From Nitrospirota bacterium (GTDB taxonomy: Bacteria; Nitrospirota; Thermodesulfovibrionia; UBA6902): 64,000 bases of DNA. The notes below the pieces were generated by a model. That model ran no database searches. It was not told where the DNA came from and saw only the letters and a list, made by a program, of their open reading frames with translations. This document shows positions 1 to 64,000 of this stretch, piece by piece. Each line of letters opens with the position of its first letter. The stretch's first letter is position 1. The position numbers and the translations under genes were made by a program. The DNA lies in contig JACRHD010000065.1 in the NCBI GenBank assembly GCA_016234115.1, positions 1 to 64,000 of the forward strand, given 5' to 3'.

Positions 1-1478
1 CCAACAGCAAGTCCTGCATTTGAAATCGACGCATTTGCGCCCGCATTAACTATCTGGTTTGCGTTGACGCTTAGCCCAATACCTTCCCCTATCAGCTTCT
101 GACCGCTCAGAAGGGTAATACCGTTATTCTGGCCGGTTGCTGTACCGTTTCCAGCAAAGACAAAGATGGTGTCGTTTACGTCAGAGGCTGCGCCGGCTTG
201 TGCAAGAGTGAGAAAGGGCGCCTGGTCGTTCCCCTGGTTTGCGCCCGCGTCATTGTTACGGACATACCAGATACGCTCAGCAAGGTTTATGGTCACGGTA
301 ACAGGTGCGCCGCCCGCTGTGTAAGTGAATGTGTCGGCCTGGTTCTGCGCACCTAACGGCGGATCGTAAGTGAAGGCGCCGGTTGCCGTATTTACGTTGA
401 CAACGCCCCCCAGCGTCGTAGCGGTGTCGGCAGCGCTTATGACGGTGTTTGCCGGGTCATTGGCCAGCACACCATTCGCGGCTGCTACCGTCATACGCGT
501 GTTGCCGGTCCAGTTGAAGGCGTCACTAAGGGCACAAATATTCCAATTCGTTTCGCAGCCGTCGTTATATTGCCCATTGCAATCCGCATAACCGCTATTA
601 CAGGAGCCAATAGCGCAGGCCCCTCCGACGCACGCCTCCGTAGCGTTTGGCACCAAAGCACAGCTTGCGCCGCAGTTTCCACAATTATTCACGTCCGCTT
701 TAATATCGACTTCGCAGCCGTTTTGCATATTATTATCGCAATTTTTATAATCTGAAGAATTGCAGACAAGGGCCGTACACAAACCGCTAATGCAATCGCT
801 TGATGCATTATTCGCTGACGGGCAGACATTCCCACAACTCCCGCAATCAGAAGACGAGGCACTCAAATCCATTTCACAGCCGTTCGCCCAATTGCTGTCG
901 CAATCGCCGTAGAGCGGATTGCAATAATAGTTGCATCCCTGCTCCGTGCATGTGCCAGCCCCGTTTTGTGTTATAGCTATAGTGGCGCATTGCCAGCCCG
1001 TATAAGTTTTAACAAGAAGTTGCCCAATCTTACAGTTTTCCCCGATCTTCGCTGCGGTTATGGAATTATCGGCTACAGTTTCCGCAGTCAAAGCCCGGAA
1101 GGCATATGGCACGGCTGTAAATTGCTGCCTCGGTGTCATCTCTCCGTCTGATTGAACCTCTATTCCAAGATAATATTGTTCGTTAAACAAAAGACTGACG
1201 GGAGTAACAGAACCGAGTATTACATTATAAATACCATCTATTACAAGAACGTTTCCCTGTGTCTCCTCCCATAATACAGCACCCTCTGCAGAAGCGTTAT
1301 AAATCCTGAACGTCATCGACACTGTATCATTTACCGGGTTGCCCCCCGAGTCCGACAAGTAACCTTGATAATTCATCGTCTGCATGACAGACGCATGAGA
1401 ATTAAACACCCCGACAAGTAAAAACAGAACAATGTACAAAAATACTCGTAATAAGTATTTACCGGCCGCATTTTTCAT
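1..1478 (-). CDS. Cys-rich secreted surface protein, 3' end beyond window
   Basis: An open frame runs from an ATG at 1478 (AAGGAG-type site just upstream) off the window edge, giving about 492 codons. Residues 1-30 form a signal peptide with a long hydrophobic stretch. Residues about 30-140 match the domain that begins NYQGYLSDSGGNP and ends with MTPRQQFTAVPYAFRA, common at the N-terminus of large surface proteins in Nitrospirota-like genomes. It is followed by a Cys-rich block (about 165-310) with repeated NGCE and NCGNCG motifs, similar to MopE/myxobacterial Cys-rich repeats. Next comes a cadherin-like beta module (TYDPP...DTFTYTAGG), then the start of a beta-helix-like region. Export and surface location are inferred; the binding target is unknown. 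It is not obviously linked to the motility genes next to it. Confidence 0.85.
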   Translation of the reverse strand, partial: MKNAAGKYLLRVFLYIVLFLLVGVFNSHASVMQTMNYQGYLSDSGGNPVNDTVSMTFRIYNASAEGAVLWEETQGNVLVIDGIYNVILGSVTPVSLLFNEQYYLGIEVQSDGEMTPRQQFTAVPYAFRALTAETVADNSITAAKIGENCKIGQLLVKTYTGWQCATIAITQNGAGTCTEQGCNYYCNPLYGDCDSNWANGCEMDLSASSSDCGSCGNVCPSANNASSDCISGLCTALVCNSSDYKNCDNNMQNGCEVDIKADVNNCGNCGASCALVPNATEACVGGACAIGSCNSGYADCNGQYNDGCETNWNICALSDAFNWTGNTRMTVAAANGVLANDPANTVISAADTATTLGGVVNVNTATGAFTYDPPLGAQNQADTFTYTAGGAPVTVTINLAERIWYVRNNDAGANQGNDQAPFLTLAQAGAASDVNDTIFVFAGNGTATGQNNGITLLSGQKLIGEGIGLSVNANQIVNAGANASISNAGLAV

Positions 1479-1854
1479 TTTGCTCTCCTTATTTATTGTA
1501 GCGAGATAATTCATAGGCACGTTAGAAAGAAAATTCCTCGTTCTATACAAAATATTCAACACACAAGGAACATCCTGAACCGTAGAAACAGTAACCCTTG
1601 TTTAAATATTCTCCAAAAGACACACATTCTATTTTTCCGCTCTCAAGAGGTGAAACTGCTTTTCATCCTTTCTCATGGATGACAGATTCAACGCCATTGG
1701 GAATATACCCGATTTTTACTGCTGTTTTGTAAGGAAAAGACGTGCGACTAAGATGCCTTAATTAAACCATACCGGCCATGGTTTCTGCCAAGAAAATTCT
1801 TCAGTTACTGAAGTTACTGTATTAAGTTGTCGGGACAAATCATAAAATAAAATC
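1479..1854. other. Intergenic gap between surface protein and DUF5615 gene
   Basis: These 376 bases are AT-rich and hold no supported gene. The ribosome site of the surface-protein gene lies at about 1482-1490. A small inverted repeat (CTTCAG-TTA-CTGAAG) sits at 1799-1813, just downstream of the DUF5615 stop, and could be a weak terminator. I see no sigma-54 or sigma-28 motif here. Confidence 0.5.
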
Positions 1855-2214
1855 TTACTTCTTTATTCTCAATCTTCCGTCCTGAAATACACAGAATCTA
1901 TTCTGTATCTTATCTGTATAATCACTCAGTATTTTCTTTACGACTTCAAGTTTCCGGTCTCCATTTGCGTCTTCAAGTCTTAGTATCAACACTCCTGAAT
2001 GTTTCAATCCTGAATTGTAGACAAGCTCCCCGAAATCCTTGTCCATTGTGATGACCATGCGACCTTCATTGACCGCCAGATGTAATATCTCAGCATCGTT
2101 AGCTTTGGGATCAATATCTCTTACACTTTTTGCGTCATAGCCATTTTCAGCAAGCCATTTTTCTACCTTCCTGCTGACGCCGACGTCAACCAGAAATTTC
2201 AATCGCCGCTCCAT
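1855..2214 (-). CDS. DUF5615 PIN-like protein, probable toxin
   Basis: This 119-residue protein matches the DUF5615 PIN-like family. It has an N-terminal FLVDVGVSRKVEKWL motif with an acidic residue, the segment NDAEILHLA, and ITMDKDFGEL, which carries the family's conserved acidic pair. Such proteins are partners of DUF433 proteins and are thought to be PIN-fold nucleases. The start overlaps the stop of the upstream DUF433 gene (TAATG), so the two are translationally coupled. Function as a toxin-antitoxin pair or as an orphan nuclease is inferred from family and pairing. Confidence 0.85.
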   Translation of the reverse strand: MERRLKFLVDVGVSRKVEKWLAENGYDAKSVRDIDPKANDAEILHLAVNEGRMVITMDKDFGELVYNSGLKHSGVLILRLEDANGDRKLEVVKKILSDYTDKIQNRFCVFQDGRLRIKK

Positions 2215-2450
2215 TACTTAACAGCAAAAACCCGTTCTTCATTTACCAGCTCAGACGCATATGTAAGAACTGCCTGGATGTCCTCCTTTTCAAGCTCCGG
2301 GTAGTCATCCAGGAGGGCGTCTACCGTCACTCCCCCGGCAAGAGCCTTTAAAATCTGCTCCACAGTAATTCTTAACCCTCTGATCGTCGGCTTGCCTACC
2401 ATCACTTCCGGATTAATCGAAATACGGTTTAACAAATCTTCTTTCTTCAT
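2214..2450 (-). CDS. DUF433 protein, probable antitoxin
   Basis: A small DUF433 protein of about 78 residues. It contains the typical sequence NPEVMVGKPTIRGLRITVEQIL, a helix-turn-helix-like fold, and DYPELEKEDIQAVLTYA. I chose the ATG at 2450 (MKKEDLLNRI) because AGAGG lies at good spacing and the family normally starts here; a longer frame reaches 2489. It overlaps the DUF5615 gene by one base. DUF433 proteins usually act as antitoxin or DNA-binding partner of DUF5615. Confidence 0.83.
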   Translation of the reverse strand: MKKEDLLNRISINPEVMVGKPTIRGLRITVEQILKALAGGVTVDALLDDYPELEKEDIQAVLTYASELVNEERVFAVK

Positions 2451-2616
2451 ATTAGAACCTCTCGCTTTAGATACTTTCATTCTGAACAAAGGGAAGGACC
2501 CTTAATTCAGGATAGTTAGCTGCATTAAGTTTACACCCTTTCACTTCACATGGGCAAGAGAAAATTTACAGGAGAAGTTATTACATATGAAAAATCTTAC
2601 AGGCAGGAATACAGCT

Positions 2617-3747
2617 TCAGCCCATCTTCGGCAGCGTAATGATAAACGACGTCCCCTTCCCTATCTCGCTTCTGGCCTCGATAGTCCCTCCCTGCTCGGC
2701 TATGATCCCGTGCGCTATCGAAAGGCCGAGCCCTGTGCCTACGTTCACCGGCTTTGTTGTAAAGAAAGGGTCGAATATCTTGGGCAGGATTTCCGGGGGG
2801 ACGCCGGCCCCGTTGTCGGAGATAGTTATGACTATGCTGTCGTGTCCTCTGTCATACTCTGTATTGAACTCGATCCTGCCCCTGACGCCCTTTTCGGAAA
2901 TAGCATGCTCCGCATTGATAATCAGGTTGAGGACCACCTGCTGCATCTGCTGACGGTCCAGCGCCGTGTAGGGCACTTCACCGTAATTTTTTACGATCTC
3001 TATGCTGGTAGATTTGAGCCAATACTCGTGCAGCTCGATCGTTTTATCAATGATGTCGTTGATGTCCTCAGGGTTTTTGTGGGGAGGGTTCTGGCGCGAA
3101 AAGGTGAGCATGTTCTCCACGATCTTTTTGCACCGGATCGCGGACTCGTATATGTTTTTGAGGTACTTCCGGGTGGGCTCGCCCTGTTCATTCATGAGAA
3201 GCATCTCGGTATAGCCGATGATCCCGGTGAGGGGGTTGTTGATTTCATGCGCGACCCCGGACGTGAGTGTGCCTAACGAGGACAGCTTGTCCATGTGATA
3301 GATCTGGTCTTTCAGCCTTCTCGTCTCGGTGATGTCTTTCATTATATAGACCACGGCATCATGCTGGTCATGGAATATGGGGAAACAGCTTACGAGATAA
3401 AACGTATCATTTATCTTCCTCTCGACGGCCCCCCCGCACGACCTGTTTTTTTCCTCCGATACTATGCACCACTCATGGGGCTCCTTAAGGCCGAAGAGTT
3501 CATAATAGGGGGCCATGATAATGTCGGCGGGCTCTCTTCCAAACAGGTTTGCAAACGCCTTGTTCGTCCTCAGTATCCTGTAATCGCCGTCAAGGACAAA
3601 GATATAATCTTTTATCGCGTCTATTACGCTCTGCCACCACTTCTGGCTCTTCCATATCTGGTTGAAGAGGACCGCCTGCCTCTCCCTTTCAGACTGGAGC
3701 TCTTCAATCTTCTTCTGCAGGAGCGAAGGAGAATTTTTCCCTGTCAC
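2617..3747 (-). CDS. Cytoplasmic PAS histidine kinase
   Basis: A 376-residue sensor kinase without membrane segments. An N-terminal coiled coil (about 8-35) is followed by a PAS domain (about 40-145), a HisKA domain with the phospho-acceptor His about residue 167 in VAHEINNPLTGIIGY, and a HATPase_c domain with an N box (NLIINAEHA), DNGAGVPPE and GTGLGLSIAHG. The type resembles NtrB-like kinases. The start is GTG, overlapping the motB stop as GTGA. Being last in the response regulator-PilZ-motA-motB run, it may phosphorylate the regulator encoded at 5965-6591; this pairing is inferred from proximity. Confidence 0.92.
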   Translation of the reverse strand: MTGKNSPSLLQKKIEELQSERERQAVLFNQIWKSQKWWQSVIDAIKDYIFVLDGDYRILRTNKAFANLFGREPADIIMAPYYELFGLKEPHEWCIVSEEKNRSCGGAVERKINDTFYLVSCFPIFHDQHDAVVYIMKDITETRRLKDQIYHMDKLSSLGTLTSGVAHEINNPLTGIIGYTEMLLMNEQGEPTRKYLKNIYESAIRCKKIVENMLTFSRQNPPHKNPEDINDIIDKTIELHEYWLKSTSIEIVKNYGEVPYTALDRQQMQQVVLNLIINAEHAISEKGVRGRIEFNTEYDRGHDSIVITISDNGAGVPPEILPKIFDPFFTTKPVNVGTGLGLSIAHGIIAEQGGTIEARSEIGKGTSFIITLPKMG

Positions 3748-4457
3748 TTAGGCTCCCTTTCCTGTTCACGCTCATTTAAAATAACTATATCCACCCTTCT
3801 GTTTTTTGTCCTCCCATCGGCAGAGTCGTTAGGGGCCACGGGCCTGAATTCGGCATAACCGGTCGTCGATATCCTGCCGGGGTTGATGTTATGCCTGTCG
3901 ATAAAATATTTCGCGACGTTTATGGCCCGCTGGGATGATAACTCCCAGTTGGAGGGAAATTCACTGCTGCTTATCGGCATATTATCGGTATGTCCTTCAA
4001 TGCGCACCATATTGGGAAAATGCCGGACAGCCGACGCTATGCCGTCAACCAGCGGCCTCGCGTCTTCGATGAGCTGCGCCTTACCCGTCTCGAATAAAAA
4101 TTTGTCCATCACGGATATCACCACTCCCCTGCCGTCTCTTCTGATCTCAATACCCCCCTTTGACCCCGAAGCAATGCTTTCGAGCTCGTTTCTCACGACC
4201 GATTCCACTTCAGTGTCCATCGGCGCGAGAATACGGACGTCCTCGATCACGGAAAAGGCCCTCCCGCCGGTTTCCGAGGCCTCGAACGCTTCCCGCATGG
4301 ATTTGACGAACTTGCCGAGCTTGCCGGCGTCAACATTACTTATAGCATACATCGCCGTGAAGAAGCAAAAAAGGAGCGTCACAAAGTCCGCGTATGAAAC
4401 CATCCACCGGTCGACGTTTTCGGGCTCTTCTGCATTCTTCTTCCTTTTTTCGTTCAT
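3744..4457 (-). CDS. motB: Flagellar motor stator protein MotB
   Basis: MotB anchors the stator to peptidoglycan and forms the ion channel with MotA. A short basic N-terminus is followed by one membrane helix carrying the conserved ion-binding Asp in SYADFVTLLFCFFTAMYA. The C-terminal OmpA-like domain has IEGHTDNMPI and NWELSSQRA. I chose the ATG at 4457 (MNEKRKK). A GTG eight codons upstream lies inside an inverted repeat and would add an atypical extension. The gene is about 237 codons, normal for the family, and overlaps the downstream kinase gene by 4 bases. Confidence 0.93.
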   Translation of the reverse strand: MNEKRKKNAEEPENVDRWMVSYADFVTLLFCFFTAMYAISNVDAGKLGKFVKSMREAFEASETGGRAFSVIEDVRILAPMDTEVESVVRNELESIASGSKGGIEIRRDGRGVVISVMDKFLFETGKAQLIEDARPLVDGIASAVRHFPNMVRIEGHTDNMPISSSEFPSNWELSSQRAINVAKYFIDRHNINPGRISTTGYAEFRPVAPNDSADGRTKNRRVDIVILNEREQEREPK

Positions 4458-4464
4458 GACTATA

Positions 4465-4602
4465 AACCACAGAGACACAGAGACACGGAGAAAGAAATTA
4501 AGAAGATGAGAAGATATGATGTTTAGAAAGAGGACTTAGCTTCTCAACTCCCCAACTTCATGTCTTCTCTATATCTCTCTGTGCCTCCGTGTCTCTGTGG
4601 TT
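4465..4602. repeat. Inverted repeat between motA and motB
   Basis: Two arms of 26 bases, at 4465-4490 and 4577-4602, are inverted copies of one another with about three mismatches. The outer 14 bases (AACCACAGAGACAC) match exactly. Arm 1 consists of 8-base units (CACAGAGA). The 86 bases between the arms hold no gene. The element separates motA from motB, which are usually coupled. Its outer part ends at the motA stop and lies just upstream of the motB start. It could be a miniature element or an mRNA processing structure; no transposase is visible. Confidence 0.7.
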
Positions 4603-4609
4603 GATCAAT

Positions 4610-5362
4610 TTATTTCTTCAAAATAAACGCATTCAGATATTCCCTCAGATAAAACGGGTTCTTTCCCGACTGTATCCCCAGCGCCCCTTCTATAATTATC
4701 TCCCTGAGATATATCTCGTGTCTGAGATTGTTCATGATCTTTTTTGCGATGGGCAGGAATATCAGGTTCGCGGAACCTACTCCGTACACCGTGGCCACAA
4801 ACGCAACGGCGATGCCGGAGCCGAGGTCCGCGGGGTTGCCTAAATTCTCCATTACGTGTATCAGCCCCAGCACGGCCCCGATGATGCCGATCGTGGGCGC
4901 ATACCCGCCCGCGGATTCAAAGACCTTTGCCGCCGCGCCCTGCTCCGTTTCCAGTGAGCTCATCTCCTGCTCCAATGTCTTTCTGAGCAGCCTGGGGTCC
5001 GCGCCGTCGATGACGAGCCTGACCGCCCTCCTGAAAAAGGAGTATTTTACATTCTGAAGCTCTCTTTCAAGAGACAGCATCCCGCTTGTCCTGGCCTTTG
5101 TCGCCAGTTCCACGGCGTCTCTTATTATAAGATGGGCCTCCGGAAGCAGACTGTCTTCCATGAAGACCCGTCTCAGTGATGAGGCCGCGCGCGCGATGTC
5201 CTTTATTGAAAAACTCAGGAACGTGGCGCCGAGGGTGCCGCCGAACACAATAAGGGCGGCCGGGCCCTGGACGATGGAGCCGACCCTTCCGCCTTCAATA
5301 ACATTTCCTCCGAGGATTGCCGTTATGCCTAACAACAATCCGATGACGCTGGCCTTATTCAT
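4610..5362 (-). CDS. motA: Flagellar motor stator protein MotA
   Basis: A 250-residue MotA/PomA-type stator subunit. Two N-terminal membrane helices (about 5-55, with GPAALIVFGGTLGATFLSF) and two C-terminal ones (about 150-205) flank a cytoplasmic loop with charged residues that touches the FliG rotor. The second pair carries the signature GGYAPTIGIIGAVLGLIHV and a Gly-rich GSGIAVAFVATVYG segment. Length is normal. The gene overlaps the PilZ gene by 8 bases, so PilZ, MotA and probably MotB are one operon. Ion type (proton or sodium) cannot be told from sequence alone. Confidence 0.94.
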   Translation of the reverse strand: MNKASVIGLLLGITAILGGNVIEGGRVGSIVQGPAALIVFGGTLGATFLSFSIKDIARAASSLRRVFMEDSLLPEAHLIIRDAVELATKARTSGMLSLERELQNVKYSFFRRAVRLVIDGADPRLLRKTLEQEMSSLETEQGAAAKVFESAGGYAPTIGIIGAVLGLIHVMENLGNPADLGSGIAVAFVATVYGVGSANLIFLPIAKKIMNNLRHEIYLREIIIEGALGIQSGKNPFYLREYLNAFILKK

Positions 5363-5951
5363 TCCTGCCGCTTTCCCTCAGTCTTCTGATCGTATCCCTC
5401 TGATGGTTCAGGGTGTACTGTATGAATTCGTTCCTCACCGATTCCCCCATATTGATGTATTCAAGGGCGACCTCATACGTTTGATCGTCCAGCGCCGTGA
5501 CGCGCTTTACCTCGCCGTACGCAAAGACGGCCACGGGGGGGTAAGTCGGCAGCAGCAGTTTCAACTCGATAATGTCCTTCTCCTTTACAGGCTGGGTGAT
5601 CGTTAATTTAATGCCGCAGGCGCTGATGTTGACCGGCCTTTTCTCCGTGGACGAGAGACCTTCCCTTTCGAGCATCAAATGATTTATGAGGAAGTCGAGC
5701 CTGGTCTTTATTTCCTTCATCATATCGTACAGTCGCCCGCTGTCCGGAGACCCCGGGGTCTGTTGCGACCCGCCCTCTTCCGGCGCGCCGCTTACATCGA
5801 TCATGGGGAAGGCCCGTGAACAGGCCGCCGTCCTTATTTTCTCCCTGTCCTTCTCATTAATAGTATGGACCGGGGTCGCCACGACCGGAATAATATCATC
5901 CACCCTGAAATAACTTCTTCTTTCACGCTCCTTATTTTTATCGCCGGCCAC
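5355..5951 (-). CDS. PilZ-domain c-di-GMP receptor
   Basis: A 198-residue protein with both PilZ signature elements: RRSYFRVDD near the N-terminus (the R-x3-R switch) and NISACGIKL further on (the D/N-x-S-x2-G motif). The order suggests a cytoplasmic c-di-GMP binding protein, with about 70 residues between the two motifs containing a helical insert. Directly upstream of motA, it likely adjusts stator or swimming behaviour in response to c-di-GMP, as YcgR-type proteins do; that role is inferred. Start is GTG at 5951 with GGAGGG upstream. It overlaps motA by 8 bases. Confidence 0.88.
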   Translation of the reverse strand: MAGDKNKERERRSYFRVDDIIPVVATPVHTINEKDREKIRTAACSRAFPMIDVSGAPEEGGSQQTPGSPDSGRLYDMMKEIKTRLDFLINHLMLEREGLSSTEKRPVNISACGIKLTITQPVKEKDIIELKLLLPTYPPVAVFAYGEVKRVTALDDQTYEVALEYINMGESVRNEFIQYTLNHQRDTIRRLRESGRNE

Positions 5952-5964
5952 TTTCCCTCCCTGA

Positions 5965-6591
5965 TTAATATTTCTTTTTCAGACCCTGCACAAGAGAGCT
6001 GTATTTCTTCATGTCCCCATCGCCTGATTTCAACCTGTCCTTCAGAACCCGGGCCTCATCGGAATTAATGAGGTTAAGCTCCTTCAGTTTTTCGATCCTG
6101 TCCGGGGAATCTACGGGCACGACCGCGCTCACCTCGGGTCCGAAGGGTTTTTCGCTTCCACGGCCCCTGTATGCTTCCCTGATCTGGCGGAGAAGCCTTT
6201 CGTTTTCCTCTCTCAAAAGCTCCAGCCTGTACGCGTTTCTGACAACGAGGAGCAGTTGCTGCATCACAAAGGGCTTTGCGATATAATCATATGCCCCCTC
6301 CCTGACGGCTTCCAGCGCCGTATCGAGAGTGCCGTACGCTGTGAGTATCACGACCGCGATCTTCGGATTTGTCTGAGCGGCCGCCCTCAGCACCTCGAGG
6401 CCGTCAGCTCCCGGCATCTTGAGGTCGGTCAGCACGAGATGCAGGTCTTCGAGCCTGAGCATCTGCATCGCCTCGAGGCCGTCGTTGGCCGTCATGACGA
6501 AATAGCCCTGTTCGGAAAGGAACCTCACTATGACGTCCCTTACCATCATATCATCGTCCGCAACCAGTATCCTGAATTCCGACTTTTCCAA
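5965..6591 (-). CDS. Response regulator, receiver domain with helical tail
   Basis: A 208-residue regulator. Residues about 5-125 are a receiver domain with the acidic cluster VADDD, phospho-acceptor Asp56 (LTDLKMPG), Thr84 and Lys106 (AKPF). There is no DNA-binding or AAA+ output. The tail has a coiled coil (ELLREENERLLRQI) and a short helical segment EKLKELNLINSDEARVLKDRL, resembling SHOCT-like oligomer motifs. The start is TTG at 6591 behind AAGGAGAG. Probably a stand-alone signalling output for motility, with the nearby histidine kinase as likely partner. Confidence 0.9.
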   Translation of the reverse strand: MEKSEFRILVADDDMMVRDVIVRFLSEQGYFVMTANDGLEAMQMLRLEDLHLVLTDLKMPGADGLEVLRAAAQTNPKIAVVILTAYGTLDTALEAVREGAYDYIAKPFVMQQLLLVVRNAYRLELLREENERLLRQIREAYRGRGSEKPFGPEVSAVVPVDSPDRIEKLKELNLINSDEARVLKDRLKSGDGDMKKYSSLVQGLKKKY

Positions 6592-6613
6592 CTCTCTCCT
6601 TTATTTCAAAAAC

Positions 6614-6680
6614 CGCGGGGCAAGGCTTCAGCCTTGCGAAAAAGCAACCCTAAAGGGTCGCCCTGCCTTGTCTGCCCCGT
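6614..6680. repeat. Palindromic intergenic element
   Basis: Between the response regulator and the 144-residue gene lies a compact set of palindromes. One is a perfect GCAAGGCT-TC-AGCCTTGC hairpin (6620-6637). Another is a small ACCC...GGGT stem (6647-6658). Outer CGGGGCAAGGC and GCCTTGTCTGCCCCG arms enclose both. It looks like a repetitive extragenic palindrome and could also attenuate transcription. A close variant of the central hairpin occurs in the fliC leader (56084-56099). Confidence 0.6.
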
Positions 6681-6692
6681 AGTTGACCGAAT

Positions 6693-7127
6693 TCATGCCG
6701 CACATTCCGCGAGTTTGCCGTCCAGCAAACCGAGCCACTCATCTTCCCTGATCAGCAATGGATGGAGCTCATACTCGATCAGGTCCGACAGCATGATCCA
6801 GTCTCTTGTTGCGAAGGCCGAATTCATTTCCCTGAAGATGTTGATGCCGGCGTTTCCGTCGGAAACAGGGTCGGCGGGCATGCCGAATTCATCGAAATGC
6901 TTCATTCCTTCCCTGAGCTCCCCGATAAAATTCATTACGTCCTGCAGGTCCGTGACGTTCTGCAAAAGCCGTTGAAATACGTCCCCGCTTCCTTCTATCC
7001 TTAACATCCGAACGTTATCTTTGAATATCTGCGCGAGCTCCTGCACAGTGCTGCGCGCGTCCCCGATGCTGCCCTTGATTACTCTCAGGAGCTCGGTCAT
7101 TTTTTCATCCTTTTTTAATTCATTCAT
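6693..7127 (-). CDS. Hypothetical helical protein of motility operon
   Basis: A 144-residue soluble, mostly helical acidic protein with no family I recognise and no signal peptide or membrane segment. Start ATG has GGAAGGGGG upstream. It lies between glycosyltransferase genes and the response regulator-PilZ-motAB run. Heptad-like hydrophobic spacing (VFQRLLQNVTDLQDVMNFIGEL) hints at a helical bundle, so a chaperone or scaffold role is possible but unproven. The C-terminal part of the neighbouring 603-residue glycosyltransferase is similarly helical, although I cannot show homology. Confidence 0.75.
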   Translation of the reverse strand: MNELKKDEKMTELLRVIKGSIGDARSTVQELAQIFKDNVRMLRIEGSGDVFQRLLQNVTDLQDVMNFIGELREGMKHFDEFGMPADPVSDGNAGINIFREMNSAFATRDWIMLSDLIEYELHPLLIREDEWLGLLDGKLAECAA

Positions 7128-7200
7128 GGTTTCCCCCTTCCGTTAATAAATTTCCCGCTGTGATCTGCGGTAATTACCTGAAATATCCTCCATTACTTCG

Positions 7201-9012
7201 TCACGTCCCTCCCGCGGGTTCCGGCCGGTCCGCCTCCCTGATACGCGTGCCGGACATCCGGAGACCGGTCACGGCAGGCCCTCCGGACCATGCGCCCGTT
7301 ACGGCTCCGGTCAACGATTTCTGTTCCTCCATCGCTTCAAAAAAAGGGACCAGTCTTTTCATAAGCTTCAGCATATGAGTGGAAGTGAAAAGCAGCTCTT
7401 CATAAATCCGGCATGAGGCTTCAGCAAGCTCAAGCAACTCCTTGCCCTCCATCGCCTCCTTTGAATACGTAAATATCAGGACCAGCGGTCTCAAACAGGG
7501 ATTGGCGTAAGCAATCAGTTCTATCCTCTCATCGACCGCTTCCACTTTCTCCCATATGTCCCTGATCTTCCTGACGTCAAAACTTACTTCAGAGGCCTCC
7601 TCGGCGATCGCCCTGACGAGACCCAGTCCTTCACCAGTCAGGGCCGCAAGCTGTTCGATCGCCCCGCCGTCCTTAATGAGCCCGTCCGCCATTTCATGAC
7701 AATTCTCCAGCCCGTAGAAAGAACTTAACTCTCCGCTTATATCGCCGTATGCCGTCTCGACATTCATATCGTCCTTTGCAAATCCCGTATTCCACACTTT
7801 ACTGTAGAGTATCCGGTAGAGTTCCTCTTTCTTCAACGGACGCCTTAAAAGGGGACTGTACGCGATCTGTCCGTCATTTCTGAAATGTGACTCATAGACC
7901 CGGACATTGATCCACAGTCCCTCATCGGACGCGCCCGGTCCCGGGCCCCTGCCCAGCGCCCTTTTTGCGACTTCAAAGACCGCTTCGGGTTTTATCACGT
8001 CCTTGCAGATCATATTATTGCACTGAACATGAAAATCACAGGGGACGCAGGGCAGGTCCGCCTGCACGACATGATGCCCCTCGCCGTACGGCCCGGTTTC
8101 GAGATAATGGACATTTGCGGTAAATATGTCTATGACCGCCGTGCCTACCGCTGTGGCCAGATGAAGGGGCCCCGTGTCATTGCTTATCAACAGTGAACAT
8201 CTCCTGAGCAGCGCAGAGAGCTCCCCGAGGTTTGTGCCGCCTACAAAATTTAATGTCTCGAACCTGACGCCGGCTTCAAATTCCCCCGCCAGCGCCGCTT
8301 CCTCCGGAGAGCCGAAAAGGACTATCTTTGCCCCGAACTCACGGACTATCAGGTCCGCAAGCTTCGCAAAACAGGCCGAAGGCCATCTCTTGTCGCCCTT
8401 GCTCGCGCCGAGATGTATCCCTATGAGCAGGTCGTCATCCGCGACCCCTTTTCCACGCAAGAGCTCCGCAGACCGCGAAGCGTCCTCTTCCGGCGCCTGA
8501 TAAAACAGTTTCCTGCTCCGGGGATAAATGCCGACCGCTTTGAGATACATATCGACGAGGTGGAACGGGTTGTATTCCCTGTTGGGCACGACGTTGAAAA
8601 AATATCTCATCCAGGGGTGTTTTATAAGTTTGTGCCCTTCCCTGTCGGCGGTAATGCCCCTTATCTCCCGGGACCTCACCATCGAGGTCAATAATGCGCT
8701 TACAGGAGAATGGGTAAAATTCAGCGTCAGGTCGTACTCCCTGCCGTTGATTTTCTCTATCAACGCTTCGAGGTATCTGAACCCCCCTGCAAGGCTGATC
8801 TTCCGCTGAGAGAGTTTGATCCTCTGGTCCTTCATGTCGAAGACAATCAGCTCGTCTATCATCGGGATGCCCCTGCATATTTCAGTAAACGAGGAATTTG
8901 CCACCAGCGTAATGCGGGCTTCAGGGTATGCTTCCTTAAGCCCGGCCATTACAGGGGTCGTCTGCAGCAGGTCCCCCATGCGCGTGAGGTTTATGATAAG
9001 TATCTCTTTCAC
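7201..9012 (-). CDS. GT9 heptosyltransferase with extra helical C-terminal domain
   Basis: Residues 1-350 are a family 9 glycosyltransferase (ADP-heptose:LPS heptosyltransferase type). The N-terminus is ILIINLTRMGDLLQTTPVM; the donor half has LIGIHLGASKGDKRWP and LLISNDTGPLHLATAVGT. The remaining 250 residues are a helical region absent from ordinary GT9 enzymes (about 350 residues). The start is GTG at 9012, and the N-terminal motif fixes it, yet the sequence in front is a heptamer repeat with no Shine-Dalgarno. Set among Maf/CgeB-like enzymes next to the motor genes, it may glycosylate flagellin rather than LPS. Confidence 0.88.
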   Translation of the reverse strand: MKEILIINLTRMGDLLQTTPVMAGLKEAYPEARITLVANSSFTEICRGIPMIDELIVFDMKDQRIKLSQRKISLAGGFRYLEALIEKINGREYDLTLNFTHSPVSALLTSMVRSREIRGITADREGHKLIKHPWMRYFFNVVPNREYNPFHLVDMYLKAVGIYPRSRKLFYQAPEEDASRSAELLRGKGVADDDLLIGIHLGASKGDKRWPSACFAKLADLIVREFGAKIVLFGSPEEAALAGEFEAGVRFETLNFVGGTNLGELSALLRRCSLLISNDTGPLHLATAVGTAVIDIFTANVHYLETGPYGEGHHVVQADLPCVPCDFHVQCNNMICKDVIKPEAVFEVAKRALGRGPGPGASDEGLWINVRVYESHFRNDGQIAYSPLLRRPLKKEELYRILYSKVWNTGFAKDDMNVETAYGDISGELSSFYGLENCHEMADGLIKDGGAIEQLAALTGEGLGLVRAIAEEASEVSFDVRKIRDIWEKVEAVDERIELIAYANPCLRPLVLIFTYSKEAMEGKELLELAEASCRIYEELLFTSTHMLKLMKRLVPFFEAMEEQKSLTGAVTGAWSGGPAVTGLRMSGTRIREADRPEPAGGT

Positions 9013-9054
9013 GAAATATAAAATTTGAAATATAAAATTTGAAATCTGAAATTT
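9013..9054. repeat. Heptamer array, GAAATTT type
   Basis: Six perfect-phase 7-base units (GAAATAT, AAAATTT, GAAATAT, AAAATTT, GAAATCT, GAAATTT on the plus strand) fill nearly the whole gap between two glycosyltransferase genes. The array occupies the ribosome-binding position of the GT9 gene that starts at 9012. Same period, different unit, as the other arrays in this window. Confidence 0.85.
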
Positions 9055-9058
9055 TTCG

Positions 9059-10858
9059 TCATTTTTTCATCAGTTCATTCATCAACAAAAATACCGACTC
9101 GGCGCGCGATATCTCTCCCGCTCCTTCATATATGTCTTCTGTTATATCGGAGAGGGTTATCCTGCCCCTGTCTCTAAAACGTGAAAGATATTGCGCAAGC
9201 CCGCTGCCCTCACCGGCTTCCTCGATGAGGCCCTCCACATTTTCTCCCCCTTCGCTCCCTGTACAGAGATTGAACCCCCGGCCGGCAAGAAACTCAAACA
9301 TGTCCCGCATCCGGTGCTCATATGTATGCTCCCTCAGTATCCTCTTCGCGGCCCTTTCGGCTATTATTTCTCTTTCCCCGGGGTTGTCAAGATAATATTT
9401 TATCTTCCGCCTCAGGTCCTCGATGTCATCAAATACGACGATCTCTTCCCCTGCATCGAACAACCCGTCAAGCTCCCTGCGCCTGTCCACAAGTTGAAAC
9501 GCGCCGCAGGCCGCCAGCTCAAAGGTCCTCGGGTTCACGAAGTCGCCGAAGGGATTTATTCCCCTGTGATACGTTGAAGAATGGAGGTTGATATTTATCC
9601 GGGTCGCGCTGAAAATCCTCACGGTCTCTTCGGTCTCTATCCGCGCGCCCGACCTCTGGACACATTTGTCGAATGCGGCGTCACGCGGCCACCCGTCTCC
9701 CCATATCTTGAAATCGAAGTCGAGCAGTCCCCGTAAAAAATGTCTCCTGTTGAAATACCCGGCCCCCAAAAAAGATACGTCACTCCTGTAATATTTTTCT
9801 TCTTCATCCGTCAGCCGGGCCTTTTTATGAAAATCCGGGTCTGCCGCAAGGGGAAGATAATGGTAATTTTTTATCCCCGCTCCCTTCAGCTCTTCGAAGA
9901 AATCGCCTTTCTGTATCGTAAAAAAGTAATCATAATGTCCCGCTATCTTCCGCCAGTAATCCATCACCCTGAAATCCTCGACAAACCAGAAGGCGGTGGC
10001 AATACCGTATGATCTTATCTTCCGGATATATTCCTCTGTCAGAGGCGCCTGGGCAAGCGCCAATACGAGATCAGGCTTGAACGCCTCGCACCTGGCAATT
10101 ACCGCTTCAGACAGAAATGCCGACAGGGAATCCATCATCCTTTTAAAACGCAGCTTGCTTTTCGCCACGTCCCTGGCAAACAGCATGGCGTCATAAAACC
10201 CGCCGTTGTCGACAAGCTCCACTTCATGACCCATTCTCTTAAGGGTGGTGGAGCAATAACGCGCGATGGGAAGAGAGCCCCCGTGGACAGGGCTGACAAC
10301 GAGTATCCTTAATCCCCTGTTGATCGATTCCATCGCGTTAAACCTTGCCTGGACCGTTTCAAAATACTTGCTGCTGATACTAATTGAGGGTCCGTGGTGA
10401 AGGACCGCAAAGTTCTGTCCGTAAAATCCCCCTGTATCTCCTTTTGTCAAAGCGGGATTTTTCATGTCCGTCATCAGCCGGACCCTTGCAAGCTCCTGCT
10501 CCAGACAGACGGACCCCAACGCCGCCTTCAATATGTCCGGGCGCGGCTCAAAAACAGTTATCTCTTTGTCTGTTTCTCTGCACAACTCCGCAATGTGATA
10601 ACCAAGCCCGAAACCGAAGACAACCATCGAGGATGCGGCGCTGATTTCTTTTTCATAATGTCGCACCCACGCCTCCGCTTCCTTTAAGGGATCGTAGAGG
10701 CTGTGAAGGGCGTTATTGTCGACCTTCAGCGACGGCATCCCGGTCCTGGATTCGACTATCTGCAGGTCCGTCCCTGTTTCCTGCCGGACCAGAAATTCCG
10801 CAAGTCCGGGGTCCCTTCCCCTGAGCACGGAAAGATTTTTTTCAAAAAACGTTTGCAT
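9059..10858 (-). CDS. Maf-like/CgeB-like glycosyltransferase fusion
   Basis: A 599-residue protein. Residues about 45-150 resemble the central part of motility-associated Maf proteins: LHSLYDPLKEAEAWV, then a Rossmann-like VVFGFGLGYHIAEL and VFEPRPDIL. Residues about 195-560 resemble the CgeB/DUF3880 and Glyco_trans_1_2 families, with ILVVSPVHGGSLPIARY, VSFLGAGYFNRRHFLRGLL, NPRTFELAACGAFQLVDRR and a terminal EHTYEHRMRDMFEFL. Flagellin is the likely acceptor, by analogy with Maf. An in-frame TAG 12 bases upstream fixes the ATG. Paralogous to the proteins encoded at 13622 and 11025. Confidence 0.82.
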   Translation of the reverse strand: MQTFFEKNLSVLRGRDPGLAEFLVRQETGTDLQIVESRTGMPSLKVDNNALHSLYDPLKEAEAWVRHYEKEISAASSMVVFGFGLGYHIAELCRETDKEITVFEPRPDILKAALGSVCLEQELARVRLMTDMKNPALTKGDTGGFYGQNFAVLHHGPSISISSKYFETVQARFNAMESINRGLRILVVSPVHGGSLPIARYCSTTLKRMGHEVELVDNGGFYDAMLFARDVAKSKLRFKRMMDSLSAFLSEAVIARCEAFKPDLVLALAQAPLTEEYIRKIRSYGIATAFWFVEDFRVMDYWRKIAGHYDYFFTIQKGDFFEELKGAGIKNYHYLPLAADPDFHKKARLTDEEEKYYRSDVSFLGAGYFNRRHFLRGLLDFDFKIWGDGWPRDAAFDKCVQRSGARIETEETVRIFSATRININLHSSTYHRGINPFGDFVNPRTFELAACGAFQLVDRRRELDGLFDAGEEIVVFDDIEDLRRKIKYYLDNPGEREIIAERAAKRILREHTYEHRMRDMFEFLAGRGFNLCTGSEGGENVEGLIEEAGEGSGLAQYLSRFRDRGRITLSDITEDIYEGAGEISRAESVFLLMNELMKK

Positions 10859-10874
10859 CCTTGATGGCTATTAT

Positions 10875-10889
10875 GCAAATTGGTTGCCA
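10875..10889 (-). promoter_or_regulatory. Sigma-54-like promoter before 599-residue glycosyltransferase
   Basis: On the minus strand the site reads TGGCAACCAATTTGC, with GG and GC 10 bases apart as required for RpoN. It lies only 17 bases from the start codon, which would leave a leader of about 6 bases, so either translation is nearly leaderless or the match is fortuitous. Confidence 0.4.
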
Positions 10890-11024
10890 GAATATCGATA
10901 ACCTGCGGGACTTAAATGGTATATGGAGGAAATATATGCTAACTTGCTGTTTTAGCAGTATTATACAACCAATTCAAAAAATGTCATCTTATTCGTGAGC
11001 AGAAAAGCAGTCAATCTGTTGACA

Positions 11025-13625
11025 TCAAGCAGGGGTCTCGATAGCGGAAGATTTTGCCTCCGGACCCCGGGAGATATCATTCAGGACGGTCCTGATGATA
11101 TCTTCAACCCGCCTGTCATAGGTATGTTTACCCAGCACTTCGTTATACCCGGCCAGGGCTATTTTTTCTCTCTCATCCTCATGCTCCAGGTAATAGCGGA
11201 CCAACCCGGCAAGATCTTCCTGATTATCGTAGAGGACAAGGTGTTGTCTGTCCTTAAACAGGTCCTCCAGCCCGGAATCCCTGCCAAGCCTGTTCGTCAA
11301 CAGGAGGCTCCCGGTCCCCAATGCTTCAAACACCCTCTGGTTCAGGTCATCGGCAAGGCTTCTGTTTAATACCATCTTTGACCGGGAAAAGATCAGCGAC
11401 ATCTCCTGGAGAAGTTTTGAATCTACAAAGACGTCAATATTCCTTCTTATCAGAAAATCCAGGAGCCTGACCCTGTCCTGGTGAAGGTACGGATGGGTGC
11501 TTCCAACAAAGCTCACGGGATATATCTTATCGGCGCTGATCTTACAGTGGATTTCCGGGTCGCAGGCGGCAGGAGACCAAAACACCTTCCGGCAGCCGGC
11601 TTCCCTGAAATGCGGGACATGCTGCCTGTTGAACATCACGAAAACATAATCATAATTAACGGCATACTGCAGTCTCGAGTTTATATCTCCCAAATGCGTG
11701 TCGCCGAAGAGCGCAACCCTCGGACAATCCAGATATTCAAGGTTGACCGGCACATTATTCACGTTTTGATCGATCCATAGAAAGAGGTCCGGCCTGAAAT
11801 CAGAAGGCAATTGTCTCAGGATGTCTCTGATGTCAACTGCTCCCTGCTGTGTCACAATATCGCAGGGCCTGGTCAGGCGCGTACAGATGTCCATCCAGTG
11901 CTCGATTGAGCCCTCCCGGTAATAATAGTGGGTCTTCAGGGACCGCGTAAAATCCGACCAGAAAGAACTATCTCTCCAGGGACCGAAGGTAACGACATTG
12001 CACATTTTCCTCAGGGCTTTCTCGTAATAAAACGGAGAAGAGATCGGGGACGAAATGGAAGCCATCAGGACATTCAGTCTCCGTTTATCATTTCCCTTGA
12101 CCCTTGCCCCCTGCCCCTTGCCCCTCGTCTTTATCTCTTCCGCAAGCGCAAGGGCCTCCGCCATATCAGGCCTGAAAAGGAGAACTTTGTCGATGCTGTC
12201 GGACGCGGCGCCGCAAGCCCCGAGTTTCATACAGACCCCGGCATGCCTGATGCGCATGTCGAGGTCGGCAAGGTGCATTTCGAAATGCTCCTCCATAAGG
12301 TTTTTTGCATCCGCAAATCTCTCCTCAGCGACTGCCGCGTTTATCTGCGGCTTCAGGTCATCCGGGTCCTCGCCCGTTTCCCGGACACATCCCGGGATGC
12401 CCCCTCTATTCAGCATTATCTCGAACAACGCGGCAACTTCCCGGGCCGCTGTCTCCGGGGCCATGTCCTCCAGCGGAATGATAACAATCTTTTCTCCGGA
12501 CACCCCCCTTGATAAAAGCGCATCTTTTACACTTTCCGAACCGGCGACAAAGATATCGACAAATTCCCCTTCGAGCTGCCTGAGTCTCCGCGCAGTCTCT
12601 TCCTTTTTCAGGGCCGAAAATATATTCCCGCTCTCAAAGACAATTATTTTTTTTCTGAATTTCCGCCCGGCAACAGCGGCCTGAACAGTGCATAAGGCGG
12701 AACAATCCGCCGCGAAAATAATATCTTTATCAAAGAGCTCAAACTCCAGTCCCTGCAGAAAAGACGGGTTGTCCGGAGCGGACGGGAGTTTGACGACCGG
12801 CAGGTTTATATCCTCCGGACCACTGCCGGGCGCGTCGTTTGAATATACGGTAATGCTGAATCTGTCCGCAAGCAGCTCGTAGCTCCGCAGCTCGGACTTA
12901 TTCAGGTCCGGACCCCTGACAATCGCAATTTCAGGCAGGCTTGCAGGGTCCTCCTTTATTTCATACTTGGGGACGTGTGGTCCGACTGCAGAGGCGGCAG
13001 GTCTGGGCTGAATATCATATTCCCTGTAATAAAGTCTTTCAGGGCGCTCGTAACCGCTTTTGGGTATTCGCGAATAAAACTGACCTTTGTGCCTGTAGCG
13101 TTCTTTATCAAGAAAGCCGTAATGGACGATATATACGTCCCAGTGTTCTATCCTGCCGTTGAAACCGGACAGTATCTCATGGATATGCCGTTCCCATTTT
13201 ATTTCCGACCGGTTTCTCCATATCCGTGGAATAGCTTCATGATTATCATACTTCTTTGAATAATAGTCCTCATTGCCGACAAGATTGCACTGCCGTATCT
13301 TGTACCCTGCTATATCAGCCGGGGCGGAAGCAAGGAGATCCCTGATATTTTCTTCAACCCCCGCTGAAAACGCTTCATCCGAGTCAAGCCTTACGACCCA
13401 GTCGCCCGTGCAGTGTTCAAGGCAGACCTGTCTCTGTTTGCCGAAGTGGTTTTTCCACGGATGCTGAATCAATATAACTTTGGCGTGCGCCCTCAGTATC
13501 TCAAGCGTCCTGTCCGTGCTCCCCCCGTCCACAACCACTATCTCGTCGGCAAAAGAGCACGAGCTCAGCGCCCTCGCTATATACTTTTCCTCGTTCAGCG
13601 TTATCATGGAGACGGATATCTTCAA
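11025..13625 (-). CDS. GT2 / half GT-B / CgeB-like multidomain glycosyltransferase
   Basis: An 866-residue protein. Residues 1-205 are a family 2 glycosyltransferase (ISVSMITLNEEKYIARAL, VVDGGSTDRTLEIL, RLDSDEAF). Residues about 225-395 are homologous to the acceptor half of the GT4 domain in the 771-residue protein at 50419 (both share AIVRG..LNK.E...YE and LPVVKLP), yet the donor half is missing. Then comes a helical TPR-like part. Residues 500-511 (RGKGQGARVKG) are encoded by a heptamer array. Residues about 520-855 are CgeB-like (NVLMASISSPI, VSFVGSTHPYLHQ, NQRVFEALGTGSLLLTNR). TTG start overlaps the upstream stop (TTGA). Confidence 0.85.
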   Translation of the reverse strand: MKISVSMITLNEEKYIARALSSCSFADEIVVVDGGSTDRTLEILRAHAKVILIQHPWKNHFGKQRQVCLEHCTGDWVVRLDSDEAFSAGVEENIRDLLASAPADIAGYKIRQCNLVGNEDYYSKKYDNHEAIPRIWRNRSEIKWERHIHEILSGFNGRIEHWDVYIVHYGFLDKERYRHKGQFYSRIPKSGYERPERLYYREYDIQPRPAASAVGPHVPKYEIKEDPASLPEIAIVRGPDLNKSELRSYELLADRFSITVYSNDAPGSGPEDINLPVVKLPSAPDNPSFLQGLEFELFDKDIIFAADCSALCTVQAAVAGRKFRKKIIVFESGNIFSALKKEETARRLRQLEGEFVDIFVAGSESVKDALLSRGVSGEKIVIIPLEDMAPETAAREVAALFEIMLNRGGIPGCVRETGEDPDDLKPQINAAVAEERFADAKNLMEEHFEMHLADLDMRIRHAGVCMKLGACGAASDSIDKVLLFRPDMAEALALAEEIKTRGKGQGARVKGNDKRRLNVLMASISSPISSPFYYEKALRKMCNVVTFGPWRDSSFWSDFTRSLKTHYYYREGSIEHWMDICTRLTRPCDIVTQQGAVDIRDILRQLPSDFRPDLFLWIDQNVNNVPVNLEYLDCPRVALFGDTHLGDINSRLQYAVNYDYVFVMFNRQHVPHFREAGCRKVFWSPAACDPEIHCKISADKIYPVSFVGSTHPYLHQDRVRLLDFLIRRNIDVFVDSKLLQEMSLIFSRSKMVLNRSLADDLNQRVFEALGTGSLLLTNRLGRDSGLEDLFKDRQHLVLYDNQEDLAGLVRYYLEHEDEREKIALAGYNEVLGKHTYDRRVEDIIRTVLNDISRGPEAKSSAIETPA
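12094..12128. repeat. Coding heptamer array, CCCTTGC type
   Basis: Five consecutive 7-base units (CCCTTGA, CCCTTGC, CCCCTGC, CCCTTGC, CCCTCGT on the plus strand) lie inside the 866-residue glycosyltransferase gene. On the coding strand the period reads Arg-Gly-Lys-Gly-Gln-Gly-Ala. The array sits in a linker between a TPR-like region and the C-terminal CgeB-like domain, so it appears tolerated rather than catalytic. Confidence 0.85.
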
Positions 13626-15325
13626 GCGTATCTTCCCTTCATGATCCGGACCATTGTCTCAAGCCTGTGCCTGTATGTGTGCTCCTTCAGGACCCGGTCC
13701 CGGCCTCTTTGCGCCACTGCATCTCTCTTTACGGGATTATTCAGGAAGAACTTCACTATCTCAGGTATCTCGCCTCTGTCCCTATAAACCGTAATCTCTT
13801 CGCCGGTCCGGAACAGGTCTTCGAGACCCTTCCGGCAGTCGGTCATTAAAAAGGCCCCGCATGCCGGGACGTCAAAGACCCGCTGGTTCACCGCTTCGAT
13901 CATCTGGCGGCTGGTAGCGTTGAAGTTTATTTTGCACGAGCTGTAAAAGAGCGGGAGATCCTTATAGTAATTTAAAGGCGGAAGGAGTTTAAATGAGATG
14001 GGGGAATTATTCAAAAGCTGTTTCCACCCGCCGTCACCATGAATATGGACGTCAAACCCTTCAAGCATCCTGACGCACGAAAGCCGGTACAGTAATGTCG
14101 CCTTCCAGAAGACAGCGGCCTCGAAATCCATTTTTTCTTTTCCATCGAGCGTTTCAAACAGCTTCTTCCCGCTTTCGTTCATAACATCAGCAACAGAGAC
14201 GTTGTTCCGGCTGAAAAGCCTTTCGGCTGCCTCCTCTGCGACCGGACGGAGGGGAGCATTCACTTTTTCCATCCATTCCTCGACAGGCGAGATCATCGAG
14301 TTGCCGACAAAACCCACATCGCACCCATAGTCCTTGACTCTCGACCCCTGCCCCCGGCCCCCTGTCCCCTGACCCTTTATTTTCATCGGCTTGAATACGT
14401 CAATATCCGTTGCAAGCGGCAGATAACTTACCGACTCAAAGCCCATCGCCTTCATGTCGCCCATATATGTCCTGTCCCACAGAAACAGGGACGTGCATGG
14501 GGAAACATTTTTATCAAACGCCTTCACAATGAGATTGGGGCTGTCTACGTACCATGAGGCGACAGGCATTTCAATGGAGCTCAAAAAAGACGTCAATACA
14601 CCTTCCTCATCAAAACCGAGGTGATTCATGGTGAGGACAAAATCGGGTTTAAAATCGAGCGTCGCCGCGGTTAATCGCGAGAACAGTTCTGCGCCGCCCT
14701 TCATTAAGGAGAGTTTCGCGACATCATAACCCGCTGATCTGATTGTCCGCTCTATTTCACGAACGAGAAAATATCCGGAATCGAGCAGCAGTATTTTCCG
14801 GACGTCGCCGGTGAACTTCGGATACCTCAGGCGGTCCCAAAGCCTTACCGATATGGTCTTCTTCAACGACGCCAGCACCGGCTGATAATAATCCGGGAAT
14901 GCGGAAAGAGAGGACTGAAGAGTAAAAACAGAGAGACGTTTTATCCCGTTTCTCATCCGCCGTAACGTTATTTCCCTCAGGGATTCTTCAGGAGGAAGGC
15001 CTGTTATGATTTCAATTCCGCCTTCAAGCTGAGGCCCGTGCGTTTTTGCGAGCTCACTGATTTCAGGTCTCGCTTCGACCACGATGATCTCCGCCTCAGG
15101 GAACCTGCCCGCCAGCTCCGCCACATGATAACCAAGCCCGAGGCCCAGGACGACAAGGATACCCTTGCCGTCGAATTCAAGGGCGTCTGCAAGGGTCTTT
15201 GCCTCGACCACAGGATCGTAAAGGCTGTGAAGCGTCTTGACGGAGCCGTCCCCGCAAGCCACCTTTACTGAAAAATTGCCGCTCCTGGTTTCCACCAGAG
15301 ATAATTTGTCAGCCATAGAGACCAT
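13622..15325 (-). CDS. Maf-like/CgeB-like glycosyltransferase fusion
   Basis: A 567-residue paralog of the 599-residue protein at 9059. The Maf-like part (about 25-135) has LHSLYDPVVEAKTLA, VVLGLGLGYHVAELA and VEARPEI. The CgeB-like part (about 170-560) has ILLLDSGYFLVREI, VGFVGNSMISPVEEW, NQRVFDVPACGAFLMTDCR and KEHTYRHRLETMVRIM. Between the sub-domains, residues 318-331 (KGQGTGGRGQGSRVK) are encoded by a heptamer array. Start ATG at 15325 lacks a clear ribosome site; a second ATG lies three codons in. It directly follows the gene at 15329, so coupling is likely. Confidence 0.82.
   Translation of the reverse strand: MVSMADKLSLVETRSGNFSVKVACGDGSVKTLHSLYDPVVEAKTLADALEFDGKGILVVLGLGLGYHVAELAGRFPEAEIIVVEARPEISELAKTHGPQLEGGIEIITGLPPEESLREITLRRMRNGIKRLSVFTLQSSLSAFPDYYQPVLASLKKTISVRLWDRLRYPKFTGDVRKILLLDSGYFLVREIERTIRSAGYDVAKLSLMKGGAELFSRLTAATLDFKPDFVLTMNHLGFDEEGVLTSFLSSIEMPVASWYVDSPNLIVKAFDKNVSPCTSLFLWDRTYMGDMKAMGFESVSYLPLATDIDVFKPMKIKGQGTGGRGQGSRVKDYGCDVGFVGNSMISPVEEWMEKVNAPLRPVAEEAAERLFSRNNVSVADVMNESGKKLFETLDGKEKMDFEAAVFWKATLLYRLSCVRMLEGFDVHIHGDGGWKQLLNNSPISFKLLPPLNYYKDLPLFYSSCKINFNATSRQMIEAVNQRVFDVPACGAFLMTDCRKGLEDLFRTGEEITVYRDRGEIPEIVKFFLNNPVKRDAVAQRGRDRVLKEHTYRHRLETMVRIMKGRYA
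14332..14373. repeat. Coding heptamer array, CCCTGAC type
   Basis: Six 7-base units (CCTTGAC, TCTCGAC, CCCTGCC, CCCGGCC, CCCTGTC, CCCTGAC) in exact phase within the 567-residue glycosyltransferase gene. They encode a Gly/Gln/Arg-rich loop between conserved blocks. The unit is close to that of the array at 12094, which lies in the next gene of the same operon. Confidence 0.85.
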
Positions 15326-15328
15326 TAA

Positions 15329-17548
15329 TCAGTTCGCCGTCAGGGCGGCCCTCATATCGCAAACAAGCCCATGCAGCCTTGCGAGGCTTGCTTCGGTCCC
15401 TTTATTTTTCATAATTGACGCTTTTTGAAGACGATCATAAGCATTCTCTACAAGGGACAGGTCCACGCCGTCGAACCGATTTCCCCCCCTGCAATTCATT
15501 ATATATTCCCCCAGGATTTCGTATGCCATCTCCTCTCTCCCTGATTCGCTCCACATAGTGACAATCCTCAGCACGAGAGAGGAGTTCAACGGGTTTTTCC
15601 TCAGGCAATCATAAAGGGAATTGAGCCACTTGCCGAGCAGGTCCTCTTTGCCGGCGTCGTGCGAATAAGGCGACGAGGCGTCGAACCTTGTAAATTTCGA
15701 GATCATGTCATTGACTTCGACGCTTTTATCGGAAAGCATGGCGACCCTTTTAATTATGCTCAATACCTTCCTGATCTCCTCAACGACATCCCTGTCTTTC
15801 CCGTACAGGTAAAGGACTTTTATGTATTCATTCCTGAGATCGATGTCCAGGGGCGATATCTCCACGGCATTTTTATACAGATCCAGGCCTTCTTTTTCAT
15901 GCCCAAGCATCGCCGACAGCTCCGCGGCTTCCTTCGCAATCAGGGCGCATCCCGGATTCAGCGTCCGGGCCTCAAGCAGGGCCTCAAGGGCCATATATAC
16001 GTCTCCCTGTTTCCTTGCGATTTTAAAAATATAGTACAGTGTCGCCGACCTGTAGAGGTCGCGTATCTTATCGAGCGCCTTCTCCCTTTCGGTAAAAAGC
16101 AGCAATAAATTTTCATTCAACGGTCTTTGAAGGAGTGAATTGAACAGATCGAAGTCATAGGTCTGCAGGCACCAGGGGTCCAGGATTTTGTCCTTGTCTT
16201 CAAAGACCTTCAGGGCCGTCCGCAAGACCCTCGCCGCCTCATCGAGATTGCCGAGCCTGAAATGCAAAAGACCGAGATTGTAATGGGCCATTGCATACTC
16301 CGGATGGGAAGATATGACTTCTTTCAGCATTGAGATGGTCCGGTCCCATTCCTTCCCCGCTGCCTTCCCATCTTTAAATAGAAAGTTAAATGAAGACACC
16401 GCAACAGCCAGCTTCGTAACGGCCCCGGCCGACCTTTCCATGGCAACGGCCTTTTCAAACTCTTCTACTGCCAGCGCAAGGAACTTCCTCTGTTCGATAT
16501 TTTTAAAACGATAACCGGCGGCGACAGATCTGAAGAACGTATAGTAGAAAACCTCTCCCCTTCTTATATGCCTTTCACTCTCCGGGAGAAGGCCGAATTT
16601 CCTGTGGCCCACACCCTTCTCTCCCGTCATTTCCCCAATGCCTTCAGCAAGCGCTGAAAACCGCCTTCCCGATGTGTAATGTCCCTTAGCTTTATTGCGG
16701 ACTTTATCGGACATTTTCTGTAACACGTCTATGTCCTTCAGGAAATTTTCCGTCTGCTCCAGGAAATTGTCGTGGGTCACAGGGATGTATTCTTTTCCGG
16801 CAACAAAATGTTTTTCAACCTCCGTTCCCGTGTTCAGGCATACTGTCCCCTGCGCCCCGGCCTCGAGCGTCCGTACCGACATCAATCCTCTTCTGACGTG
16901 ACTTATGACCAGTTTTGAATTTCGCAGCATGGAAATATATTCACTATAACTCCCCGCGGGTTTTCTGACAAGCACCTTATATTTGTCGGGCAGGAGGCAG
17001 AGGTCGAGTATAAAACGGGCCTTATCGGCGTACCACCTGTTCTCTATCGTTACCGTATAGGACACGTCAAATTCCCGGTCAGCCATACCCCTGGGGGATG
17101 GGTCCAAGTACTCTTCCATCACCCCCAGCGCATAATGGTTCAGGACCTTGCCTGCCCCCATTGCAAGCACAGCCTCCTCATCGAAGTCCCCTTCGATTAC
17201 AACAAGATCGGCTGTTTCGATTATTGTTCTTGTCAGAGGGATGTCATAATCCCAGTCGCTTATGTAAGCGGCCACGGGGAAAGGGGCAGATTCGATCCCC
17301 CGGGGCAGAAGGTTCCATTCCGCCTGCCACAGGAGACAGAAATCAGGCGTCCAGCCATCCGGCAATGACCGGACCACTTTGCTGAAATCATCTTCCGGCC
17401 CTATCAGAATATCGACGCCCTCGTTGTAACCGAAGGTCAATATCTCATGGCCGGCTATTTCGCGAATGAAGTTCTGGACATCGCACGACACCGCGACGTA
17501 GCGGCTTTGCGCGTTGCCCTGGGCCTGTATGAGGATTCGTCCGGTCAT
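15329..17548 (-). CDS. CgeB-like glycosyltransferase with TPR tail
   Basis: A 739-residue cytoplasmic protein. Residues about 1-300 resemble the DUF3880/CgeB family (HEILTFGYNEGVDILIG, ISDWDYDIPLTRT, VRTLEAGAQGTVCLNTGTEV). Residues about 340-735 are TPR repeats, for example AMAHYNLGLLHFRLGNLDEAA. It is a full-length paralog of the 745-residue protein at 18188, sharing the order of domains and long identical patches. ATG at 17548 overlaps the stop of the decayed paralog just upstream. Probably a flagellar or surface glycan transferase; donor and acceptor are unknown. Confidence 0.8.
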   Translation of the reverse strand: MTGRILIQAQGNAQSRYVAVSCDVQNFIREIAGHEILTFGYNEGVDILIGPEDDFSKVVRSLPDGWTPDFCLLWQAEWNLLPRGIESAPFPVAAYISDWDYDIPLTRTIIETADLVVIEGDFDEEAVLAMGAGKVLNHYALGVMEEYLDPSPRGMADREFDVSYTVTIENRWYADKARFILDLCLLPDKYKVLVRKPAGSYSEYISMLRNSKLVISHVRRGLMSVRTLEAGAQGTVCLNTGTEVEKHFVAGKEYIPVTHDNFLEQTENFLKDIDVLQKMSDKVRNKAKGHYTSGRRFSALAEGIGEMTGEKGVGHRKFGLLPESERHIRRGEVFYYTFFRSVAAGYRFKNIEQRKFLALAVEEFEKAVAMERSAGAVTKLAVAVSSFNFLFKDGKAAGKEWDRTISMLKEVISSHPEYAMAHYNLGLLHFRLGNLDEAARVLRTALKVFEDKDKILDPWCLQTYDFDLFNSLLQRPLNENLLLLFTEREKALDKIRDLYRSATLYYIFKIARKQGDVYMALEALLEARTLNPGCALIAKEAAELSAMLGHEKEGLDLYKNAVEISPLDIDLRNEYIKVLYLYGKDRDVVEEIRKVLSIIKRVAMLSDKSVEVNDMISKFTRFDASSPYSHDAGKEDLLGKWLNSLYDCLRKNPLNSSLVLRIVTMWSESGREEMAYEILGEYIMNCRGGNRFDGVDLSLVENAYDRLQKASIMKNKGTEASLARLHGLVCDMRAALTAN

Positions 17549-18070
17549 CTTTCTTCTGCGACCCTCTCCAGACAGGAAATCCTGTCGTTCAGTTTATCCA
17601 GTTTTTCTTCATAAGGCCGGCTGAGCATATCAACCGTCTCCTTCAATGCCGCTGCCTTCCCCTTCAGGTGTCCGACCGTCCTGGTCAGATTTATTGCCTT
17701 TCTTATCTCCTCAACGGCATCTCTGTCAATTCCATACGCGTAAAGAAGAGTGATATAGTTTGTCCTGAATTCGATATCAAAGGGGAATAAATCCACGGCC
17801 TCCTTATTCAGCGAAAGCCCTTCATCTTTATAACCGAGCAGCGGCAGCAGCCCGGCCAGCTCCCTGATGACCACCCTGGAGCGGGGATAAAGATAGTAGG
17901 ATGCAGTCAGGGCGTCCAATTTATTATAAATATTTCACTTTTCGGCCTCAACCAGGCTGACAAAATAATATATCGCCGCCCGATAGAGGTCCTTTATATC
18001 AGCTTCCGCCTTTCTTTCTCCCATACTCAGTGATATTATTTCTCGCAAAGATATCAGCGTTACTTATAAT
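17545..18070 (-). pseudogene. Decayed paralog of the TPR-glycosyltransferases, in-frame stop
   Basis: An open frame of 124 codons (17545-17919) aligns with the TPR tails of both neighbours (DGLSL-like, FPFDIEFRTNYITLLYAYG, AVEEIRKA). Homology continues upstream in the same frame, past a TGA at 17935-17937, to about 18070 (SMGERKAEADIKDLYRAA, YYFVSLVEAEK). The TGA stands where the 745-residue paralog has Gly, consistent with GGA to TGA. The glycosyltransferase half is gone. The fragment still ends in an ATGA overlap with the next gene. The remaining 124 codons could be translated from TTG at 17919, but a function is unlikely. Confidence 0.8.
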
Positions 18071-18187
18071 CAACACTCTAACTAAATGCTTAATACCTCC
18101 TTTCTCTTTATAATGCCTGATCAACAACTTATGAATTCCTGAACAGTAAAAAAATATCAATGTCTTCCCTCTTAGGAATCCGGGAAA

Positions 18188-20425
18188 TCACTTTGAGACA
18201 CCCATCTTTTGCATACCTGAGATCAGAGAGTTCAGCCTATTTAATTTTTCTTTATAGACCCTTTCGGATGCGGAGCCGGCCTTCTCAAGATAATCATAAA
18301 CGTGCTTTATCGCGAGGACATGGTCTTCAGGCGTATTCCCGTTCAGATACTTCCCGGTGTATTCGTCCATGAGTTCAAAGATCCCGTCCAGCCTGCCGAG
18401 CTCGTCATAAATTTCAGCGATCCGCAATACGATGTTCAGATTGCCTGGGTCCTTTCCCAGAACGATATAAAGCTGTTCGAGCCAATTGTTGAGCAACGTC
18501 TCCCGAGACCCGTCGTAAGAATAAACGGTTTCAGTATTAAGTCTCGAAAAATTTTTCATGACGCGGCCCAGGACAACGGCCTTGCTTTTGAGAGCCGTAA
18601 ATGCCCGTGTCAGCTTAAGCGCGCTCTTTATTTCTTCCAGCGTTTCCCTGTCCTTACCGAAATAATACAGCAACCGTATGTAATCGATCCTCAGGTCGAT
18701 GTCCACCGGGGCCAATTGAATCGCTTTCCGGTACATCGACAGACTTTCATCGAGGTGACCGAGAAGGGCCAGCCTGCCCGCCGCAAGCGCGGTCGCTTTA
18801 GCTGATTCAGGATTAAGCTCATAAGATTCAAGGATCAGCTCGAGTGCCCGGTGAATATTCCCTTTGCTTTCCTCGATACCATACATGTAATACAGCGCCG
18901 CCGCCTGATAGATGTCTCTCATATAGCCTATCGCTTTTTCCCCTTCACCCCTGCACAGCATATGAAGGCATTTATCGAGTGAGCGGCCGATGGGGTAAGC
19001 TGTAAGGTTGTCATCAAATTCCCGGCTGTATAAACACCAGGGCTCTATAATCGCATCCTTGCTCCTCAGGACCGCCAGCGTGTTCGAGAAGGCGCTCAGC
19101 GCCTCCTCATTGTTTCCGACCCTGAGATGGGTCAGGCCCAAATTGAAATGCGCCACGGCAAAAGCGGGATAAGAAGATATAATATCATTCAACATGTCGA
19201 TCGTGTCGTCCTGTAATTCCTTCATCATACTGTCCGTCACCGATACGCCGTTGAAAGATGCCGTAGCCACCGCCAGATCGGTCCTCACTTTTGCACCCGG
19301 TTCCAATGCGATTGCCCTCCTGAAGTCCTTCATGCTTCTCTCAAGGAAATCGTGTCCGGCTTTCTGAATAAAGCCGTCCTTGACTCCCCTGAAATAAAGG
19401 AAGTAATACAGCTCTCCTCTCCGTACCATCTGCTCGTGCTCCGGAATACGGCTGTATTTTCTCTCGAGCTTCCTGCCGCGGAGCGCCCTTTCAGCCAGAT
19501 CTATGAGCTTGATAATGTGCGTCCGGCTTTCAAACTCTTTTTTGATCTTTGCGTGGAACCTGTCCGATATTGACTGAAGCCTGCCCTTGTCCTGAAGACA
19601 GCCGTGTACTTTTTCAAAAAAGTTGTCCTCATTTATCGGAATATATTCCTCTTCAGGCACAAAATATTTCTTAATCTGGGCCCCTGTATCCATTATTACA
19701 GTGCCCTGTGAACCGGCCTCTATTACCCGGAATGACAAGTGCCCGTCCCTGTTGTGGGACAAGGCCAGCTTCGAATTCTGAAGCGTCTGAAGGTATTGCC
19801 TGTAGTCCTGTATCCTCGGTACGATAAGCACATTGTAATTGTACTTGTCTCCCAGTTCGCACAATTTGCTGATCCATCTGAAACGGACCCGGTCCAGGGC
19901 GGGCGTACCGAACAGATTAGAGGTATAAAAAATATCATATTCCCTGTCTTTGATCTTTTTTGGGGGGAAAGGCGGGATGACTTCCCTCATTACTCCGCAA
20001 TCATAAAATATCTCCACATTGTTGGCGCCGAGGGACCTTACTGTCTCCTGCGCGTATTCACCTCCGACGATCTGCAAGTCCACGGCCTCTGCATTGGTCC
20101 TGGAAATAGGGACGTCAAGGTCCCAATCCAGAGACAGATAGACCGTCGGAAAAGGCGCCTTCTCTATTCCCCTCGGAAGGAGATTCCACATCAGATTGAT
20201 CATCAGGCAGTAGTCGGGCGTCCAGCCGGCAGGCAGCCGCCTGATTACATTTTCGAAATCATCATCATGATCAATCCTGATGTCCACGCCTTCGTTATAA
20301 CCGAAAGTTATGATTTCATGCCCCGGTATGTCCCTGAAGTTCTCCGGATACATTGAAGCCACATCGAAGAATTTCTGCTCGCGGGCATGCCCGATACCGA
20401 GAAAAAGAATTTTTCTTGTTTTCAT
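18188..20425 (-). CDS. CgeB-like glycosyltransferase with TPR tail
   Basis: A 745-residue protein. Residues about 1-310 are CgeB-like: KILFLGIGHAREQKFF, HEIITFGYNEGVDIRID, SLDWDLDVPISRT, FRVIEAGSQGTVIMDTG. The rest is TPR repeats (VAHFNLGLTHLRVGNNEEAL, LALLGHLDESLSMYRKAI). The paralog at 15329 and the fragment at 17545 show a tandem triplication. The ATG has AAGGGA upstream. Likely cytoplasmic, acting on flagellin or a glycan acceptor; the TPRs may bind the acceptor, as in O-GlcNAc transferases, which is an analogy only. Confidence 0.8.
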   Translation of the reverse strand: MKTRKILFLGIGHAREQKFFDVASMYPENFRDIPGHEIITFGYNEGVDIRIDHDDDFENVIRRLPAGWTPDYCLMINLMWNLLPRGIEKAPFPTVYLSLDWDLDVPISRTNAEAVDLQIVGGEYAQETVRSLGANNVEIFYDCGVMREVIPPFPPKKIKDREYDIFYTSNLFGTPALDRVRFRWISKLCELGDKYNYNVLIVPRIQDYRQYLQTLQNSKLALSHNRDGHLSFRVIEAGSQGTVIMDTGAQIKKYFVPEEEYIPINEDNFFEKVHGCLQDKGRLQSISDRFHAKIKKEFESRTHIIKLIDLAERALRGRKLERKYSRIPEHEQMVRRGELYYFLYFRGVKDGFIQKAGHDFLERSMKDFRRAIALEPGAKVRTDLAVATASFNGVSVTDSMMKELQDDTIDMLNDIISSYPAFAVAHFNLGLTHLRVGNNEEALSAFSNTLAVLRSKDAIIEPWCLYSREFDDNLTAYPIGRSLDKCLHMLCRGEGEKAIGYMRDIYQAAALYYMYGIEESKGNIHRALELILESYELNPESAKATALAAGRLALLGHLDESLSMYRKAIQLAPVDIDLRIDYIRLLYYFGKDRETLEEIKSALKLTRAFTALKSKAVVLGRVMKNFSRLNTETVYSYDGSRETLLNNWLEQLYIVLGKDPGNLNIVLRIAEIYDELGRLDGIFELMDEYTGKYLNGNTPEDHVLAIKHVYDYLEKAGSASERVYKEKLNRLNSLISGMQKMGVSK

Positions 20426-20443
20426 TTTATGTATCCCTTTTCA

Positions 20444-22264
20444 TCAAGAACCTGCCGCATCCCCAATGGTCCTCCTGCCGTCCATATGCGACAGGCCGGG
20501 GCTCTCCCGAAAGGCTGTTTCCCCGTCCTTTCTACCCGATAGCCGTTCAAGGCACCAGGCAATATAAGCATCATCGCCGTGATGTGACAGGTAATATTTC
20601 AAATGGTTTTCTGTCTCTTCGAGCCGGTCCATCTCCCATGAAGCAATAAATATAATCTCCAGTATTACCCTGTCACCGGGGTCTGAATCCAGTGCCCGCT
20701 TAAATCTCTCAAACGCCGAATCCCTGTCGTTGCCCGTCCATTTCGATAAGCCCAGTCTGCAGATCGATCTTGCTTCTGATGAACCGATATCGAGGGCCTT
20801 CCTCAGCCAGGACAGGGCATCTTCAATTTTGCCCTTGTCGAAATTCTTAATGCCAAGGCCTGAGCATATCGTTTCATAAACATTCATGACCGCCGGGTCT
20901 TTGGGCGAGAGCCGGTATGCATATTCGACGTGCTTTATCGCCTTGTCATGCTCACCGTTCTCCCAGCACAGTACGGCAAGATTGGAATGCGCTATATCAA
21001 AATTCGGGACAAGAGCGACGGCGTTATTAAAATTCAGCTCCGCATCCCGCACCTGTCCAGATTTGTATAATTCCTCACCGAGTTTGTTGTACGCGACGGC
21101 GCTCTCGGAGTTTAACTTTACTACCACTCTGGACAGTTCATTTATTAACCCGTTTCTTCTGCCGTGTTCCGCCTTAAGAGCTTCAAGCGCCTTCCATGTG
21201 TCCGGCGTCTTCTTAAGGAAATCAAGCGTCGTGCGAATGGCTTCAACGGTCCTGTCGGATTCCGCCTCTACGGCTTTCCATTCCCGCGATAAATCAGAAT
21301 GGTGAAAACGGAGCGTTGTGTCGAGAAACTTGACGTGACAGTCGCAGCAGTGCTTCATGATCCATGCTGCTATATCAAGGATGTTGGCTTCGTACGGCGG
21401 TTCTCCTGATGCAGGCAGGGGATGCATGGAAAAACAGGTGATCTCGTCCGAATCATCCACGATATGGAAATCATTATAGTCAGGGACGGCGCGCATCATA
21501 TAGTCATACCCGTCAATCCCCATTCCGGACTCAGGAGCGAGCACCTCGTTCCTGACAGCGGGATTTATCATAATAGGTGAGAGATGAATACCCCTCTGAA
21601 CGACCCCCTCACCGGGCACGTGCCAGTACAGGTACGCCGGCCAGTCATTCAGGAAATTCCTGTTTCCCCAAAACAGGATCTCCGAATCAGGGTGTATATG
21701 CTCCAGGGAAAGCCTGATCATTTCGCGTGAAGTTATGCCTATTGAGCCTTCATCAGCCAAATAGTAATCCTTTAATAAGGCGGGGCCGAACGTATCGAGC
21801 GTCATGCGGTATCCGCCGATTGCGATTACGCGTTTCCCGGAGGACGCGATTTTGTGCATATTGGAAATCGAACCGTTTGAAAATATCAGATCGGCAGATA
21901 AGGAAACTATCGCGGCCTGGTCGCGGGCGGCTTCCATAATGCCCCGGCCGTGACATAAGGTCATCACGTCATACCTGTTTATTTTGCCCGAGTGAAATTT
22001 GCTTACCGCGTCGTCAATGATGTGGATCTCTGTTTCCATGAGCCCGCCGAGTATCTTATAAGACCGTGATTCCCTTATTGTCAGGGCGTCTTCCGAGGTA
22101 GTAAATATTTTGTACTTGTGCCCCGTGGACCTGTCCAGGGACCTGATATTGCCTTCGGACAGTTGACTGGGCAGGCTGAGGTCTAAAAAGGTCCTCGTAA
22201 ATTTGTTTCCCCAAACCGGAGTGATGAAATGAAACTTAATCGTATTAATGGTCCTTCCTTTCAT
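20444..22264 (-). CDS. Putative glycosyltransferase-like protein with TPR tail
   Basis: A 606-residue protein. Residues 1-330 have a GT-A-like opening (IKFHFITPVWGNKFTRTFLD) and conserved patches such as IVSLSADLIFSNG and IHLSPIMINP, but I cannot name a family. Residues about 370-600 are TPRs (SAVAYNKLGEELYKSGQVRDAE, AHSNLAVLCWENGEHDKAI). The ATG overlaps the stop of the dehydrogenase gene upstream (ATGA), so it belongs to the sugar operon. Possibly another flagellar glycan enzyme; catalytic activity is not demonstrated by motifs. Confidence 0.7.
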   Translation of the reverse strand: MKGRTINTIKFHFITPVWGNKFTRTFLDLSLPSQLSEGNIRSLDRSTGHKYKIFTTSEDALTIRESRSYKILGGLMETEIHIIDDAVSKFHSGKINRYDVMTLCHGRGIMEAARDQAAIVSLSADLIFSNGSISNMHKIASSGKRVIAIGGYRMTLDTFGPALLKDYYLADEGSIGITSREMIRLSLEHIHPDSEILFWGNRNFLNDWPAYLYWHVPGEGVVQRGIHLSPIMINPAVRNEVLAPESGMGIDGYDYMMRAVPDYNDFHIVDDSDEITCFSMHPLPASGEPPYEANILDIAAWIMKHCCDCHVKFLDTTLRFHHSDLSREWKAVEAESDRTVEAIRTTLDFLKKTPDTWKALEALKAEHGRRNGLINELSRVVVKLNSESAVAYNKLGEELYKSGQVRDAELNFNNAVALVPNFDIAHSNLAVLCWENGEHDKAIKHVEYAYRLSPKDPAVMNVYETICSGLGIKNFDKGKIEDALSWLRKALDIGSSEARSICRLGLSKWTGNDRDSAFERFKRALDSDPGDRVILEIIFIASWEMDRLEETENHLKYYLSHHGDDAYIAWCLERLSGRKDGETAFRESPGLSHMDGRRTIGDAAGS

Positions 22265-23343
22265 AAATCCCTGTTTTTATCATCCCCGCAGTTGATTATC
22301 GCACGCCCGACCTTCCCGTCTTTCAGGTCATTCAGCGCCCTGTTGATCTCTTTAAACCCGTACTCGTGAGTGATCAGCATATCAAGGCCGAGCTTTCCTT
22401 TATGATATAAATCAACGTACACAGGGATATCATGGTCCGTATTCGTCTCACCGCCCCATGTGCCGATAATGCGCTTGCCTTTTATAAGGGCCATCGGGTC
22501 TATCGATATGTTCTCCCCCTGGGGCAAATTACCCGCAAGGACGCAAAGTCCGCCGTTGTCCCTTACCGAGGCAAAGGCCGCTTCCATCGTGTCCCTCCTG
22601 CCTGCCGCGTCGATTGCATAATCAACCCCTCGCCAGTCGGTGATATCCAGAATTCCTGCTAACGGATCGCTCTCTTTTGCATTTATAATATGGGTGGCGC
22701 CCAGCGACCGCGCTCTTTCCAGCTTATGATCAAACACATCCACGGCGATGACCGGATTTGCATTCATTACCGCAGACGCAAGAATTGCGCTCAGCCCGAT
22801 CCCCCCCGCCCCGAACACCGCGACACTGCTGCCGGGCCGGACTTTTGCCGTATTCAGTATTATCCCGGCACCTGTCGGAATTGCGCATCCTAAAAGCGCG
22901 GCCTCACGAAGCGGCATGGAATCCGGAATGCGCGTGACCCTGTTCTCGCATGTGACCGTGCGCCGCATGAAGGTGCTTATCGCGCCGGAATTGACGGTCA
23001 TATTTCCATTGCCGTAAACCGTAGACGGCACGTCCGCGCCGCTGCCTTTTATCCATGAAAGCACTACACGGTCGCCGGGTCTGACCTTGGTGACTCCGTC
23101 GGCCACTTCCACAACAGTGCCCGACCCTTCATGCCCCAGCGTATGCGGAAGAAACCTGTCATGTCCCCGTTTGCCCTGAATTTCGAGCAATTGACTGTGA
23201 CATACCCCGCTGTACGCAATATCGACAAGCACCTGACCCGGTTTCAGCTCCGGGATCGTCAGCTCCTTGCGCACGAGCGGCTGCCCGGTCTCCACCAGCA
23301 CGAACGCTTCTGTAGTCCTGTCCACTATCTTTCTCGCATTCAT
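22261..23343 (-). CDS. Zinc-type medium-chain dehydrogenase without structural-zinc lobe
   Basis: A 360-residue medium-chain dehydrogenase. Catalytic zinc residues are visible in YSGVCHSQL, TLGHEGSG and LLGCAIPTGAG, and the NAD-binding fold in VAVFGAGGIGLSAI. The four-Cys structural-zinc lobe expected after RVVLSW is absent, replaced by KGSGADVPSTVYGNGN. Position in a run with methyltransferases, radical SAM enzymes and a transketolase pair suggests oxidation or reduction of a sugar intermediate, not ethanol metabolism. The start directly follows the upstream stop. Confidence 0.87.
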   Translation of the reverse strand: MNARKIVDRTTEAFVLVETGQPLVRKELTIPELKPGQVLVDIAYSGVCHSQLLEIQGKRGHDRFLPHTLGHEGSGTVVEVADGVTKVRPGDRVVLSWIKGSGADVPSTVYGNGNMTVNSGAISTFMRRTVTCENRVTRIPDSMPLREAALLGCAIPTGAGIILNTAKVRPGSSVAVFGAGGIGLSAILASAVMNANPVIAVDVFDHKLERARSLGATHIINAKESDPLAGILDITDWRGVDYAIDAAGRRDTMEAAFASVRDNGGLCVLAGNLPQGENISIDPMALIKGKRIIGTWGGETNTDHDIPVYVDLYHKGKLGLDMLITHEYGFKEINRALNDLKDGKVGRAIINCGDDKNRDL

Positions 23344-24003
23344 CTAATCTGCAATAAACCAGTAATAGTCGCCGGTATAGCCGACCTCCTTAAACAGTTT
23401 TTTCCAGTCGTCCACATGCATCATCGTCTCCGCGGTCAGGACCCACTTATAAAGATTCTCCCTTTCCTGCTCGTTGCGCCAGGCATCGATCGTTATATAA
23501 CTGTTTCCCCTGCAAACGCGTTCAATATCGAGAAGCGATGCCTTGAGGCGTTCAACCGGCAAGTTGTGGATGGAATTAATGGAAACGACGAGATCGAAGC
23601 TCTTATCGGGATAAGGCAGCTTTTCAGCGCTGCCTGTCTTAAGAAATGGCTTCACGGACGGCATTGCATTGCCGATTGCATATTCGCTGATATCTATCCC
23701 GGCCACTGAGCAGTCAGGCATTAACTCAAGAAAGTCATTCAGCATGAAACCTTTCGCACACCCTATATCCAGTATCGCCGCATTTGCGGGCAGGCGGTAG
23801 TAATCCTTCATGCGCTTCGCTACCGCCTTCCACCGGCCGTCATATTTATAGCCTCCGTAGCCGCACTTGCGGTCGCCGTCAAAAAAATCTTTCCCGAACT
23901 GTTTTGCAATCCCGATTATATCCGGGGTCTTTTCTCCGGCGCGTTTGTCATAGTCACGCTTTATACCCGGATGGGTATCAAGAAAATTTATTTCACGCCC
24001 CAT
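23344..24003 (-). CDS. Class I SAM-dependent methyltransferase
   Basis: A 219-residue methyltransferase. Motif I is ILDIGCAKGFML, and the acidic SAM-ribose strand is VAGIDISEYAI. The post-I strand FDLVVSINSIHNLP follows. Start ATG has GGAAGGA at good spacing. Neighbours are a dehydrogenase and a B12 radical SAM protein, pointing to O- or N-methylation of an unusual sugar. No closer family can be named. Confidence 0.87.
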   Translation of the reverse strand: MGREINFLDTHPGIKRDYDKRAGEKTPDIIGIAKQFGKDFFDGDRKCGYGGYKYDGRWKAVAKRMKDYYRLPANAAILDIGCAKGFMLNDFLELMPDCSVAGIDISEYAIGNAMPSVKPFLKTGSAEKLPYPDKSFDLVVSINSIHNLPVERLKASLLDIERVCRGNSYITIDAWRNEQERENLYKWVLTAETMMHVDDWKKLFKEVGYTGDYYWFIAD

Positions 24004-24032
24004 ATTCCTTCCCGTTTAATCCCCTGTCCTCG

Positions 24033-25457
24033 CTAAACGCATAACAGGTCTCTCGTCTCTTTCCTGATTTTATCGAGCTCCTGCTCGCTCATCCCCCATA
24101 ACTCAGCCACGCGCCTTCTTTTCTCCGGAGTGGCAAAGTTGATCCTGTCCCATTCGTAGGCCCGCAGAATGCTTACATCTTTGGCGGTCCATTCGTCCGA
24201 GCTTATCTGACTGTGTCTCCAATCAATTTTTGCGCTGCCGTTATCTCTTATTGCGCCTGCTTCAACGGCCCTTTCCCAAAGCCTTGTCCCTTTCAGCGGA
24301 ACGGCCACAAATATTTTTATGTAATCCGCCCCGCAGGTCTCGGCGAAATGTACGGTGTCCCTTATTTCTTCCCACGTCTCCCCGGGGAAGCCGATTATAA
24401 AATTGGCGATGCAAAAAAGGCCTTTCTCCCTGATCTTCCCTATCCATAGTTTGGCCTTATCAAGGTCGACCGGCTTCTGAACGATTTCCCTCAGCACCCG
24501 CTTATTGCCCGACTCGATCGCGACGTTCAGCCCCACACAGCCCGATTTCACAAGGAGATCAAGTATCTCTTCGTTCAGGAGAAAAACCGCAAAGGCGCCG
24601 ATGATGAATTTCACATCGACTCTTTTCTCTATCATCAGCTCAAGCAGCCGCCTGAGAAAATGCTTGTCCATGATGATGTTGTCATCATCGAATTGTATCG
24701 ATTTGATGCCGTATTTCTTTTTCAGAAAAAGCATCTCATTGACCACGTCTTCAGGACTTCTCGTTCTCACTTTTCTTCCCGATATAGTCGCGACCTGGCA
24801 AAATGAACATCCGAAGGGGCATCCCCTTGTGACACTCATCCTGATATACGGATATTCAGGAGGCCTCAGCGGTCCGTGACGGGGGCCGGTGCGCAAATAG
24901 TCTTCCAGTTTGATCAGGCCATAGTCCGGCCACGGCAGTTCACTTATGTCCTTGATATATACCTGCGGGAAGGCCTTTACAGCTCCGTTGTCCCTGAAAA
25001 CCACTCCTTCAGCTGGAAAATCCCCGGCGCCGTTGAGGTGCCTGATCAGGTCGCGCAGAACATACTCCCCTTCCCCCCTTATGGCGTAATCAATATCCGG
25101 ATTCTTCATCACATTCTCATATTCCATGGTCACGTGTACGCCGCCTGCGATTACAACGATATCAGGATTGATTTTTTTCACTACATCGGCAGTAATGTCC
25201 AGGATATTTTTATATTCTGTGGACATGACGGAAATGCCGATGTAATCCGGCCCGTATTCCCTGACCAGTCTTTCAAATTCCCCGATTGTCATATTGTAAA
25301 AATGGGCATCCAGGATTTTCACTTCAACCTCGTCCCTGACGAGCGCCGCCAGAATACACAAGGTATAGGGATTGAGGTTCCAGGTGGTGTTGACATCAGT
25401 CTTGTGCCATCTCTGGTTGGGATATGTAAGCAACAACTTCTTGTCAGTTGAGGGCAT
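24033..25457 (-). CDS. B12-binding radical SAM protein
   Basis: A radical SAM protein of about 474 residues. The N-terminal cobalamin-binding-like domain (LLLTYPNQ, VKILDAHFYNM, DYIGISVMSTEYKNI, IVVIAGGVHVTME) precedes the radical SAM core with the cluster motif RGCPFGCSFCQV and FDDDNIIMD. I placed the start at the ATG at 25457 behind AGGAG; a longer frame to 25580 would run into the upstream gene. Members of this group catalyse C-methylation and other radical chemistry in natural-product and glycan pathways. Here a C-methylated or rearranged sugar is a reasonable product, but the reaction is unknown. Confidence 0.87.
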   Translation of the reverse strand: MPSTDKKLLLTYPNQRWHKTDVNTTWNLNPYTLCILAALVRDEVEVKILDAHFYNMTIGEFERLVREYGPDYIGISVMSTEYKNILDITADVVKKINPDIVVIAGGVHVTMEYENVMKNPDIDYAIRGEGEYVLRDLIRHLNGAGDFPAEGVVFRDNGAVKAFPQVYIKDISELPWPDYGLIKLEDYLRTGPRHGPLRPPEYPYIRMSVTRGCPFGCSFCQVATISGRKVRTRSPEDVVNEMLFLKKKYGIKSIQFDDDNIIMDKHFLRRLLELMIEKRVDVKFIIGAFAVFLLNEEILDLLVKSGCVGLNVAIESGNKRVLREIVQKPVDLDKAKLWIGKIREKGLFCIANFIIGFPGETWEEIRDTVHFAETCGADYIKIFVAVPLKGTRLWERAVEAGAIRDNGSAKIDWRHSQISSDEWTAKDVSILRAYEWDRINFATPEKRRRVAELWGMSEQELDKIRKETRDLLCV

Positions 25458-25486
25458 TTTCTTTTCTCCTGTCTGGACCGAGATCA

Positions 25487-26989
25487 TTATTTCACTGAGC
25501 CGGATGGGTCCTTTCTCGATACGTGCATGGGACAGCCGTCGCATACTGAAGGCGACCTCACAATAAAATCCCGCCTCCACTTTTCAGTCTCGGGGGCATT
25601 CCAGATTTCAGAAAATGAAGAAGATGAAATGTTGCCTAAACTCTTCAGGCCCGGATCTACTATGCGGCAGCATGGCGTGACGTGTCCATCGACGGTAATG
25701 TACGGCGACTGCCAGGGTTTGTTGCAAATACTGCCTGATGGAATAAAATGAGGGGCGGCATTCACCTTCAGGTTTCCGTATGGCTTTGCTATCTCATGGA
25801 GACGGTGTGTAAACCACGCACGCTCTTCAAGAGACAGACAGCCCTTGGGATTTCCGAGGTCGTCAAATGGCTGCATATTGACGGTGAGTTTACCAATGCT
25901 GTTTAATTCTTTAAGCAGGTCCGGCACAGATCCTATATTCATCCGGCTGATAACGGAACAAATATCGACTTTACCGGAAAAAGCCTCTATTAGTGCCCTG
26001 ATTCGTTCTTTAAGCCTCTCCACATCCGTACCGGGGCGCAATTGATCGATCAGTGCAGGGTCCAGCGTGTCTACCGAGATAGTCAGAGCGGACAGCCCGG
26101 CATCAAACAGTTGTGAATAGTACTCCGGCATCCTGGCCATTGCATTTGTCGTTATGGCGACTGAGTTGAATTTGCGGGCGGAACGGGCAAAGCGGACCAT
26201 TTCAGCGAGGTCCGGATGCAGGGTCGGTTCACCTATTCCGTATACTCCAAGCCAGCCGGTCGGAGGCAATGTTTCTATGATCCATTTAAAAGTTTCATAA
26301 CTCATATGGCGCTTCTGCCATGTTCCTTCACTGGTTTTCACTGTGCGAAGGCATCCGGAACAGCTTAAATTACAGTAAGTGGTTATCTCGACATTTATCA
26401 TTCCAAGCACAGGTTGTGTCTGAGGCGCCTGTACCGCTCCGGATTTACTTACGGTCTCAAGCCGCATGAGGGCGCTCCCGGCGTGATCGGGTTTATTTAA
26501 TTTCTGGTTCAGCAGGGCATACGCGCGCAGCGCGCCGGAATTTTCGGATGTCAGGACGATGATCTGTTCGATATACGAAAGCGCCTCGGCAAACTGTCCT
26601 CGCATGGAACATGTTTCAGCCAGATTAAACAGATCATTTGTATCGTACGGATTAATTTGAAGCGCCCTGCGAAAGGAGGCGGACGACCCCTCATAATCTC
26701 CCGTTTCATAAAGAGCGATGCCTAATTGCCTGTGAAGAGATGCATCGTCGGGTATAAGCGTGACAGCCTTGCTAAGTACAGGTACCGACTCCCTGAATCT
26801 CTTGACGGCAAGCAGGGCCGATCCCAGAGCGGCATGAGCGAGGCCCATTTCCGGGAATGCGAGGACTGCGCGTTCAAATTCACGCAGGGCCGCATCTATA
26901 TCTCCTCTTTGTAATGCCTCCTTCCCGGATTTCCAGAAAGTCCCGACCGCAGCTTCAATTGTGGACGTCCCTCTCGTATTTTCAGACAT
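25487..26989 (-). CDS. TPR-radical SAM/SPASM fusion protein
   Basis: A 500-residue fusion. Residues about 12-180 are TPR repeats (AALREFERAVLAFPEMGLAH, GDYEGSSASFRRALQINP). Residues about 195-400 are a radical SAM core with CNLSCSGCLRT. The end carries a SPASM-like Cys set (SICNKPW, TPCCRIVD, SVCDGCPMHV) for extra iron-sulfur clusters. The fusion to TPRs is unusual and suggests a protein or glycoprotein partner. It overlaps none of its neighbours but lies 9 bases from the methyltransferase gene upstream. Confidence 0.86.
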   Translation of the reverse strand: MSENTRGTSTIEAAVGTFWKSGKEALQRGDIDAALREFERAVLAFPEMGLAHAALGSALLAVKRFRESVPVLSKAVTLIPDDASLHRQLGIALYETGDYEGSSASFRRALQINPYDTNDLFNLAETCSMRGQFAEALSYIEQIIVLTSENSGALRAYALLNQKLNKPDHAGSALMRLETVSKSGAVQAPQTQPVLGMINVEITTYCNLSCSGCLRTVKTSEGTWQKRHMSYETFKWIIETLPPTGWLGVYGIGEPTLHPDLAEMVRFARSARKFNSVAITTNAMARMPEYYSQLFDAGLSALTISVDTLDPALIDQLRPGTDVERLKERIRALIEAFSGKVDICSVISRMNIGSVPDLLKELNSIGKLTVNMQPFDDLGNPKGCLSLEERAWFTHRLHEIAKPYGNLKVNAAPHFIPSGSICNKPWQSPYITVDGHVTPCCRIVDPGLKSLGNISSSSFSEIWNAPETEKWRRDFIVRSPSVCDGCPMHVSRKDPSGSVK

Positions 26990-26998
26990 GTCTCTTCA

Positions 26999-27691
26999 TC
27001 ATCCCCCTGTCTTTAACCCCACGCCCATTCCGAGCAGGTAATGCGCCATCGGGTAAAAGCCGGTATGGACGATTTCATCGTTCATGGAAAAAATAAAGAC
27101 ATTATGGAAATACCCCGACAGGAGGTCCAGGAGCTCATCCGCGTTTTTGAGGTTGATATGGCCCGCAGCGCTGGCCGGGGTCGCGTATCTCTGCGCCTCT
27201 TTGTTCGGAGTGCCTATTATGCACACGGCATGGGGCGTCAGAGAGCTGCATATGTTTGTCATCAGGCGGTCTTCGGCTTCAGCCGGGACATGCTCTATAA
27301 CATCGAGCGAATAAGCGGCGTCATATATTCCGGACAGAGGACTTTGAGTAATGTCATGGACCGCGAAGCTGCACCGCCGGACGCCTTCGGCAGACAGGCG
27401 GGCCTTTGCGTCTTCTAAAACGAGGGGTTCAAAATCGATCCCCAGCACCGACCCTACCGTCTGCAAAACCACCGTGGTCCCGAACGCATCGCCGCACCCG
27501 ATTTCCACCACCGTTGACTTGCCGGCAAGCATCTTTGCGCAAAATTTATATCTCGCCAGCATAAAACCGAGGTGCCTCGGGTCACTCCTCCAGATGTGGC
27601 TTGACCATGGGCCGAGACGCACCGGTCCGTCTTCAGCGTAAGTATCTATCTGCTCCTGGTTCTGAGGCTCCTTTGTTCTGGCTGCTATCAT
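26999..27691 (-). CDS. Class I SAM-dependent methyltransferase
   Basis: A 230-residue methyltransferase with motif I VVEIGCGDAFGTTVV, the acidic strand VLGIDFEPL, and AAYSLDVIEHVP. The ATG overlaps the stop of the transketolase C-subunit gene by 4 bases, so the products work together. Likely modifies the sugar made by the upstream enzymes; the methylated atom is unknown. Confidence 0.85.
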   Translation of the reverse strand: MIAARTKEPQNQEQIDTYAEDGPVRLGPWSSHIWRSDPRHLGFMLARYKFCAKMLAGKSTVVEIGCGDAFGTTVVLQTVGSVLGIDFEPLVLEDAKARLSAEGVRRCSFAVHDITQSPLSGIYDAAYSLDVIEHVPAEAEDRLMTNICSSLTPHAVCIIGTPNKEAQRYATPASAAGHINLKNADELLDLLSGYFHNVFIFSMNDEIVHTGFYPMAHYLLGMGVGLKTGG

Positions 27692-28644
27692 ACCCTCACC
27701 TCTTCTTTTCGAGGCCCGACACCTAAATCCGTCAGGACTTTGCTTACAATGCCTTCCGGAGTAAATCCGAGCCGCTCACAATGTTCTCTGTAAGATCCGT
27801 ACTCCGTGACAAACCTGTCGGGTATGGATAAAGAGGAATACCTGACATTGCCGATGTCCGCGGTGGCGCGCAGCACATCGTCACCGAGCCCTCCGCTGCG
27901 CATATGCTCCTCTATCACCAGGACCCGTCCCGTCTTTTGCACGCTGTCGCGGACCAGTTTTGTGTCCAGGGGACGAATGGTATGGATGTATATGACTTCA
28001 GCACTCAATCCTATGTCATGCAGTTTGTCCAGCGCATCCAGCGCATTTCTAAGCTGAGGGCCTGTAGCGATAATGGTCAGATCGCTTCCGGATAAGACCT
28101 TTATCCCTTTGCCAAGTTGAATGTCCCCCGAGTCAAACCCGTATCCGTGCTGGACTCCGGGCAAACGGAACAATGTAAGCTTTTTATTCTGATATGTCTG
28201 CCGGAACAACAGATCGAACTCGGGAGGACTCCCGGGATAAATAATCTCCGTATTCTGGAGTGTCTTAAGAAGCGCAAAGTCCCCATAGCAATGATGGGTG
28301 CAGCCGAGGTTCGAATAATCAAAAGCGCTCCCGACCGTCACCAGGGTCCCGCCGAACTGCTGGTAGCAGAAATCGAGCTTGATCTGCTCGAACGCCCTTT
28401 CAATAATAAACGGCGCGATGGTGTGGGCCACAGGATGGAATCCGGTTTTCGACAGGCCCGCAGCCATGCTGATAATCGTAGGTTCACAGATGCCGATGTT
28501 GTAATATCTCCCTGGACAGGCCTCTGCAAAGGGCTGCAGCGCAAAATGACTTATATCGCCTACGAGTACTACCAGGTCCGGGTCGTCAATGCCCACATCG
28601 ACCAGGGTATCCACAAACTGCTGTCTCATCGATTTTTCACTCAT
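27688..28644 (-). CDS. Transketolase-like C-terminal subunit (first TPP pair)
   Basis: A C-terminal-type transketolase half of about 318 residues from the ATG at 28644 (MSEKSMRQQF), which has GGAG upstream and overlaps the N-subunit stop by 4 bases. It has the pyrimidine-binding domain with the catalytic Glu in NIGICEPTIISMAAGLSK and the C-terminal transketolase domain (LSAEVIYIHTIRPLD, VLVIEEHMRSGGLG). Split transketolases in sugar clusters transfer two-carbon units. A role in building a branched or longer sugar is inferred. Confidence 0.88.
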   Translation of the reverse strand: MSEKSMRQQFVDTLVDVGIDDPDLVVLVGDISHFALQPFAEACPGRYYNIGICEPTIISMAAGLSKTGFHPVAHTIAPFIIERAFEQIKLDFCYQQFGGTLVTVGSAFDYSNLGCTHHCYGDFALLKTLQNTEIIYPGSPPEFDLLFRQTYQNKKLTLFRLPGVQHGYGFDSGDIQLGKGIKVLSGSDLTIIATGPQLRNALDALDKLHDIGLSAEVIYIHTIRPLDTKLVRDSVQKTGRVLVIEEHMRSGGLGDDVLRATADIGNVRYSSLSIPDRFVTEYGSYREHCERLGFTPEGIVSKVLTDLGVGPRKEEVRV

Positions 28645-29414
28645 GCCAGCGCCTCCATGATCTTCCCGACTTCTTCTTCGTTCGGTATCCTGTGGTGCCA
28701 CGGGCCGTGACCTTCGAGCATGGGCACGCCCTTGCCTTTTACAGTCCTTGCAATGATGGCGGCCGGCATTCCATGGCAGTCGAAATCGACGTTGCCCAAC
28801 GCATTACATATTTCCTCTTCAGAGTGGCCGTCAATTACTGTTGTCTTCCAGCCGAAGGCGCGCCACTTGCCCGGCATGTCGTCACGCGGCATAAGCTGCG
28901 CTGCGGAGCCGTTCCAGTCCACGATTACACAGAGATTGCCTAACTGAAGATTGTTCGCGACATTCGCCGCCTCCCATATGGTCCCTTCATGACATTCCCC
29001 ATCACCCACCAGGACACATACCCTGTTGCTCATTCCGCGAAGACGCAGGCCGAGCGCGATCCCTACAGCAAACGGCAGACCGTGACCCAGGGAACCGGTA
29101 GACGCCTCAGCGCCCGGGACCTTCGTGCAGTCGGGATGCTCGCCTAATATGCCTTCCTTTTTACAGAAAAGCTCCAGGTCATTTCGAGTAATTATCCCGT
29201 ATCTCTCAAGCACTACATACAGGGCAAGGCAGCCGTGCCCTTTGCTTAAAACAAAATAATCCCTTCCGTCCCATTTGGGATCCCGCGGATCGTACTTCAG
29301 AAAATTTTTATATAGCGCCTGTATAATGTCGACAATCGAAAAAGCGCTTGGGATATGACCGTCCCTGCCCCTGCATACCATCTCAACAATTCTCTTCCTC
29401 AAATCTTCATTCAT
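28641..29414 (-). CDS. Transketolase-like N-terminal subunit (first TPP pair)
   Basis: A TPP-binding half of about 257 residues, partner of the C-subunit that follows. TPP and magnesium motif: VLVGDGECHEGTIWEAA followed by VIVDWNGSA. Substrate-facing motifs LSKGHGCLALY and TGSLGHGLPFA are intact. The ATG at 29414 has AAGGACGG upstream; an upstream extension to 29528 would run into a sigma-54-like promoter. This is the first gene of the first sugar operon unit, together with the methyltransferases and radical SAM enzymes downstream. Confidence 0.88.
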   Translation of the reverse strand: MNEDLRKRIVEMVCRGRDGHIPSAFSIVDIIQALYKNFLKYDPRDPKWDGRDYFVLSKGHGCLALYVVLERYGIITRNDLELFCKKEGILGEHPDCTKVPGAEASTGSLGHGLPFAVGIALGLRLRGMSNRVCVLVGDGECHEGTIWEAANVANNLQLGNLCVIVDWNGSAAQLMPRDDMPGKWRAFGWKTTVIDGHSEEEICNALGNVDFDCHGMPAAIIARTVKGKGVPMLEGHGPWHHRIPNEEEVGKIMEALA

Positions 29415-29498
29415 ATTAACCGTCCTTTGAGTGTTGCGTTTTTCCCCGCGAACTAAACTGAAATCAGACAGGTCTAGTTCAAATTGCTTATTTAAAAA

Positions 29499-29513
29499 GC
29501 AAAACATGTGCCA
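29499..29513 (-). promoter_or_regulatory. Sigma-54-like promoter before first transketolase pair
   Basis: Minus-strand TGGCACATGTTTTGC, preceded by T and followed by T, matches the RpoN -24/-12 consensus with the exact 10-base spacing between GG and GC. It lies 85 bases from the transketolase N-subunit start at 29414. Confidence 0.7.
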
Positions 29514-29707
29514 AACCAGGACATTCACGGCAAGACATTGATTTCAGCATTATTTTTCATAAAATATCATGCTGTTACATCTTTCCCTCGTTCAAACGGC
29601 GCTTTCAAATGTTCCTCTCATTCAGTAACGGACCGCTCAGGACGTCAAATAATATGTAGTATTGGTTCATAATATTGACGTAAGTTGCTCGAAGGGCCGT
29701 GATTTCA

Positions 29708-30484
29708 CTACGTAAAAAATCCCTTCCCCTGTCCCCCGTCAATAGGCACAATCGAGCCTACAAAAAATGAGGCATTCTCCGAGCAAAGAAACGCCACGGC
29801 ATTCCCTATTTCATCCGGCTCGCCGAAACGTTTTATCGCCATCCGGTCTTCCAGGTATTTCCTGACATGCTCAGGCCGTTCTCTGGACGCAGTGTCCCAA
29901 TAGCCGCCATCCGTAAAGACCGCTCCCGGCAATACGGCTGTCACTATGACACCATCAGAAGCAAGTACCCGTCCGATGCTTCTTGCATAGGCGGTCAGGG
30001 CGGCCTTTATTGAACAATAGGGTACCGGACCCTGATTCTCCATTGATGCAATAGACGAGATGTGAACGATTCTGCCCCATTTCCTCTCTTGCATGGCCGG
30101 CGTAAGCAGCAGGTTCAGTTCAACGGCAACTTCCAGATTGAAGCGCCAGACCCTTCTCCAGTCTTCGACTGAACAGAAGGGATCAGATATGTTCAGAGTG
30201 CCTCCCAGATTATGAACTATTATATCGACCGGACCGAAGCCGGCATTTTTCATGTCATCTACCAGCTTCGATGGAGCGCCATCGTTCACCAGGTCCAGGG
30301 CAACGCCGTAATGACCGGCCGATTTTCCGCCCATTTCCCGGACAAGCGCATCAACATCGGAGGGGGTCCTTGATACAACGGCCACACTAGCTCCCTCTCT
30401 TGCCAGGCAAGCGGCGACAGATCTGCCGAGACCGCGCCCGGCGCCGGTTACCAAAGCCCTTTTTCCTTTAATGCCGAGTTCCAT
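29708..30484 (-). CDS. Short-chain dehydrogenase/reductase
   Basis: A classical SDR of about 258 residues. Cofactor motif LVTGAGRGLGRS; conserved NLGGT; catalytic Ser in VHISSIAS; active-site YCSIK; C-terminal FFVGSIVPIDGGQG. I chose ATG at 30484 (GGAGG upstream). The frame continues to 30520 and would overlap the upstream methyltransferase gene. It probably reduces a keto-sugar or related intermediate of this pathway. The gap to the next operon holds a sigma-54-like promoter, so this may be the last gene of its operon. Confidence 0.87.
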   Translation of the reverse strand: MELGIKGKRALVTGAGRGLGRSVAACLAREGASVAVVSRTPSDVDALVREMGGKSAGHYGVALDLVNDGAPSKLVDDMKNAGFGPVDIIVHNLGGTLNISDPFCSVEDWRRVWRFNLEVAVELNLLLTPAMQERKWGRIVHISSIASMENQGPVPYCSIKAALTAYARSIGRVLASDGVIVTAVLPGAVFTDGGYWDTASRERPEHVRKYLEDRMAIKRFGEPDEIGNAVAFLCSENASFFVGSIVPIDGGQGKGFFT

Positions 30485-30516
30485 ATTGCAGTCCTCCAGT
30501 AAAAGACTTCGCTGAT

Positions 30517-31758
30517 TCACATAATGTGAAATGGATATATAACGTTCCCGGGGCGCCGATCGAGCAACTTGCCTAAAATAGGCTTTACGCTGTCGACCGC
30601 AGTGATTATTACAGTAGCATCCGTAATGTCCACGAAATGGTCCGGATGGCGGATTACAACAGGCAGGTTCCAGTAATATATGCCGTCCCTCGAGGGGTCG
30701 TCATCCATGACCGCCGTGAGCATGGAGAGATCGTTCCCGAGATGATAAGAAAGAACGGACAGCATCTGGGCCGCTCCGTACCCGTAAACAGTCGTATTGC
30801 GAAACGATTCCAGCACTTCGTTTGAAGCCGACATTTGCCGGCGAAAGATATCATACCGTCTCCGGATTGCGGACATGTTAAATACTTCAGGTACATCTCC
30901 ACAGCACTTCACTTCTCCGGTCCTCCTCTTCCTGAAGGCCACAAGCAGCGTTCCCCAGTTGTGATGGTTCTGCCGGTGAGAAATATACTCCCCTCCGGCT
31001 TCTTCCAATAATTTCCTGAAGGAGTGAATCGTAAAGTACTGGAGGTGCTGATGAAATACCTGGTCGAACCTCATTCTGCGCATCAGTGTCTCGAAACCCG
31101 GCACCTCGAACAGGAACAGGGCTTCATCATCCGCAGCATCGAGCAGTTTCCCCAAGACCTCTGCGGGCTCATGAATATGCTCGAGCGTATGCCTGCTCAA
31201 TATCAGGTCGGGCAGGGGTTTTAGTGAGCCGAGATCAACATCCTCGATTACGTCGCCTATTACATCGATGCTCATATCGTCCCTCTGTTCCTCACGGGAC
31301 GCCCATAAGGGGTCTATCCCCACACGGGCGCCGGCCTTCTCCTTCAACTGCTTCAGCAAATGTAAATCGTTGCAGCCGAGATCGAGTATGCATTTGAACC
31401 TCCTCCCGGGCGCAAGCGACTCCAGAACAGAGAGAAAGAAGTCCGTACCCTGGCGTGATGACGCGCTCGCCGAAGTCCGGAAATTATAGTTTGCTCCATA
31501 GAGGAACCCGGGATCGACCTGGTCGGCAAGCTGCGCATGCCCGCATCCGCAGCAAACAAGCAATTGCTGGTCTATCCCACCCACAGGGCCGCTCATCGGT
31601 TTGTCCGAATACTTGTCGGTCAGCGGCAGGCCGGGTAAATCTATGACCGGTTCAAGCCCGTTATCCCCGCAGACCGCGCAGCGTGAGCGCCGGGACACCA
31701 CGACAGATTCAAAATCGTGCCGGTTGTTTTCAACTACGCCTGCAATACCTTTTTTCAT
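30517..31758 (-). CDS. NDP-sugar C-methyltransferase-like protein
   Basis: A 413-residue three-part protein of the sugar C-methyltransferase family (TylC3/EvaC-like). An N-terminal zinc-binding domain has Cys pairs (RCAVCGDNGL, VCCGCGHAQL). The central SAM domain has ILDLGCNDLHLL and ILSRHTLEHIHEP. The C-terminal domain contains VYGYGAAQMLSVLSYH and FHIM at the end, as in enzymes that methylate a 4-keto-sugar carbon. Expected product is a C-methyl deoxy sugar. The zinc ligands and His motif are present. Confidence 0.88.
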   Translation of the reverse strand: MKKGIAGVVENNRHDFESVVVSRRSRCAVCGDNGLEPVIDLPGLPLTDKYSDKPMSGPVGGIDQQLLVCCGCGHAQLADQVDPGFLYGANYNFRTSASASSRQGTDFFLSVLESLAPGRRFKCILDLGCNDLHLLKQLKEKAGARVGIDPLWASREEQRDDMSIDVIGDVIEDVDLGSLKPLPDLILSRHTLEHIHEPAEVLGKLLDAADDEALFLFEVPGFETLMRRMRFDQVFHQHLQYFTIHSFRKLLEEAGGEYISHRQNHHNWGTLLVAFRKRRTGEVKCCGDVPEVFNMSAIRRRYDIFRRQMSASNEVLESFRNTTVYGYGAAQMLSVLSYHLGNDLSMLTAVMDDDPSRDGIYYWNLPVVIRHPDHFVDITDATVIITAVDSVKPILGKLLDRRPGNVIYPFHIM

Positions 31759-31771
31759 GCTGTCTCCCTAA

Positions 31772-32659
31772 TCATCTCGCTACGCATCCCGGAACGCCTT
31801 TCATATTCAATTCACTCATCAGCGCCAGGCCGCTTTCCAGCTCGGTAAATTTAAAACCGGTCCGCTCCCGCACCCTGACGGAATTCAGGGTATTGTTCAG
31901 GGGACGTTTCTCCGCGAAATCAAAATCGGATATCGAACACCTTTCAACCAGTTCAGCCGGGAAGCCGAAAAATCCGGCCACACGCTTCCCCATCTCGTAA
32001 CGGGTAAACGAATTCACGGCGCTTAAATGAAAAACCCCGGTCATGGACCGGCCGATCAGTATCTCAAGAACAGAGGGTATGTCCTCCGCCAAAGTCGGAC
32101 ATATGAACTGATCGTCCGCGCACTTTACGGGTCGTGAACCTGCAAAAGATTCGATGATATTACGTATCGGAGACGTGTCGTCCTCTGCCGGGCTGTAGAG
32201 CTTGCTCATTCGCAGGACAAGGAACTCATCGCAATTGCTCATTATGAAATCTTCCACTGCCTTCTTCTGAAGTCCGTATTCGGTCGTGGGCCTGCGGACA
32301 TCTTCTTCCCGATAATTGCCGCCCTCTCCATCGAAGACAAGGTCGGAGGAAAAAAATACCGGAGTGATTCCGTATTCACGCATTATACGGACAAGCCTGA
32401 TCGTATCAGTCACGTTGAAGCTCCAGGTGGAGCTGCGCTCGCGTTTGCACCGGTCGATGTTGGTTATGGAGTTGCAGATAATTCCATACCTCACCAGCCC
32501 GGCTATTTCGGGAAAGAAATCAAAACAGGCGCTGTTGAGATCAAAATGAAAATCCGCGCCGCCTTTGTGAGAAGCCGAAAGCACGTCATGACCTTTACTC
32601 CTGAAGTGACTTACAATCCTCTTTCCCAGAAACCCATTGGCCCCGAAGACCAGCATCAT
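31772..32659 (-). CDS. RmlD-like NAD(P)-dependent sugar reductase
   Basis: A reductase of about 295 residues of the extended SDR/RmlD type. The N-terminal motif is LVFGANGFLGKRIV. Residues SSDLVFDGEGGNY match the RmlD-type catalytic stretch, with YGLQKKAVE supplying the Tyr-Lys pair. I chose ATG at 32659 behind AGGAG; the longer frame to 32752 would overlap the upstream gene. Likely reduces a 4-keto deoxy sugar, linked to the C-methyltransferase downstream. Confidence 0.83.
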   Translation of the reverse strand: MMLVFGANGFLGKRIVSHFRSKGHDVLSASHKGGADFHFDLNSACFDFFPEIAGLVRYGIICNSITNIDRCKRERSSTWSFNVTDTIRLVRIMREYGITPVFFSSDLVFDGEGGNYREEDVRRPTTEYGLQKKAVEDFIMSNCDEFLVLRMSKLYSPAEDDTSPIRNIIESFAGSRPVKCADDQFICPTLAEDIPSVLEILIGRSMTGVFHLSAVNSFTRYEMGKRVAGFFGFPAELVERCSISDFDFAEKRPLNNTLNSVRVRERTGFKFTELESGLALMSELNMKGVPGCVAR

Positions 32660-32669
32660 CCGTTTTCTC

Positions 32670-34265
32670 CTATGAAATACACGGAAGCGTCTGTGTATAT
32701 GCATCCCGTTCAGAATGGTTGCAGATATCTTTAAAGGAAAGTGGGCCGTCATATTCCGGGAAGAAGTGATAAAACATGTCCCTCGAATATTGCCGGACCG
32801 CGTCTAATTCCTCTGTGGTGATCCCGACCATGCGCGCATACTTTTCACGCTTCTCGCCGGAGGTAAAATTTATTCGGTCCCAGTCGAATGTCCTTATAAT
32901 CCCCATCTCCAGTTCGCTGAATTCCGGGGTGTGGTACAAGCCGACCGTCCTCTTTATTATCCTGTTTATCTTGTCCGCGTCGTGAAGCATCTTCCCTTCA
33001 GTGACCTGCTTCATCAGCCTCGTGCCGGCCATCGGGGTAGCAATCGAAAAAATGCTGTAATCGACCTCGGGGTGGTCTTCAGCAAAACGGACGGTATCGA
33101 GGATTTCACTCCTTGTCTCGCCCGGCATCCCGACGACATACATCCCTATGATTTCCAGGCCGAGTTTCCGGCTCCACTGAATAACATCGTGATTGTGCCC
33201 GACGCTGGTCGGCTTGCGGACCACTTCTTTAAGGACACGGTCGCTGCCGGATTCCAGCGGACATATGATACGGTACATACCCGTCTCGGCCATGGCCGCA
33301 AGGGCATCATGAGTCAACGGTTTCATTGGCATGCCCTGCGCGACAAACCAGGGAAAACTGAGGTTGCGCCGCTTCAATTCATTTGTAAACTCGAGGATCT
33401 GCCCTTCGTTTTCCGCAAACAGGTCATCAAAAAAATGTATCTCCTCCATCCCTTCATTGAGCGCGGCCTCTATTTCGGTCATCACCATACTAAGGGGCTT
33501 CCTTCTGTATCTCTGCTTTTCACCCCTGAGATGAGATACGCAGCAAAACAGACATCTTTGAACACAGCCTCGGGATGTCATTATGTCGCGATACCTGCGG
33601 CTCTTCTCCGGATATCTTATCTTGCCGTATTCCGGCATTTCATAGTATCGCTGTTTTTGCTCGTCGGTTATCAGTTGATACGCCGGAAGCGGCAGCGCCC
33701 CAAGATCAACCGCCGGATAAAGAGGCGACGTATGCAGAGCGCCGTCCGGCCTGCGCGCTGCGACGCCGGCAATGGCCTCCACATCGGTCCCTGCATTCAG
33801 CGCCGAAAGGAGCTCACCTGCCGCAAAATCGACTTCTCCCTTTATGGAGTAGTCACATGCCCCGTCCTGCACGGCTTTACCGTCATTGTTTGTGGCGTGA
33901 CAGCCGGTCAATACGGTAATGCATCCCGGGTTTACCTGCCGCGCCATCTGAAATACACGGCCTCCATCCCAGTCATGCGATGTAGCAAACGTAAGGATCG
34001 ATTGCACCATCACTACGGCATCAGGCCTGAACTGTTTCATTTTCACGAGCAGATGCTCAAACTCTCCCGTCCTGTAAGTTCCGAGGTCCAGAAACTGAAC
34101 ATCAAAACCTCTTCCGAGGAGGTCCGCGGCCACAACCATCGGTTCCACGGGCGACACCAACCGGTAGGATTCGAAATCGGGCCGGTTAATATTGTCTGTG
34201 TACGCTTCGCGCCTGACTAACGGCGGTACGACTATTAAAACGGAGCTGATTTTATTTTTCCCCAT
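32670..34265 (-). CDS. B12-binding radical SAM protein
   Basis: A 531-residue protein like the one at 24033, but clearly divergent. The N-terminal cobalamin-like domain has VLIVVPPLVRREAYT, DVQFLDLGTY and AVVMVQSILTF. The radical SAM motif is SRGCVQRCLFCCVSHLRG, followed by IHFFDDLFAEN. Both proteins end with a similar WDRINFTSGEKREKYA-like stretch, so they belong to one subfamily. It lies between two sugar dehydratase/reductase-type genes. Reaction unknown. Confidence 0.87.
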   Translation of the reverse strand: MGKNKISSVLIVVPPLVRREAYTDNINRPDFESYRLVSPVEPMVVAADLLGRGFDVQFLDLGTYRTGEFEHLLVKMKQFRPDAVVMVQSILTFATSHDWDGGRVFQMARQVNPGCITVLTGCHATNNDGKAVQDGACDYSIKGEVDFAAGELLSALNAGTDVEAIAGVAARRPDGALHTSPLYPAVDLGALPLPAYQLITDEQKQRYYEMPEYGKIRYPEKSRRYRDIMTSRGCVQRCLFCCVSHLRGEKQRYRRKPLSMVMTEIEAALNEGMEEIHFFDDLFAENEGQILEFTNELKRRNLSFPWFVAQGMPMKPLTHDALAAMAETGMYRIICPLESGSDRVLKEVVRKPTSVGHNHDVIQWSRKLGLEIIGMYVVGMPGETRSEILDTVRFAEDHPEVDYSIFSIATPMAGTRLMKQVTEGKMLHDADKINRIIKRTVGLYHTPEFSELEMGIIRTFDWDRINFTSGEKREKYARMVGITTEELDAVRQYSRDMFYHFFPEYDGPLSFKDICNHSERDAYTQTLPCIS

Positions 34266-34293
34266 TTATAATCTCCCGGTCCCTCATATTCCT

Positions 34294-35292
34294 CTAAGGT
34301 TTGTGTACATATTCCAGGGGTTCTTTCTGAATTTCTCCCCAGTTATTATTTATCCAGTCAACGACCCCCGATACGCCCTCATCATACGGAATATGCGGCC
34401 CCCATCCTAATTCCTTTCTTGCCTTTGAAGAATCTATTACATAAGCTGCATCCTGACCCAGCCTTTCCTCAACTATTCTTGTAGCGTCTTTAAAATCCAC
34501 ACCCATCTCCCCACAGATATTTTGTACGACGTCTTTTACCGCTATGCCCTCATCCGGAGACAGGTGGTATATTTCCCCTGTGCGCCCTCTCTCCATGGCG
34601 GCCAGCTCTCCTCTTGAGACATCCCTGATATGAATATACGACTTGACCGAATTGCCTCCGCCGTGGAGCTCAATGGTCTTTCCGAGTTTGATGTAAATAA
34701 CCGATCTCGGGATTATCTTGAATAACTGCTGGCGTGCGCCGTATACATTTGTAGAGCGGACCATGACCAGAGGGAAATTGAAATTCTTCACGAACGTAAA
34801 GAGTGACAGATCACCCGCCGCCTTTGAGGCCGCATACGGCGTACTGGGATTATAAGGGGCGTCTTCTCTGACCCTGCCTTCACATGTCCCGTAGACTTCG
34901 GGTGAAGAGATATGCACATAACGCTTCAGGAATTTACGGTCTTTCAGCGCGTCGGCCAGAGTGGTCATGGAGACCGCGTTTGTCTGAAACCACTGCGCGG
35001 GATTCTTCCAGCTCGGGGCCACCTCGCTCTGAGCGGCGAAATTTACTACATAATCAGGTTCAAAGGAATCGATTACGCCGATCAGCCGGTCCATGTCCCT
35101 GTTTAAGTCCAATTGATAAAATTCAAAGTCCGGCTGATTGTGCCGCTTGTACGGCAGGAACAATGCGCCCTTTTCCGGCGACCGGCTGACGCCGGCCACA
35201 GAATAGCCTCCTTTTTCAAGCAGCAGATCAATAAAATCGCTGCCCGAAAAAGAGTTGCTTCCTATCACCATCACCCTTGCCTTGCCTGCCAA
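34294..35292 (-). CDS. NDP-sugar 4,6-dehydratase-like SDR
   Basis: A 332-residue extended SDR. Cofactor loop VIGSNSFSGSDF is an atypical Gly pattern. VNFAAQSEVAPSWKNP, HISSPEVYGTC and YAASK match GDP-mannose 4,6-dehydratase and RmlB patterns. The Glu after SSP corresponds to the catalytic Glu in TSELYG, and Tyr-Lys is present. It therefore probably makes a 4-keto-6-deoxy sugar; the nucleotide carrier is not certain. It lies upstream of the B12 radical SAM gene in one operon and downstream of an inverted repeat. Confidence 0.8.
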   Translation of the reverse strand: MAGKARVMVIGSNSFSGSDFIDLLLEKGGYSVAGVSRSPEKGALFLPYKRHNQPDFEFYQLDLNRDMDRLIGVIDSFEPDYVVNFAAQSEVAPSWKNPAQWFQTNAVSMTTLADALKDRKFLKRYVHISSPEVYGTCEGRVREDAPYNPSTPYAASKAAGDLSLFTFVKNFNFPLVMVRSTNVYGARQQLFKIIPRSVIYIKLGKTIELHGGGNSVKSYIHIRDVSRGELAAMERGRTGEIYHLSPDEGIAVKDVVQNICGEMGVDFKDATRIVEERLGQDAAYVIDSSKARKELGWGPHIPYDEGVSGVVDWINNNWGEIQKEPLEYVHKP

Positions 35293-35318
35293 TTACCCCT
35301 CCATCGCTAAATAAAAGC

Positions 35319-35392
35319 AGTTAGTAGCAAGTAGTTAGTAGTTAAGGGGTACAACCTCTGAAGATGCCCTTAACTACTAACTACTTGCTACT
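35319..35392. repeat. Inverted heptamer arrays forming a long hairpin
   Basis: Four heptamers (AGTTAGT, AGCAAGT, AGTTAGT, AGTTAAG) at 35319-35346 face an inverted set at 35370-35392. A perfect 26-base inverted repeat (35323-35348 and 35367-35392) with an 18-base loop results. It fills the gap between the E1-beta and 4,6-dehydratase genes and can form a very stable hairpin, perhaps a terminator or mRNA stabiliser. Confidence 0.85.
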
Positions 35393-35405
35393 GTTTTATC
35401 TCTTG

Positions 35406-36464
35406 TCAGAACGGCCCCGTAAAGGCCTTGTCCGGCACATCCAGGGGGACATCACATTTCACTTCTACCTGTTCCACTTTCAAAGTATGTTTCCCAAACA
35501 TCTCCCTGACTGTATTTACAATATGCACGGCCCTCGGATAATAATGGTTTGCCAGTGCCCAGCTTGTGGGAGTCGGGACGTCCGGGAAGGCAATGCGGGC
35601 AGGAGCGCTCTTCAGGAATTTAAAGGCCTTCTCCGCTGTCGCGGCCAATACCTCTGCTGAAAAGCCGGCCGTCCGCCATGCGCCGTCCACTGAAACCAGC
35701 CTTCCCGTCTTTTTGACTGAGCCGATAACGGTCTCTTCATCAAAAGGTTTAAGTGAGCGCAGGTCTATTATTTCGGCCTCAATGCCGTACCCGGCGAGTA
35801 TCTCCGCCGCTTTAATCGCCTCAAGTGTCATATAGGAAGACGCCACGAGGGAAACATCTTTACCTTCCCTTACTACATGGGCCTTGCCCAGGGGTACCCT
35901 GTATTTTTCTTCGGGAACATATCCGGTAACGCCATGAAGCCAGCGATGTTCAATAAAGATGACGGGATTGTCGTCTTCCACCGCCGACACTAACAGACCT
36001 TTTGCGTCGTATGGAGTTGTCGGCATTACAACTTTAAGTCCCGGGATATGGGCGAACAAGGCCTGGAGGCTCTGGGAATGCTGGGGCCCCTGCCCCCAGC
36101 CGCGTCCGACCAGCAGACGTATGACCATCGGGACCTTCATTATACCGCCGAACATGTAATGCCACTTGGCCGCGTTGTTGATTATCTGGTCCAGAGACAG
36201 GAGCATGAAATCTACGCGCTGGTGCGTCATGATCGGCCGCATCCCGGCCAGGGCCGACCCTATGGCGATGCCGGTCATGCCGTTTTCCGCCACAGGCATG
36301 TCGAGGACGCGCCTGCAACCGTACTTCGCCTCAAGCCCGACAGTGGTCCCGAATACACCCTTCGGATCAGTAACTCCCAGTCCCATGATGTAGACAGAAG
36401 GATCGTCCGCCATGCACTGGTCCGTTGCTTCAAGTATCGCCTCAGAATATTTAATTTCTCTCAT
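35406..36464 (-). CDS. TPP enzyme E1 beta-like subunit (second TPP pair)
   Basis: A 352-residue protein of the pyruvate dehydrogenase E1-beta/transketolase-like type. Catalytic Glu in MPVAENGMTGIAIG and conserved LVGRGWGQGPQHSQSLQALF and the C-terminal VSLVASSYMTLEAIKAAEIL. The gene follows the E1-alpha gene after 2 bases. Split E1-type pairs occur in avilamycin-type clusters where they add a two-carbon acetyl branch to a sugar; that role here is inferred. No E2 or E3 gene is in the window, so a normal dehydrogenase complex is unlikely. Confidence 0.88.
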   Translation of the reverse strand: MREIKYSEAILEATDQCMADDPSVYIMGLGVTDPKGVFGTTVGLEAKYGCRRVLDMPVAENGMTGIAIGSALAGMRPIMTHQRVDFMLLSLDQIINNAAKWHYMFGGIMKVPMVIRLLVGRGWGQGPQHSQSLQALFAHIPGLKVVMPTTPYDAKGLLVSAVEDDNPVIFIEHRWLHGVTGYVPEEKYRVPLGKAHVVREGKDVSLVASSYMTLEAIKAAEILAGYGIEAEIIDLRSLKPFDEETVIGSVKKTGRLVSVDGAWRTAGFSAEVLAATAEKAFKFLKSAPARIAFPDVPTPTSWALANHYYPRAVHIVNTVREMFGKHTLKVEQVEVKCDVPLDVPDKAFTGPF

Positions 36465-36466
36465 AA

Positions 36467-37444
36467 TCAGTTCAGTTCTCCGGCATAGACGTCTGAGAAC
36501 ATGTCCTCCACTTCAGGAAACGGACTTCGCGCCGCGAATTCAACCGCTTCAGCGATCTCCCGCTGAATTTTCAGCCTGAACTCACCGGCCTGTCCCGCGC
36601 TCATGACGCCTTCTTTTATTAATTTGTTTTCAAAGGACTCTACCGGGCACCGCTTGCGCCACTCAAGGAATTCCTCTTCCTTCCTGTACCCGAGGCTGTT
36701 ATCGTAATTCGGCCCGCAGTGTTCGCGCCAGCGGTAGGTATCGAATTCCAGATAGTAAGGGCCGGAGCCCCCCCTCGCATATGAGACTGCTTTTTCAGCG
36801 AGACCGTATACATCGAGGACGTTGTTGCCGTCGCCCTTTGCTCCGCTGATTCCATATGCGGCTGCGATTGCCAGGTTGTCCCTGTCCCGGGGCTGGCGGC
36901 AGGAGAGAGGCGAATAAACCGAGAAAAAATTGTTTTCACATACGAACACGACCGGCAGCTTCTTTAAGGCCGCGAAATTCAGGCTCTCCGTAAAAACGCC
37001 TTCTTCGGACGCCGCGTCACCGAAGAAAACGACCGTCACGCTGTCTTCTCCCTTCATGGAAGCGGCAAAAGATACCCCCGTTGCGACGGGGATAATGCCG
37101 CCGACAATCGGCGTGGCGCCGAGGAAATTTACCGACAGGTCGGAAAGGTGCATGGAACCGCCTTTGCCTCCGGAGCAGCCCGTGGACTTGCCGTAGATTT
37201 CGGCAAGCATTGTCTTCAGGTCGCCGCCCTTCGACAGATAATGCCCGTGTGACCTGTGGTTGCTCAGGACGAAATCATCCTTTCCCAGCCCTGCGCATAT
37301 GCCGGCTGAGATGGCCTCCTGCCCGATACAGAGATGGACCGGGCAGCGCATCTGCTGTTCGTGATAAAGCTCAGCAACGGTTTCTTCAACCATCCGGACC
37401 CGGAGCATGTCGTAATATAATGAAATCAGCGTATCTCTGTTCAT
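36467..37444 (-). CDS. TPP enzyme E1 alpha-like subunit (second TPP pair)
   Basis: A 325-residue E1-alpha homolog. TPP motif: FFGDAASEEGVFTESLNFAA and VFVCENNFF. Other conserved patches are HLCIGQEAISAGIC, HRSHGHYLSKGG and GKSTGCSGGKGGSMHL. The ATG has AGGAAAA upstream. Together with the beta subunit it forms a TPP-dependent 2-oxo-acid decarboxylating unit, here inside a nucleotide-sugar operon; donor is probably pyruvate or a similar acid. Confidence 0.9.
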   Translation of the reverse strand: MNRDTLISLYYDMLRVRMVEETVAELYHEQQMRCPVHLCIGQEAISAGICAGLGKDDFVLSNHRSHGHYLSKGGDLKTMLAEIYGKSTGCSGGKGGSMHLSDLSVNFLGATPIVGGIIPVATGVSFAASMKGEDSVTVVFFGDAASEEGVFTESLNFAALKKLPVVFVCENNFFSVYSPLSCRQPRDRDNLAIAAAYGISGAKGDGNNVLDVYGLAEKAVSYARGGSGPYYLEFDTYRWREHCGPNYDNSLGYRKEEEFLEWRKRCPVESFENKLIKEGVMSAGQAGEFRLKIQREIAEAVEFAARSPFPEVEDMFSDVYAGELN

Positions 37445-37461
37445 TCTTTTCCTCGTCTCAA

Positions 37462-38460
37462 TCAGAGCACAGACAGCGTCATCTCCTCATCGCCTGTCTT
37501 GTCCTCTTTGTATTCAATCCTTTCGTTCAATTTTTTTACTGTTGCTATTGTCTCGTCCAGATCGACATATAACATGCAAAACTGTTCGTTCTTGCATGTC
37601 GTCGCACTGCAAGGCATTAAGGGACACTTGACTGATGATGAAATCTTGAAATACCTTCCATACGTGTAGACTTCACTGTCACTTGTTGATCCGAACAAGG
37701 CTATCACCTTCTTCTTAAAACCCAGCGCAAGATGCAGCCCGAGGCTGTCCGTCGATATTATTATTCTGTTTGAATAAATCCAGTCCATATATTCATGCAA
37801 ATCATCGAAGCCCTGCTGCCATGAAACCTTATAGCCCTGTGCCGTCAACCTTTTTTCCAGTTCATGCCATTTTTCCATAGGCATGGCTTTTGTCGGCCAT
37901 TTGGACCCTACCTTGTAATTAAATCCTATATCATATACTTCTTCAGTCTTAGGCTTGTAACCTATGATATATTCCTGTTCCTTCCATTCAACGTTCAGCA
38001 TCTCCACAAGGACCTTCTGCCAGCAATCCGTGATCTTGTTGCCGTTCTGCTTTGAGGTTATGTAATCAATAAATTTCTGGCCGTGTTCATATGCATGGTA
38101 CACGCCTTCATTACTGTCGAACCGGAACCCGTATTTCGTCCACGAATCTATCATGTCCGTCAGGGCGCAAAGTCCGGGGATCTTTTCAAGGTTTATGAGC
38201 ACGTCAAACCTTTCTTTCATGAGCTGAAAAGGGACAAACTGGTCCCATACCAGAATCCTGTCGACGAGTTTATTGCCGTGAAGCAGCGGCTTCGCCTGTT
38301 CAGCAAGCAGCCAGGTAATGTGCGAATCGGGATATTTTTCTTTCAGCGCCCACAAAATACAGGTAGTCCTTACAACATCTCCCAGACTCGGAACTATTCC
38401 GATTTCAGGGTCCAGGGTCTCCGAAAAACCGATTTTAATCACGAGGATCTTTGTTTTCAT
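37462..38460 (-). CDS. GT9 heptosyltransferase-like glycosyltransferase
   Basis: A family 9 glycosyltransferase of about 332 residues. N-terminus ILVIKIGFSETLDPE, then GDVVRTTCILWALKEKYPD; C-terminal donor half RIIISTDSLGLHLALGFKKKVIALFGST and a Cys-rich end (KCPLMPCSATTCKNEQFC). I took ATG at 38460, behind GAGG; a TTG lies two codons upstream. Unlike the 603-residue GT9, there is no C-terminal extension. It sits between two radical SAM genes and the E1 pair, and may transfer a heptose-derived sugar. Confidence 0.87.
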   Translation of the reverse strand: MKTKILVIKIGFSETLDPEIGIVPSLGDVVRTTCILWALKEKYPDSHITWLLAEQAKPLLHGNKLVDRILVWDQFVPFQLMKERFDVLINLEKIPGLCALTDMIDSWTKYGFRFDSNEGVYHAYEHGQKFIDYITSKQNGNKITDCWQKVLVEMLNVEWKEQEYIIGYKPKTEEVYDIGFNYKVGSKWPTKAMPMEKWHELEKRLTAQGYKVSWQQGFDDLHEYMDWIYSNRIIISTDSLGLHLALGFKKKVIALFGSTSDSEVYTYGRYFKISSSVKCPLMPCSATTCKNEQFCMLYVDLDETIATVKKLNERIEYKEDKTGDEEMTLSVL

Positions 38461-38469
38461 AATCAAACC

Positions 38470-39537
38470 TCAAATAAAATTTAAATGCCTGACCGACGGT
38501 TTTTTTATTTCCCATAAAAATTCATTGACCGCATGCGGCCTGCAATTGGGGGGACAACACGCGGCGTCGAGATTGTTCTCTATATGTTTCTTTATCGCCT
38601 TTCTCTTCTTTCCGCACCATATCTCCCTGAAACTGTTCCGGTATATATTGCCGAAAACAAAATCCTCCCTGTCCCAGTAAGGGAGGCAGCTCGCTATGTC
38701 TCCCGCTGAATTCAGCGCTGAAATAAATGAGGTGCCGAAACAGCGCGCATACTTCCTTTCCCCGTATTTACCGAATGCCTCTCTCCTTGCGATGACCCTG
38801 AATTTATCGTCGGAAAGGCCTTCAGATGCATTAAGCGCCCTGTTTATTTCCGTTGCCGGCATCTTCCCGTTCATCCTGTAAGATTGCCGCATGCTCTGTT
38901 GCACGAAGGGCTTGATCGCCAGGTAATCGATGCCCGCGTCCTTCAGCGTCCTGACGGCGCCGGGGAGAAATTTTATATTCTCGGGCAGCAAAACGTATTG
39001 GGCCCCTATGTCCACCCCGAGTTTTTTTCTATGTTTGAGGTTCGCCGCCGTCTCTATGTTCTTCACCACCCTGTCGAACACCGCCGGTTTTACTCCATGG
39101 ATCAGCGAGTAATTGTCCCTCGTGCCCCCGTTGAAACTGAAACGTATGAACGTCAGAAAAGGCAATATCTTTTCGGAAAGCTCTCTCTTCAGTAACTGTC
39201 CGTTGCTGAATACCCCGGCATCAATGCCGTTTTCCCATGAATGGCGTATGAAATGCTCTATGTCGGGATGCAAAAGAGGTTCGCCCTCACCTGCGAAAAG
39301 AACGCTCCTGACTCCACAGCCGGCCGCCTCTTCTATGAATTTCAGGAGACGTCCTGTTTCGAGCTTCCTGTCGGGGTAGCCTATAAAATCATACGCGCAG
39401 AATATGCACCTGTGACAGCATTTCCCCATCGGGCTTATCTCCATATACATCGGGAACGAGTCGCCTTTCTCAAGATACTCGTTTACCCTGCCCGGATGAT
39501 ACATGAGTTTATGACCGTCAAATATGTAGTTTTTCAT
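38470..39537 (-). CDS. Radical SAM protein
   Basis: A 355-residue radical SAM protein with the Cys motif KCCHRCIFCAYDF and FAGEGEPLLHPDIEHFI. A C-terminal Cys set (CLPYWD, ENNLDAACCPPNC) suggests an auxiliary cluster of the SPASM/twitch type. The start lies 20 bases inside the gene upstream, so the two radical SAM proteins are translationally coupled and may act as a pair. Substrate unknown. Confidence 0.84.
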   Translation of the reverse strand: MKNYIFDGHKLMYHPGRVNEYLEKGDSFPMYMEISPMGKCCHRCIFCAYDFIGYPDRKLETGRLLKFIEEAAGCGVRSVLFAGEGEPLLHPDIEHFIRHSWENGIDAGVFSNGQLLKRELSEKILPFLTFIRFSFNGGTRDNYSLIHGVKPAVFDRVVKNIETAANLKHRKKLGVDIGAQYVLLPENIKFLPGAVRTLKDAGIDYLAIKPFVQQSMRQSYRMNGKMPATEINRALNASEGLSDDKFRVIARREAFGKYGERKYARCFGTSFISALNSAGDIASCLPYWDREDFVFGNIYRNSFREIWCGKKRKAIKKHIENNLDAACCPPNCRPHAVNEFLWEIKKPSVRHLNFI

Positions 39538-40465
39538 TTTCCTCGTATAAGCGTCCGGGCATTGAAGACGCCGCGTCGGCTTCAGCGAGTTCCCTGACGT
39601 TTCTGATCTCCACTGTCGTATGGCCGAATATCTGGAACCTGTTCGTCTTCACCTTTACATCGCACGGGTTACAGTCTCCGTAAGACGAGCAGGCCCTGAA
39701 TTTCTCTATCGAGCTTTCACTGAAATCCTCATCCAGTATATGCGCGATCGGCTCTCTCCCTTTGTACAGATCGGCATGACACCTGAAGACATACCCGCCC
39801 GGGTCCGCGATAATCTCAGTCGTTCTGCAGTCGCAGGCCTTCAGTTGATTCCCGCATACCGAGCCTTCATACTTGAACGTGCCGTGGAGGTCCGACTCCC
39901 ATTCGCCCAGGAATTCCTTGGTCCTGAAATCTATCCCAAGCTTCAGGCATCTCTCCTTCACTTCGTGGATGTGGTTTATAATCGATGGATGCTCTATGCC
40001 GTAGATTCCGACCCTGAACCCAGCGTCCTGAAGCCTGTATGTCTTCCCGATCAGCTCTTCAATATCGTTTTGTCCCGGATGATAACTTACCCTTATAGAA
40101 GCATAGGGTGCCTCCCTCGTAAATCTACTGACCGGGACCTGCCGTATGAACTCTTCCGTGTCAAAAGACATGTTTGTCAGAAGGTCCATCTTGATATCTT
40201 CCCTGACTTCCCTGACAAATCTGTAAAACCCCTTGTAGAAAGTCGACTCGCCCCCCTGAATTGTCAGAGGCAAATCGTCCCTTAAGACCAGCCTGTCGGC
40301 GGCCTTTATCCATTCATCAGGTCCTAAATGCTTCCCCCTCGCCCTTTCATATCTCGACCCCCCGTTATGAAGATTTATACAGTAGGGGCATCGCAGGTTG
40401 CAGTTCAGCGTCAGAAAAAAAGCGACATAGTTATGATGTTCCAGCGGCCTAATATCTTTTGACAT
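39518..40465 (-). CDS. Radical SAM protein, coupled to next gene
   Basis: A 315-residue radical SAM protein. The Cys motif is FLTLNCNLRCPYCINLHNGG, followed by TIQGGESTFYKGF. Further Cys in SVCGNQLKACDCRT, FRCHADLYKG and CSSYGDCNPCDVK could bind an auxiliary cluster. The ATG has AGGAG upstream. It overlaps the downstream gene by 20 bases. First gene of the unit reaching to the E1 pair, 92 bases downstream of a sigma-54-like site. Reaction unknown. Confidence 0.84.
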   Translation of the reverse strand: MSKDIRPLEHHNYVAFFLTLNCNLRCPYCINLHNGGSRYERARGKHLGPDEWIKAADRLVLRDDLPLTIQGGESTFYKGFYRFVREVREDIKMDLLTNMSFDTEEFIRQVPVSRFTREAPYASIRVSYHPGQNDIEELIGKTYRLQDAGFRVGIYGIEHPSIINHIHEVKERCLKLGIDFRTKEFLGEWESDLHGTFKYEGSVCGNQLKACDCRTTEIIADPGGYVFRCHADLYKGREPIAHILDEDFSESSIEKFRACSSYGDCNPCDVKVKTNRFQIFGHTTVEIRNVRELAEADAASSMPGRLYEENEKLHI

Positions 40466-40556
40466 ACGTTTCTCCTAAAAAATCCCCGGCAGTTCAGGCT
40501 GCGTCTCCCCGACAGCATTATCTTCTATAGTCCTGTTCAGACCTGTTTGATTCAGA

Positions 40557-40571
40557 GCAATATCTATGCCC
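40557..40571 (-). promoter_or_regulatory. Sigma-54-like promoter before radical SAM pair
   Basis: Minus-strand GGGCATAGATATTGC with a T following: correct GG-to-GC spacing and intact -12 TTGCT, but the first base of the -24 box departs from TGG. It lies 92 bases upstream of the radical SAM gene starting at 40465. Confidence 0.5.
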
Positions 40572-40767
40572 GAATTGTTGTTTGCCAAGAAAACAGGAAG
40601 AAAACAGGAGGTTTGTATTTTTTATTAATAGCTATAGGATGTTACGAAGGGACCTATCAGGAAAATCTTTCCCTGACGCGGGTGATTTTTGCACAGTAAG
40701 GATAAGAGGCCGTCGCTTAACACAGACTTACGTCAATATTTTGACCTGATAAAAGTATTTAGAGATA

Positions 40768-40793
40768 CAGGGGCGAACAGCAGTTCGCCCCTG
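40768..40793. terminator. Strong hairpin, terminator-like
   Basis: A perfect 10-base stem (CAGGGGCGAA / TTCGCCCCTG) with a 6-base loop lies downstream of the glycosyltransferase gene at 40958. It lacks a clear T-run, so it may be a terminator or a repeat-type palindrome. Confidence 0.6.
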
Positions 40794-40801
40794 AAATTCA
40801 A

Positions 40802-40942
40802 TCACACTATCGGCGTTCCAATACCAACATTACCGGACCAATCAATGGTTAGTCGGTTGTACCTGGCAAACGTTGGCATGTACTGAGCCTGAACAATAAA
40901 TTTACCATCACTTGAATGAAGCGCAGTTTGCGTAACGATAAT
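40802..40942 (-). pseudogene. C-terminal remnant of a surface protein
   Basis: Between two stops the minus strand encodes 46 residues ending with YNRLTIDWSGNVGIGTPIV and a TGA. The RLTID.SGNVGIGT pattern is typical for the ends of long phage-fibre-like or surface proteins, the same broad type as the gene at 1-1478. There is no start codon with a ribosome site and no upstream domain. It is therefore a leftover from a lost gene, immediately downstream of a glycosyltransferase gene. Confidence 0.6.
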
Positions 40943-40957
40943 TTACAGAGTAGCGCT

Positions 40958-42034
40958 CTAAGCAGAATTCCTGCTGACATCGTGCAGCCCCCACTTTTTC
41001 CCGAGCCTGATCAGGTCGGACAGGAATTTCAGATAGTGCGCCTTTTCGCTCTTCTTGCTTAACTCATAATGGACTATAACACTGGTCGGACAATAGACAT
41101 TCCTGTAGCCGGCCTGCTGGACCCTGTAACCGATATCGGTGTCTACACAGTAATGCTCAAACTGCTCATCCACGAGGCCGATCTTTTCAAAACATTCTCT
41201 CTTCATCATCGGGAAAAAACCGTAGTCACATTCCCGCGGGACCTGAAACTCCGGGAAACCGGCAATCGACTTGCCTATGACGCGGGAATCGTCAATAAAA
41301 GGGACCTTGCCGATCCAGTCATGATATTCACTCCAGTATGAATTATGATGTCCGACCGACTGCGGAGCCCCGTCAGGATATACAACCAGCGAAACGCCCG
41401 CCCCCGCGGAGCCGTCATCGTCAATGGTAACCGCTACAGACAAATCCCAGCCCGGCATGACCTCGACGTCGTCATTCAAAAGGCACACATAATCACCCTT
41501 CGCGATGGAGAAACCCATATTGATGCACTTGTTGATCCCTGCATGGGTCTCGTTTATTATTGCGATGGTGTCGCTCTTCAGGCCTTCCTGCCGCAAATAC
41601 TCTGTCGTTCCGTCACCGGAGGGATCGCCAATGACGATTATCTCTACGGGATAGAAGCTGTGGTCTCTTATACTCCTGATACACCTCTGCAAATCCTGAC
41701 ACCGGTTGTAGGTAGGGATAATGATAGAGAACGTATGCGGTCTTATATCTCTGAATTTCCCGGCATTAATATGCGTCAGGTTTTTGTGAGCGCTCCTGAG
41801 GAGAGGGTCGGCAAAGATCGCCCGTTTCAAAAGTCCTTCCGCTTTTTCAATGTCGCCCGCTGAAAAACTCAACACCCCGAGGTCATTGAAGACTTGCGCC
41901 CTTAACAGATTGTTGCCCGGGCCCTCGATCAGGACTTTATCATAAAGCCTTAAGGCCTCTCCCACACGGCCTCTTTCAGCCAGGGCCAGGGCCTCTTCAT
42001 ATGTCGCGATTACGCCCGATGAAATCTCTTCCAT
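40958..42034 (-). CDS. TPR-GT2 glycosyltransferase
   Basis: A 358-residue protein. Residues about 8-90 form TPR-like helices (ALALAERGRVGEALRLYDKV). Residues about 100-320 are a family 2 glycosyltransferase: FSIIIPTYNRCQDLQRCIRS, IVIGDPSGDGTTEYL, YVCLLNDDVEVMPGWD and VDEQFEHYCVDTDIGYRVQQAG. The DDD-type metal motif and the ED-like base are present. The upstream spacer contains a hairpin and heptamers, so it may be a separate unit from the transketolase genes. Donor is likely a nucleotide sugar made nearby. Confidence 0.86.
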   Translation of the reverse strand: MEEISSGVIATYEEALALAERGRVGEALRLYDKVLIEGPGNNLLRAQVFNDLGVLSFSAGDIEKAEGLLKRAIFADPLLRSAHKNLTHINAGKFRDIRPHTFSIIIPTYNRCQDLQRCIRSIRDHSFYPVEIIVIGDPSGDGTTEYLRQEGLKSDTIAIINETHAGINKCINMGFSIAKGDYVCLLNDDVEVMPGWDLSVAVTIDDDGSAGAGVSLVVYPDGAPQSVGHHNSYWSEYHDWIGKVPFIDDSRVIGKSIAGFPEFQVPRECDYGFFPMMKRECFEKIGLVDEQFEHYCVDTDIGYRVQQAGYRNVYCPTSVIVHYELSKKSEKAHYLKFLSDLIRLGKKWGLHDVSRNSA

Positions 42035-42053
42035 TCAACCTGTCTCAGCTAAT

Positions 42054-42075
42054 CCCTCTCCCTTGACGGAGAGGG
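42054..42075. terminator. Hairpin between transketolase and GT2 genes
   Basis: CCCTCTCC and GGAGAGGG form a perfect 8-base stem with a 6-base loop just downstream of the transketolase C-subunit gene, next to the heptamer array. It could terminate or stabilise the sugar operon transcript; no T-run is visible. Confidence 0.5.
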
Positions 42076-42082
42076 TAAGCAA

Positions 42083-42117
42083 CTAACACTTAACTCCTGA
42101 CTCATAACTCTTAACTC
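42083..42117. repeat. Heptamer array, TTAACTC type
   Basis: Five 7-base units (CTAACAC, TTAACTC, CTGACTC, ATAACTC, TTAACTC) lie between the transketolase C-subunit stop (42121) and the GT2 gene. Same period as the arrays at 35319 and 61689. Confidence 0.8.
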
Positions 42118-42120
42118 TTC

Positions 42121-43077
42121 TTACCCAAGGCTGCAAAGAGATTCAACTGACAAATACTCGGCTATGTCCTTGGCGAGGCTGCCCTTATCCACTCCGTAAT
42201 ATCCCCTTATCACTTCTCTTCCACCGTATTTATAGCAATACAGTTTATCGGTCGATAACCCGAGGCGCCTGACGCGGAGGGGGATGTTGTAATCATTCAG
42301 GACTTCACAGACCGCGCTTCCCAGGCCTCCCGGCAGGAAGTGCTCTTCAAGGCTTATCAGCTTCTTTACATTTCTGACTTTTTCCGCAAGGGCGTCGCCG
42401 TTTATGGGAATGTTATAAACATCTATCACGCCGGCATTGATATTTCTTCCCTCAAGATCACGCGCAAGCTCCAGGGCGGTATGTGTCATGCTCCCAGTGG
42501 AAATTATGTAACAATCATCGCTCTCCCTCAGTATGGACAACCCTTCGGTGAAATCCGAGCCTTCATGATATACATCGGGTAATATCTGCCTGTCCAGCCG
42601 GATATAATTAGTCGTCTTCAGGTGGTAAGAAATATCCGCGAAAGCGGAAGCCATGACACTGTCCGTTATACTGTGTATCTGAATTCTCGGCATGGACCTC
42701 ATAATCGCGATATCCTCAATAATGTGATGCGTGGGACCCGAGTCTTCATAACCGAACCCCGCGCCGACGCCCACGATTGTGACCGGTATATCCATTATGG
42801 CGTTTTCAACCCTGATCTGCTCGAGACACCTCAGGGTTATAAAGGGAGCGATGGCATAGACAAAAACCTTCTTCCCTGCGAGGCGGAGACCCGCGGCTAT
42901 GGTTATCGCGTTCTGCTCCGCGATACCGACATTGACAAATTGCGAGGGCATGTCCCTCCTGAATTTATCAAGGGCCGGCGCTCCCATGTCAGCGGATATG
43001 ACCACAACTTCCGTGTCCTTTCTCGCTATCTCGTACACCCTGTTCCAAAAAGCGTCTCTCTGTGAAATATTATTCAT
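42121..43077 (-). CDS. Transketolase-like C-terminal subunit (third TPP pair)
   Basis: A 318-residue C-terminal transketolase half. Catalytic Glu in VNVGIAEQNAITIAAGLRLAG; GYEDSGPTHHIIEDIA; C-terminal ISLEEHFLPGGLGSAV. It overlaps the N-subunit gene by 8 bases. It is a paralog of the C-subunit at 27688 but clearly diverged. Two transketolase pairs in one locus suggest different acceptors. Two-carbon transfer to a sugar is inferred. Confidence 0.88.
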   Translation of the reverse strand: MNNISQRDAFWNRVYEIARKDTEVVVISADMGAPALDKFRRDMPSQFVNVGIAEQNAITIAAGLRLAGKKVFVYAIAPFITLRCLEQIRVENAIMDIPVTIVGVGAGFGYEDSGPTHHIIEDIAIMRSMPRIQIHSITDSVMASAFADISYHLKTTNYIRLDRQILPDVYHEGSDFTEGLSILRESDDCYIISTGSMTHTALELARDLEGRNINAGVIDVYNIPINGDALAEKVRNVKKLISLEEHFLPGGLGSAVCEVLNDYNIPLRVRRLGLSTDKLYCYKYGGREVIRGYYGVDKGSLAKDIAEYLSVESLCSLG

Positions 43078-43906
43078 TGCCGCAGCTCCTTTCCAGACAT
43101 AATCTTGCCGTTTCGGCCTCTTCCCCTTTCGGAGAAATTCCGTGCCATACCGGGTTGTTCGTAATACATTCGACTCCCTCGCCTTTTACAGTGTCGGCGA
43201 TAATCACAAGCGGCCTGTTCGCCCTCCTGGATCTCAAATTACTTAAGGAATCGACCAGGCATTCTATCGAATGCCCGTTTATCCGCAGCACGTCCCATCC
43301 AAAGGACTTCCATTTATCTTCCATAGGCTCCAGCGCGATCAGGTTTTCCGTAAAATCCGTGACGCACAGATAATTCCTGTCGACTATCGCTATGAGATTG
43401 TTTAACCTGTTATGAGCAGCAAACATCGCGGTCTCCCAGATGGAACCCTCGTAACATTCTCCGTCGCCGAGGAGTGTAAATACCAGGTAGAGGTTCCTGT
43501 TCATTTTCGCCCCCAAAGCGATGCCCGCCGCCACCCCGAAACCCTGACCCAATGAACCGGATGTTATCTCGACACCAGGCACGTCGTGCTGCAGATGGAC
43601 GCCGAAGCTGCCGTCCTTTTGCGCAAACTTATTCAGTTTTTCGGGGTCGAAAAAGCCGGTATCCGCAAGGACGGTGTAAAGGGCCGGACTCGCCTGACCT
43701 TTACTGAGGATAAACCTGTCCCGTTCGTCCCAGTCCGGGTTTGCGGGGTCGTATTTCATAATTCGTCCGTGATACAGTGCGACAAGGATATCTATGCACG
43801 ACAATGATGACGTCACATGACCGGTCCCCGCCCTTATGCACATCTCCAGCATTGTCTTCCTTATCTCGTTTGACTTCTTCTTAAGTTCTCCGGCCGAAAC
43901 CTTCAT
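43070..43906 (-). CDS. Transketolase-like N-terminal subunit (third TPP pair)
   Basis: A 278-residue TPP-binding half: LLGDGECYEGSIWETAMFAA and VDRNYL form the TPP/Mg motif; FILSKGQASPALY and SGSLGQGFGVAAG are conserved. ATG has AGGAGATG upstream. It is a diverged paralog of the N-subunit at 28641. Located directly after a B12 radical SAM gene. Confidence 0.88.
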   Translation of the reverse strand: MKVSAGELKKKSNEIRKTMLEMCIRAGTGHVTSSLSCIDILVALYHGRIMKYDPANPDWDERDRFILSKGQASPALYTVLADTGFFDPEKLNKFAQKDGSFGVHLQHDVPGVEITSGSLGQGFGVAAGIALGAKMNRNLYLVFTLLGDGECYEGSIWETAMFAAHNRLNNLIAIVDRNYLCVTDFTENLIALEPMEDKWKSFGWDVLRINGHSIECLVDSLSNLRSRRANRPLVIIADTVKGEGVECITNNPVWHGISPKGEEAETARLCLERSCGNE

Positions 43907-43942
43907 TTTTCATCTCCTCTCTTTATTCCCTCTTCAGCATTC

Positions 43943-45448
43943 TTATTTAATTGTTACTGGTTCGATCAATCTCCTCCTGATTTTTATATCCAGCATCTTC
44001 TCGATATGCCTCTTTACCCGTCCTCCGAATTTATTCCCGATCATACCCTGATACTCCGGGTTGCTGTAGTATTTATAAAACGCCTCGTCCCTGAACTTCA
44101 GAACGTCCCCCGCAGGCAAGTATTTGGTCGGCAGGGGCTGCGTATCATAGCCATGCTGGGAAAACCCTCCCCAGCTTTCCGGCAGGCCCCATTTATTCCC
44201 GCAGGCGGTTTCATATAAGCCGGACCCCGGGAAGGCCATGACCGTATAGAAATTTACAAACTCGCAATTCAGGTCCATCGCCTGCTCAAGGGTCTCCCTC
44301 ATAGTATCCATGTTATCCTCCGGCAGGCCGAACATATAGTTGCCGAGGACATAGATATCATGGGACTGGATCATCTGTACCGTATGTTTAACGTCTCTTC
44401 TGATATTCTTGTTGACGTCCTGCCTCACCTTTTCATTTGCAGATTCGATGCCGAGACATATCCAGTTCACCCCCGCCTTCTTCAGCTTCTTCAGCAGTGA
44501 TTCCCTGATTGTATCGACCCTCCCGTAGACCCAGAAGTTCAGATCGTATCCCCTCTCCGTTATCAGGTCGCAAAACCTCTCTATCCTCGCCGGGGACAAA
44601 AGGAAGAGTTCATCGTCAAGCCTTATGTTTCTTACTCCGTATCTGTTGACGAGAGTATCGATCCAGGACATTACCCGCTCCAGGGACCAGTACCTTATAC
44701 CGGGTTTTCCGAAGACCGCGTTTATGCAGCAGTAACTGCATGAATAAGGACAGCCCAGTGAAGTATTCATTGCCACATAGGGGGTCCTCACGTCCGAAAA
44801 ATCATCCTTCCCGCTTTTTTCAAAATCCTGGAAGCAGTGCATATTGTGGGCCCTGTAATTTCTGATGTCGGGCAACAAATCCCACGCATAGTTCTCCAGC
44901 TCTTCATCGGGATTGTTGATAAGCTCCGCCGGAGAGGTGAAGCTGGCTCCGCCTGCGCCGCGATACCATAAGCCCTTTACGTTTTTTATATCTCCTTTAC
45001 CTTTCATGCATCTCAGGAGGCCTTCAACCGTATAGGCGCCTTCCCCCTGGATTACGTAATCGACGTCCTCTTCCATGATGGTCCTTTCCGGCAATGCGGA
45101 CGGATGAGTGCCTCCCATAGCTATGGGGACATCCCTGTTGTATCTTTTAATATCCGCAGCTATCCTGCCCGCGGCAGGCATAGTCTGGGTTGAAGCGGAG
45201 GGGTTATGACCATACACCATCAAAACGACCAGGCCGGGATTATAGTTGCTTAATAACCTGTTCGCCTCGTTCTCATCCCAACCCTCGACATTCACATCAT
45301 AGATAGCGGTGGTATATCCCTTTCGTCTGGTATAATCCGCCAGCAGCAGCGTCCATGCCGGGGTAGCTACAGCCGTAAATTCTTTTGATAAATCCTGGTA
45401 AGTCTTTTTATGGTCTCCCGGGTGTATGAATAAAACGTCCGTTTCCAT
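43943..45448 (-). CDS. B12-binding radical SAM protein
   Basis: A protein of about 501 residues. The cobalamin-like N-terminus has DVLFIHPGDHKKTYQ, AIYDVNVEGW, LVVLMVYGHNPSAST and IAMGGTHPSALPE. The radical SAM motif is TSLGCPYSCSYCCINAVFG, then IRLDDELFLLS. ATG at 45448 overlaps the upstream stop (TGATG). Third member of this type in the window, directly downstream of the PLP enzyme. Reaction is unknown; C-methylation or ring rearrangement of a nucleotide sugar are candidates. Confidence 0.87.
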   Translation of the reverse strand: METDVLFIHPGDHKKTYQDLSKEFTAVATPAWTLLLADYTRRKGYTTAIYDVNVEGWDENEANRLLSNYNPGLVVLMVYGHNPSASTQTMPAAGRIAADIKRYNRDVPIAMGGTHPSALPERTIMEEDVDYVIQGEGAYTVEGLLRCMKGKGDIKNVKGLWYRGAGGASFTSPAELINNPDEELENYAWDLLPDIRNYRAHNMHCFQDFEKSGKDDFSDVRTPYVAMNTSLGCPYSCSYCCINAVFGKPGIRYWSLERVMSWIDTLVNRYGVRNIRLDDELFLLSPARIERFCDLITERGYDLNFWVYGRVDTIRESLLKKLKKAGVNWICLGIESANEKVRQDVNKNIRRDVKHTVQMIQSHDIYVLGNYMFGLPEDNMDTMRETLEQAMDLNCEFVNFYTVMAFPGSGLYETACGNKWGLPESWGGFSQHGYDTQPLPTKYLPAGDVLKFRDEAFYKYYSNPEYQGMIGNKFGGRVKRHIEKMLDIKIRRRLIEPVTIK

Positions 45449-46701
45449 CAAACTGTTGCTCCTTGCACGCTCTTCAATGATTCGTAAAGATAATCAATCT
45501 TATCCCTGATGTCTACAGGATGGTTGCCTACAAAAAAGCCGTAATCATGGGCCGTATCGGCATTCCCTGATCCCGTGTTCTCATAATCGAAATATTCGAC
45601 GACGTCGTGCCTCAGCATATTGCTGCCGGTAATGATCCGGTGCTCAATGCCGGCATTCTTCAGGACCCGCAGGACCTGTTTTCTGTTCAGTCCTGATTCT
45701 GGTCTTACAATCATTGTAAAACTGAACCATGAACTCTCCCCGACCTCCTTCTGGATGATAAACCTCCGGTCATCCTTGAAAAGCTCCTTGAAATATTCCG
45801 CGTTTTGCCTGCGTATTTTTAAAAATCCATCGAGTTTTTTCAGCTGCTCTTTTCCGACCGCCCCCTGCAGTTCGGTAGCGCGCACATTATAGCCGGGCAG
45901 GATAAAGCGGTACGCCTCGAAAAAATCATCTTCCTTTGTCCGGTATATGGGACTTTCGGGACCCTGGTCTCTCGTCCATCCATGGTTCCTTAAGGACTTG
46001 CAGAGACAATATATTTCATAATCATCCGTTAGTATCAGTCCGCCCTCAATTGTAGATATATGATGAGAATAGAACGTGCTGAAAGTGCCTATCAATCCAA
46101 AAGTCCCCGTGTATCTCCCGTTGAATTTCGCGCCCATCGATTCGCAGTTGTCTTCAAAAAGGATGATATCGTTCTCTTTGCATATCCCGGTAATTTCATC
46201 GAAGCGGCAGGGATTGCCCAGAATGCTGACTGCAACGATCATCTTTACGTCCGGAGTGACCGCCTTCTTCAGGCTCTCTATGTCATAATTTAAAGTCTCA
46301 AGGTCAATATCTACAAATTTAAGTTTCAGGCCGTATTGGTGCAATGGATAGAACGTCGTGGCCCATGACACGCACGGGACAATAACCGTATCGCCCCTTT
46401 TAAGGGGCTTCTCTTTCCTGAAAAAAAGAGAGGCCACGGCAACGAGGTTGGCGGATGAGCCTGAATTCACCATAAGCGCATATTTCCCGCCGATGTACCC
46501 GGCAAACCGCTCTTCAAATTCCCGGACATGCCTGCCCATCGTAAGCATGCCCGTATCTATCACCTCGATCATCGCGGTCCTCTCTTCAGGCCCGAAGGTC
46601 GAAGAGGTAAGGCCTAATCTTATATCTTGCGGGCCGCAATCTCCGTCAGTCCCGTCAACCACCGGTGCGGCCGGGCCCTTGATCGCCTGCAAAATACTCA
46701 T
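45448..46701 (-). CDS. ColD-like PLP-dependent sugar 3-dehydratase
   Basis: A 417-residue DegT/DnrJ/EryC1-family protein. PLP-fold motifs: VNSGSSANLVAV, VPCVSWATTFYPLHQYG, LFEDNCESMGA. The segment TFYSHHISTIEGG has His where aminotransferases carry the PLP-binding Lys. This change defines the 3-dehydratases (ColD, RfbH/E1). The four Cys that bind the iron-sulfur cluster in RfbH are not apparent, so it is closer to ColD, which acts on GDP-4-keto-6-deoxymannose. Predicted product: a 3,6-dideoxy sugar from a GDP-linked sugar; this fits the GDP-heptose genes beside it. Confidence 0.86.
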   Translation of the reverse strand: MSILQAIKGPAAPVVDGTDGDCGPQDIRLGLTSSTFGPEERTAMIEVIDTGMLTMGRHVREFEERFAGYIGGKYALMVNSGSSANLVAVASLFFRKEKPLKRGDTVIVPCVSWATTFYPLHQYGLKLKFVDIDLETLNYDIESLKKAVTPDVKMIVAVSILGNPCRFDEITGICKENDIILFEDNCESMGAKFNGRYTGTFGLIGTFSTFYSHHISTIEGGLILTDDYEIYCLCKSLRNHGWTRDQGPESPIYRTKEDDFFEAYRFILPGYNVRATELQGAVGKEQLKKLDGFLKIRRQNAEYFKELFKDDRRFIIQKEVGESSWFSFTMIVRPESGLNRKQVLRVLKNAGIEHRIITGSNMLRHDVVEYFDYENTGSGNADTAHDYGFFVGNHPVDIRDKIDYLYESLKSVQGATV

Positions 46702-46717
46702 GAATACCTCCCGAGAA

Positions 46718-47434
46718 TTACATTCCTGCCAATATCTTTGCCGCCAGCCTGAATCTTTCAGGTGTTCCTATATCTATCACTTCACAATCAGTCGCGAAGC
46801 CATATACGCCCTGTTCAATTATGCCGGGCATCAACTCGTATTCGAGCGACATCTGCTTATCCGCAGGAATCCGGTCAAGTATGCCTCTGTCAAACAGATA
46901 AACGCCGGCGTTTATAAAGCCGTCTCCTCCGGATTCAGCTTTTTCGCTGAAGTCAACAACCCGGTTGTCGGCGGCTGTCTTAACAACGCCGTAATCCGGA
47001 TCTTTCCTGGCAGGCGCGAGCGCGATTGAAGCCAGGCCGCTGTTTCCGAAATGGAACCCGCAAAACTCCTTCAAATTCAATTTGCAGAACGAATCGCCGT
47101 TCATTACCAGAAAGGTCCCGCTTTCTATTAATCTCTCCGCTATTTTTATGGCGCCGGCAGTGCCCGACGGCTCATTTTCCCTCGATAACAATATCTTTCT
47201 GCTGCCGTTGCGGCCTCGGTAGTATTCTTCGATGGAATCATGTTTGTATCCGGTACATAATATGAAACGTGAATACCCGTAACTGCCCGCATAACCGATG
47301 AGTAAATCCAGAAACGGTCGGCCGTTAATCTCCGCCATGGGCTTGGGACGATCATTGACAAGTGTTTCCAACCGCGTGCCCCTGCCGCCGCACAGGATCA
47401 AAACATCTGTATTTTCCGGTTCGATTACCGCCAT
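46718..47434 (-). CDS. hddC: Heptose-1-phosphate guanylyltransferase-like protein
   Basis: A nucleotidyltransferase of about 238 residues: LILCGGRGTRLETLVNDRPKPMAEI, LVMNGDSFCKLN and FINAGVYLFDRGIL. The sequence matches HddC-type D-glycero-D-manno-heptose 1-phosphate guanylyltransferases. ATG at 47434 has AGAGG upstream; a GTG lies four codons earlier. Next to an HddA-like kinase gene, it would complete GDP-heptose formation. The assignment to guanylyl rather than another nucleotide rests on that pairing. Confidence 0.83.
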   Translation of the reverse strand: MAVIEPENTDVLILCGGRGTRLETLVNDRPKPMAEINGRPFLDLLIGYAGSYGYSRFILCTGYKHDSIEEYYRGRNGSRKILLSRENEPSGTAGAIKIAERLIESGTFLVMNGDSFCKLNLKEFCGFHFGNSGLASIALAPARKDPDYGVVKTAADNRVVDFSEKAESGGDGFINAGVYLFDRGILDRIPADKQMSLEYELMPGIIEQGVYGFATDCEVIDIGTPERFRLAAKILAGM

Positions 47435-47452
47435 TAGCCTCTTCACACTCCG

Positions 47453-48400
47453 TCAAACATTACAAAACTGCCTGTTCCTGTTCCTGACAATCCGGTATCC
47501 CTTAATCAGTTCCGCAATCCCTTTTTGCAAAGAAAAAACAGGGCGGAATCCGGTCGCCTCGATCTTCTCATTACTGACGATATAGTCCCGTTTATCCGGG
47601 TCTTCGCCCACCTTTGACTCTGCAAAGTAAAAATCCGGGACCTGTTTTTTTATCTCCTCGCATAACTCCCACTTGCTCAAATTTGCGTCGCTGAGCCCCA
47701 CATTGTACGGTTCATTTTTCAATGCGCCGAAATTTCGAATGCAATGGATAAACGCCCTCGCGACATCCCGGACGTGAATGTAATTCCTCTTGAAATGCGA
47801 TTCAAAAAGGATGACATATTTGTCTGTCACCGCGCGGTTTGTGAAATCATTGACCAGGAGATCAAACCTCATACGGGGGCTTATGCCGAAAACCGTAGCA
47901 AGCCGGAGAGTTATGCTGTTGCCGCTTCCCAGCAGCAAGCTCTCTATCTCGACTTTCAGCCGCCCGTAAAGCGAGATGGGGTTCAACGGGGTCTCCTCTG
48001 TGCAATAGACGCCTTTCTGTCCGATGCCGTAACCGCTGTTTGTCGTCGGAAATATAATCACCTGCTCTTTGCTTCTTAATTCATCCATCATTTTAATAGC
48101 GTCAAAATTAACAGTCTGTGCCCCGACGGTGTCGCGTGAGCACAGAGGAGCTCCGGTCAAACATGCCAGAGGCAGAATGACATCCGCTTCTTTCAGTATC
48201 TCGGATATCAGTCTCTTATCGCGGGCGTCCCCGAATAAAATTTTCAATCTTTCATCGTGACAACTGTCCAGAAGGGGCGTCTGGTTATACATGAAATTAT
48301 CCACTACAACCACTTCATGTCCTTCTCCCAGCAACTCCGGAACCAGCACCGATCCAAGATATCCCGCACCGCCGGTAACCAATATTCTTAAATTATCCAA
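47453..48400 (-). CDS. Extended SDR, nucleotide-sugar epimerase or reductase
   Basis: A 315-residue extended SDR: ILVTGGAGYLGSVLVPELL, VIFPTTNSGYGIGQKG and YGRLK (Tyr-Lys pair). The catalytic stretch TTNSGYG lacks the Asp/Glu of 4,6-dehydratases, so an epimerase or reductase is more likely. Start is TTG at 48400 behind AAGGAGG, with good spacing. It sits between the HddC-like and HddA-like genes, so the substrate is probably a GDP-heptose derivative. Confidence 0.82.
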   Translation of the reverse strand: MDNLRILVTGGAGYLGSVLVPELLGEGHEVVVVDNFMYNQTPLLDSCHDERLKILFGDARDKRLISEILKEADVILPLACLTGAPLCSRDTVGAQTVNFDAIKMMDELRSKEQVIIFPTTNSGYGIGQKGVYCTEETPLNPISLYGRLKVEIESLLLGSGNSITLRLATVFGISPRMRFDLLVNDFTNRAVTDKYVILFESHFKRNYIHVRDVARAFIHCIRNFGALKNEPYNVGLSDANLSKWELCEEIKKQVPDFYFAESKVGEDPDKRDYIVSNEKIEATGFRPVFSLQKGIAELIKGYRIVRNRNRQFCNV

Positions 48401-48475
48401 TCGCCCATCCTCCTTCTTGGCTTATGTGTGTTTGCATTATGCCCGCACGTACCTGAAATGTGAACCCGATATTTT

Positions 48476-49465
48476 TCATCCGCCGTTGCCGGTGTAATAG
48501 ATGATCTGGCTGCCCATAAAATCGAAACAGAACGGAACATGCAATAAAAACTTGAGCGCATCTTTTAATCTGTCCCTGTCCTCCGGTTTTACAAAAAATA
48601 AAATAAACCCGCCGCCGCCCGCGCCGAGTATCTTTCCACTTACCGCCCCGTTTTTCATTGCAATATCATATACGTAGTCAATATAGTTGGTCGTTACTTT
48701 ATCAGAGAGGCTCTTCTTGAGCATCCAGTTTTCGTGGAGGAGTCTTCCGAAATCCAGGATGTCTCCATCACTCAGAATTCCTATTGACTCATTGACCATC
48801 TTGTACATCTCCCTGAGAACGTCCCTGTTCTTGTCCACATTCTCTATCTTGTCCTTTTCGATCTTCGAGGCCGACCTTGAAAAGCCGGTAAAAAACAGGA
48901 GCAGATGGTTCTGAAATTGCTGAACTTTCTCGCGGGTAATGGTAACGGGATTTACTTCTATTTTATTCTCTCCGGAAAAACTGATTTTGTTGATGCCGCC
49001 GAAAGAAACGGCCACCTGGTCCTGCGAACCCACATTTTCCTCGATCATTTTCTGTTCAATATGAATGGCGTCAAGGGCAAGCTGCATCTTATGAACCATT
49101 TTACCCTTCATCGCATAGAGGACATGTGTCAATCCCACTGTAAATGCAGAGCTTGATGCGAGTCCCGTCCTTGCCGGCAAGTCTCCGTCATGATGCAGTT
49201 CCAGCCCTTCTTTGACCCCCATGAACCTCAGGGTCTCCCTTATCGCGGGATGAGTGATCTCATCTATCTCATCTACCTGCTCGGCCTTTGAATATACGAA
49301 TCTGTGTTTATATTCGAAGAACTGCGGAAGCAGCCTGCAGCTTATATAGCAGTATTTATCTATCGTTGTTGAGAGGACCGCGCCGCCGTTTTCCCTGTAC
49401 CATGACGGGAAATCGGTTCCGCCTCCGAAGAATGAAATACGAAAAGGTGTCCTGCTGATAATCAT
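48476..49465 (-). CDS. hddA: Heptose-7-phosphate kinase-like GHMP kinase
   Basis: A 329-residue GHMP kinase: RTPFRISFFGGGTDFPSWY at the N-terminus, PARTGLASSSAFTVGLTH (ATP loop), VGSQDQVAVSFGG and GKILGAGGGGFILFF. This combination is typical of HddA, which phosphorylates D-glycero-D-manno-heptose 7-phosphate at C1. With the HddC-like gene it leads to GDP-D-glycero-D-manno-heptose. ATG has AAGGA upstream. First gene of the large sugar operon, with a sigma-54-like site 245 bases upstream. Confidence 0.87.
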   Translation of the reverse strand: MIISRTPFRISFFGGGTDFPSWYRENGGAVLSTTIDKYCYISCRLLPQFFEYKHRFVYSKAEQVDEIDEITHPAIRETLRFMGVKEGLELHHDGDLPARTGLASSSAFTVGLTHVLYAMKGKMVHKMQLALDAIHIEQKMIEENVGSQDQVAVSFGGINKISFSGENKIEVNPVTITREKVQQFQNHLLLFFTGFSRSASKIEKDKIENVDKNRDVLREMYKMVNESIGILSDGDILDFGRLLHENWMLKKSLSDKVTTNYIDYVYDIAMKNGAVSGKILGAGGGGFILFFVKPEDRDRLKDALKFLLHVPFCFDFMGSQIIYYTGNGG

Positions 49466-49856
49466 AAGTTCCTTCGCTTCATGTTTATTTTCATGTCCGC
49501 TCTCCTCAGGCCGCTAATTCAATACCTGTTAGCTCACTACAAATTCCTCAAAAACTCATTGAACTTGTAAAATAGCATTCAGTACGTGTACGTCAACGCC
49601 ATCACCAATGATCAGTCCTACAATTCCTCCACGCATATCAAAAAGGCGGCATTCATGAATATTGCCCTTTATATTCCGGCATCATGTCAAATCTCATGGA
49701 GTAACACAAGCAATATTAATGCCATAATGATCAGGCAAAAAAGACTCGGAATATATATTTAAATATCATGAAGTTAGCTAATATCTCACCCCCCTCTTTT
49801 GTCGATCATCAGGGTCAATGTCAAATTTTTGAAGGAAGTTTCAGGCAATAGAACTG
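49466..49856. other. Leader region of the sugar operon
   Basis: These 391 bases between fliS (ending at 49857) and the HddA-like gene hold no open frame that I can support. The only recognisable element is the sigma-54-like site at 49710-49724, which leaves a leader of about 230 bases. The rest is AT-rich. Confidence 0.5.
49710..49724 (-). promoter_or_regulatory. Sigma-54-like promoter of the GDP-heptose operon
   Basis: Minus-strand TGGCATTAATATTGC followed by T has correct -24/-12 boxes and spacing. It is the only promoter-like motif in the gap upstream of the HddA-like gene. Confidence 0.6.
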
Positions 49857-50225
49857 TTATGATCGCTTAGTATCCTGCATTTCTTTCCATGCGCTTCTGA
49901 GTATCTCGATAACCTTTTCCACGTCTTCGATCGCCTTGATATCGTTTTTAACGTCAGCCTTGTGAAGACTGCTCAGCATGAAGTCATAAAGCTTTTTCAG
50001 GTTTCTGGATACATCTCCTCCTTCCATGTTTAATGATCTCGACAGCTCACTGACTATGGCCGATGTCTTACCGAGGTAAAGCGATTTCCCGGTTGTGTCC
50101 CCTGTTTCCAATTTCTTTCTTGCGACCCTCGTGAAGTTGGCAGCCCCGTCATAAAGCATGGCAATCGTCTTTATCCGGTCTGCCTCGCTGACTTCCGTCC
50201 TGTTATTACGTGTCAATCCTTCCAT
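49857..50225 (-). CDS. fliS: Flagellin chaperone FliS, second copy
   Basis: A FliS-family protein of about 122 residues, a cytoplasmic chaperone that keeps flagellin unpolymerised until export. Conserved segments: IKTIAMLYDGAANFTRVA, SAIVSELSRSLNME and GGDVSRNLKKLYDFMLSSL. I took ATG at 50225, with AAGGAGG at 8 bases; upstream ATGs are too close. It is a paralog of the fliS at 52959, similar throughout. A separate sigma-54-like promoter drives it, so the two copies may serve different flagellins or assembly phases. Confidence 0.9.
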   Translation of the reverse strand: MEGLTRNNRTEVSEADRIKTIAMLYDGAANFTRVARKKLETGDTTGKSLYLGKTSAIVSELSRSLNMEGGDVSRNLKKLYDFMLSSLHKADVKNDIKAIEDVEKVIEILRSAWKEMQDTKRS

Positions 50226-50264
50226 AAACATTTCCTCCTTCATTAGTTAGATTGCCTTCCCGAC

Positions 50265-50279
50265 GCAATATGCATGCCA
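50265..50279 (-). promoter_or_regulatory. Sigma-54-like promoter of second fliS
   Basis: Minus-strand TGGCATGCATATTGC has both boxes and 10-base spacing, with the -12 GC about 40 bases from the fliS start, leaving a leader of typical length. Confidence 0.65.
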
Positions 50280-50418
50280 AAGAGAAAAGAGTGGTTTTCG
50301 TACATGTTACGGCGAAGGAGCCTAATTATATGGATGCAAACGGGAAATAAATTCCTCTCCCCAGCGATATTTTCCGTGAAACAATTGACAGTTTATAGCA
50401 GGGCCCTTTGCTTAATAT

Positions 50419-52692
50419 TTATAAGCCTTCGTTTATCTTCCCTATTAACACCGCAGCTTCTTTGTTTTCAGGGTCAAACAATAATACCTTTCTTAATTCT
50501 TCTTCAGCGTGGTCTTTCTCCTTCATATGGAACAGCGTTTCCGCCAGCGTCACAAGGCTGTCAATGTCAGCCGGATGATAAACCAGGTATTCTCTGATGC
50601 ATTGCTCGACTTCCCCGTACCGTTCCAGCTCAGACCCCATTTGGACAATCGATCTCAGGATATCTTTTCTATCAGGATCTTTCTTGAAGGTCCCGCAAAC
50701 CATTCTAAATCCTTCCTCTCTTCTCCCCTCTCTCCACCATTCGGTTGCTTTGTCATACTCATCCCGAAGCGCGTTATATGCCGGTTCGCGGGACATCACT
50801 TTTTCAAAAACCGCTCTAACTTTCTCGGCAGTCTTTTGTGAATCGAATTCATCCTCCGCCCTTTTCAGCGCCTTCCCGCCCAAATACCGCCTGAGGTCTT
50901 TATCAGTTATCAGTTTCCTCATCGCCTCATAAAGAGAGATGTGGTCATTGGGCTGAACAAGGATTCCGGCGTCGCCTACTACTTCAGGAATCGACCCCGA
51001 CAAGGTGGAAACAACCGGCTTGCCGCAGGCCATGCTTTCTATAAGCACCATACCGAACTGCTCCTGCCACGTCTTTGTTGAAATACTCGGTAAAACAAAT
51101 ATATCGGCCAGATTATGCAATCTGTACATTTCCTGATACGGATATTCTTCAATAAACGCAAACCGGTTTGATATGCCTGACTTCATTGCACTTTCCCGCA
51201 CGCCGTTCAATTCAGGACCTTTTCCCACCATGAGAAACTTTAAGGGAAGGCCTTTTAATGATTTATCGTTAAGGACCTTTGCGGCTGCATGAACGAAATC
51301 ATATACACCCTTCTCCCATACCATCCTTCCGATGAACAGCACCACCAGCTCCTCTTTTGCCAAGGCAATCCGTTCCCTGTCCCTGATAATGTCTTCTTTA
51401 CGGGGGTTGAACGTATTCAAATCAATACCCATAGGTATCACGTCTATTTTGTCTTCAACGACCCCTTCAAGCATAAGCGCCTCTTTGGCGCGTTCAGTGA
51501 CTGCGATAAAATGATCTGCTCCTTTTCTCACTGCCTCTTTTATATTTCTTGCGACCTCATGCTCTTCAAAATTAAAAGGGATATTTTCCCATTCGAGACA
51601 TATTACTTTACATCCGTACTTATGCTTTGCCTGCACCGCCTGCGCTGAAAATTGGTACGTAATATCGGCCGAATAAACAAGGTCCTTGCCGGCAAGCTGT
51701 TCCTCGAGTCCGTCCATATGAAGAAGAAGGCCCTGCGAATGAAAAGGAAGCTTTACCACAGGCAGTTTGATCTGACTGATATCAAAACTGCTTTGAGTTG
51801 TTGTATATGCAGTAATGTCAAAGCTGTCAAGGAGCGGCTCATAATTCTGCATCTCCCATTTATTAAGGTTTGCGCCGCGGACAATCGCTACCTTCTTCAA
51901 CCGACTGCGTTCAGACGATATCCGGGCTTTACGGGACAACCGCTCCGACTTCTCAGCCCTTATCAGGTATTGAACAACAAAGAGGTCGATTATCTCTTCT
52001 TTTTTGAGTCCCTTCAGCAACGCTCTGCCGATTGCTATCTCCCCTGAAAAACCGGCGTTATTGGCAGTAATTGTGAAAGACCTGCGATCTATATTCGGGG
52101 CCGGATATGTTATCTCAAATCCGGCGTCAATAAGATGCTTCTCATCCCCGGTCCTGTCGGCGCACCCCCGGATTTCTGTTATCTTAAACCCCGCTTCATC
52201 AAAGAGTTTCGCCATTTCCTTTTTAGTGAAAAATTTAAGATGGGTCTTATCAAGGATGCCGTATTCCCCATACGTCCAGTTTCCCTCGATCAACATATCC
52301 ATAATTCTCCAATACCTGACATTGGGAATACTTGCCACAATACAGCCTGAACCGGAAAGATATTTTTCAAGTTTTTTCAGCGCCAAGAGAGGATACTTCA
52401 AATGCTCCAATATATCGGCAAGCACTATGCAGTCAAAATACCCTTGCTCAAAGTCAAGCTCTATTTCTTCAATATCACCACATATAACATTCGAAAGATT
52501 ATTCCGTGCCTCGGTACACACATCGGGGTTTATCTCTATGCCCACAACTTCTTTGGCTCCTCTTTCAAGGAGTCTTCTGCAAAGAACACCTCCTCCGCAA
52601 CCTACATCCAGGACCTTCATAGCATCGTCGGGTATAAGTTTCTCTACTTCTTTTCTCTCCTGACGGTAGTAATCGCCGGTATTGTTATCCAT
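50419..52692 (-). CDS. Methyltransferase-GT4-TPR fusion protein
   Basis: A fusion of about 757 residues from ATG at 52692 (GGGGGA upstream; a GTG lies 14 codons earlier). Residues about 15-200 of the longer frame are a SAM methyltransferase (VLDVGCGGGVLCRRLLERGA, CIVLADILEHL). Residues about 275-640 are a GT4 glycosyltransferase (KKVAIVRGANLNKWE, VIPMGIDLNTFNP, FIGRMVWEKGVYD, FGMVLIESMACGKPVVST). Residues about 655-771 are TPRs. Its GT4 acceptor half is homologous to a segment of the protein at 11025. Flanked by two fliS genes, it is a strong candidate flagellin glycosyltransferase. Confidence 0.86.
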   Translation of the reverse strand: MDNNTGDYYRQERKEVEKLIPDDAMKVLDVGCGGGVLCRRLLERGAKEVVGIEINPDVCTEARNNLSNVICGDIEEIELDFEQGYFDCIVLADILEHLKYPLLALKKLEKYLSGSGCIVASIPNVRYWRIMDMLIEGNWTYGEYGILDKTHLKFFTKKEMAKLFDEAGFKITEIRGCADRTGDEKHLIDAGFEITYPAPNIDRRSFTITANNAGFSGEIAIGRALLKGLKKEEIIDLFVVQYLIRAEKSERLSRKARISSERSRLKKVAIVRGANLNKWEMQNYEPLLDSFDITAYTTTQSSFDISQIKLPVVKLPFHSQGLLLHMDGLEEQLAGKDLVYSADITYQFSAQAVQAKHKYGCKVICLEWENIPFNFEEHEVARNIKEAVRKGADHFIAVTERAKEALMLEGVVEDKIDVIPMGIDLNTFNPRKEDIIRDRERIALAKEELVVLFIGRMVWEKGVYDFVHAAAKVLNDKSLKGLPLKFLMVGKGPELNGVRESAMKSGISNRFAFIEEYPYQEMYRLHNLADIFVLPSISTKTWQEQFGMVLIESMACGKPVVSTLSGSIPEVVGDAGILVQPNDHISLYEAMRKLITDKDLRRYLGGKALKRAEDEFDSQKTAEKVRAVFEKVMSREPAYNALRDEYDKATEWWREGRREEGFRMVCGTFKKDPDRKDILRSIVQMGSELERYGEVEQCIREYLVYHPADIDSLVTLAETLFHMKEKDHAEEELRKVLLFDPENKEAAVLIGKINEGL

Positions 52693-52777
52693 AAAAAAAA
52701 TTCCCCCAGTCTCCCTCTTCCGGAAAAGCGGCACAACGATTAAACGTATTTGTACAAAGCACCTGCATATGCGAATC

Positions 52778-52792
52778 GCAAATACTTTGCCA
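52778..52792 (-). promoter_or_regulatory. Sigma-54-like promoter of fusion glycosyltransferase
   Basis: Minus-strand TGGCAAAGTATTTGC, preceded by C and followed by G, has the GG and GC elements with the right spacing. It is 86 bases upstream of the ATG at 52692, downstream of the fliS terminator-like hairpin. Confidence 0.6.
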
Positions 52793-52913
52793 GCGGCATG
52801 GCAGAAAATAATTTTAAAGGAAAATGGAATAGAAAATAAGTTAACTTCTTGTTTTTACGTAGATAATGCAGGAAAAGACTGAGAGCATTTTCAGTGCGCA
52901 CTCAAATTGCTTC

Positions 52914-52933
52914 GCCGTCAACATTATGACGGC
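52914..52933. terminator. Terminator-like hairpin after fliD-fliS
   Basis: GCCGTC and GACGGC form a 6-base stem with an 8-base loop, starting 25 bases after the fliS stop. It separates the filament genes from the sigma-54-driven glycosyltransferase gene. There is no long T-run. Confidence 0.5.
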
Positions 52934-52958
52934 ACCCTTTAAAACACCCTGTGACCTC

Positions 52959-53351
52959 CTATGACCCTGCGTGCGCCGGTTGTCTGCTCTTCATATTAGC
53001 CATCATCTCTTTCCAGCCGTCCCTGAGCGTACTGATTACTTTTTCGGCGTCCCCCAGTGCTGCAATGTCATTATTCAAATTAGCGTACAGAAGCTGTCTG
53101 AGGACGTAATCGTAGAGACTCCTCAGATTTCTCGAAATCTCTCCCCCTTTTTCCATGTCCAGCACATTTGAGAGCTCGGTAACAATCAAAGTTGCCTTAC
53201 TGATGTGGGTCCCTTTTGATAATATATCCCTGTTTTCAATTTTTTTCATCGCAATTTTCAAATGATTCGATGCGCCTTCGTACAGCATCAATATGATCCT
53301 GACTCTGTCTGTAGTCGTCAGGACTGTTTTCCTGTAGCCCGCTATATCCAT
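52959..53351 (-). CDS. fliS: Flagellin chaperone FliS
   Basis: A 130-residue FliS in its canonical place after fliD. Conserved: VRIILMLYEGASNHLKIAMKK, LIVTELSNVLDMEKG, EISRNLRSLYDYVLRQLL. It binds the flagellin C-terminus in the cytoplasm. ATG has AGGAGG upstream. A second fliS lies at 49857. Confidence 0.93.
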   Translation of the reverse strand: MDIAGYRKTVLTTTDRVRIILMLYEGASNHLKIAMKKIENRDILSKGTHISKATLIVTELSNVLDMEKGGEISRNLRSLYDYVLRQLLYANLNNDIAALGDAEKVISTLRDGWKEMMANMKSRQPAHAGS

Positions 53352-53362
53352 TAATTCGCCTC

Positions 53363-54727
53363 CTAAGCTGTTGTTGAAAAATTCGTCAGATAGTTTCCTA
53401 CTGTATTAAAATTGCTGACCAGCATTTCAAGTGATGTAAATTTTCTCATCATATCATCTTCAGTTTTATCAAGCCTGAATTCCATTCTGGTGATGGTATC
53501 GTCGATATTTTCAATGATATCGCTTAGCCCGTCTTTCCTGAGGGTAATTGAACCATCGACCGTGCTCGTGATCTCGGTTATATAATCATAAATACTCGTC
53601 GCAACGCCGTCTGACGATTTGAAGAGATCAGCGATATCATCAATATAAGAGCCGAGTTTGCTGTCCAGGGTGGTACCGTTGACCTCAAGTTTTCCCGTTT
53701 CGCTGTCGGTCGTTATCCCTATTTGCGCAAGGAGTGTCAGATCTCCTGAAAGCCCGGACACCTCATCGGATATAATTCCCCTTAACCTGTGCTGAATGTT
53801 TCTCGCTGTGCCTTCTCCCGAAAGCACCCCGCTTATACCTGTCACGCTGTCATATGCCATATTTGTTGAAAGGAACTCTGCTATCTCATTATAAGCATCG
53901 ACAAAATCATTGATCTGCTCCTTTATCGCGGAGGTATCATTGGACACGGATATATTACTTGAAACCCCGCCTTGCTTCTTGAGTGTTATGGTCATGCCTT
54001 CGATGACGTCGCTGAAGGTGTTTGAACTTCTTGTTATAGACAGGTTGTCGACTGTAAAGGCTGCGTTGGCCGCTGCCTTTGTCTGGGTGAATGTGGAAGA
54101 TCTGAAGTCGGATGTGCTGCCAGTCCCGTCCAGAGTTGTGCCGGCGTCAATGGAAATAGTTTTAGTGCTGCCCGAATCGTCGCCTGTGATAATAAGACGG
54201 GAGTTCGTGCCGTCGCTCACTACCGTTGCCGTGACCCCGGGATTGCCTGTGTCGTCGTTTATAAGATTCTTCAGTCCGTCGAGTGTTGTGCCGGTTGCCA
54301 CAGTAATGCTGCGCTGCGTCCCGGCATATGTATATTGAAATACCTTATTGCTTCCGCTGTTATTGATTACCGTACTGGATGATGCCACCCCGCTGTGTGC
54401 CTCTTTTTCCTCGGAAGCAAGCGTGGTCACTGATACTGAATAGTTGCCGACTGACGTAATACCGCTCGGGGTCGCGTCAAGGACCGTTTCATCGCTTACT
54501 GATGAGGTTTTCACATAAAAATTATATGAATATTTAAGCTTGTCTGCTGCGCTTTTTAAAGTTGATAATTTTGTGGAAAGTTCACTGTAGCTGCTGATCT
54601 TGTTATTATAAGAAGTCTTTTTATTTTCCAGTATCGTTATTGGCTGTCGCTGAGCCTCAATTAGCTTCCCGATTAACTCATTATAATCCACTCCCGTGCT
54701 TAATCCGCCGACCGTAAAACTTGACAT
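53363..54727 (-). CDS. fliD: Flagellar filament cap FliD
   Basis: A 454-residue filament cap protein. FliD_N begins with SSFTVGGLSTGVDYNELIGKLI; the long Ser/Thr-rich middle contains TTLASEEKEAHSG; FliD_C includes INDFVDAYNEIAEFL and ends in a heptad-rich segment MRKFTSLEMLVSNFN. Exported by the flagellar type III system, it caps the growing filament. Strong AAGGAGG site; it starts one base after the flaG gene ends. Confidence 0.95.
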   Translation of the reverse strand: MSSFTVGGLSTGVDYNELIGKLIEAQRQPITILENKKTSYNNKISSYSELSTKLSTLKSAADKLKYSYNFYVKTSSVSDETVLDATPSGITSVGNYSVSVTTLASEEKEAHSGVASSSTVINNSGSNKVFQYTYAGTQRSITVATGTTLDGLKNLINDDTGNPGVTATVVSDGTNSRLIITGDDSGSTKTISIDAGTTLDGTGSTSDFRSSTFTQTKAAANAAFTVDNLSITRSSNTFSDVIEGMTITLKKQGGVSSNISVSNDTSAIKEQINDFVDAYNEIAEFLSTNMAYDSVTGISGVLSGEGTARNIQHRLRGIISDEVSGLSGDLTLLAQIGITTDSETGKLEVNGTTLDSKLGSYIDDIADLFKSSDGVATSIYDYITEITSTVDGSITLRKDGLSDIIENIDDTITRMEFRLDKTEDDMMRKFTSLEMLVSNFNTVGNYLTNFSTTA

Positions 54728-54728
54728 C

Positions 54729-55097
54729 TCATACCTCCTTGTTTATCAGGAGCCCTTTTAAATCTTTTGCATGTTTTGACAGCTCAATAAGCTCTTCAGG
54801 CGGTATTTGCCGAATAATTTCCTCGGTCTTGCTGTCTATGATCTTTACCACCATGATATTCAGGTCTTTCTCAATCTCGAGTCTGAGTTCTCTGTCAAGA
54901 AATCTTGCCGCATTCTCTATCTGTTCAACCGCTTCATTTACTTGAGTGTCTTTACCTTCCTCGTCCTCTGTTTTATGGACATCAGAATCACCAGAATCTT
55001 CCGTCTTCGATCTGTCTTCATAACTGGACCCGCGATGCCGGACCTCACTTGATGTCATATTCTCCAATTCTGTTGTTTTTAATATTCCCTCAAGCAT
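54729..55097 (-). CDS. flaG: FlaG-family protein
   Basis: A 122-residue FlaG protein. The N-terminal half is charged and poorly conserved; the C-terminal half has ENAARFLDRELRLEIEKDL, MVVKIIDSKTEEIIRQIPP and ELIELSKHAKDLKGLLI, the family signature. FlaG affects filament length in other bacteria. It lies between fliC and fliD. Confidence 0.9.
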   Translation of the reverse strand: MLEGILKTTELENMTSSEVRHRGSSYEDRSKTEDSGDSDVHKTEDEEGKDTQVNEAVEQIENAARFLDRELRLEIEKDLNIMVVKIIDSKTEEIIRQIPPEELIELSKHAKDLKGLLINKEV

Positions 55098-55115
55098 TTT
55101 TATCTCCTAACATTA

Positions 55116-55149
55116 CAGGGGCGGGGCAAGGCTAAGTACCCCGCCCCTG
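55116..55149. terminator. Hairpin downstream of fliC
   Basis: An 11-base perfect stem (CAGGGGCGGGG / CCCCGCCCCTG) with a 12-base loop lies between the fliC stop and the flaG ribosome site. No T-run follows. It probably attenuates transcription so that fliC is made in excess over flaG and fliD, and may also protect the fliC mRNA. Confidence 0.65.
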
Positions 55150-55160
55150 AATTAAAGGCC

Positions 55161-56021
55161 TTAACCTAAGAGCTGGAGAGCATACTGTGGAACTACGTTT
55201 GCCTGCGCAAGGACCGAAACTCCAGCCTGCAATATTATCTGGCTCTTTGTCAGGTTCGCTGTTTCAAGAGCAAAATCAGCGTCTGCAATTCTTGAGTTCG
55301 CTGCCGAGTAGTTCTCAGCGGTAATCTCAAGGTTGGCAATGGTATTGCCGAGCCTGTTCTGGATGGCTCCCAGGTTGCCTCTTCTTGTCGAGACTAATGA
55401 TATAGCGCTGTCTACCATTGTCAACATGGATTGAGCAGTTGCCGCCGAATCGATACTCGACACAGTGGCCGACGTAAGCAGAAGGGCCGAGGCATCGATA
55501 TTGTCGAGAGTGGTATCACTGGCTCCGGAGTCGACCGCGATCCTGTCGTTTGAAGTATTGTTGATACCTACCTGCAGCGATATACCTGAGGAACTCAGTG
55601 AACCGTCGAGAAGGCTCAGTCCGTTGAATTCCGTAGTATCGGAAATCCTGTCGATTTCACTCTTCAGCGCCCCGAATTCATTCTGCAGGGCTGACCTGTC
55701 GGATGATGATAATGTGCCGGTAGAGGCCTGCTGCGCCAGTTCTCTCATTCTTGTAAGGATGTTGTGGACCTCATTCATGGCGCCTTCAGCGACCTGCACG
55801 ACAGAAATACCGTCCTGCGCGTTTCTTACCGCCTGGTTAAGGCTTCGGGTATGCGCGGACAATTTCATTGAGATGGCGAGACCTGCGGCGTCATCCTTTG
55901 ATGAGTTGACCCTCAAACCTGAGGATAATCTTTCTACTGCGGTTCCGAGTTTGCTCTGGACGTTCTTGACATTTCTCTGAGCATTCAGAGAGTAAAGATT
56001 TGTATTGACTATTAAAGCCAT
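55161..56021 (-). CDS. fliC: Flagellin FliC
   Basis: A 286-residue flagellin. The N-terminal D0/D1 begins ALIVNTNLYSLNAQRNVK and includes AVERLSSGLRVNSSKDDAAG; the C-terminal helix ends with VLAQANVVPQYALQLLG. The central region is short, so only D0/D1 and a small outer domain exist. Its Ser/Thr-rich stretch (LSSSGISLQVGINNTSND) is exposed and could carry glycans. Only one flagellin is present in the window. It is preceded by a sigma-28 promoter and a structured leader. Confidence 0.96.
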   Translation of the reverse strand: MALIVNTNLYSLNAQRNVKNVQSKLGTAVERLSSGLRVNSSKDDAAGLAISMKLSAHTRSLNQAVRNAQDGISVVQVAEGAMNEVHNILTRMRELAQQASTGTLSSSDRSALQNEFGALKSEIDRISDTTEFNGLSLLDGSLSSSGISLQVGINNTSNDRIAVDSGASDTTLDNIDASALLLTSATVSSIDSAATAQSMLTMVDSAISLVSTRRGNLGAIQNRLGNTIANLEITAENYSAANSRIADADFALETANLTKSQIILQAGVSVLAQANVVPQYALQLLG

Positions 56022-56025
56022 TTTG

Positions 56026-56084
56026 TCCTCCTTGATTTTTGTCTTCGGCTTTTAAACCTCCGACCATTGGTTTCCTTACCAATG
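56026..56084 (-). promoter_or_regulatory. CsrA-type binding hairpin and site in the fliC leader
   Basis: On the minus strand CATTGGT-AAGGAA-ACCAATG (56065-56084) forms a 7-base stem with AAGGAA in the loop, the classic CsrA site. A second GGA-bearing site is the Shine-Dalgarno sequence AAGGAGGA (56026-56033). This spacing would let dimeric CsrA bridge both sites and block translation. csrA and fliW are encoded directly upstream. Confidence 0.7.
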
Positions 56085-56099
56085 CAAGCTGAAGCTTGC
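56084..56099. repeat. Palindrome in fliC leader
   Basis: GCAAGCT-TC-AGCTTGC on the minus strand is a perfect palindrome adjacent to the CsrA-type hairpin. It resembles the hairpin at 6620-6637 (GCAAGGCT-TC-AGCCTTGC), so both may be copies of a small repeat. Confidence 0.5.
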
Positions 56100-56176
56100 C
56101 GTCGTCATTATGGGTTAGGTCTTTTAGTTATTCTCTCACCTCCTTTCTCGACCATTACCTTTCATTCTCAGATTTA

Positions 56177-56203
56177 TTATCGGCACATATTTAAAAAACT
56201 TTA
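56177..56203 (-). promoter_or_regulatory. Consensus sigma-28 (FliA) promoter of fliC
   Basis: Minus strand TAAAGTTT, 11 bases, GCCGATAA: an exact match to the enteric sigma-28 consensus, with correct spacing. The predicted start leaves a leader of about 150 bases, containing the CsrA-type hairpin. Confidence 0.9.
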
Positions 56204-56318
56204 GCCTTAACTGTAAAATTATTTACCAGCCCTGAAAACAGCAGAATTATGCCATTGACTGAATGCGCGAAATATTTTTTTATTGATGAACTGCTTCAGA
56301 ATAAAAGGAGGATAAACT

Positions 56319-56729
56319 CTAACTTGTCTTCTGGAAGGCTTTATGAGAGCGTTCCAGGATTATCTGGACGCCCTTTCTGCTGCTTGCATTTATGGCGAGA
56401 GGGCCCTGGAAGTTGGCTATAACGTCTTCTCCGCTGACCCTTAAAATCACGAAGACGACTATATCATTCTCATCCTCGATTTGAAGATAGTTTTTCACCG
56501 TGCGGTCCACGTCTGTTGAATACCCTTCTATAATAATATCCGGGGAAGCAACTATAAAAGCTATATCAGGGTCATCCACGGCCTGAAGCCATTTAAGAGG
56601 AGTATCCTTATGATCAATCAGAATGAACCGTTTCAAATCCGGCAGACCCACAAGGCCGTCGGAAAAATTTATGATCTTTTCTTCATCTGCCTCTAAAACC
56701 CCGAATCTTGAAGTGCTGAATTTCACCAT
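56319..56729 (-). CDS. fliW: Flagellar assembly factor FliW
   Basis: A 136-residue FliW. Family signs: [41 protein letters not shown] and [16 protein letters not shown]. FliW binds CsrA and flagellin in a partner-switch loop: free flagellin sequesters FliW, and CsrA then blocks fliC translation. It overlaps csrA by 7 bases, as is usual. Confidence 0.95.
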
Positions 56730-56956
56730 TTTGACCCCAGTGCTTTATTTATTTTCTCGAATTCTTCCATCGGAATATTCAGCGACATAATGTTTTCGCT
56801 CCTGATCTTTTCATAGAGTTCTTCCCTGAAAATCCTGAGATTGCCGGGCGCCTTTATTCCGAGTCTCACTGAGTTGCCTTTTATCTCGACAACGGTAATT
56901 GTAATATCGTCCCCGAGTTTTATAGATTCGTTTGACTTCCTTGTCAGTACCAGCAT
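56723..56956 (-). CDS. csrA: Carbon storage/translation regulator CsrA
   Basis: A 77-residue RNA-binding regulator: [24 protein letters not shown] and [18 protein letters not shown] are typical, and the first beta strand residues LVLTRK and the Arg of LRIFREE form the RNA site. It is slightly longer at the C-terminus than enteric CsrA, as in FliW-containing bacteria. AGGAGG lies upstream. Likely target: the fliC leader downstream. Confidence 0.96.
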
Positions 56957-56985
56957 CCTGCCTCCTGTCGGCCGACAGATGTCGG

Positions 56986-57873
56986 CTATTGTAAGAAATC
57001 CATCAGCGACTGTGAGATTACGTTTGAACCAGATGCCCTCAGTGACTCAAGAGCGACTTCAATTTTTGCTATTTCGCTGATTGTACCGGCAATATCGGCA
57101 TCTTCGGTATTTGAGAGCAGCATCTGCAACGTCACGTCTCTTTCATCCAGATAGTATTTCAGGTCTTCAAGTCGGCTCCATCTGGCGCCAACCTTGGCGC
57201 GAGCGTTCGCCACCTGCGCAATATCATTATCGATTGTTGTAATAAAGGCGCTTATCGTGTCTTCAGTGCTATTGCTGTCTGTAAGCACATTATACAAATT
57301 ATCCAGGGTTTCAAAAAAGGATTCTCCTCCGTAACTGAATGCCTCTTCGCCGGTTATATTAACGGTCAACGTCGAGTCTCTGGCAATAAAAACGTTTATG
57401 TCGTTGGCATCTCCTTCATAGGCGAAAGTTACATCATCAAAAGGCTGCGTATCTGTTTTGTAACCTGAAAAAATATACTTATCGCCCAGTTGGGTCTGAG
57501 ACAATCTCAATAATTCATCGCGCAGGCTGGCTATTTCTACAGCAATGCCTGCCCTGTTTTCGGCGGTTTGCGTCCCAGTTGAGGCCTCAACAGCAAGCTC
57601 TCGCGCTCGTGCCAGTACGTCCGCAGCCGAACCCATGATCGTGTCCGTAAGTCCGAGGTAGCTCTCCGCCTCCGATGTGTTCTTCCTGTACTGGTCTATT
57701 TCGTTTATTGATACCTTATAATCCATTGACTTTACCATTCCAAAAACATCATCCGACGGCTTATTGATTTTCTTGCCTGTAGAAAGTCTCTCAGAATACT
57801 CGTACATTTCCAGCATCCTCTCCTGCAGAGACCTTGTCAACTGGTTAAATATCGTAAAGGAAGTAATTCTCAT
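56986..57873 (-). CDS. flgL: Hook-filament junction protein FlgL
   Basis: A 295-residue FlgL. The N-terminus [41 protein letters not shown] is typical (split here by length rule only where quoted), and the C-terminus LVISQS-like helices resemble flagellin D0. ATG overlaps the flgK stop (ATGA). Exported, it joins hook to filament with FlgK. Confidence 0.93.
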
Positions 57874-59504
57874 AAATTTATTACCATTTCGAGTAATTCA
57901 TCAGTTATCGTTAATATGCGCGCTCCGGCCTCATATGCCCGCTGATACCGTATGAGATTGGCTGCCTCCTCATCGAGGGAAACTCCCGATATTTCTTCTC
58001 TTTTCTTTTGCAGTTCAAAAAGCAGATTGTCATCGTATGTTAAACTGTCTGACGCCGCCTTGCTCATGATTCCCACACTTGAAACAATCCCGCTGTAATA
58101 TTCATCAAACGTCGCATCATTAAGGTCTGAAATGCCATTCTGGGACAACTGGTACATCTGCAAGGCAATTGTATTGTCTCCCGGCAGGGTTTGATCGGAA
58201 GCCGCTGCAGCGACCTTCTGGGCATCCGTAACGGCCACGTTAAAATCCCCTATTACCCCTCTGAGCGGGCTAATGAAAAAACTGTCGCCCGCAACGGGAG
58301 GAGCTCCGGCATCGTCAATAACTACATCGATACCGTCAAAAGAAATAGTGCCGCCGGCCGAATATGCTTGTCCGGACACGATAGTTTCGCCCGTCGTGTG
58401 ATTTACTATATCGTATGTGGAGGAATCCGTAAAATTTATATCATACTCATCAAGCGTCAGGGCGGAGGCGTCGGAAACAACGGCCGATGAGATATATGCC
58501 CCCGATGAATAATCAAGAGTATAAATCTGGAGAGGATCAAAAAAATTGTTGCCGGTCGTACCGTCAAGTCCGTAGCCCGACTCGTGCAAAATGTTCGTCT
58601 CTTTAACGAGCGAGGCAATCACTTTTCTAAGGCTTGTCAATGTATCGGATTCGATATCGTCTCTTGCGCTGATATACCCGCCCAACTGCCCGTCGTCGAA
58701 CACCGATGAGACATCTACTCCATCGAAGGTCACGGTTTTATTTCCGTCCAAATCTTCTGATGTGGAAAGCTCATATGACTGTTGAGACGTTACAAGACTC
58801 CTTCCGCCAACCAGGATATTCACATAATTATTACTGTCTTCATACCAGGTATAATTTATAAGCTCGGCAAGCTCATTGAGGAGATTATCCCTCTGGTCGC
58901 GCATGTAACTTGCTCCGGTTTCGCCCTGCCCTGCTTCAGTTTGCGCCATCTTTTCACTCAGCATTGCAATCTGTGATGTTATCGAATTTACCGAATCAAC
59001 AACATGTTCGATTTCATCATTAAAATTTTCAAGAGCATCCAGCACATCACGTTCCATTTGTTTGGCATTCTGCACAAGCGCATCCGCCTCCTGAAGCAGT
59101 GTAGTTCTCTGGGGCTGGCTTCCGGCGTCGGCCGATACTCCCTGCCATGCGTTAAAATAAGCCTGCATTGAGTTGGACAGTCCCAGTCCTTTTGCCTCGT
59201 TGAATATCTGCTCGACGTTGCTTAATGCCTGGTCAAGGGCATATGATCTCCCGAAACTCTGGTTCTGACCGATTATCTGAAGATGAATAAATTTATCATA
59301 ATGCCTTCTGATATCCGCAATTTTTACCCCTCTTCCGACAAAATCGCCCCTTATCTGAACCGCGTTTGCCACCTCCAGAACGACCTCCTGGCGACTATAT
59401 CCGGGGGTATTAATGTTTGCCATATTGTTGCTGACGACGTTGAGGGCCGTCTGACTTGCAAACAGTGCGGATTTGCCTATATCAAAAAGTCCTAAGAGGG
59501 ACAT
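57870..59504 (-). CDS. flgK: Hook-filament junction protein FlgK
   Basis: A 544-residue FlgK. N-terminal SNNMANINTPGYSRQEVVLE is diagnostic, as is the C-terminal SLDEEAANLIRYQRAYEAGA. Length is normal. It overlaps flgN by one base and flgL by four, so flgN, flgK and flgL are translated in series. Confidence 0.95.
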   Translation of the reverse strand: MSLLGLFDIGKSALFASQTALNVVSNNMANINTPGYSRQEVVLEVANAVQIRGDFVGRGVKIADIRRHYDKFIHLQIIGQNQSFGRSYALDQALSNVEQIFNEAKGLGLSNSMQAYFNAWQGVSADAGSQPQRTTLLQEADALVQNAKQMERDVLDALENFNDEIEHVVDSVNSITSQIAMLSEKMAQTEAGQGETGASYMRDQRDNLLNELAELINYTWYEDSNNYVNILVGGRSLVTSQQSYELSTSEDLDGNKTVTFDGVDVSSVFDDGQLGGYISARDDIESDTLTSLRKVIASLVKETNILHESGYGLDGTTGNNFFDPLQIYTLDYSSGAYISSAVVSDASALTLDEYDINFTDSSTYDIVNHTTGETIVSGQAYSAGGTISFDGIDVVIDDAGAPPVAGDSFFISPLRGVIGDFNVAVTDAQKVAAAASDQTLPGDNTIALQMYQLSQNGISDLNDATFDEYYSGIVSSVGIMSKAASDSLTYDDNLLFELQKKREEISGVSLDEEAANLIRYQRAYEAGARILTITDELLEMVINL

Positions 59505-59956
59505 CAGGTCTCCTTTGACAGAAGTACCCCCGTCTTCCGGGGAAGTTGTGTTGTAAAAGAAGTAAAAAAACTCGTTGTCGTTCTGAAGTATTTGATAGAG
59601 CGGTCCAGGAGGACGCCGTTAAACTTGTTCATTTCATCAATACGCTGCAGGAGAGAAAGCATACTTGAACGCAGCTCCGAAAATGCAGTGTCCCCCGTCT
59701 GCCTTGCCAGCTCTTCCAGGTTTACGGCAGTCGGGGCTCCCTTATCCTCGGCGAATTTCTTCATTAATCTGATGCGTTCTTCTTCAAGAAGCCTCAGACG
59801 CATGACGACAGTGTCTTTCTCTTTTGAGATTTCTTCTATCTTTCCCGCATTAATATCTACAAGATACCCTCTCTCCTTTTCAAGAAGATCGAGAAGTATC
59901 CTGTAGGCATTAATCTGTTCTTCAAGTATGCTTTTAATAGCACTGGCTGCTGTCAT
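59504..59956 (-). CDS. flgN: FlgN-family export chaperone
   Basis: A 150-residue helical protein in the expected place before flgK, overlapping flgM by 4 bases and flgK by 1. Pattern: LLDLLEKERGYLVDINAGKIEEIS and LRLLEEERIRLMKKFAED match FlgN-type chaperones, which keep FlgK and FlgL export-competent. The tail (LLDRSIKYFRTTTSFF) is less conserved. Confidence 0.88.
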   Translation of the reverse strand: MTAASAIKSILEEQINAYRILLDLLEKERGYLVDINAGKIEEISKEKDTVVMRLRLLEEERIRLMKKFAEDKGAPTAVNLEELARQTGDTAFSELRSSMLSLLQRIDEMNKFNGVLLDRSIKYFRTTTSFFTSFTTQLPRKTGVLLSKET

Positions 59957-60246
59957 ATTTCTTCTAATATCTTTTCCGCTATTTTTCTCGCGTCGATATT
60001 GTAGTTACCGGTGTCAATGGCTTTCTTAAGAGTATCAACCTTATCGGTCCTTATATCGGGAAGCTCGTCAATTGCGGCCTTCAGCTCGCTTATTTCCTTC
60101 GCCTTTCCCGATAGGCTGATCTTGTCTTTTCCGCCATCGGATTTTTCTACGTCCGGTTTCTTGTCAGCTCCTTTCTTATCGGTTACTTCCTGCGCCTTGT
60201 TAAATAAATCTTTCTTGTCAACCGGGTTATTTCCATCGATTCTCAT
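59953..60246 (-). CDS. flgM: Anti-sigma-28 factor FlgM
   Basis: A 97-residue, highly charged, disordered-looking N-terminus followed by a C-terminal helix region (KEISELKAAIDELPDIRTDK, VDTLKKAIDTGNYNIDARKIAEKIL). FlgM binds sigma-28 until the hook is complete and then leaves the cell. It supports the presence of a FliA in this organism, although fliA is outside the window. The sigma-28 promoter lies just upstream. Confidence 0.88.
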   Translation of the reverse strand: MRIDGNNPVDKKDLFNKAQEVTDKKGADKKPDVEKSDGGKDKISLSGKAKEISELKAAIDELPDIRTDKVDTLKKAIDTGNYNIDARKIAEKILEEI

Positions 60247-60314
60247 CTTGAAAACCCCCTTTCGTCAGAATTTTTTATAGGATGTGTATTGTTTTTTTAC
60301 ACTTCCTGTGTATC

Positions 60315-60341
60315 TTATCGGCATGTGTTGTTTTTTCTTTA
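60315..60341 (-). promoter_or_regulatory. Sigma-28 promoter of flgM operon
   Basis: Minus strand TAAAGAAA, 11 bases, GCCGATAA. The -10 box and spacing are perfect and the -35 box keeps TAAA. It is 69 bases upstream of flgM and would express flgMNKL-csrA-fliW with the late genes. Confidence 0.82.
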
Positions 60342-60344
60342 ATT

Positions 60345-60650
60345 TTATTCTTCATGCCCGCTATCAACTACATTATCAACTATATTGGGGCTTCTTTCAA
60401 GCCAGTCTACTATGGCATCTTGAAGACCGAAGCCTCTCTCAGCCATTACCTTTGATACCTCCATATCGAACAGGCTCATGTATGAATCATTCCCCAGGCC
60501 TTTCTCTTCAGGAGAGATGCTTTCAGACGTCTTTCTCATTACCTTGACCAGTTCATAAATAAAGAACGCCTCCATCTCCTTTGCCGCTTTCCTGATTTCG
60601 GATTTGTCTGAAGTCTGCGCTCCGGGGCCTGTGTTCTGTACGCTGATCAT
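60345..60650 (-). CDS. flgJ: Rod-binding protein FlgJ, no muramidase domain
   Basis: A 101-residue protein with the FlgJ N-terminal rod-binding domain: KEMEAFFIYELVKVMRKTS and SYMSLFDMEVSKVMAERGFGLQDAI. The muramidase domain of enteric FlgJ is missing, as is normal in many non-enteric lineages. Its ATG overlaps the flgI stop by 4 bases. Confidence 0.9.
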   Translation of the reverse strand: MISVQNTGPGAQTSDKSEIRKAAKEMEAFFIYELVKVMRKTSESISPEEKGLGNDSYMSLFDMEVSKVMAERGFGLQDAIVDWLERSPNIVDNVVDSGHEE

Positions 60651-61810
60651 ATAATCTCCAGTTCCGCCCTTAATGCGCCCGCCGCCCTCAGGGCCTGAAG
60701 TATGGATATCAGATCGCGCGGCGTAACGCCTAATGCATTCAACGCCCTGACTACTTCACCCAGGGTAACGCCGGATACCTGGACAAGCGCACCTTCCTGT
60801 TCCTCTACTGAAATTTCTGTTCGCGGAACAGTGACCGTCTCCGCTTTTTCAGGAGCAAAAGGCAGCGGCTGAGAAACTTCAGGGGCCTCTTTGACCTCAA
60901 TAGCCAGCGACCCGTGAGCGATTGCCACAGGCGATATGGTTACATTATCGCCTATGACAATAGTGCCGGTCCTTTCATTAATGACAATCCTCGCCGTCAT
61001 ATCCACCCTGACATCCATCAATTCGATTTTAGAAATGAGAGCAACTATATTTCCCTCATATTCGTCCGGAATCGACAGTTTTATCGATGACGAGTCGGCC
61101 GCAACGGCGTAGCCGCCGTGTAAGGCATTATTGATTTGTTCCGCGATCATGTTTGCGGTTGCAAAATCCGCTTTGTGCATAAATAACCTGATGCTGTTTC
61201 CGTTTCCAAGTGCAAACGGAGGCTCTCTCTCTATGGTCACTCCTTCCGGAATTTTTCCTGCCGCAGCGTGGTTCTTCTGCGCCTTGGAGCCTTCTCCTTC
61301 AGCGGCAAAGCCGCCTATTGAAACAGGGCCCTGGGCAAGCGCATAAACCTTGCCGTCGGGTCCCTTCAGGGGGGTAAGCAGCAGCGTGCCGCCCTGAATG
61401 CTTTTCGCATCGCCGATCGTCGAGACGAGGGCGTCAATCCGGGCGCCGGGTTTTGCAAAGGGCGGAAGTGTAGCGGTAACTATTACCGCAGCGATATTTT
61501 TCGATTTCAGGTCATTCGCATTAATAGTTATGCCCATCCTCTTCAGCATGTTGACAATGCCCTGCACGGCAGCCTGTCCTTTGTCCCCGGTGCCATCGAG
61601 GCCGACCACGATGCCGTTGCCGATCAGTTCATTGTCCCTTACCCCTTCAAAGTTTGCGATGTCCTTGATGCGTTCGGCATGAATGACAGTGACAAGTGAC
61701 AAGTGACAAGTGACAAGCAAGAAAGTGACGAGCGACAAGTAACGGGTAACAAGTCTTCTGACTTCTGACTGCTGACTTCTGATTTCCGACTCCAACTCTT
61801 TATCTCTCAT
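60647..61810 (-). CDS. flgI: Flagellar P-ring protein FlgI
   Basis: A 387-residue P-ring subunit located in the periplasm. The mature part begins near RIKDIANFEGVRDNELIGNG and contains QGGTLLLTPLKGPDGKVYALAQ and TARIVINERTGTIVIGDNV. The signal peptide (about residues 1-47) is encoded almost entirely by heptamer repeats: a polar part (SEIRSQQSEVRR) followed by the hydrophobic core SLVTFLLVTCHLSLVT. No later in-frame Met exists before the mature part, so the repeat must be translated for export. ATG has AAGGA upstream. Confidence 0.95.
   Translation of the reverse strand: MRDKELESEIRSQQSEVRRLVTRYLSLVTFLLVTCHLSLVTVIHAERIKDIANFEGVRDNELIGNGIVVGLDGTGDKGQAAVQGIVNMLKRMGITINANDLKSKNIAAVIVTATLPPFAKPGARIDALVSTIGDAKSIQGGTLLLTPLKGPDGKVYALAQGPVSIGGFAAEGEGSKAQKNHAAAGKIPEGVTIEREPPFALGNGNSIRLFMHKADFATANMIAEQINNALHGGYAVAADSSSIKLSIPDEYEGNIVALISKIELMDVRVDMTARIVINERTGTIVIGDNVTISPVAIAHGSLAIEVKEAPEVSQPLPFAPEKAETVTVPRTEISVEEQEGALVQVSGVTLGEVVRALNALGVTPRDLISILQALRAAGALRAELEII
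61689..61794. repeat. Heptamer array encoding FlgI signal peptide
   Basis: On the plus strand: four GTGACAA units, an 8-base interruption (GCAAGAAA), then ten units in phase (GTGACGA, GCGACAA, GTAACGG, GTAACAA, GTCTTCT, GACTTCT, GACTGCT, GACTTCT, GATTTCC, GACTCCA). On the coding strand the ACTTGTC units give the hydrophobic period TCHLSLV. The same layout with the 8-base interruption occurs at 63240-63345. Confidence 0.93.
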
Positions 61811-61820
61811 TTTTCCTTCA

Positions 61821-61848
61821 TCACTTGGTTACTCGTCACTTGTCACTG
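61821..61848. repeat. Short heptamer run upstream of flgI
   Basis: Units TCACTTG, GTTACTC, GTCACTT and GTCACTG on the plus strand lie between the flgH stop and the flgI ribosome site, in the opposite orientation to the array inside flgI. Confidence 0.7.
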
Positions 61849-61851
61849 TCT

Positions 61852-62658
61852 TCAGAACGGCCATACGTTATCAAGTATTCTGACAAGCCATCCGGGTCTC
61901 TGCTTATCCTGAATTACTCCATCCCCCACATAATAAATCTGGGCGTCCGCTATGCTGCTGCTTAACACGGTATTGCCTGCATCGATGTCATCGGGCCTCA
62001 CCATCCCGGCAAGCACCAGTACCTGTTTTTCGTCATTGATCGTCATTTCTTTTCTCGCTTCAATAACGAGGTTGCCGTTAGGCATTACTTCGACAACCTT
62101 CGCCGTTATCGTTGCAACGAGTTTCCCCTCCCTGTTCGTGTCTCCCTTTCCCTTAAATTCCGATTTGCCCGTGCCGGCGACTTTTGGTTCAAATATATTC
62201 GAGCCCTTGTATAAATCCTTCAATAAAAAAGCATTATGAAGGTTGAAATCCGTATTCATGCCGAAGATATCGGACATGTCATACTCCGCGATCGAGTCCC
62301 GGCTCGTATCCGTATCCGCCTTCCCTGAGCCGGACAGATTTTCCACAATCCTTATCGTCACAAGATCATTCAGCCTTCTCGCCTTTGTGTCTTCGAATAT
62401 ATTTTCCGAGTCAAGCCAGAGAGAGTTTGCAGACGATGTCTTTTCTTCCTTCTCATGATAAACATATTTAGGAGGAGGCAGCGGTAGTTTCGCAGAAGGA
62501 GAGGCACAGGCATAAAACAGAATACAGAAGACAGAAGACAGGATACAGAATAAAAAGTAAAATTGAATCTTCCCTGAATCCCGGTTTCCGGCTCCCGGCT
62601 CCCGACTCCCGACTCCCGACTCCTGTCTTTTAGAGTTCCACCCTGATTGTATTTTCAT
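61852..62658 (-). CDS. flgH: Flagellar L-ring lipoprotein FlgH
   Basis: A 268-residue outer-membrane L-ring subunit. The mature part has NDLVTIRIVENLSGSGKADT, FKGKGDTNREGKLVATIT and VEVMPNGNLVIEARKEM. The N-terminus is a lipoprotein signal with Cys after FLFCILSSVFCILFYA; both its polar and hydrophobic parts are encoded by heptamer arrays. ATG at 62658 lies 28 bases inside flgA with AGAGGAG upstream. The lipid-anchor Cys is assigned from position. Confidence 0.94.
   Translation of the reverse strand: MKIQSGWNSKRQESGVGSREPGAGNRDSGKIQFYFLFCILSSVFCILFYACASPSAKLPLPPPKYVYHEKEEKTSSANSLWLDSENIFEDTKARRLNDLVTIRIVENLSGSGKADTDTSRDSIAEYDMSDIFGMNTDFNLHNAFLLKDLYKGSNIFEPKVAGTGKSEFKGKGDTNREGKLVATITAKVVEVMPNGNLVIEARKEMTINDEKQVLVLAGMVRPDDIDAGNTVLSSSIADAQIYYVGDGVIQDKQRPGWLVRILDNVWPF
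62518..62552. repeat. Heptamer array encoding FlgH hydrophobic signal core
   Basis: Five 7-base units (CAGAATA, CAGAAGA, CAGAAGA, CAGGATA, CAGAATA on the plus strand). The coding strand reads TTCTGTC-type units, giving FCILSSV-like hydrophobic peptide just before the lipobox Cys. Confidence 0.9.
62575..62623. repeat. Heptamer array encoding FlgH N-terminal polar part
   Basis: Seven 7-base units (TGAATCC, CGGTTTC, CGGCTCC twice, CGACTCC three times on the plus strand) immediately downstream of the flgH start. They encode the Gly/Ser/Arg/Glu-rich stretch around ESGVGSREPGAGNRDSG. Confidence 0.92.
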
Positions 62659-63370
62659 CCACCAACACTCCTCTCACCTCTTTTTTTGAAGACAGATTCA
62701 TTGCCTTTACCTGCGTCCCGACGTATCCCTTCTCTCTGATTTCGCCGGCTGCGGTAATGCTGAATCCCGTTCCGCTGATTAAAAGAACCACTTTACGGCC
62801 TTTCTTCACCGCCTGTGTTTTGTCCACCATGTTGTCAACGATCACCGCGTCGGCCGGGACAGACCTCTTTAAGGGTTTTCCGATAACCGTTTCATGATCT
62901 CTTACAGCGCCCTTCGGCATCCTGTTTATATCCATTTCAGACAGATATAAGTCGTCGTCCTGTAAAACGTAGCCCCTGCTGAATGGTCGCTTGCTTTTAA
63001 CGACGACATCAAGGACCCTGACGTCGGCCTTTGCAATCACTTTTTGGTCGCCGTCGAATACTAAGACAAAAACGCCCTTGCCGACAGGTCCTTTTTCAAC
63101 GATTATCAGGTCAGGAGCTTTGTCCGGGACATTCCCTGCAAATGAGACGTTGCTCACATCTATCCTTTCCCAGGGGTAGTTTTTTTCCAAAAAATTCCTC
63201 AGGGCGTCTTCAGGCTCCCATGAATACGCCGGTACTAAAGTAACAAGTGACAAGTGACAAGTGACAATCAGGAAAGTGACAAGTGAAGCGTGACGAGTGA
63301 CAAGTCTTCTGAATGCCGACTCCCGGCTTCTGACTTCTGACTTCAAAGTGACCCGTCTTCTCTCTTTCAA
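62630..63370 (-). CDS. flgA: P-ring chaperone FlgA
   Basis: A 246-residue periplasmic chaperone for P-ring assembly. The C-terminal SAF-like domain has VLQDDDLYLSEMDINRMPKG and DAVIVDNMVDKTQAVKKG, and the end has GKPLKRSVPADAV and IREKGYVGTQVKAMN. The N-terminal about 47 residues are repeat-encoded, ending in RRLVTRHASLVTFL and VTCHLSLVT, almost the same as in FlgI. Start is TTG at 63370 with GGGAG upstream; the only other nearby candidate (a TTG 8 codons on) lacks a ribosome site. Confidence 0.92.
   Translation of the reverse strand: MKERRRVTLKSEVRSRESAFRRLVTRHASLVTFLIVTCHLSLVTLVPAYSWEPEDALRNFLEKNYPWERIDVSNVSFAGNVPDKAPDLIIVEKGPVGKGVFVLVFDGDQKVIAKADVRVLDVVVKSKRPFSRGYVLQDDDLYLSEMDINRMPKGAVRDHETVIGKPLKRSVPADAVIVDNMVDKTQAVKKGRKVVLLISGTGFSITAAGEIREKGYVGTQVKAMNLSSKKEVRGVLVDENTIRVEL
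63240..63345. repeat. Heptamer array encoding FlgA signal peptide
   Basis: Plus strand: GTAACAA, three GTGACAA, an 8-base interruption (TCAGGAAA), then GTGACAA, GTGAAGC, GTGACGA, GTGACAA, GTCTTCT, GAATGCC, GACTCCC, GGCTTCT, GACTTCT, GACTTCA. The 4 + 8-base + 4 layout is the same as in flgI, so the two arrays are copies of one element. Confidence 0.92.
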
Positions 63371-63390
63371 CCTCTTCTCCCTTCCGTTTA

Positions 63391-63417
63391 CTGTCTACTG
63401 TTACTGTCTACTGTCTA
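63391..63417. repeat. Heptamer run between flgG and flgA
   Basis: Units CTGTCTA, CTGTTA (6 bases), CTGTCTA and CTGTCTA on the plus strand fill most of the gap between the flgG stop (63418) and the flgA ribosome site. Confidence 0.75.
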
Positions 63418-64000
63418 CTATCTCTTTATGGTGTTGGCCATTTGCAGCATCTCATCCGATGTTTGCACTACCTTGGAATTCAGCTCATACGCGCGCTGAC
63501 TGATGATCATGTTCACCATCTCTTCCACAATATTAACGTTGCTCATTTCAAGAAATCCCTGATTGACTGTCCCAAGTCCGTCAGCCCCCGGATTCCCGGT
63601 CGTCGCCTCGCCTGACGCGCCTGTTGGGGTGAACAGGTTTTTGCCGAGGGCGCTAAGCCCGCCCGGATTAATGAACTGGGCAAGTTCTATCTGACCCAGC
63701 TCGACCGGCGTAGAGTTCCCGGCCTGCAGTACGGACACGGTGCCGTCGGAATTAATTGTAATCTGCAGGGTGTTGGAAGGGATTGTTACGGCAGGCTCCA
63801 GGGGATATCCGTCAGAATTGACTACGCGCCCTTCACTGTCGATTTTAAAAGAGCCCGAACGGGTATATGCAATTTCACCGTCCGGTTTTGTGATCTGGAA
63901 AAATCCGCTTCCCTCAATTACGAGATCGAGGTTGTTGCCGGTCGATACAAAGTCCCCCTGCTGAAACATCTTTTGCACCGCGGCAGGTTTAACGCCGAGA
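63418..64000 (-). CDS. flgG: Distal rod protein FlgG, 5' end beyond window
   Basis: About 193 codons of the C-terminal part are present. The sequence LGVKPAAVQKMFQQGDFVST, GNNLDLVIEGSGFFQI, GLGTVNQGFLEMSNVNIVEEM and ISQRAYELNSKVVQTSDEML is diagnostic of FlgG. The frame runs off the window edge. Gene order flgG-flgA is normal. Confidence 0.95.
   Translation of the reverse strand, partial: LGVKPAAVQKMFQQGDFVSTGNNLDLVIEGSGFFQITKPDGEIAYTRSGSFKIDSEGRVVNSDGYPLEPAVTIPSNTLQITINSDGTVSVLQAGNSTPVELGQIELAQFINPGGLSALGKNLFTPTGASGEATTGNPGADGLGTVNQGFLEMSNVNIVEEMVNMIISQRAYELNSKVVQTSDEMLQMANTIKR

Follow-up and report, generated by a model that had tools for sequence, protein, structure and literature searches.

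Three two-subunit thiamine diphosphate enzyme pairs in a flagellar sugar island of an uncultured Nitrospirota bacterium

In an uncultured Nitrospirota bacterium, three two-subunit thiamine diphosphate (ThDP) enzymes, namely two split transketolases (TK1 and TK2) and one pyruvate dehydrogenase E1-type pair, form part of a one-strand island beside fliS, fliD and flagellin. Judged by their partners, their conserved neighbourhoods and their altered active sites, the three pairs are probably enzymes that add C2 side chains to unusual flagellar sugars of seven and six carbons. In the pathway that we infer, down to its substrates, donors, order of steps, nucleotide and transfer to flagellin, the island would make C2-branched, nucleotide-activated higher sugars that are placed on flagellin, a reading we consider reasonably probable.

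The analysis covered a 64-kb stretch of DNA (the window), and all features given below with coordinates lie on its minus strand. The island is bounded by flagellin genes and motA/B. An earlier note on this DNA had described two TK-type pairs and one E1-type pair in a glycan island, and all six ORFs were found where it had placed them, with the Pfam domains expected; the companions it had listed (a C-methyltransferase, a 4,6-dehydratase-like SDR, a 3-dehydratase and B12 radical SAM enzymes) are likewise all present. The adjoining flagellar block (49857..59956) comprises fliS, MT-GT4, fliS, fliD, flaG, flagellin (55161-56021), fliW, flgL, flgK and flgN. A glycosyltransferase block (7201..20425) includes one enzyme (9059-10858) with a weak Maf N-terminal match (37 bits), so that the island lies, as a flagellin glycosylation island should, in a flagellin/fliS/fliD locus with Maf-like or other glycosyltransferases. 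Further along are a methyltransferase and a Zn-alcohol dehydrogenase (22261..24003), both of which also lie beside many sugar-cluster E1 pairs, a GT9-type glycosyltransferase (37462..38466), a radical SAM/SPASM protein (38470..39537), a radical SAM protein (39518..40465) with 70-77% identity to copies in other flagellar or TK/E1 islands, and a TPR-fused GT2 glycosyltransferase (40958..42034). Gene position suggests flagellin as the carrier of the island product. The earlier note had predicted a branched higher-carbon deoxy sugar, possibly on flagellin; C2-branched deoxy sugars are still the most probable products, but the island contains at least two separable modules, here called H and P, and does not obviously make one sugar.

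Module H consists of a heptose kinase, a nucleotidyltransferase, a Cj1427-like dehydrogenase, a ColD-like 3-dehydratase, a B12 radical SAM enzyme and TK2. The kinase (48476..49465; GHMP Pfam domain), which is 80% in genome G008, where it adjoins fliS, has HddA as its best NCBIfam match (153 bits, below cut-off), and the sugar-1-phosphate nucleotidyltransferase (46718..47446; NTP_transferase) is HddC-like (133 bits, also below cut-off). GmhA homologues are present, but their scores under the curated cut-off weigh against the proposed pathway. The closest PDB entries to the dehydrogenase, an SDR (47453..48400), are 6vo6/6vo8, which we take to be the GDP-heptose C4-dehydrogenase Cj1427 (the name Cj1427 is absent from the PDB title); the match to 6vo6, 389 bits over 303 residues, is the sole one in the PDB at E<1e-25, and this relation in sequence is the one expected of a GDP-heptose C4-dehydrogenase. 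The PMP-dependent 3-dehydratase (45448..46701) scores 454 bits to ColD (2gms) and has the active-site His of the ColD type (FYSHHIST) in place of the PLP-binding aminotransferase Lys, as do 7/7 relatives aligned. The B12-binding radical SAM enzyme (43943..45451) adjoins TK2 in relatives. With Cj1427-like and ColD-like enzymes together, the TK2 module would be a GDP-heptose rather than a hexose pathway.

In the proposed sequence of steps, the HddA-like kinase would phosphorylate heptose 7-phosphate, the HddC-like enzyme would activate the heptose with a nucleotide, the Cj1427-like enzyme would oxidise it at C4 and the ColD-like enzyme would dehydrate it at C3, giving a 3-deoxy-4-keto-heptose. 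TK2 would then put a hydroxyacetyl (C2) unit on the C4 ketone to yield a branched nonose. The middle of this route has been reconstituted in vitro with homologous enzymes, where C4 oxidation, which includes the activity of Cj1427, and then C3 dehydration of GDP-heptose give GDP-3-deoxy-4-keto-heptose (PMC10680097). The island shares homologues of the C4-dehydrogenase and the 3-dehydratase with those systems, but the Campylobacter pathways continue with epimerases and reductases and no ThDP enzyme, whereas here the ketone is the predicted C2 acceptor. The predicted order also resembles the yersiniose pathway, in which the ThDP enzyme YerE acts after a 3-dehydratase and transfers a C2 unit to the C4 ketone. 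However, YerE has a single chain, is a flavoenzyme from the decarboxylase superfamily and acts on a CDP-hexose, in contrast to the split TK and E1 pairs and the predicted GDP-heptose of the island.

Each TK is divided into an N subunit (Transketolase_N) and a C subunit (Transket_pyr and Transketolase_C). For TK1 these lie at 28641-29528, with a probable start at ATG 29414 that fits the homologues, and 27688-28701, the two genes overlapping by 61 nt; for TK2 they lie at 43070-43906 (the ThDP-binding half) and 42121-43077. Among solved structures the split TK 6yak/6yaj is closest. As in housekeeping split TKs, including the genome's own copy on contig C11, the residues for ThDP binding and catalysis (E411, H473, H100 and the GDG motif) are retained in the alignment, with Q at H66 in TK2. 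The island enzymes differ from such housekeeping TKs in their phosphate/acceptor residues, their separate clade and their linkage to sugar-nucleotide genes. At S385/F434/H461/D469/R520 the TK1 C subunit has F/I/G/L/G, and at the first four of these TK2 has P/I/G/S, with R520 retained; at S385, H461, D469 and R520 the C11 enzyme has S/H/D/R, although the S385 column shifts from one alignment to another while those of H461 and F434 are stable. The residues that mark a transketolase for sugar phosphate and acceptor are changed in both island TKs, R520 of TK2 apart, and the genome's housekeeping TK retains F/H/D/H/R where they have F434 changed to I and H461 to G. In trees built without miharamycin TK sequences, both fall in an island-type clade apart from the housekeeping TKs (FastTree 1.00; UFBoot 100 in a second tree, where the clade also includes one Sinorhizobium plasmid TK).

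Transfer of hydroxyacetyl to a ketone, as we propose for the island TKs, has a precedent in proposals for the miharamycin/amipurimycin split TKs, which are also split-gene enzymes of a sugar pathway (PMC12247030); the combination of a split TK with a keto-forming enzyme in a sugar cluster is found here too. The same 2025 review of ketone-accepting ThDP enzymes regards TK action on ketones as proposed but unproven for any TK, and counts 13 candidates, all in Streptomycetes (PMC12247030). The island-type TKs, in contrast, come from glycan clusters of Nitrospirota, Methylococcaceae, Verrucomicrobia and Azospirillum and have defined neighbours and an active-site signature. In the open literature we found no direct report that flagellin or O-antigen clusters contain split transketolases. 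Weighing against the ketone-branching reading, the phosphate pocket of the TKs is altered; standard TK C2 donors are sugar phosphates, and TK2 retains R520.

Module P combines a 4,6-dehydratase-like SDR, the E1 pair, a C-methyltransferase, an SDR and TK1, and this gene set is kept in 5/5 TK1 loci found, in three phyla. The 4,6-dehydratase-like SDR (34294..35292; SSPEVYG...YAASK) scores 205 bits, below cut-off, against the dTDP-glucose 4,6-dehydratase model, and has a PDB match in 6bi4. It is accompanied by a B12-binding radical SAM enzyme (32670..34265; 60% identity to the island copy of G400), an RmlD-like reductase (31772..32752), a methyltransferase of the sugar C-methyltransferase type (30517..31758; Methyltransf_13/23, weak Methyltransf_14) that lies beside the E1 pair and TK1 in relatives, a FabG-like SDR (29708..30520) that is a candidate ketoreductase, and a methyltransferase adjoining TK1 (26999..27691; 60-61% in G038 and G400). 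The first SDR would form a 4-keto-6-deoxy sugar, the E1 pair would decarboxylate pyruvate and add an acetyl branch without a lipoyl E2, an SDR would reduce the acetyl-branched sugar and the C-methyltransferase would add a methyl group; TK1 may put a hydroxyacetyl unit on a ketone, either of this intermediate or of a parallel one.

The E1 pair has separate alpha (36467-37444; E1_dh) and beta (35406-36464; Transket_pyr and Transketolase_C) subunits, in which the ThDP and catalytic residues are conserved, including the catalytic Glu and His of beta, and its nearest solved structures are heterotetrameric PDH E1 enzymes. The alpha loop TYRWREHCGPN is typical of the sugar-cluster E1 family, and its H242, invariant in alignment A1, lines up with the human E1 alpha His that precedes the first phosphorylation serine. 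Past the usual C terminus, beta carries the tail DVPDKAFTGPF, which the Bacillus PDH E1 beta lacks and which is common in the sugar-cluster family as ...DVPDxxFTGPF. In the tree, E1 alpha falls within that family, together with two Streptomyces E1s (L154 and L189) and with the housekeeping E1s outside; the proven members AviB, Pau11/12 and KbDH were not in the tree. As the earlier note had stated, the window has no annotated E2 or E3 gene, and they were found in 0/80 related E1 loci, which rules out a role as a component of a PDH complex.

For PDH E1-like proteins of two subunits encoded in sugar clusters, acetyl branching of a keto sugar with pyruvate as the donor has been proposed or shown (PMC12247030, PMC4753412), and E1-type acetyl branching of ketones has been shown for homologues (PMC12247030); by analogy, the island pair may do the same. 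It resembles the alphaKADH2 or AviB1-AviB2-type pairs of avilamycin, paulomycin, aldgamycin and kibdelomycin in its subunit structure and in lying in a keto-sugar cluster without E2/E3, but belongs to a surface or flagellar glycan island, is combined with split TKs and has family members spanning many phyla. The earlier note's view of a specialised ThDP set held in that the pairs are not housekeeping enzymes and lie in a nucleotide-sugar island. However, sugar-cluster E1s form a large family and glycan clusters with an E1-type pair are widespread among bacteria, which leaves the split TKs and the three-pair combination as the new elements.

The genome has other ThDP genes, a split TK (C11), a 616-aa TK (C59), a fused E1 (C46) and a 649-aa protein on C21 that is probably DXS. 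The earlier note had named grouping with primary-metabolism enzymes as the outcome that would count against it; the trees place the island pairs in separate clades, and these together with the separate housekeeping copies rule out a primary-metabolism origin.

All three pairs also occur in G400, a distant Nitrospirota, between flgL/fliW and fliC. Since the same island is found in a second lineage and its neighbourhoods recur across genomes, the three-pair island is not a product of chance. The HddA/HddC/Cj1427/ColD/B12 radical SAM module is accompanied by a TK pair in the window, G008, G002 and G400, and by an E1 pair at L158, L191 and L209. Among 20 sampled Nitrospirota loci, anchored on the Cj1427-like gene and not on the ThDP enzymes, a TK pair lay <=2 kb from that gene in nine, three had an E1 pair and two a divergent compact E1 pair within 4 kb, and no ThDP pair was found in five. 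As E1 pairs replace TK2 in relatives, the 3-deoxy-4-keto-heptose is probably the C2 acceptor of both. We had considered a ThDP enzyme to be the constant occupant of the TK2 slot, but dropped this, as in many Nitrospirota of family f29 an AspC-like PLP enzyme occupies it with no ThDP pair. These f29 loci and the five sampled loci that lack a ThDP pair count against the C2-branching reading.

The TK pairs might instead be dedicated precursor enzymes that supply the heptose pathway with sedoheptulose 7-phosphate or an octulose phosphate. Module H does begin at heptose 7-phosphate, which derives from the TK product sedoheptulose 7-phosphate, and the HddA/HddC-like genes lie beside TK2. We nevertheless regard this as quite unlikely: TK1 and TK2 have lost sugar-phosphate-binding residues of E. 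coli TK (R520 in TK2 apart), the genome has housekeeping TKs, the TK1 module occurs without a heptose kinase at L157 and L118, and the E1 pairs that replace TK2 are incapable of making sedoheptulose 7-phosphate. Still less is to be said for the E1 pair and TKs making a small acyl or ketol block, for example for N- or O-acyl decoration, without branching the ring, which we judge very unlikely. The AspC-like occupant of the TK2 slot implies that this position is not strictly one for C-C ligation, but the gene matches include no acyl-CoA or carrier-protein partner, and the TK and E1 genes lie beside 4-keto-forming and 3-dehydratase enzymes, like YerE in yersiniose biosynthesis.

It is also conceivable, if unlikely, that the C2-branched sugars serve an LPS O-antigen, an exopolysaccharide or another surface glycan, and that the flagellar position is incidental. 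Several such modules lie away from flagellar genes (G038, G095), both modules have relatives in non-flagellar loci (G038, L157, L118 and an Azospirillum plasmid) and GT9-type transferases are present. Against this, the island runs on one strand between flagellin genes and motA/B with its weakly Maf-like transferase, the module adjoins flgL/fliW in G400 and several f29 genomes, and no Wzx/Wzy-type match was obtained among the island genes scanned.

Returning to branched sugars on flagellin, the fullest form of that reading is one we hold tentatively, a little short of expecting it. The split TK family would have been re-tuned to ketone-accepting sugar branching, Nitrospirota would make 4-C-hydroxyacetyl heptoses (nonoses), and with the E1 pair and the second TK the outcome would be a multi-C2-branched flagellar glycan, undescribed in both chemistry and sugar class. 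That TK and E1 replace one another in a single heptose module is an independent genomic argument for a shared type of reaction. The two-subunit E1 pairs found here counter the view that Gram-negatives use single-chain YerE, not two-subunit enzymes, for acetyl branching (PMC4753412). The island-type clade offers a larger, mostly non-Streptomyces set of candidate TKs with a residue signature and a defined module, and the predicted TK2 acceptor can already be obtained in vitro with Campylobacter enzymes (PMC10680097), making TK action on a ketone directly testable. If the reading is true, branched higher sugars would be added to the flagellar glycobiology of the Nitrospirota.

All six thiamine-diphosphate (ThDP) enzyme subunits listed in an earlier note are present in the window's island of same-strand sugar genes: two split transketolases, TK1 (28641-29528 and 27688-28701) and TK2 (42121-43906), and a third pair of E1 alpha/beta type (35406-37444), all on the reverse strand. 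As the note also stated, no E2 or E3 gene is shown in the window. The island is bounded on one side by motA/B (3744-5362) and on the other by fliS, fliD, flaG, flagellin, fliW, flgL, flgK and flgN. Its GC content, 0.49-0.52 across most of its length against 0.44-0.46 in the adjoining flagellin genes, is consistent with the sugar genes having been acquired from elsewhere, though it does not prove this. The source genome is a 3.5 Mb assembly, 97% complete. Other island genes encode TPR repeats joined to a radical SAM/SPASM enzyme (25487-26989) or to a GT2 glycosyltransferase (40958-42034), and a B12 radical SAM enzyme (24033-25580). In NCBIfam the latter scores highest against the Sden_1168 P-methyltransferase family, with 216 bits where the cut-off is 575. 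A methyltransferase-GT4 fusion (50419-52734) is flanked by two fliS paralogues, as in the related genome G008.

The three-pair island is a conserved flagellar locus and not a local accident, because a relative from another family and a different class, G400, carries the same three-pair island between flagellar genes. There, MotA/B, FlgG-L and FliW are followed by Cj1427-like, HddC, HddA, ColD-like and B12 radical SAM genes and a TK2-like pair, then by the E1 pair, a 4,6-dehydratase-like SDR, a C-methyltransferase, FabG, TK1, a methyltransferase, a B12 radical SAM enzyme (60%), RmlD, a TPR-radical SAM protein, a second methyltransferase and an ADH, and finally by glycosyltransferases, including a Maf-like one, and FliC, FlaG, FliD and FliS. 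Other flagellar islands combine E1 with a different transketolase subfamily (G005, L095; G009, L096).

TK2 belongs to a heptose module. The closest PDB entry to the gene adjoining HddA is 6vo6 (389 bits), which we take to be Cj1427, the Campylobacter GDP-heptose C4-dehydrogenase. The DegT-family gene has ColD as its nearest match (454 bits) and carries the His of the dehydratases; a single B12 radical SAM gene separates it from TK2. Cj1427 and a C3-dehydratase convert GDP-heptose to GDP-3-deoxy-4-keto-heptose (PMC10680097). The same module has a transketolase pair in the window, G008, G002 and G400, and an E1 pair at L158, L191 and L209.

The Cj1427-like protein, found in 81 of 396 Nitrospirota genomes, was used as the anchor, so that loci were not picked by their ThDP enzymes. 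Twenty loci were read, each from a different genome. A transketolase pair lay within 2 kb of the anchor in nine, with a chance probability of ~2e-9 (a rough binomial at a generous 3% per locus). An E1 pair was present within 4 kb at three loci, and at two more the pair was of a divergent, compact E1 type; one locus had a distant transketolase, and at five no ThDP pair was found. Some of the contigs end close by. Of 15 further loci, all sampled from the large Nitrospirota family f29, two had a transketolase, one had E1 and three the compact E1, whereas nine carried an AspC-like PLP enzyme, identified by eye from sequence. This class-I enzyme of ~406 aa replaces the ThDP pair in the slot between HddC and the B12 radical SAM gene in the f29 flagellar loci L269-L271, L273, L276-L278, L280 and L282. 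The compact E1-like pair (about 200 + 210 aa) accompanies the heptose module at L260:5976-7167 and at L261, L272, L274 and L281, and has GEM for the GDG motif. Given this variety, the slot probably processes keto-heptose in several ways, transketolase and E1 being two of them.

The E1 alpha subunit belongs to a large family whose members come from Acidobacteria, Chloroflexi, Cyanobacteria, Verrucomicrobia, Proteobacteria, Omnitrophota, Streptomyces and other groups. The family has at least 80 loci; in the 80 listed, read with flanks of at most 10 kb, there was no AceF- or Lpd-like gene, and the commonest neighbours were nucleotide-sugar SDRs, DegT-family enzymes, methyltransferases and radical SAM genes. 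Nitrospirota housekeeping E1s fall outside this family in the tree, which separates the window's pair from primary-metabolism pyruvate dehydrogenase. The catalytic Glu and His are retained, the family's alpha subunits have an EHCGP/HVGP loop after the TYRW motif, and the beta tail is about 30 residues, with GPF at the end in those inspected. In these features the family matches the alphaKADH2 group, to which it is a candidate addition and one member of which transfers acetyl to ketones in vitro (PMC12247030); E1-type branching is an already known kind.

The E1 pair occurs with TK1 in a second module, which unites the 4,6-dehydratase-like SDR, E1 alpha and beta, the C-methyltransferase, a FabG-like SDR and both TK1 genes; a methyltransferase and a Zn-ADH are often present too. 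Every one of the five TK1 loci found has this set. These are the window, G038, G400, Methylococcaceae L157 and Verrucomicrobia L118, with somewhat varying gene order; G038 and G400 were located via TK1, and L157 and L118 via the E1 query, so that the linkage in the latter two is not unbiased. The two TK1 genes overlap by 61 nt (28641-28701), and by a similar 58 nt in G038 (L093).

Elsewhere, the source genome has a separate split transketolase (C11), a 616-aa transketolase (C59), a fused E1 (C46) and a protein of 649 aa interpreted as DXS (C21). In a tree with pairs from about 100 relatives, TK1, TK2 and other sugar-cluster transketolases form one clade (FastTree support 1.00; IQ-TREE UFBoot 100), apart from housekeeping enzymes; in the IQ-TREE run one Sinorhizobium plasmid transketolase joins it. 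TK1 is rare (3/396 Nitrospirota genomes); TK2 proper occurs in 4/396. In E. coli TktA numbering, TK1 and TK2 both retain H26, H100, H261, the GDG motif, E411 and H473. In both, I replaces F434 and G replaces H461; D469 is L in TK1 and S in TK2, and S385 is F in TK1 and P in TK2. TK1 has lost R520, which TK2 retains; TK2 has Q at H66. The C11 enzyme retains every one of these residues. Set against it, the pattern suggests that residues making or stabilising dihydroxyethyl-ThDP were kept and the sugar-phosphate end remodelled, the role of each residue being presumed from general transketolase knowledge. A split pair on a Streptomyces clavuligerus plasmid (L244:11257-12900), near an NRPS condensation-domain gene, nests within the clade (IQ-TREE), with H461 to G and F434 kept. 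A further island-type cassette occurs at L238 (Azospirillum sp. TSA2s plasmid p2), L110, L058 and L051; L238 has a GDP-mannose 4,6-dehydratase, an SDR and a small protein, then the N and C genes (signature E-I-G-D-H), and L110 has similar SDR neighbours.

We propose that TK2 would transfer a hydroxyacetyl unit to the C4 ketone of GDP-3-deoxy-4-keto-heptose, by analogy with YerE, which places acetyl on a 3,6-dideoxy-4-keto hexose. In the other module, the E1 pair would add acetyl from pyruvate, and TK1 may attach a further C2 unit, either in that module or to a parallel intermediate. The phosphate site of the transketolases is altered, and hydroxypyruvate is one candidate for their donor. The earlier interpretation, a branched higher-carbon deoxy sugar possibly on flagellin, is thus supported in part: C2 branching remains the probable reading, sharpened to a GDP-heptose for TK2, while transfer to flagellin is suggested by gene position. 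Ketone-accepting split transketolases are a proposed, unproven kind. The island-type enzymes extend the candidates well beyond Streptomycetes, and come with a gene module, a residue signature and a substrate that can be assayed.
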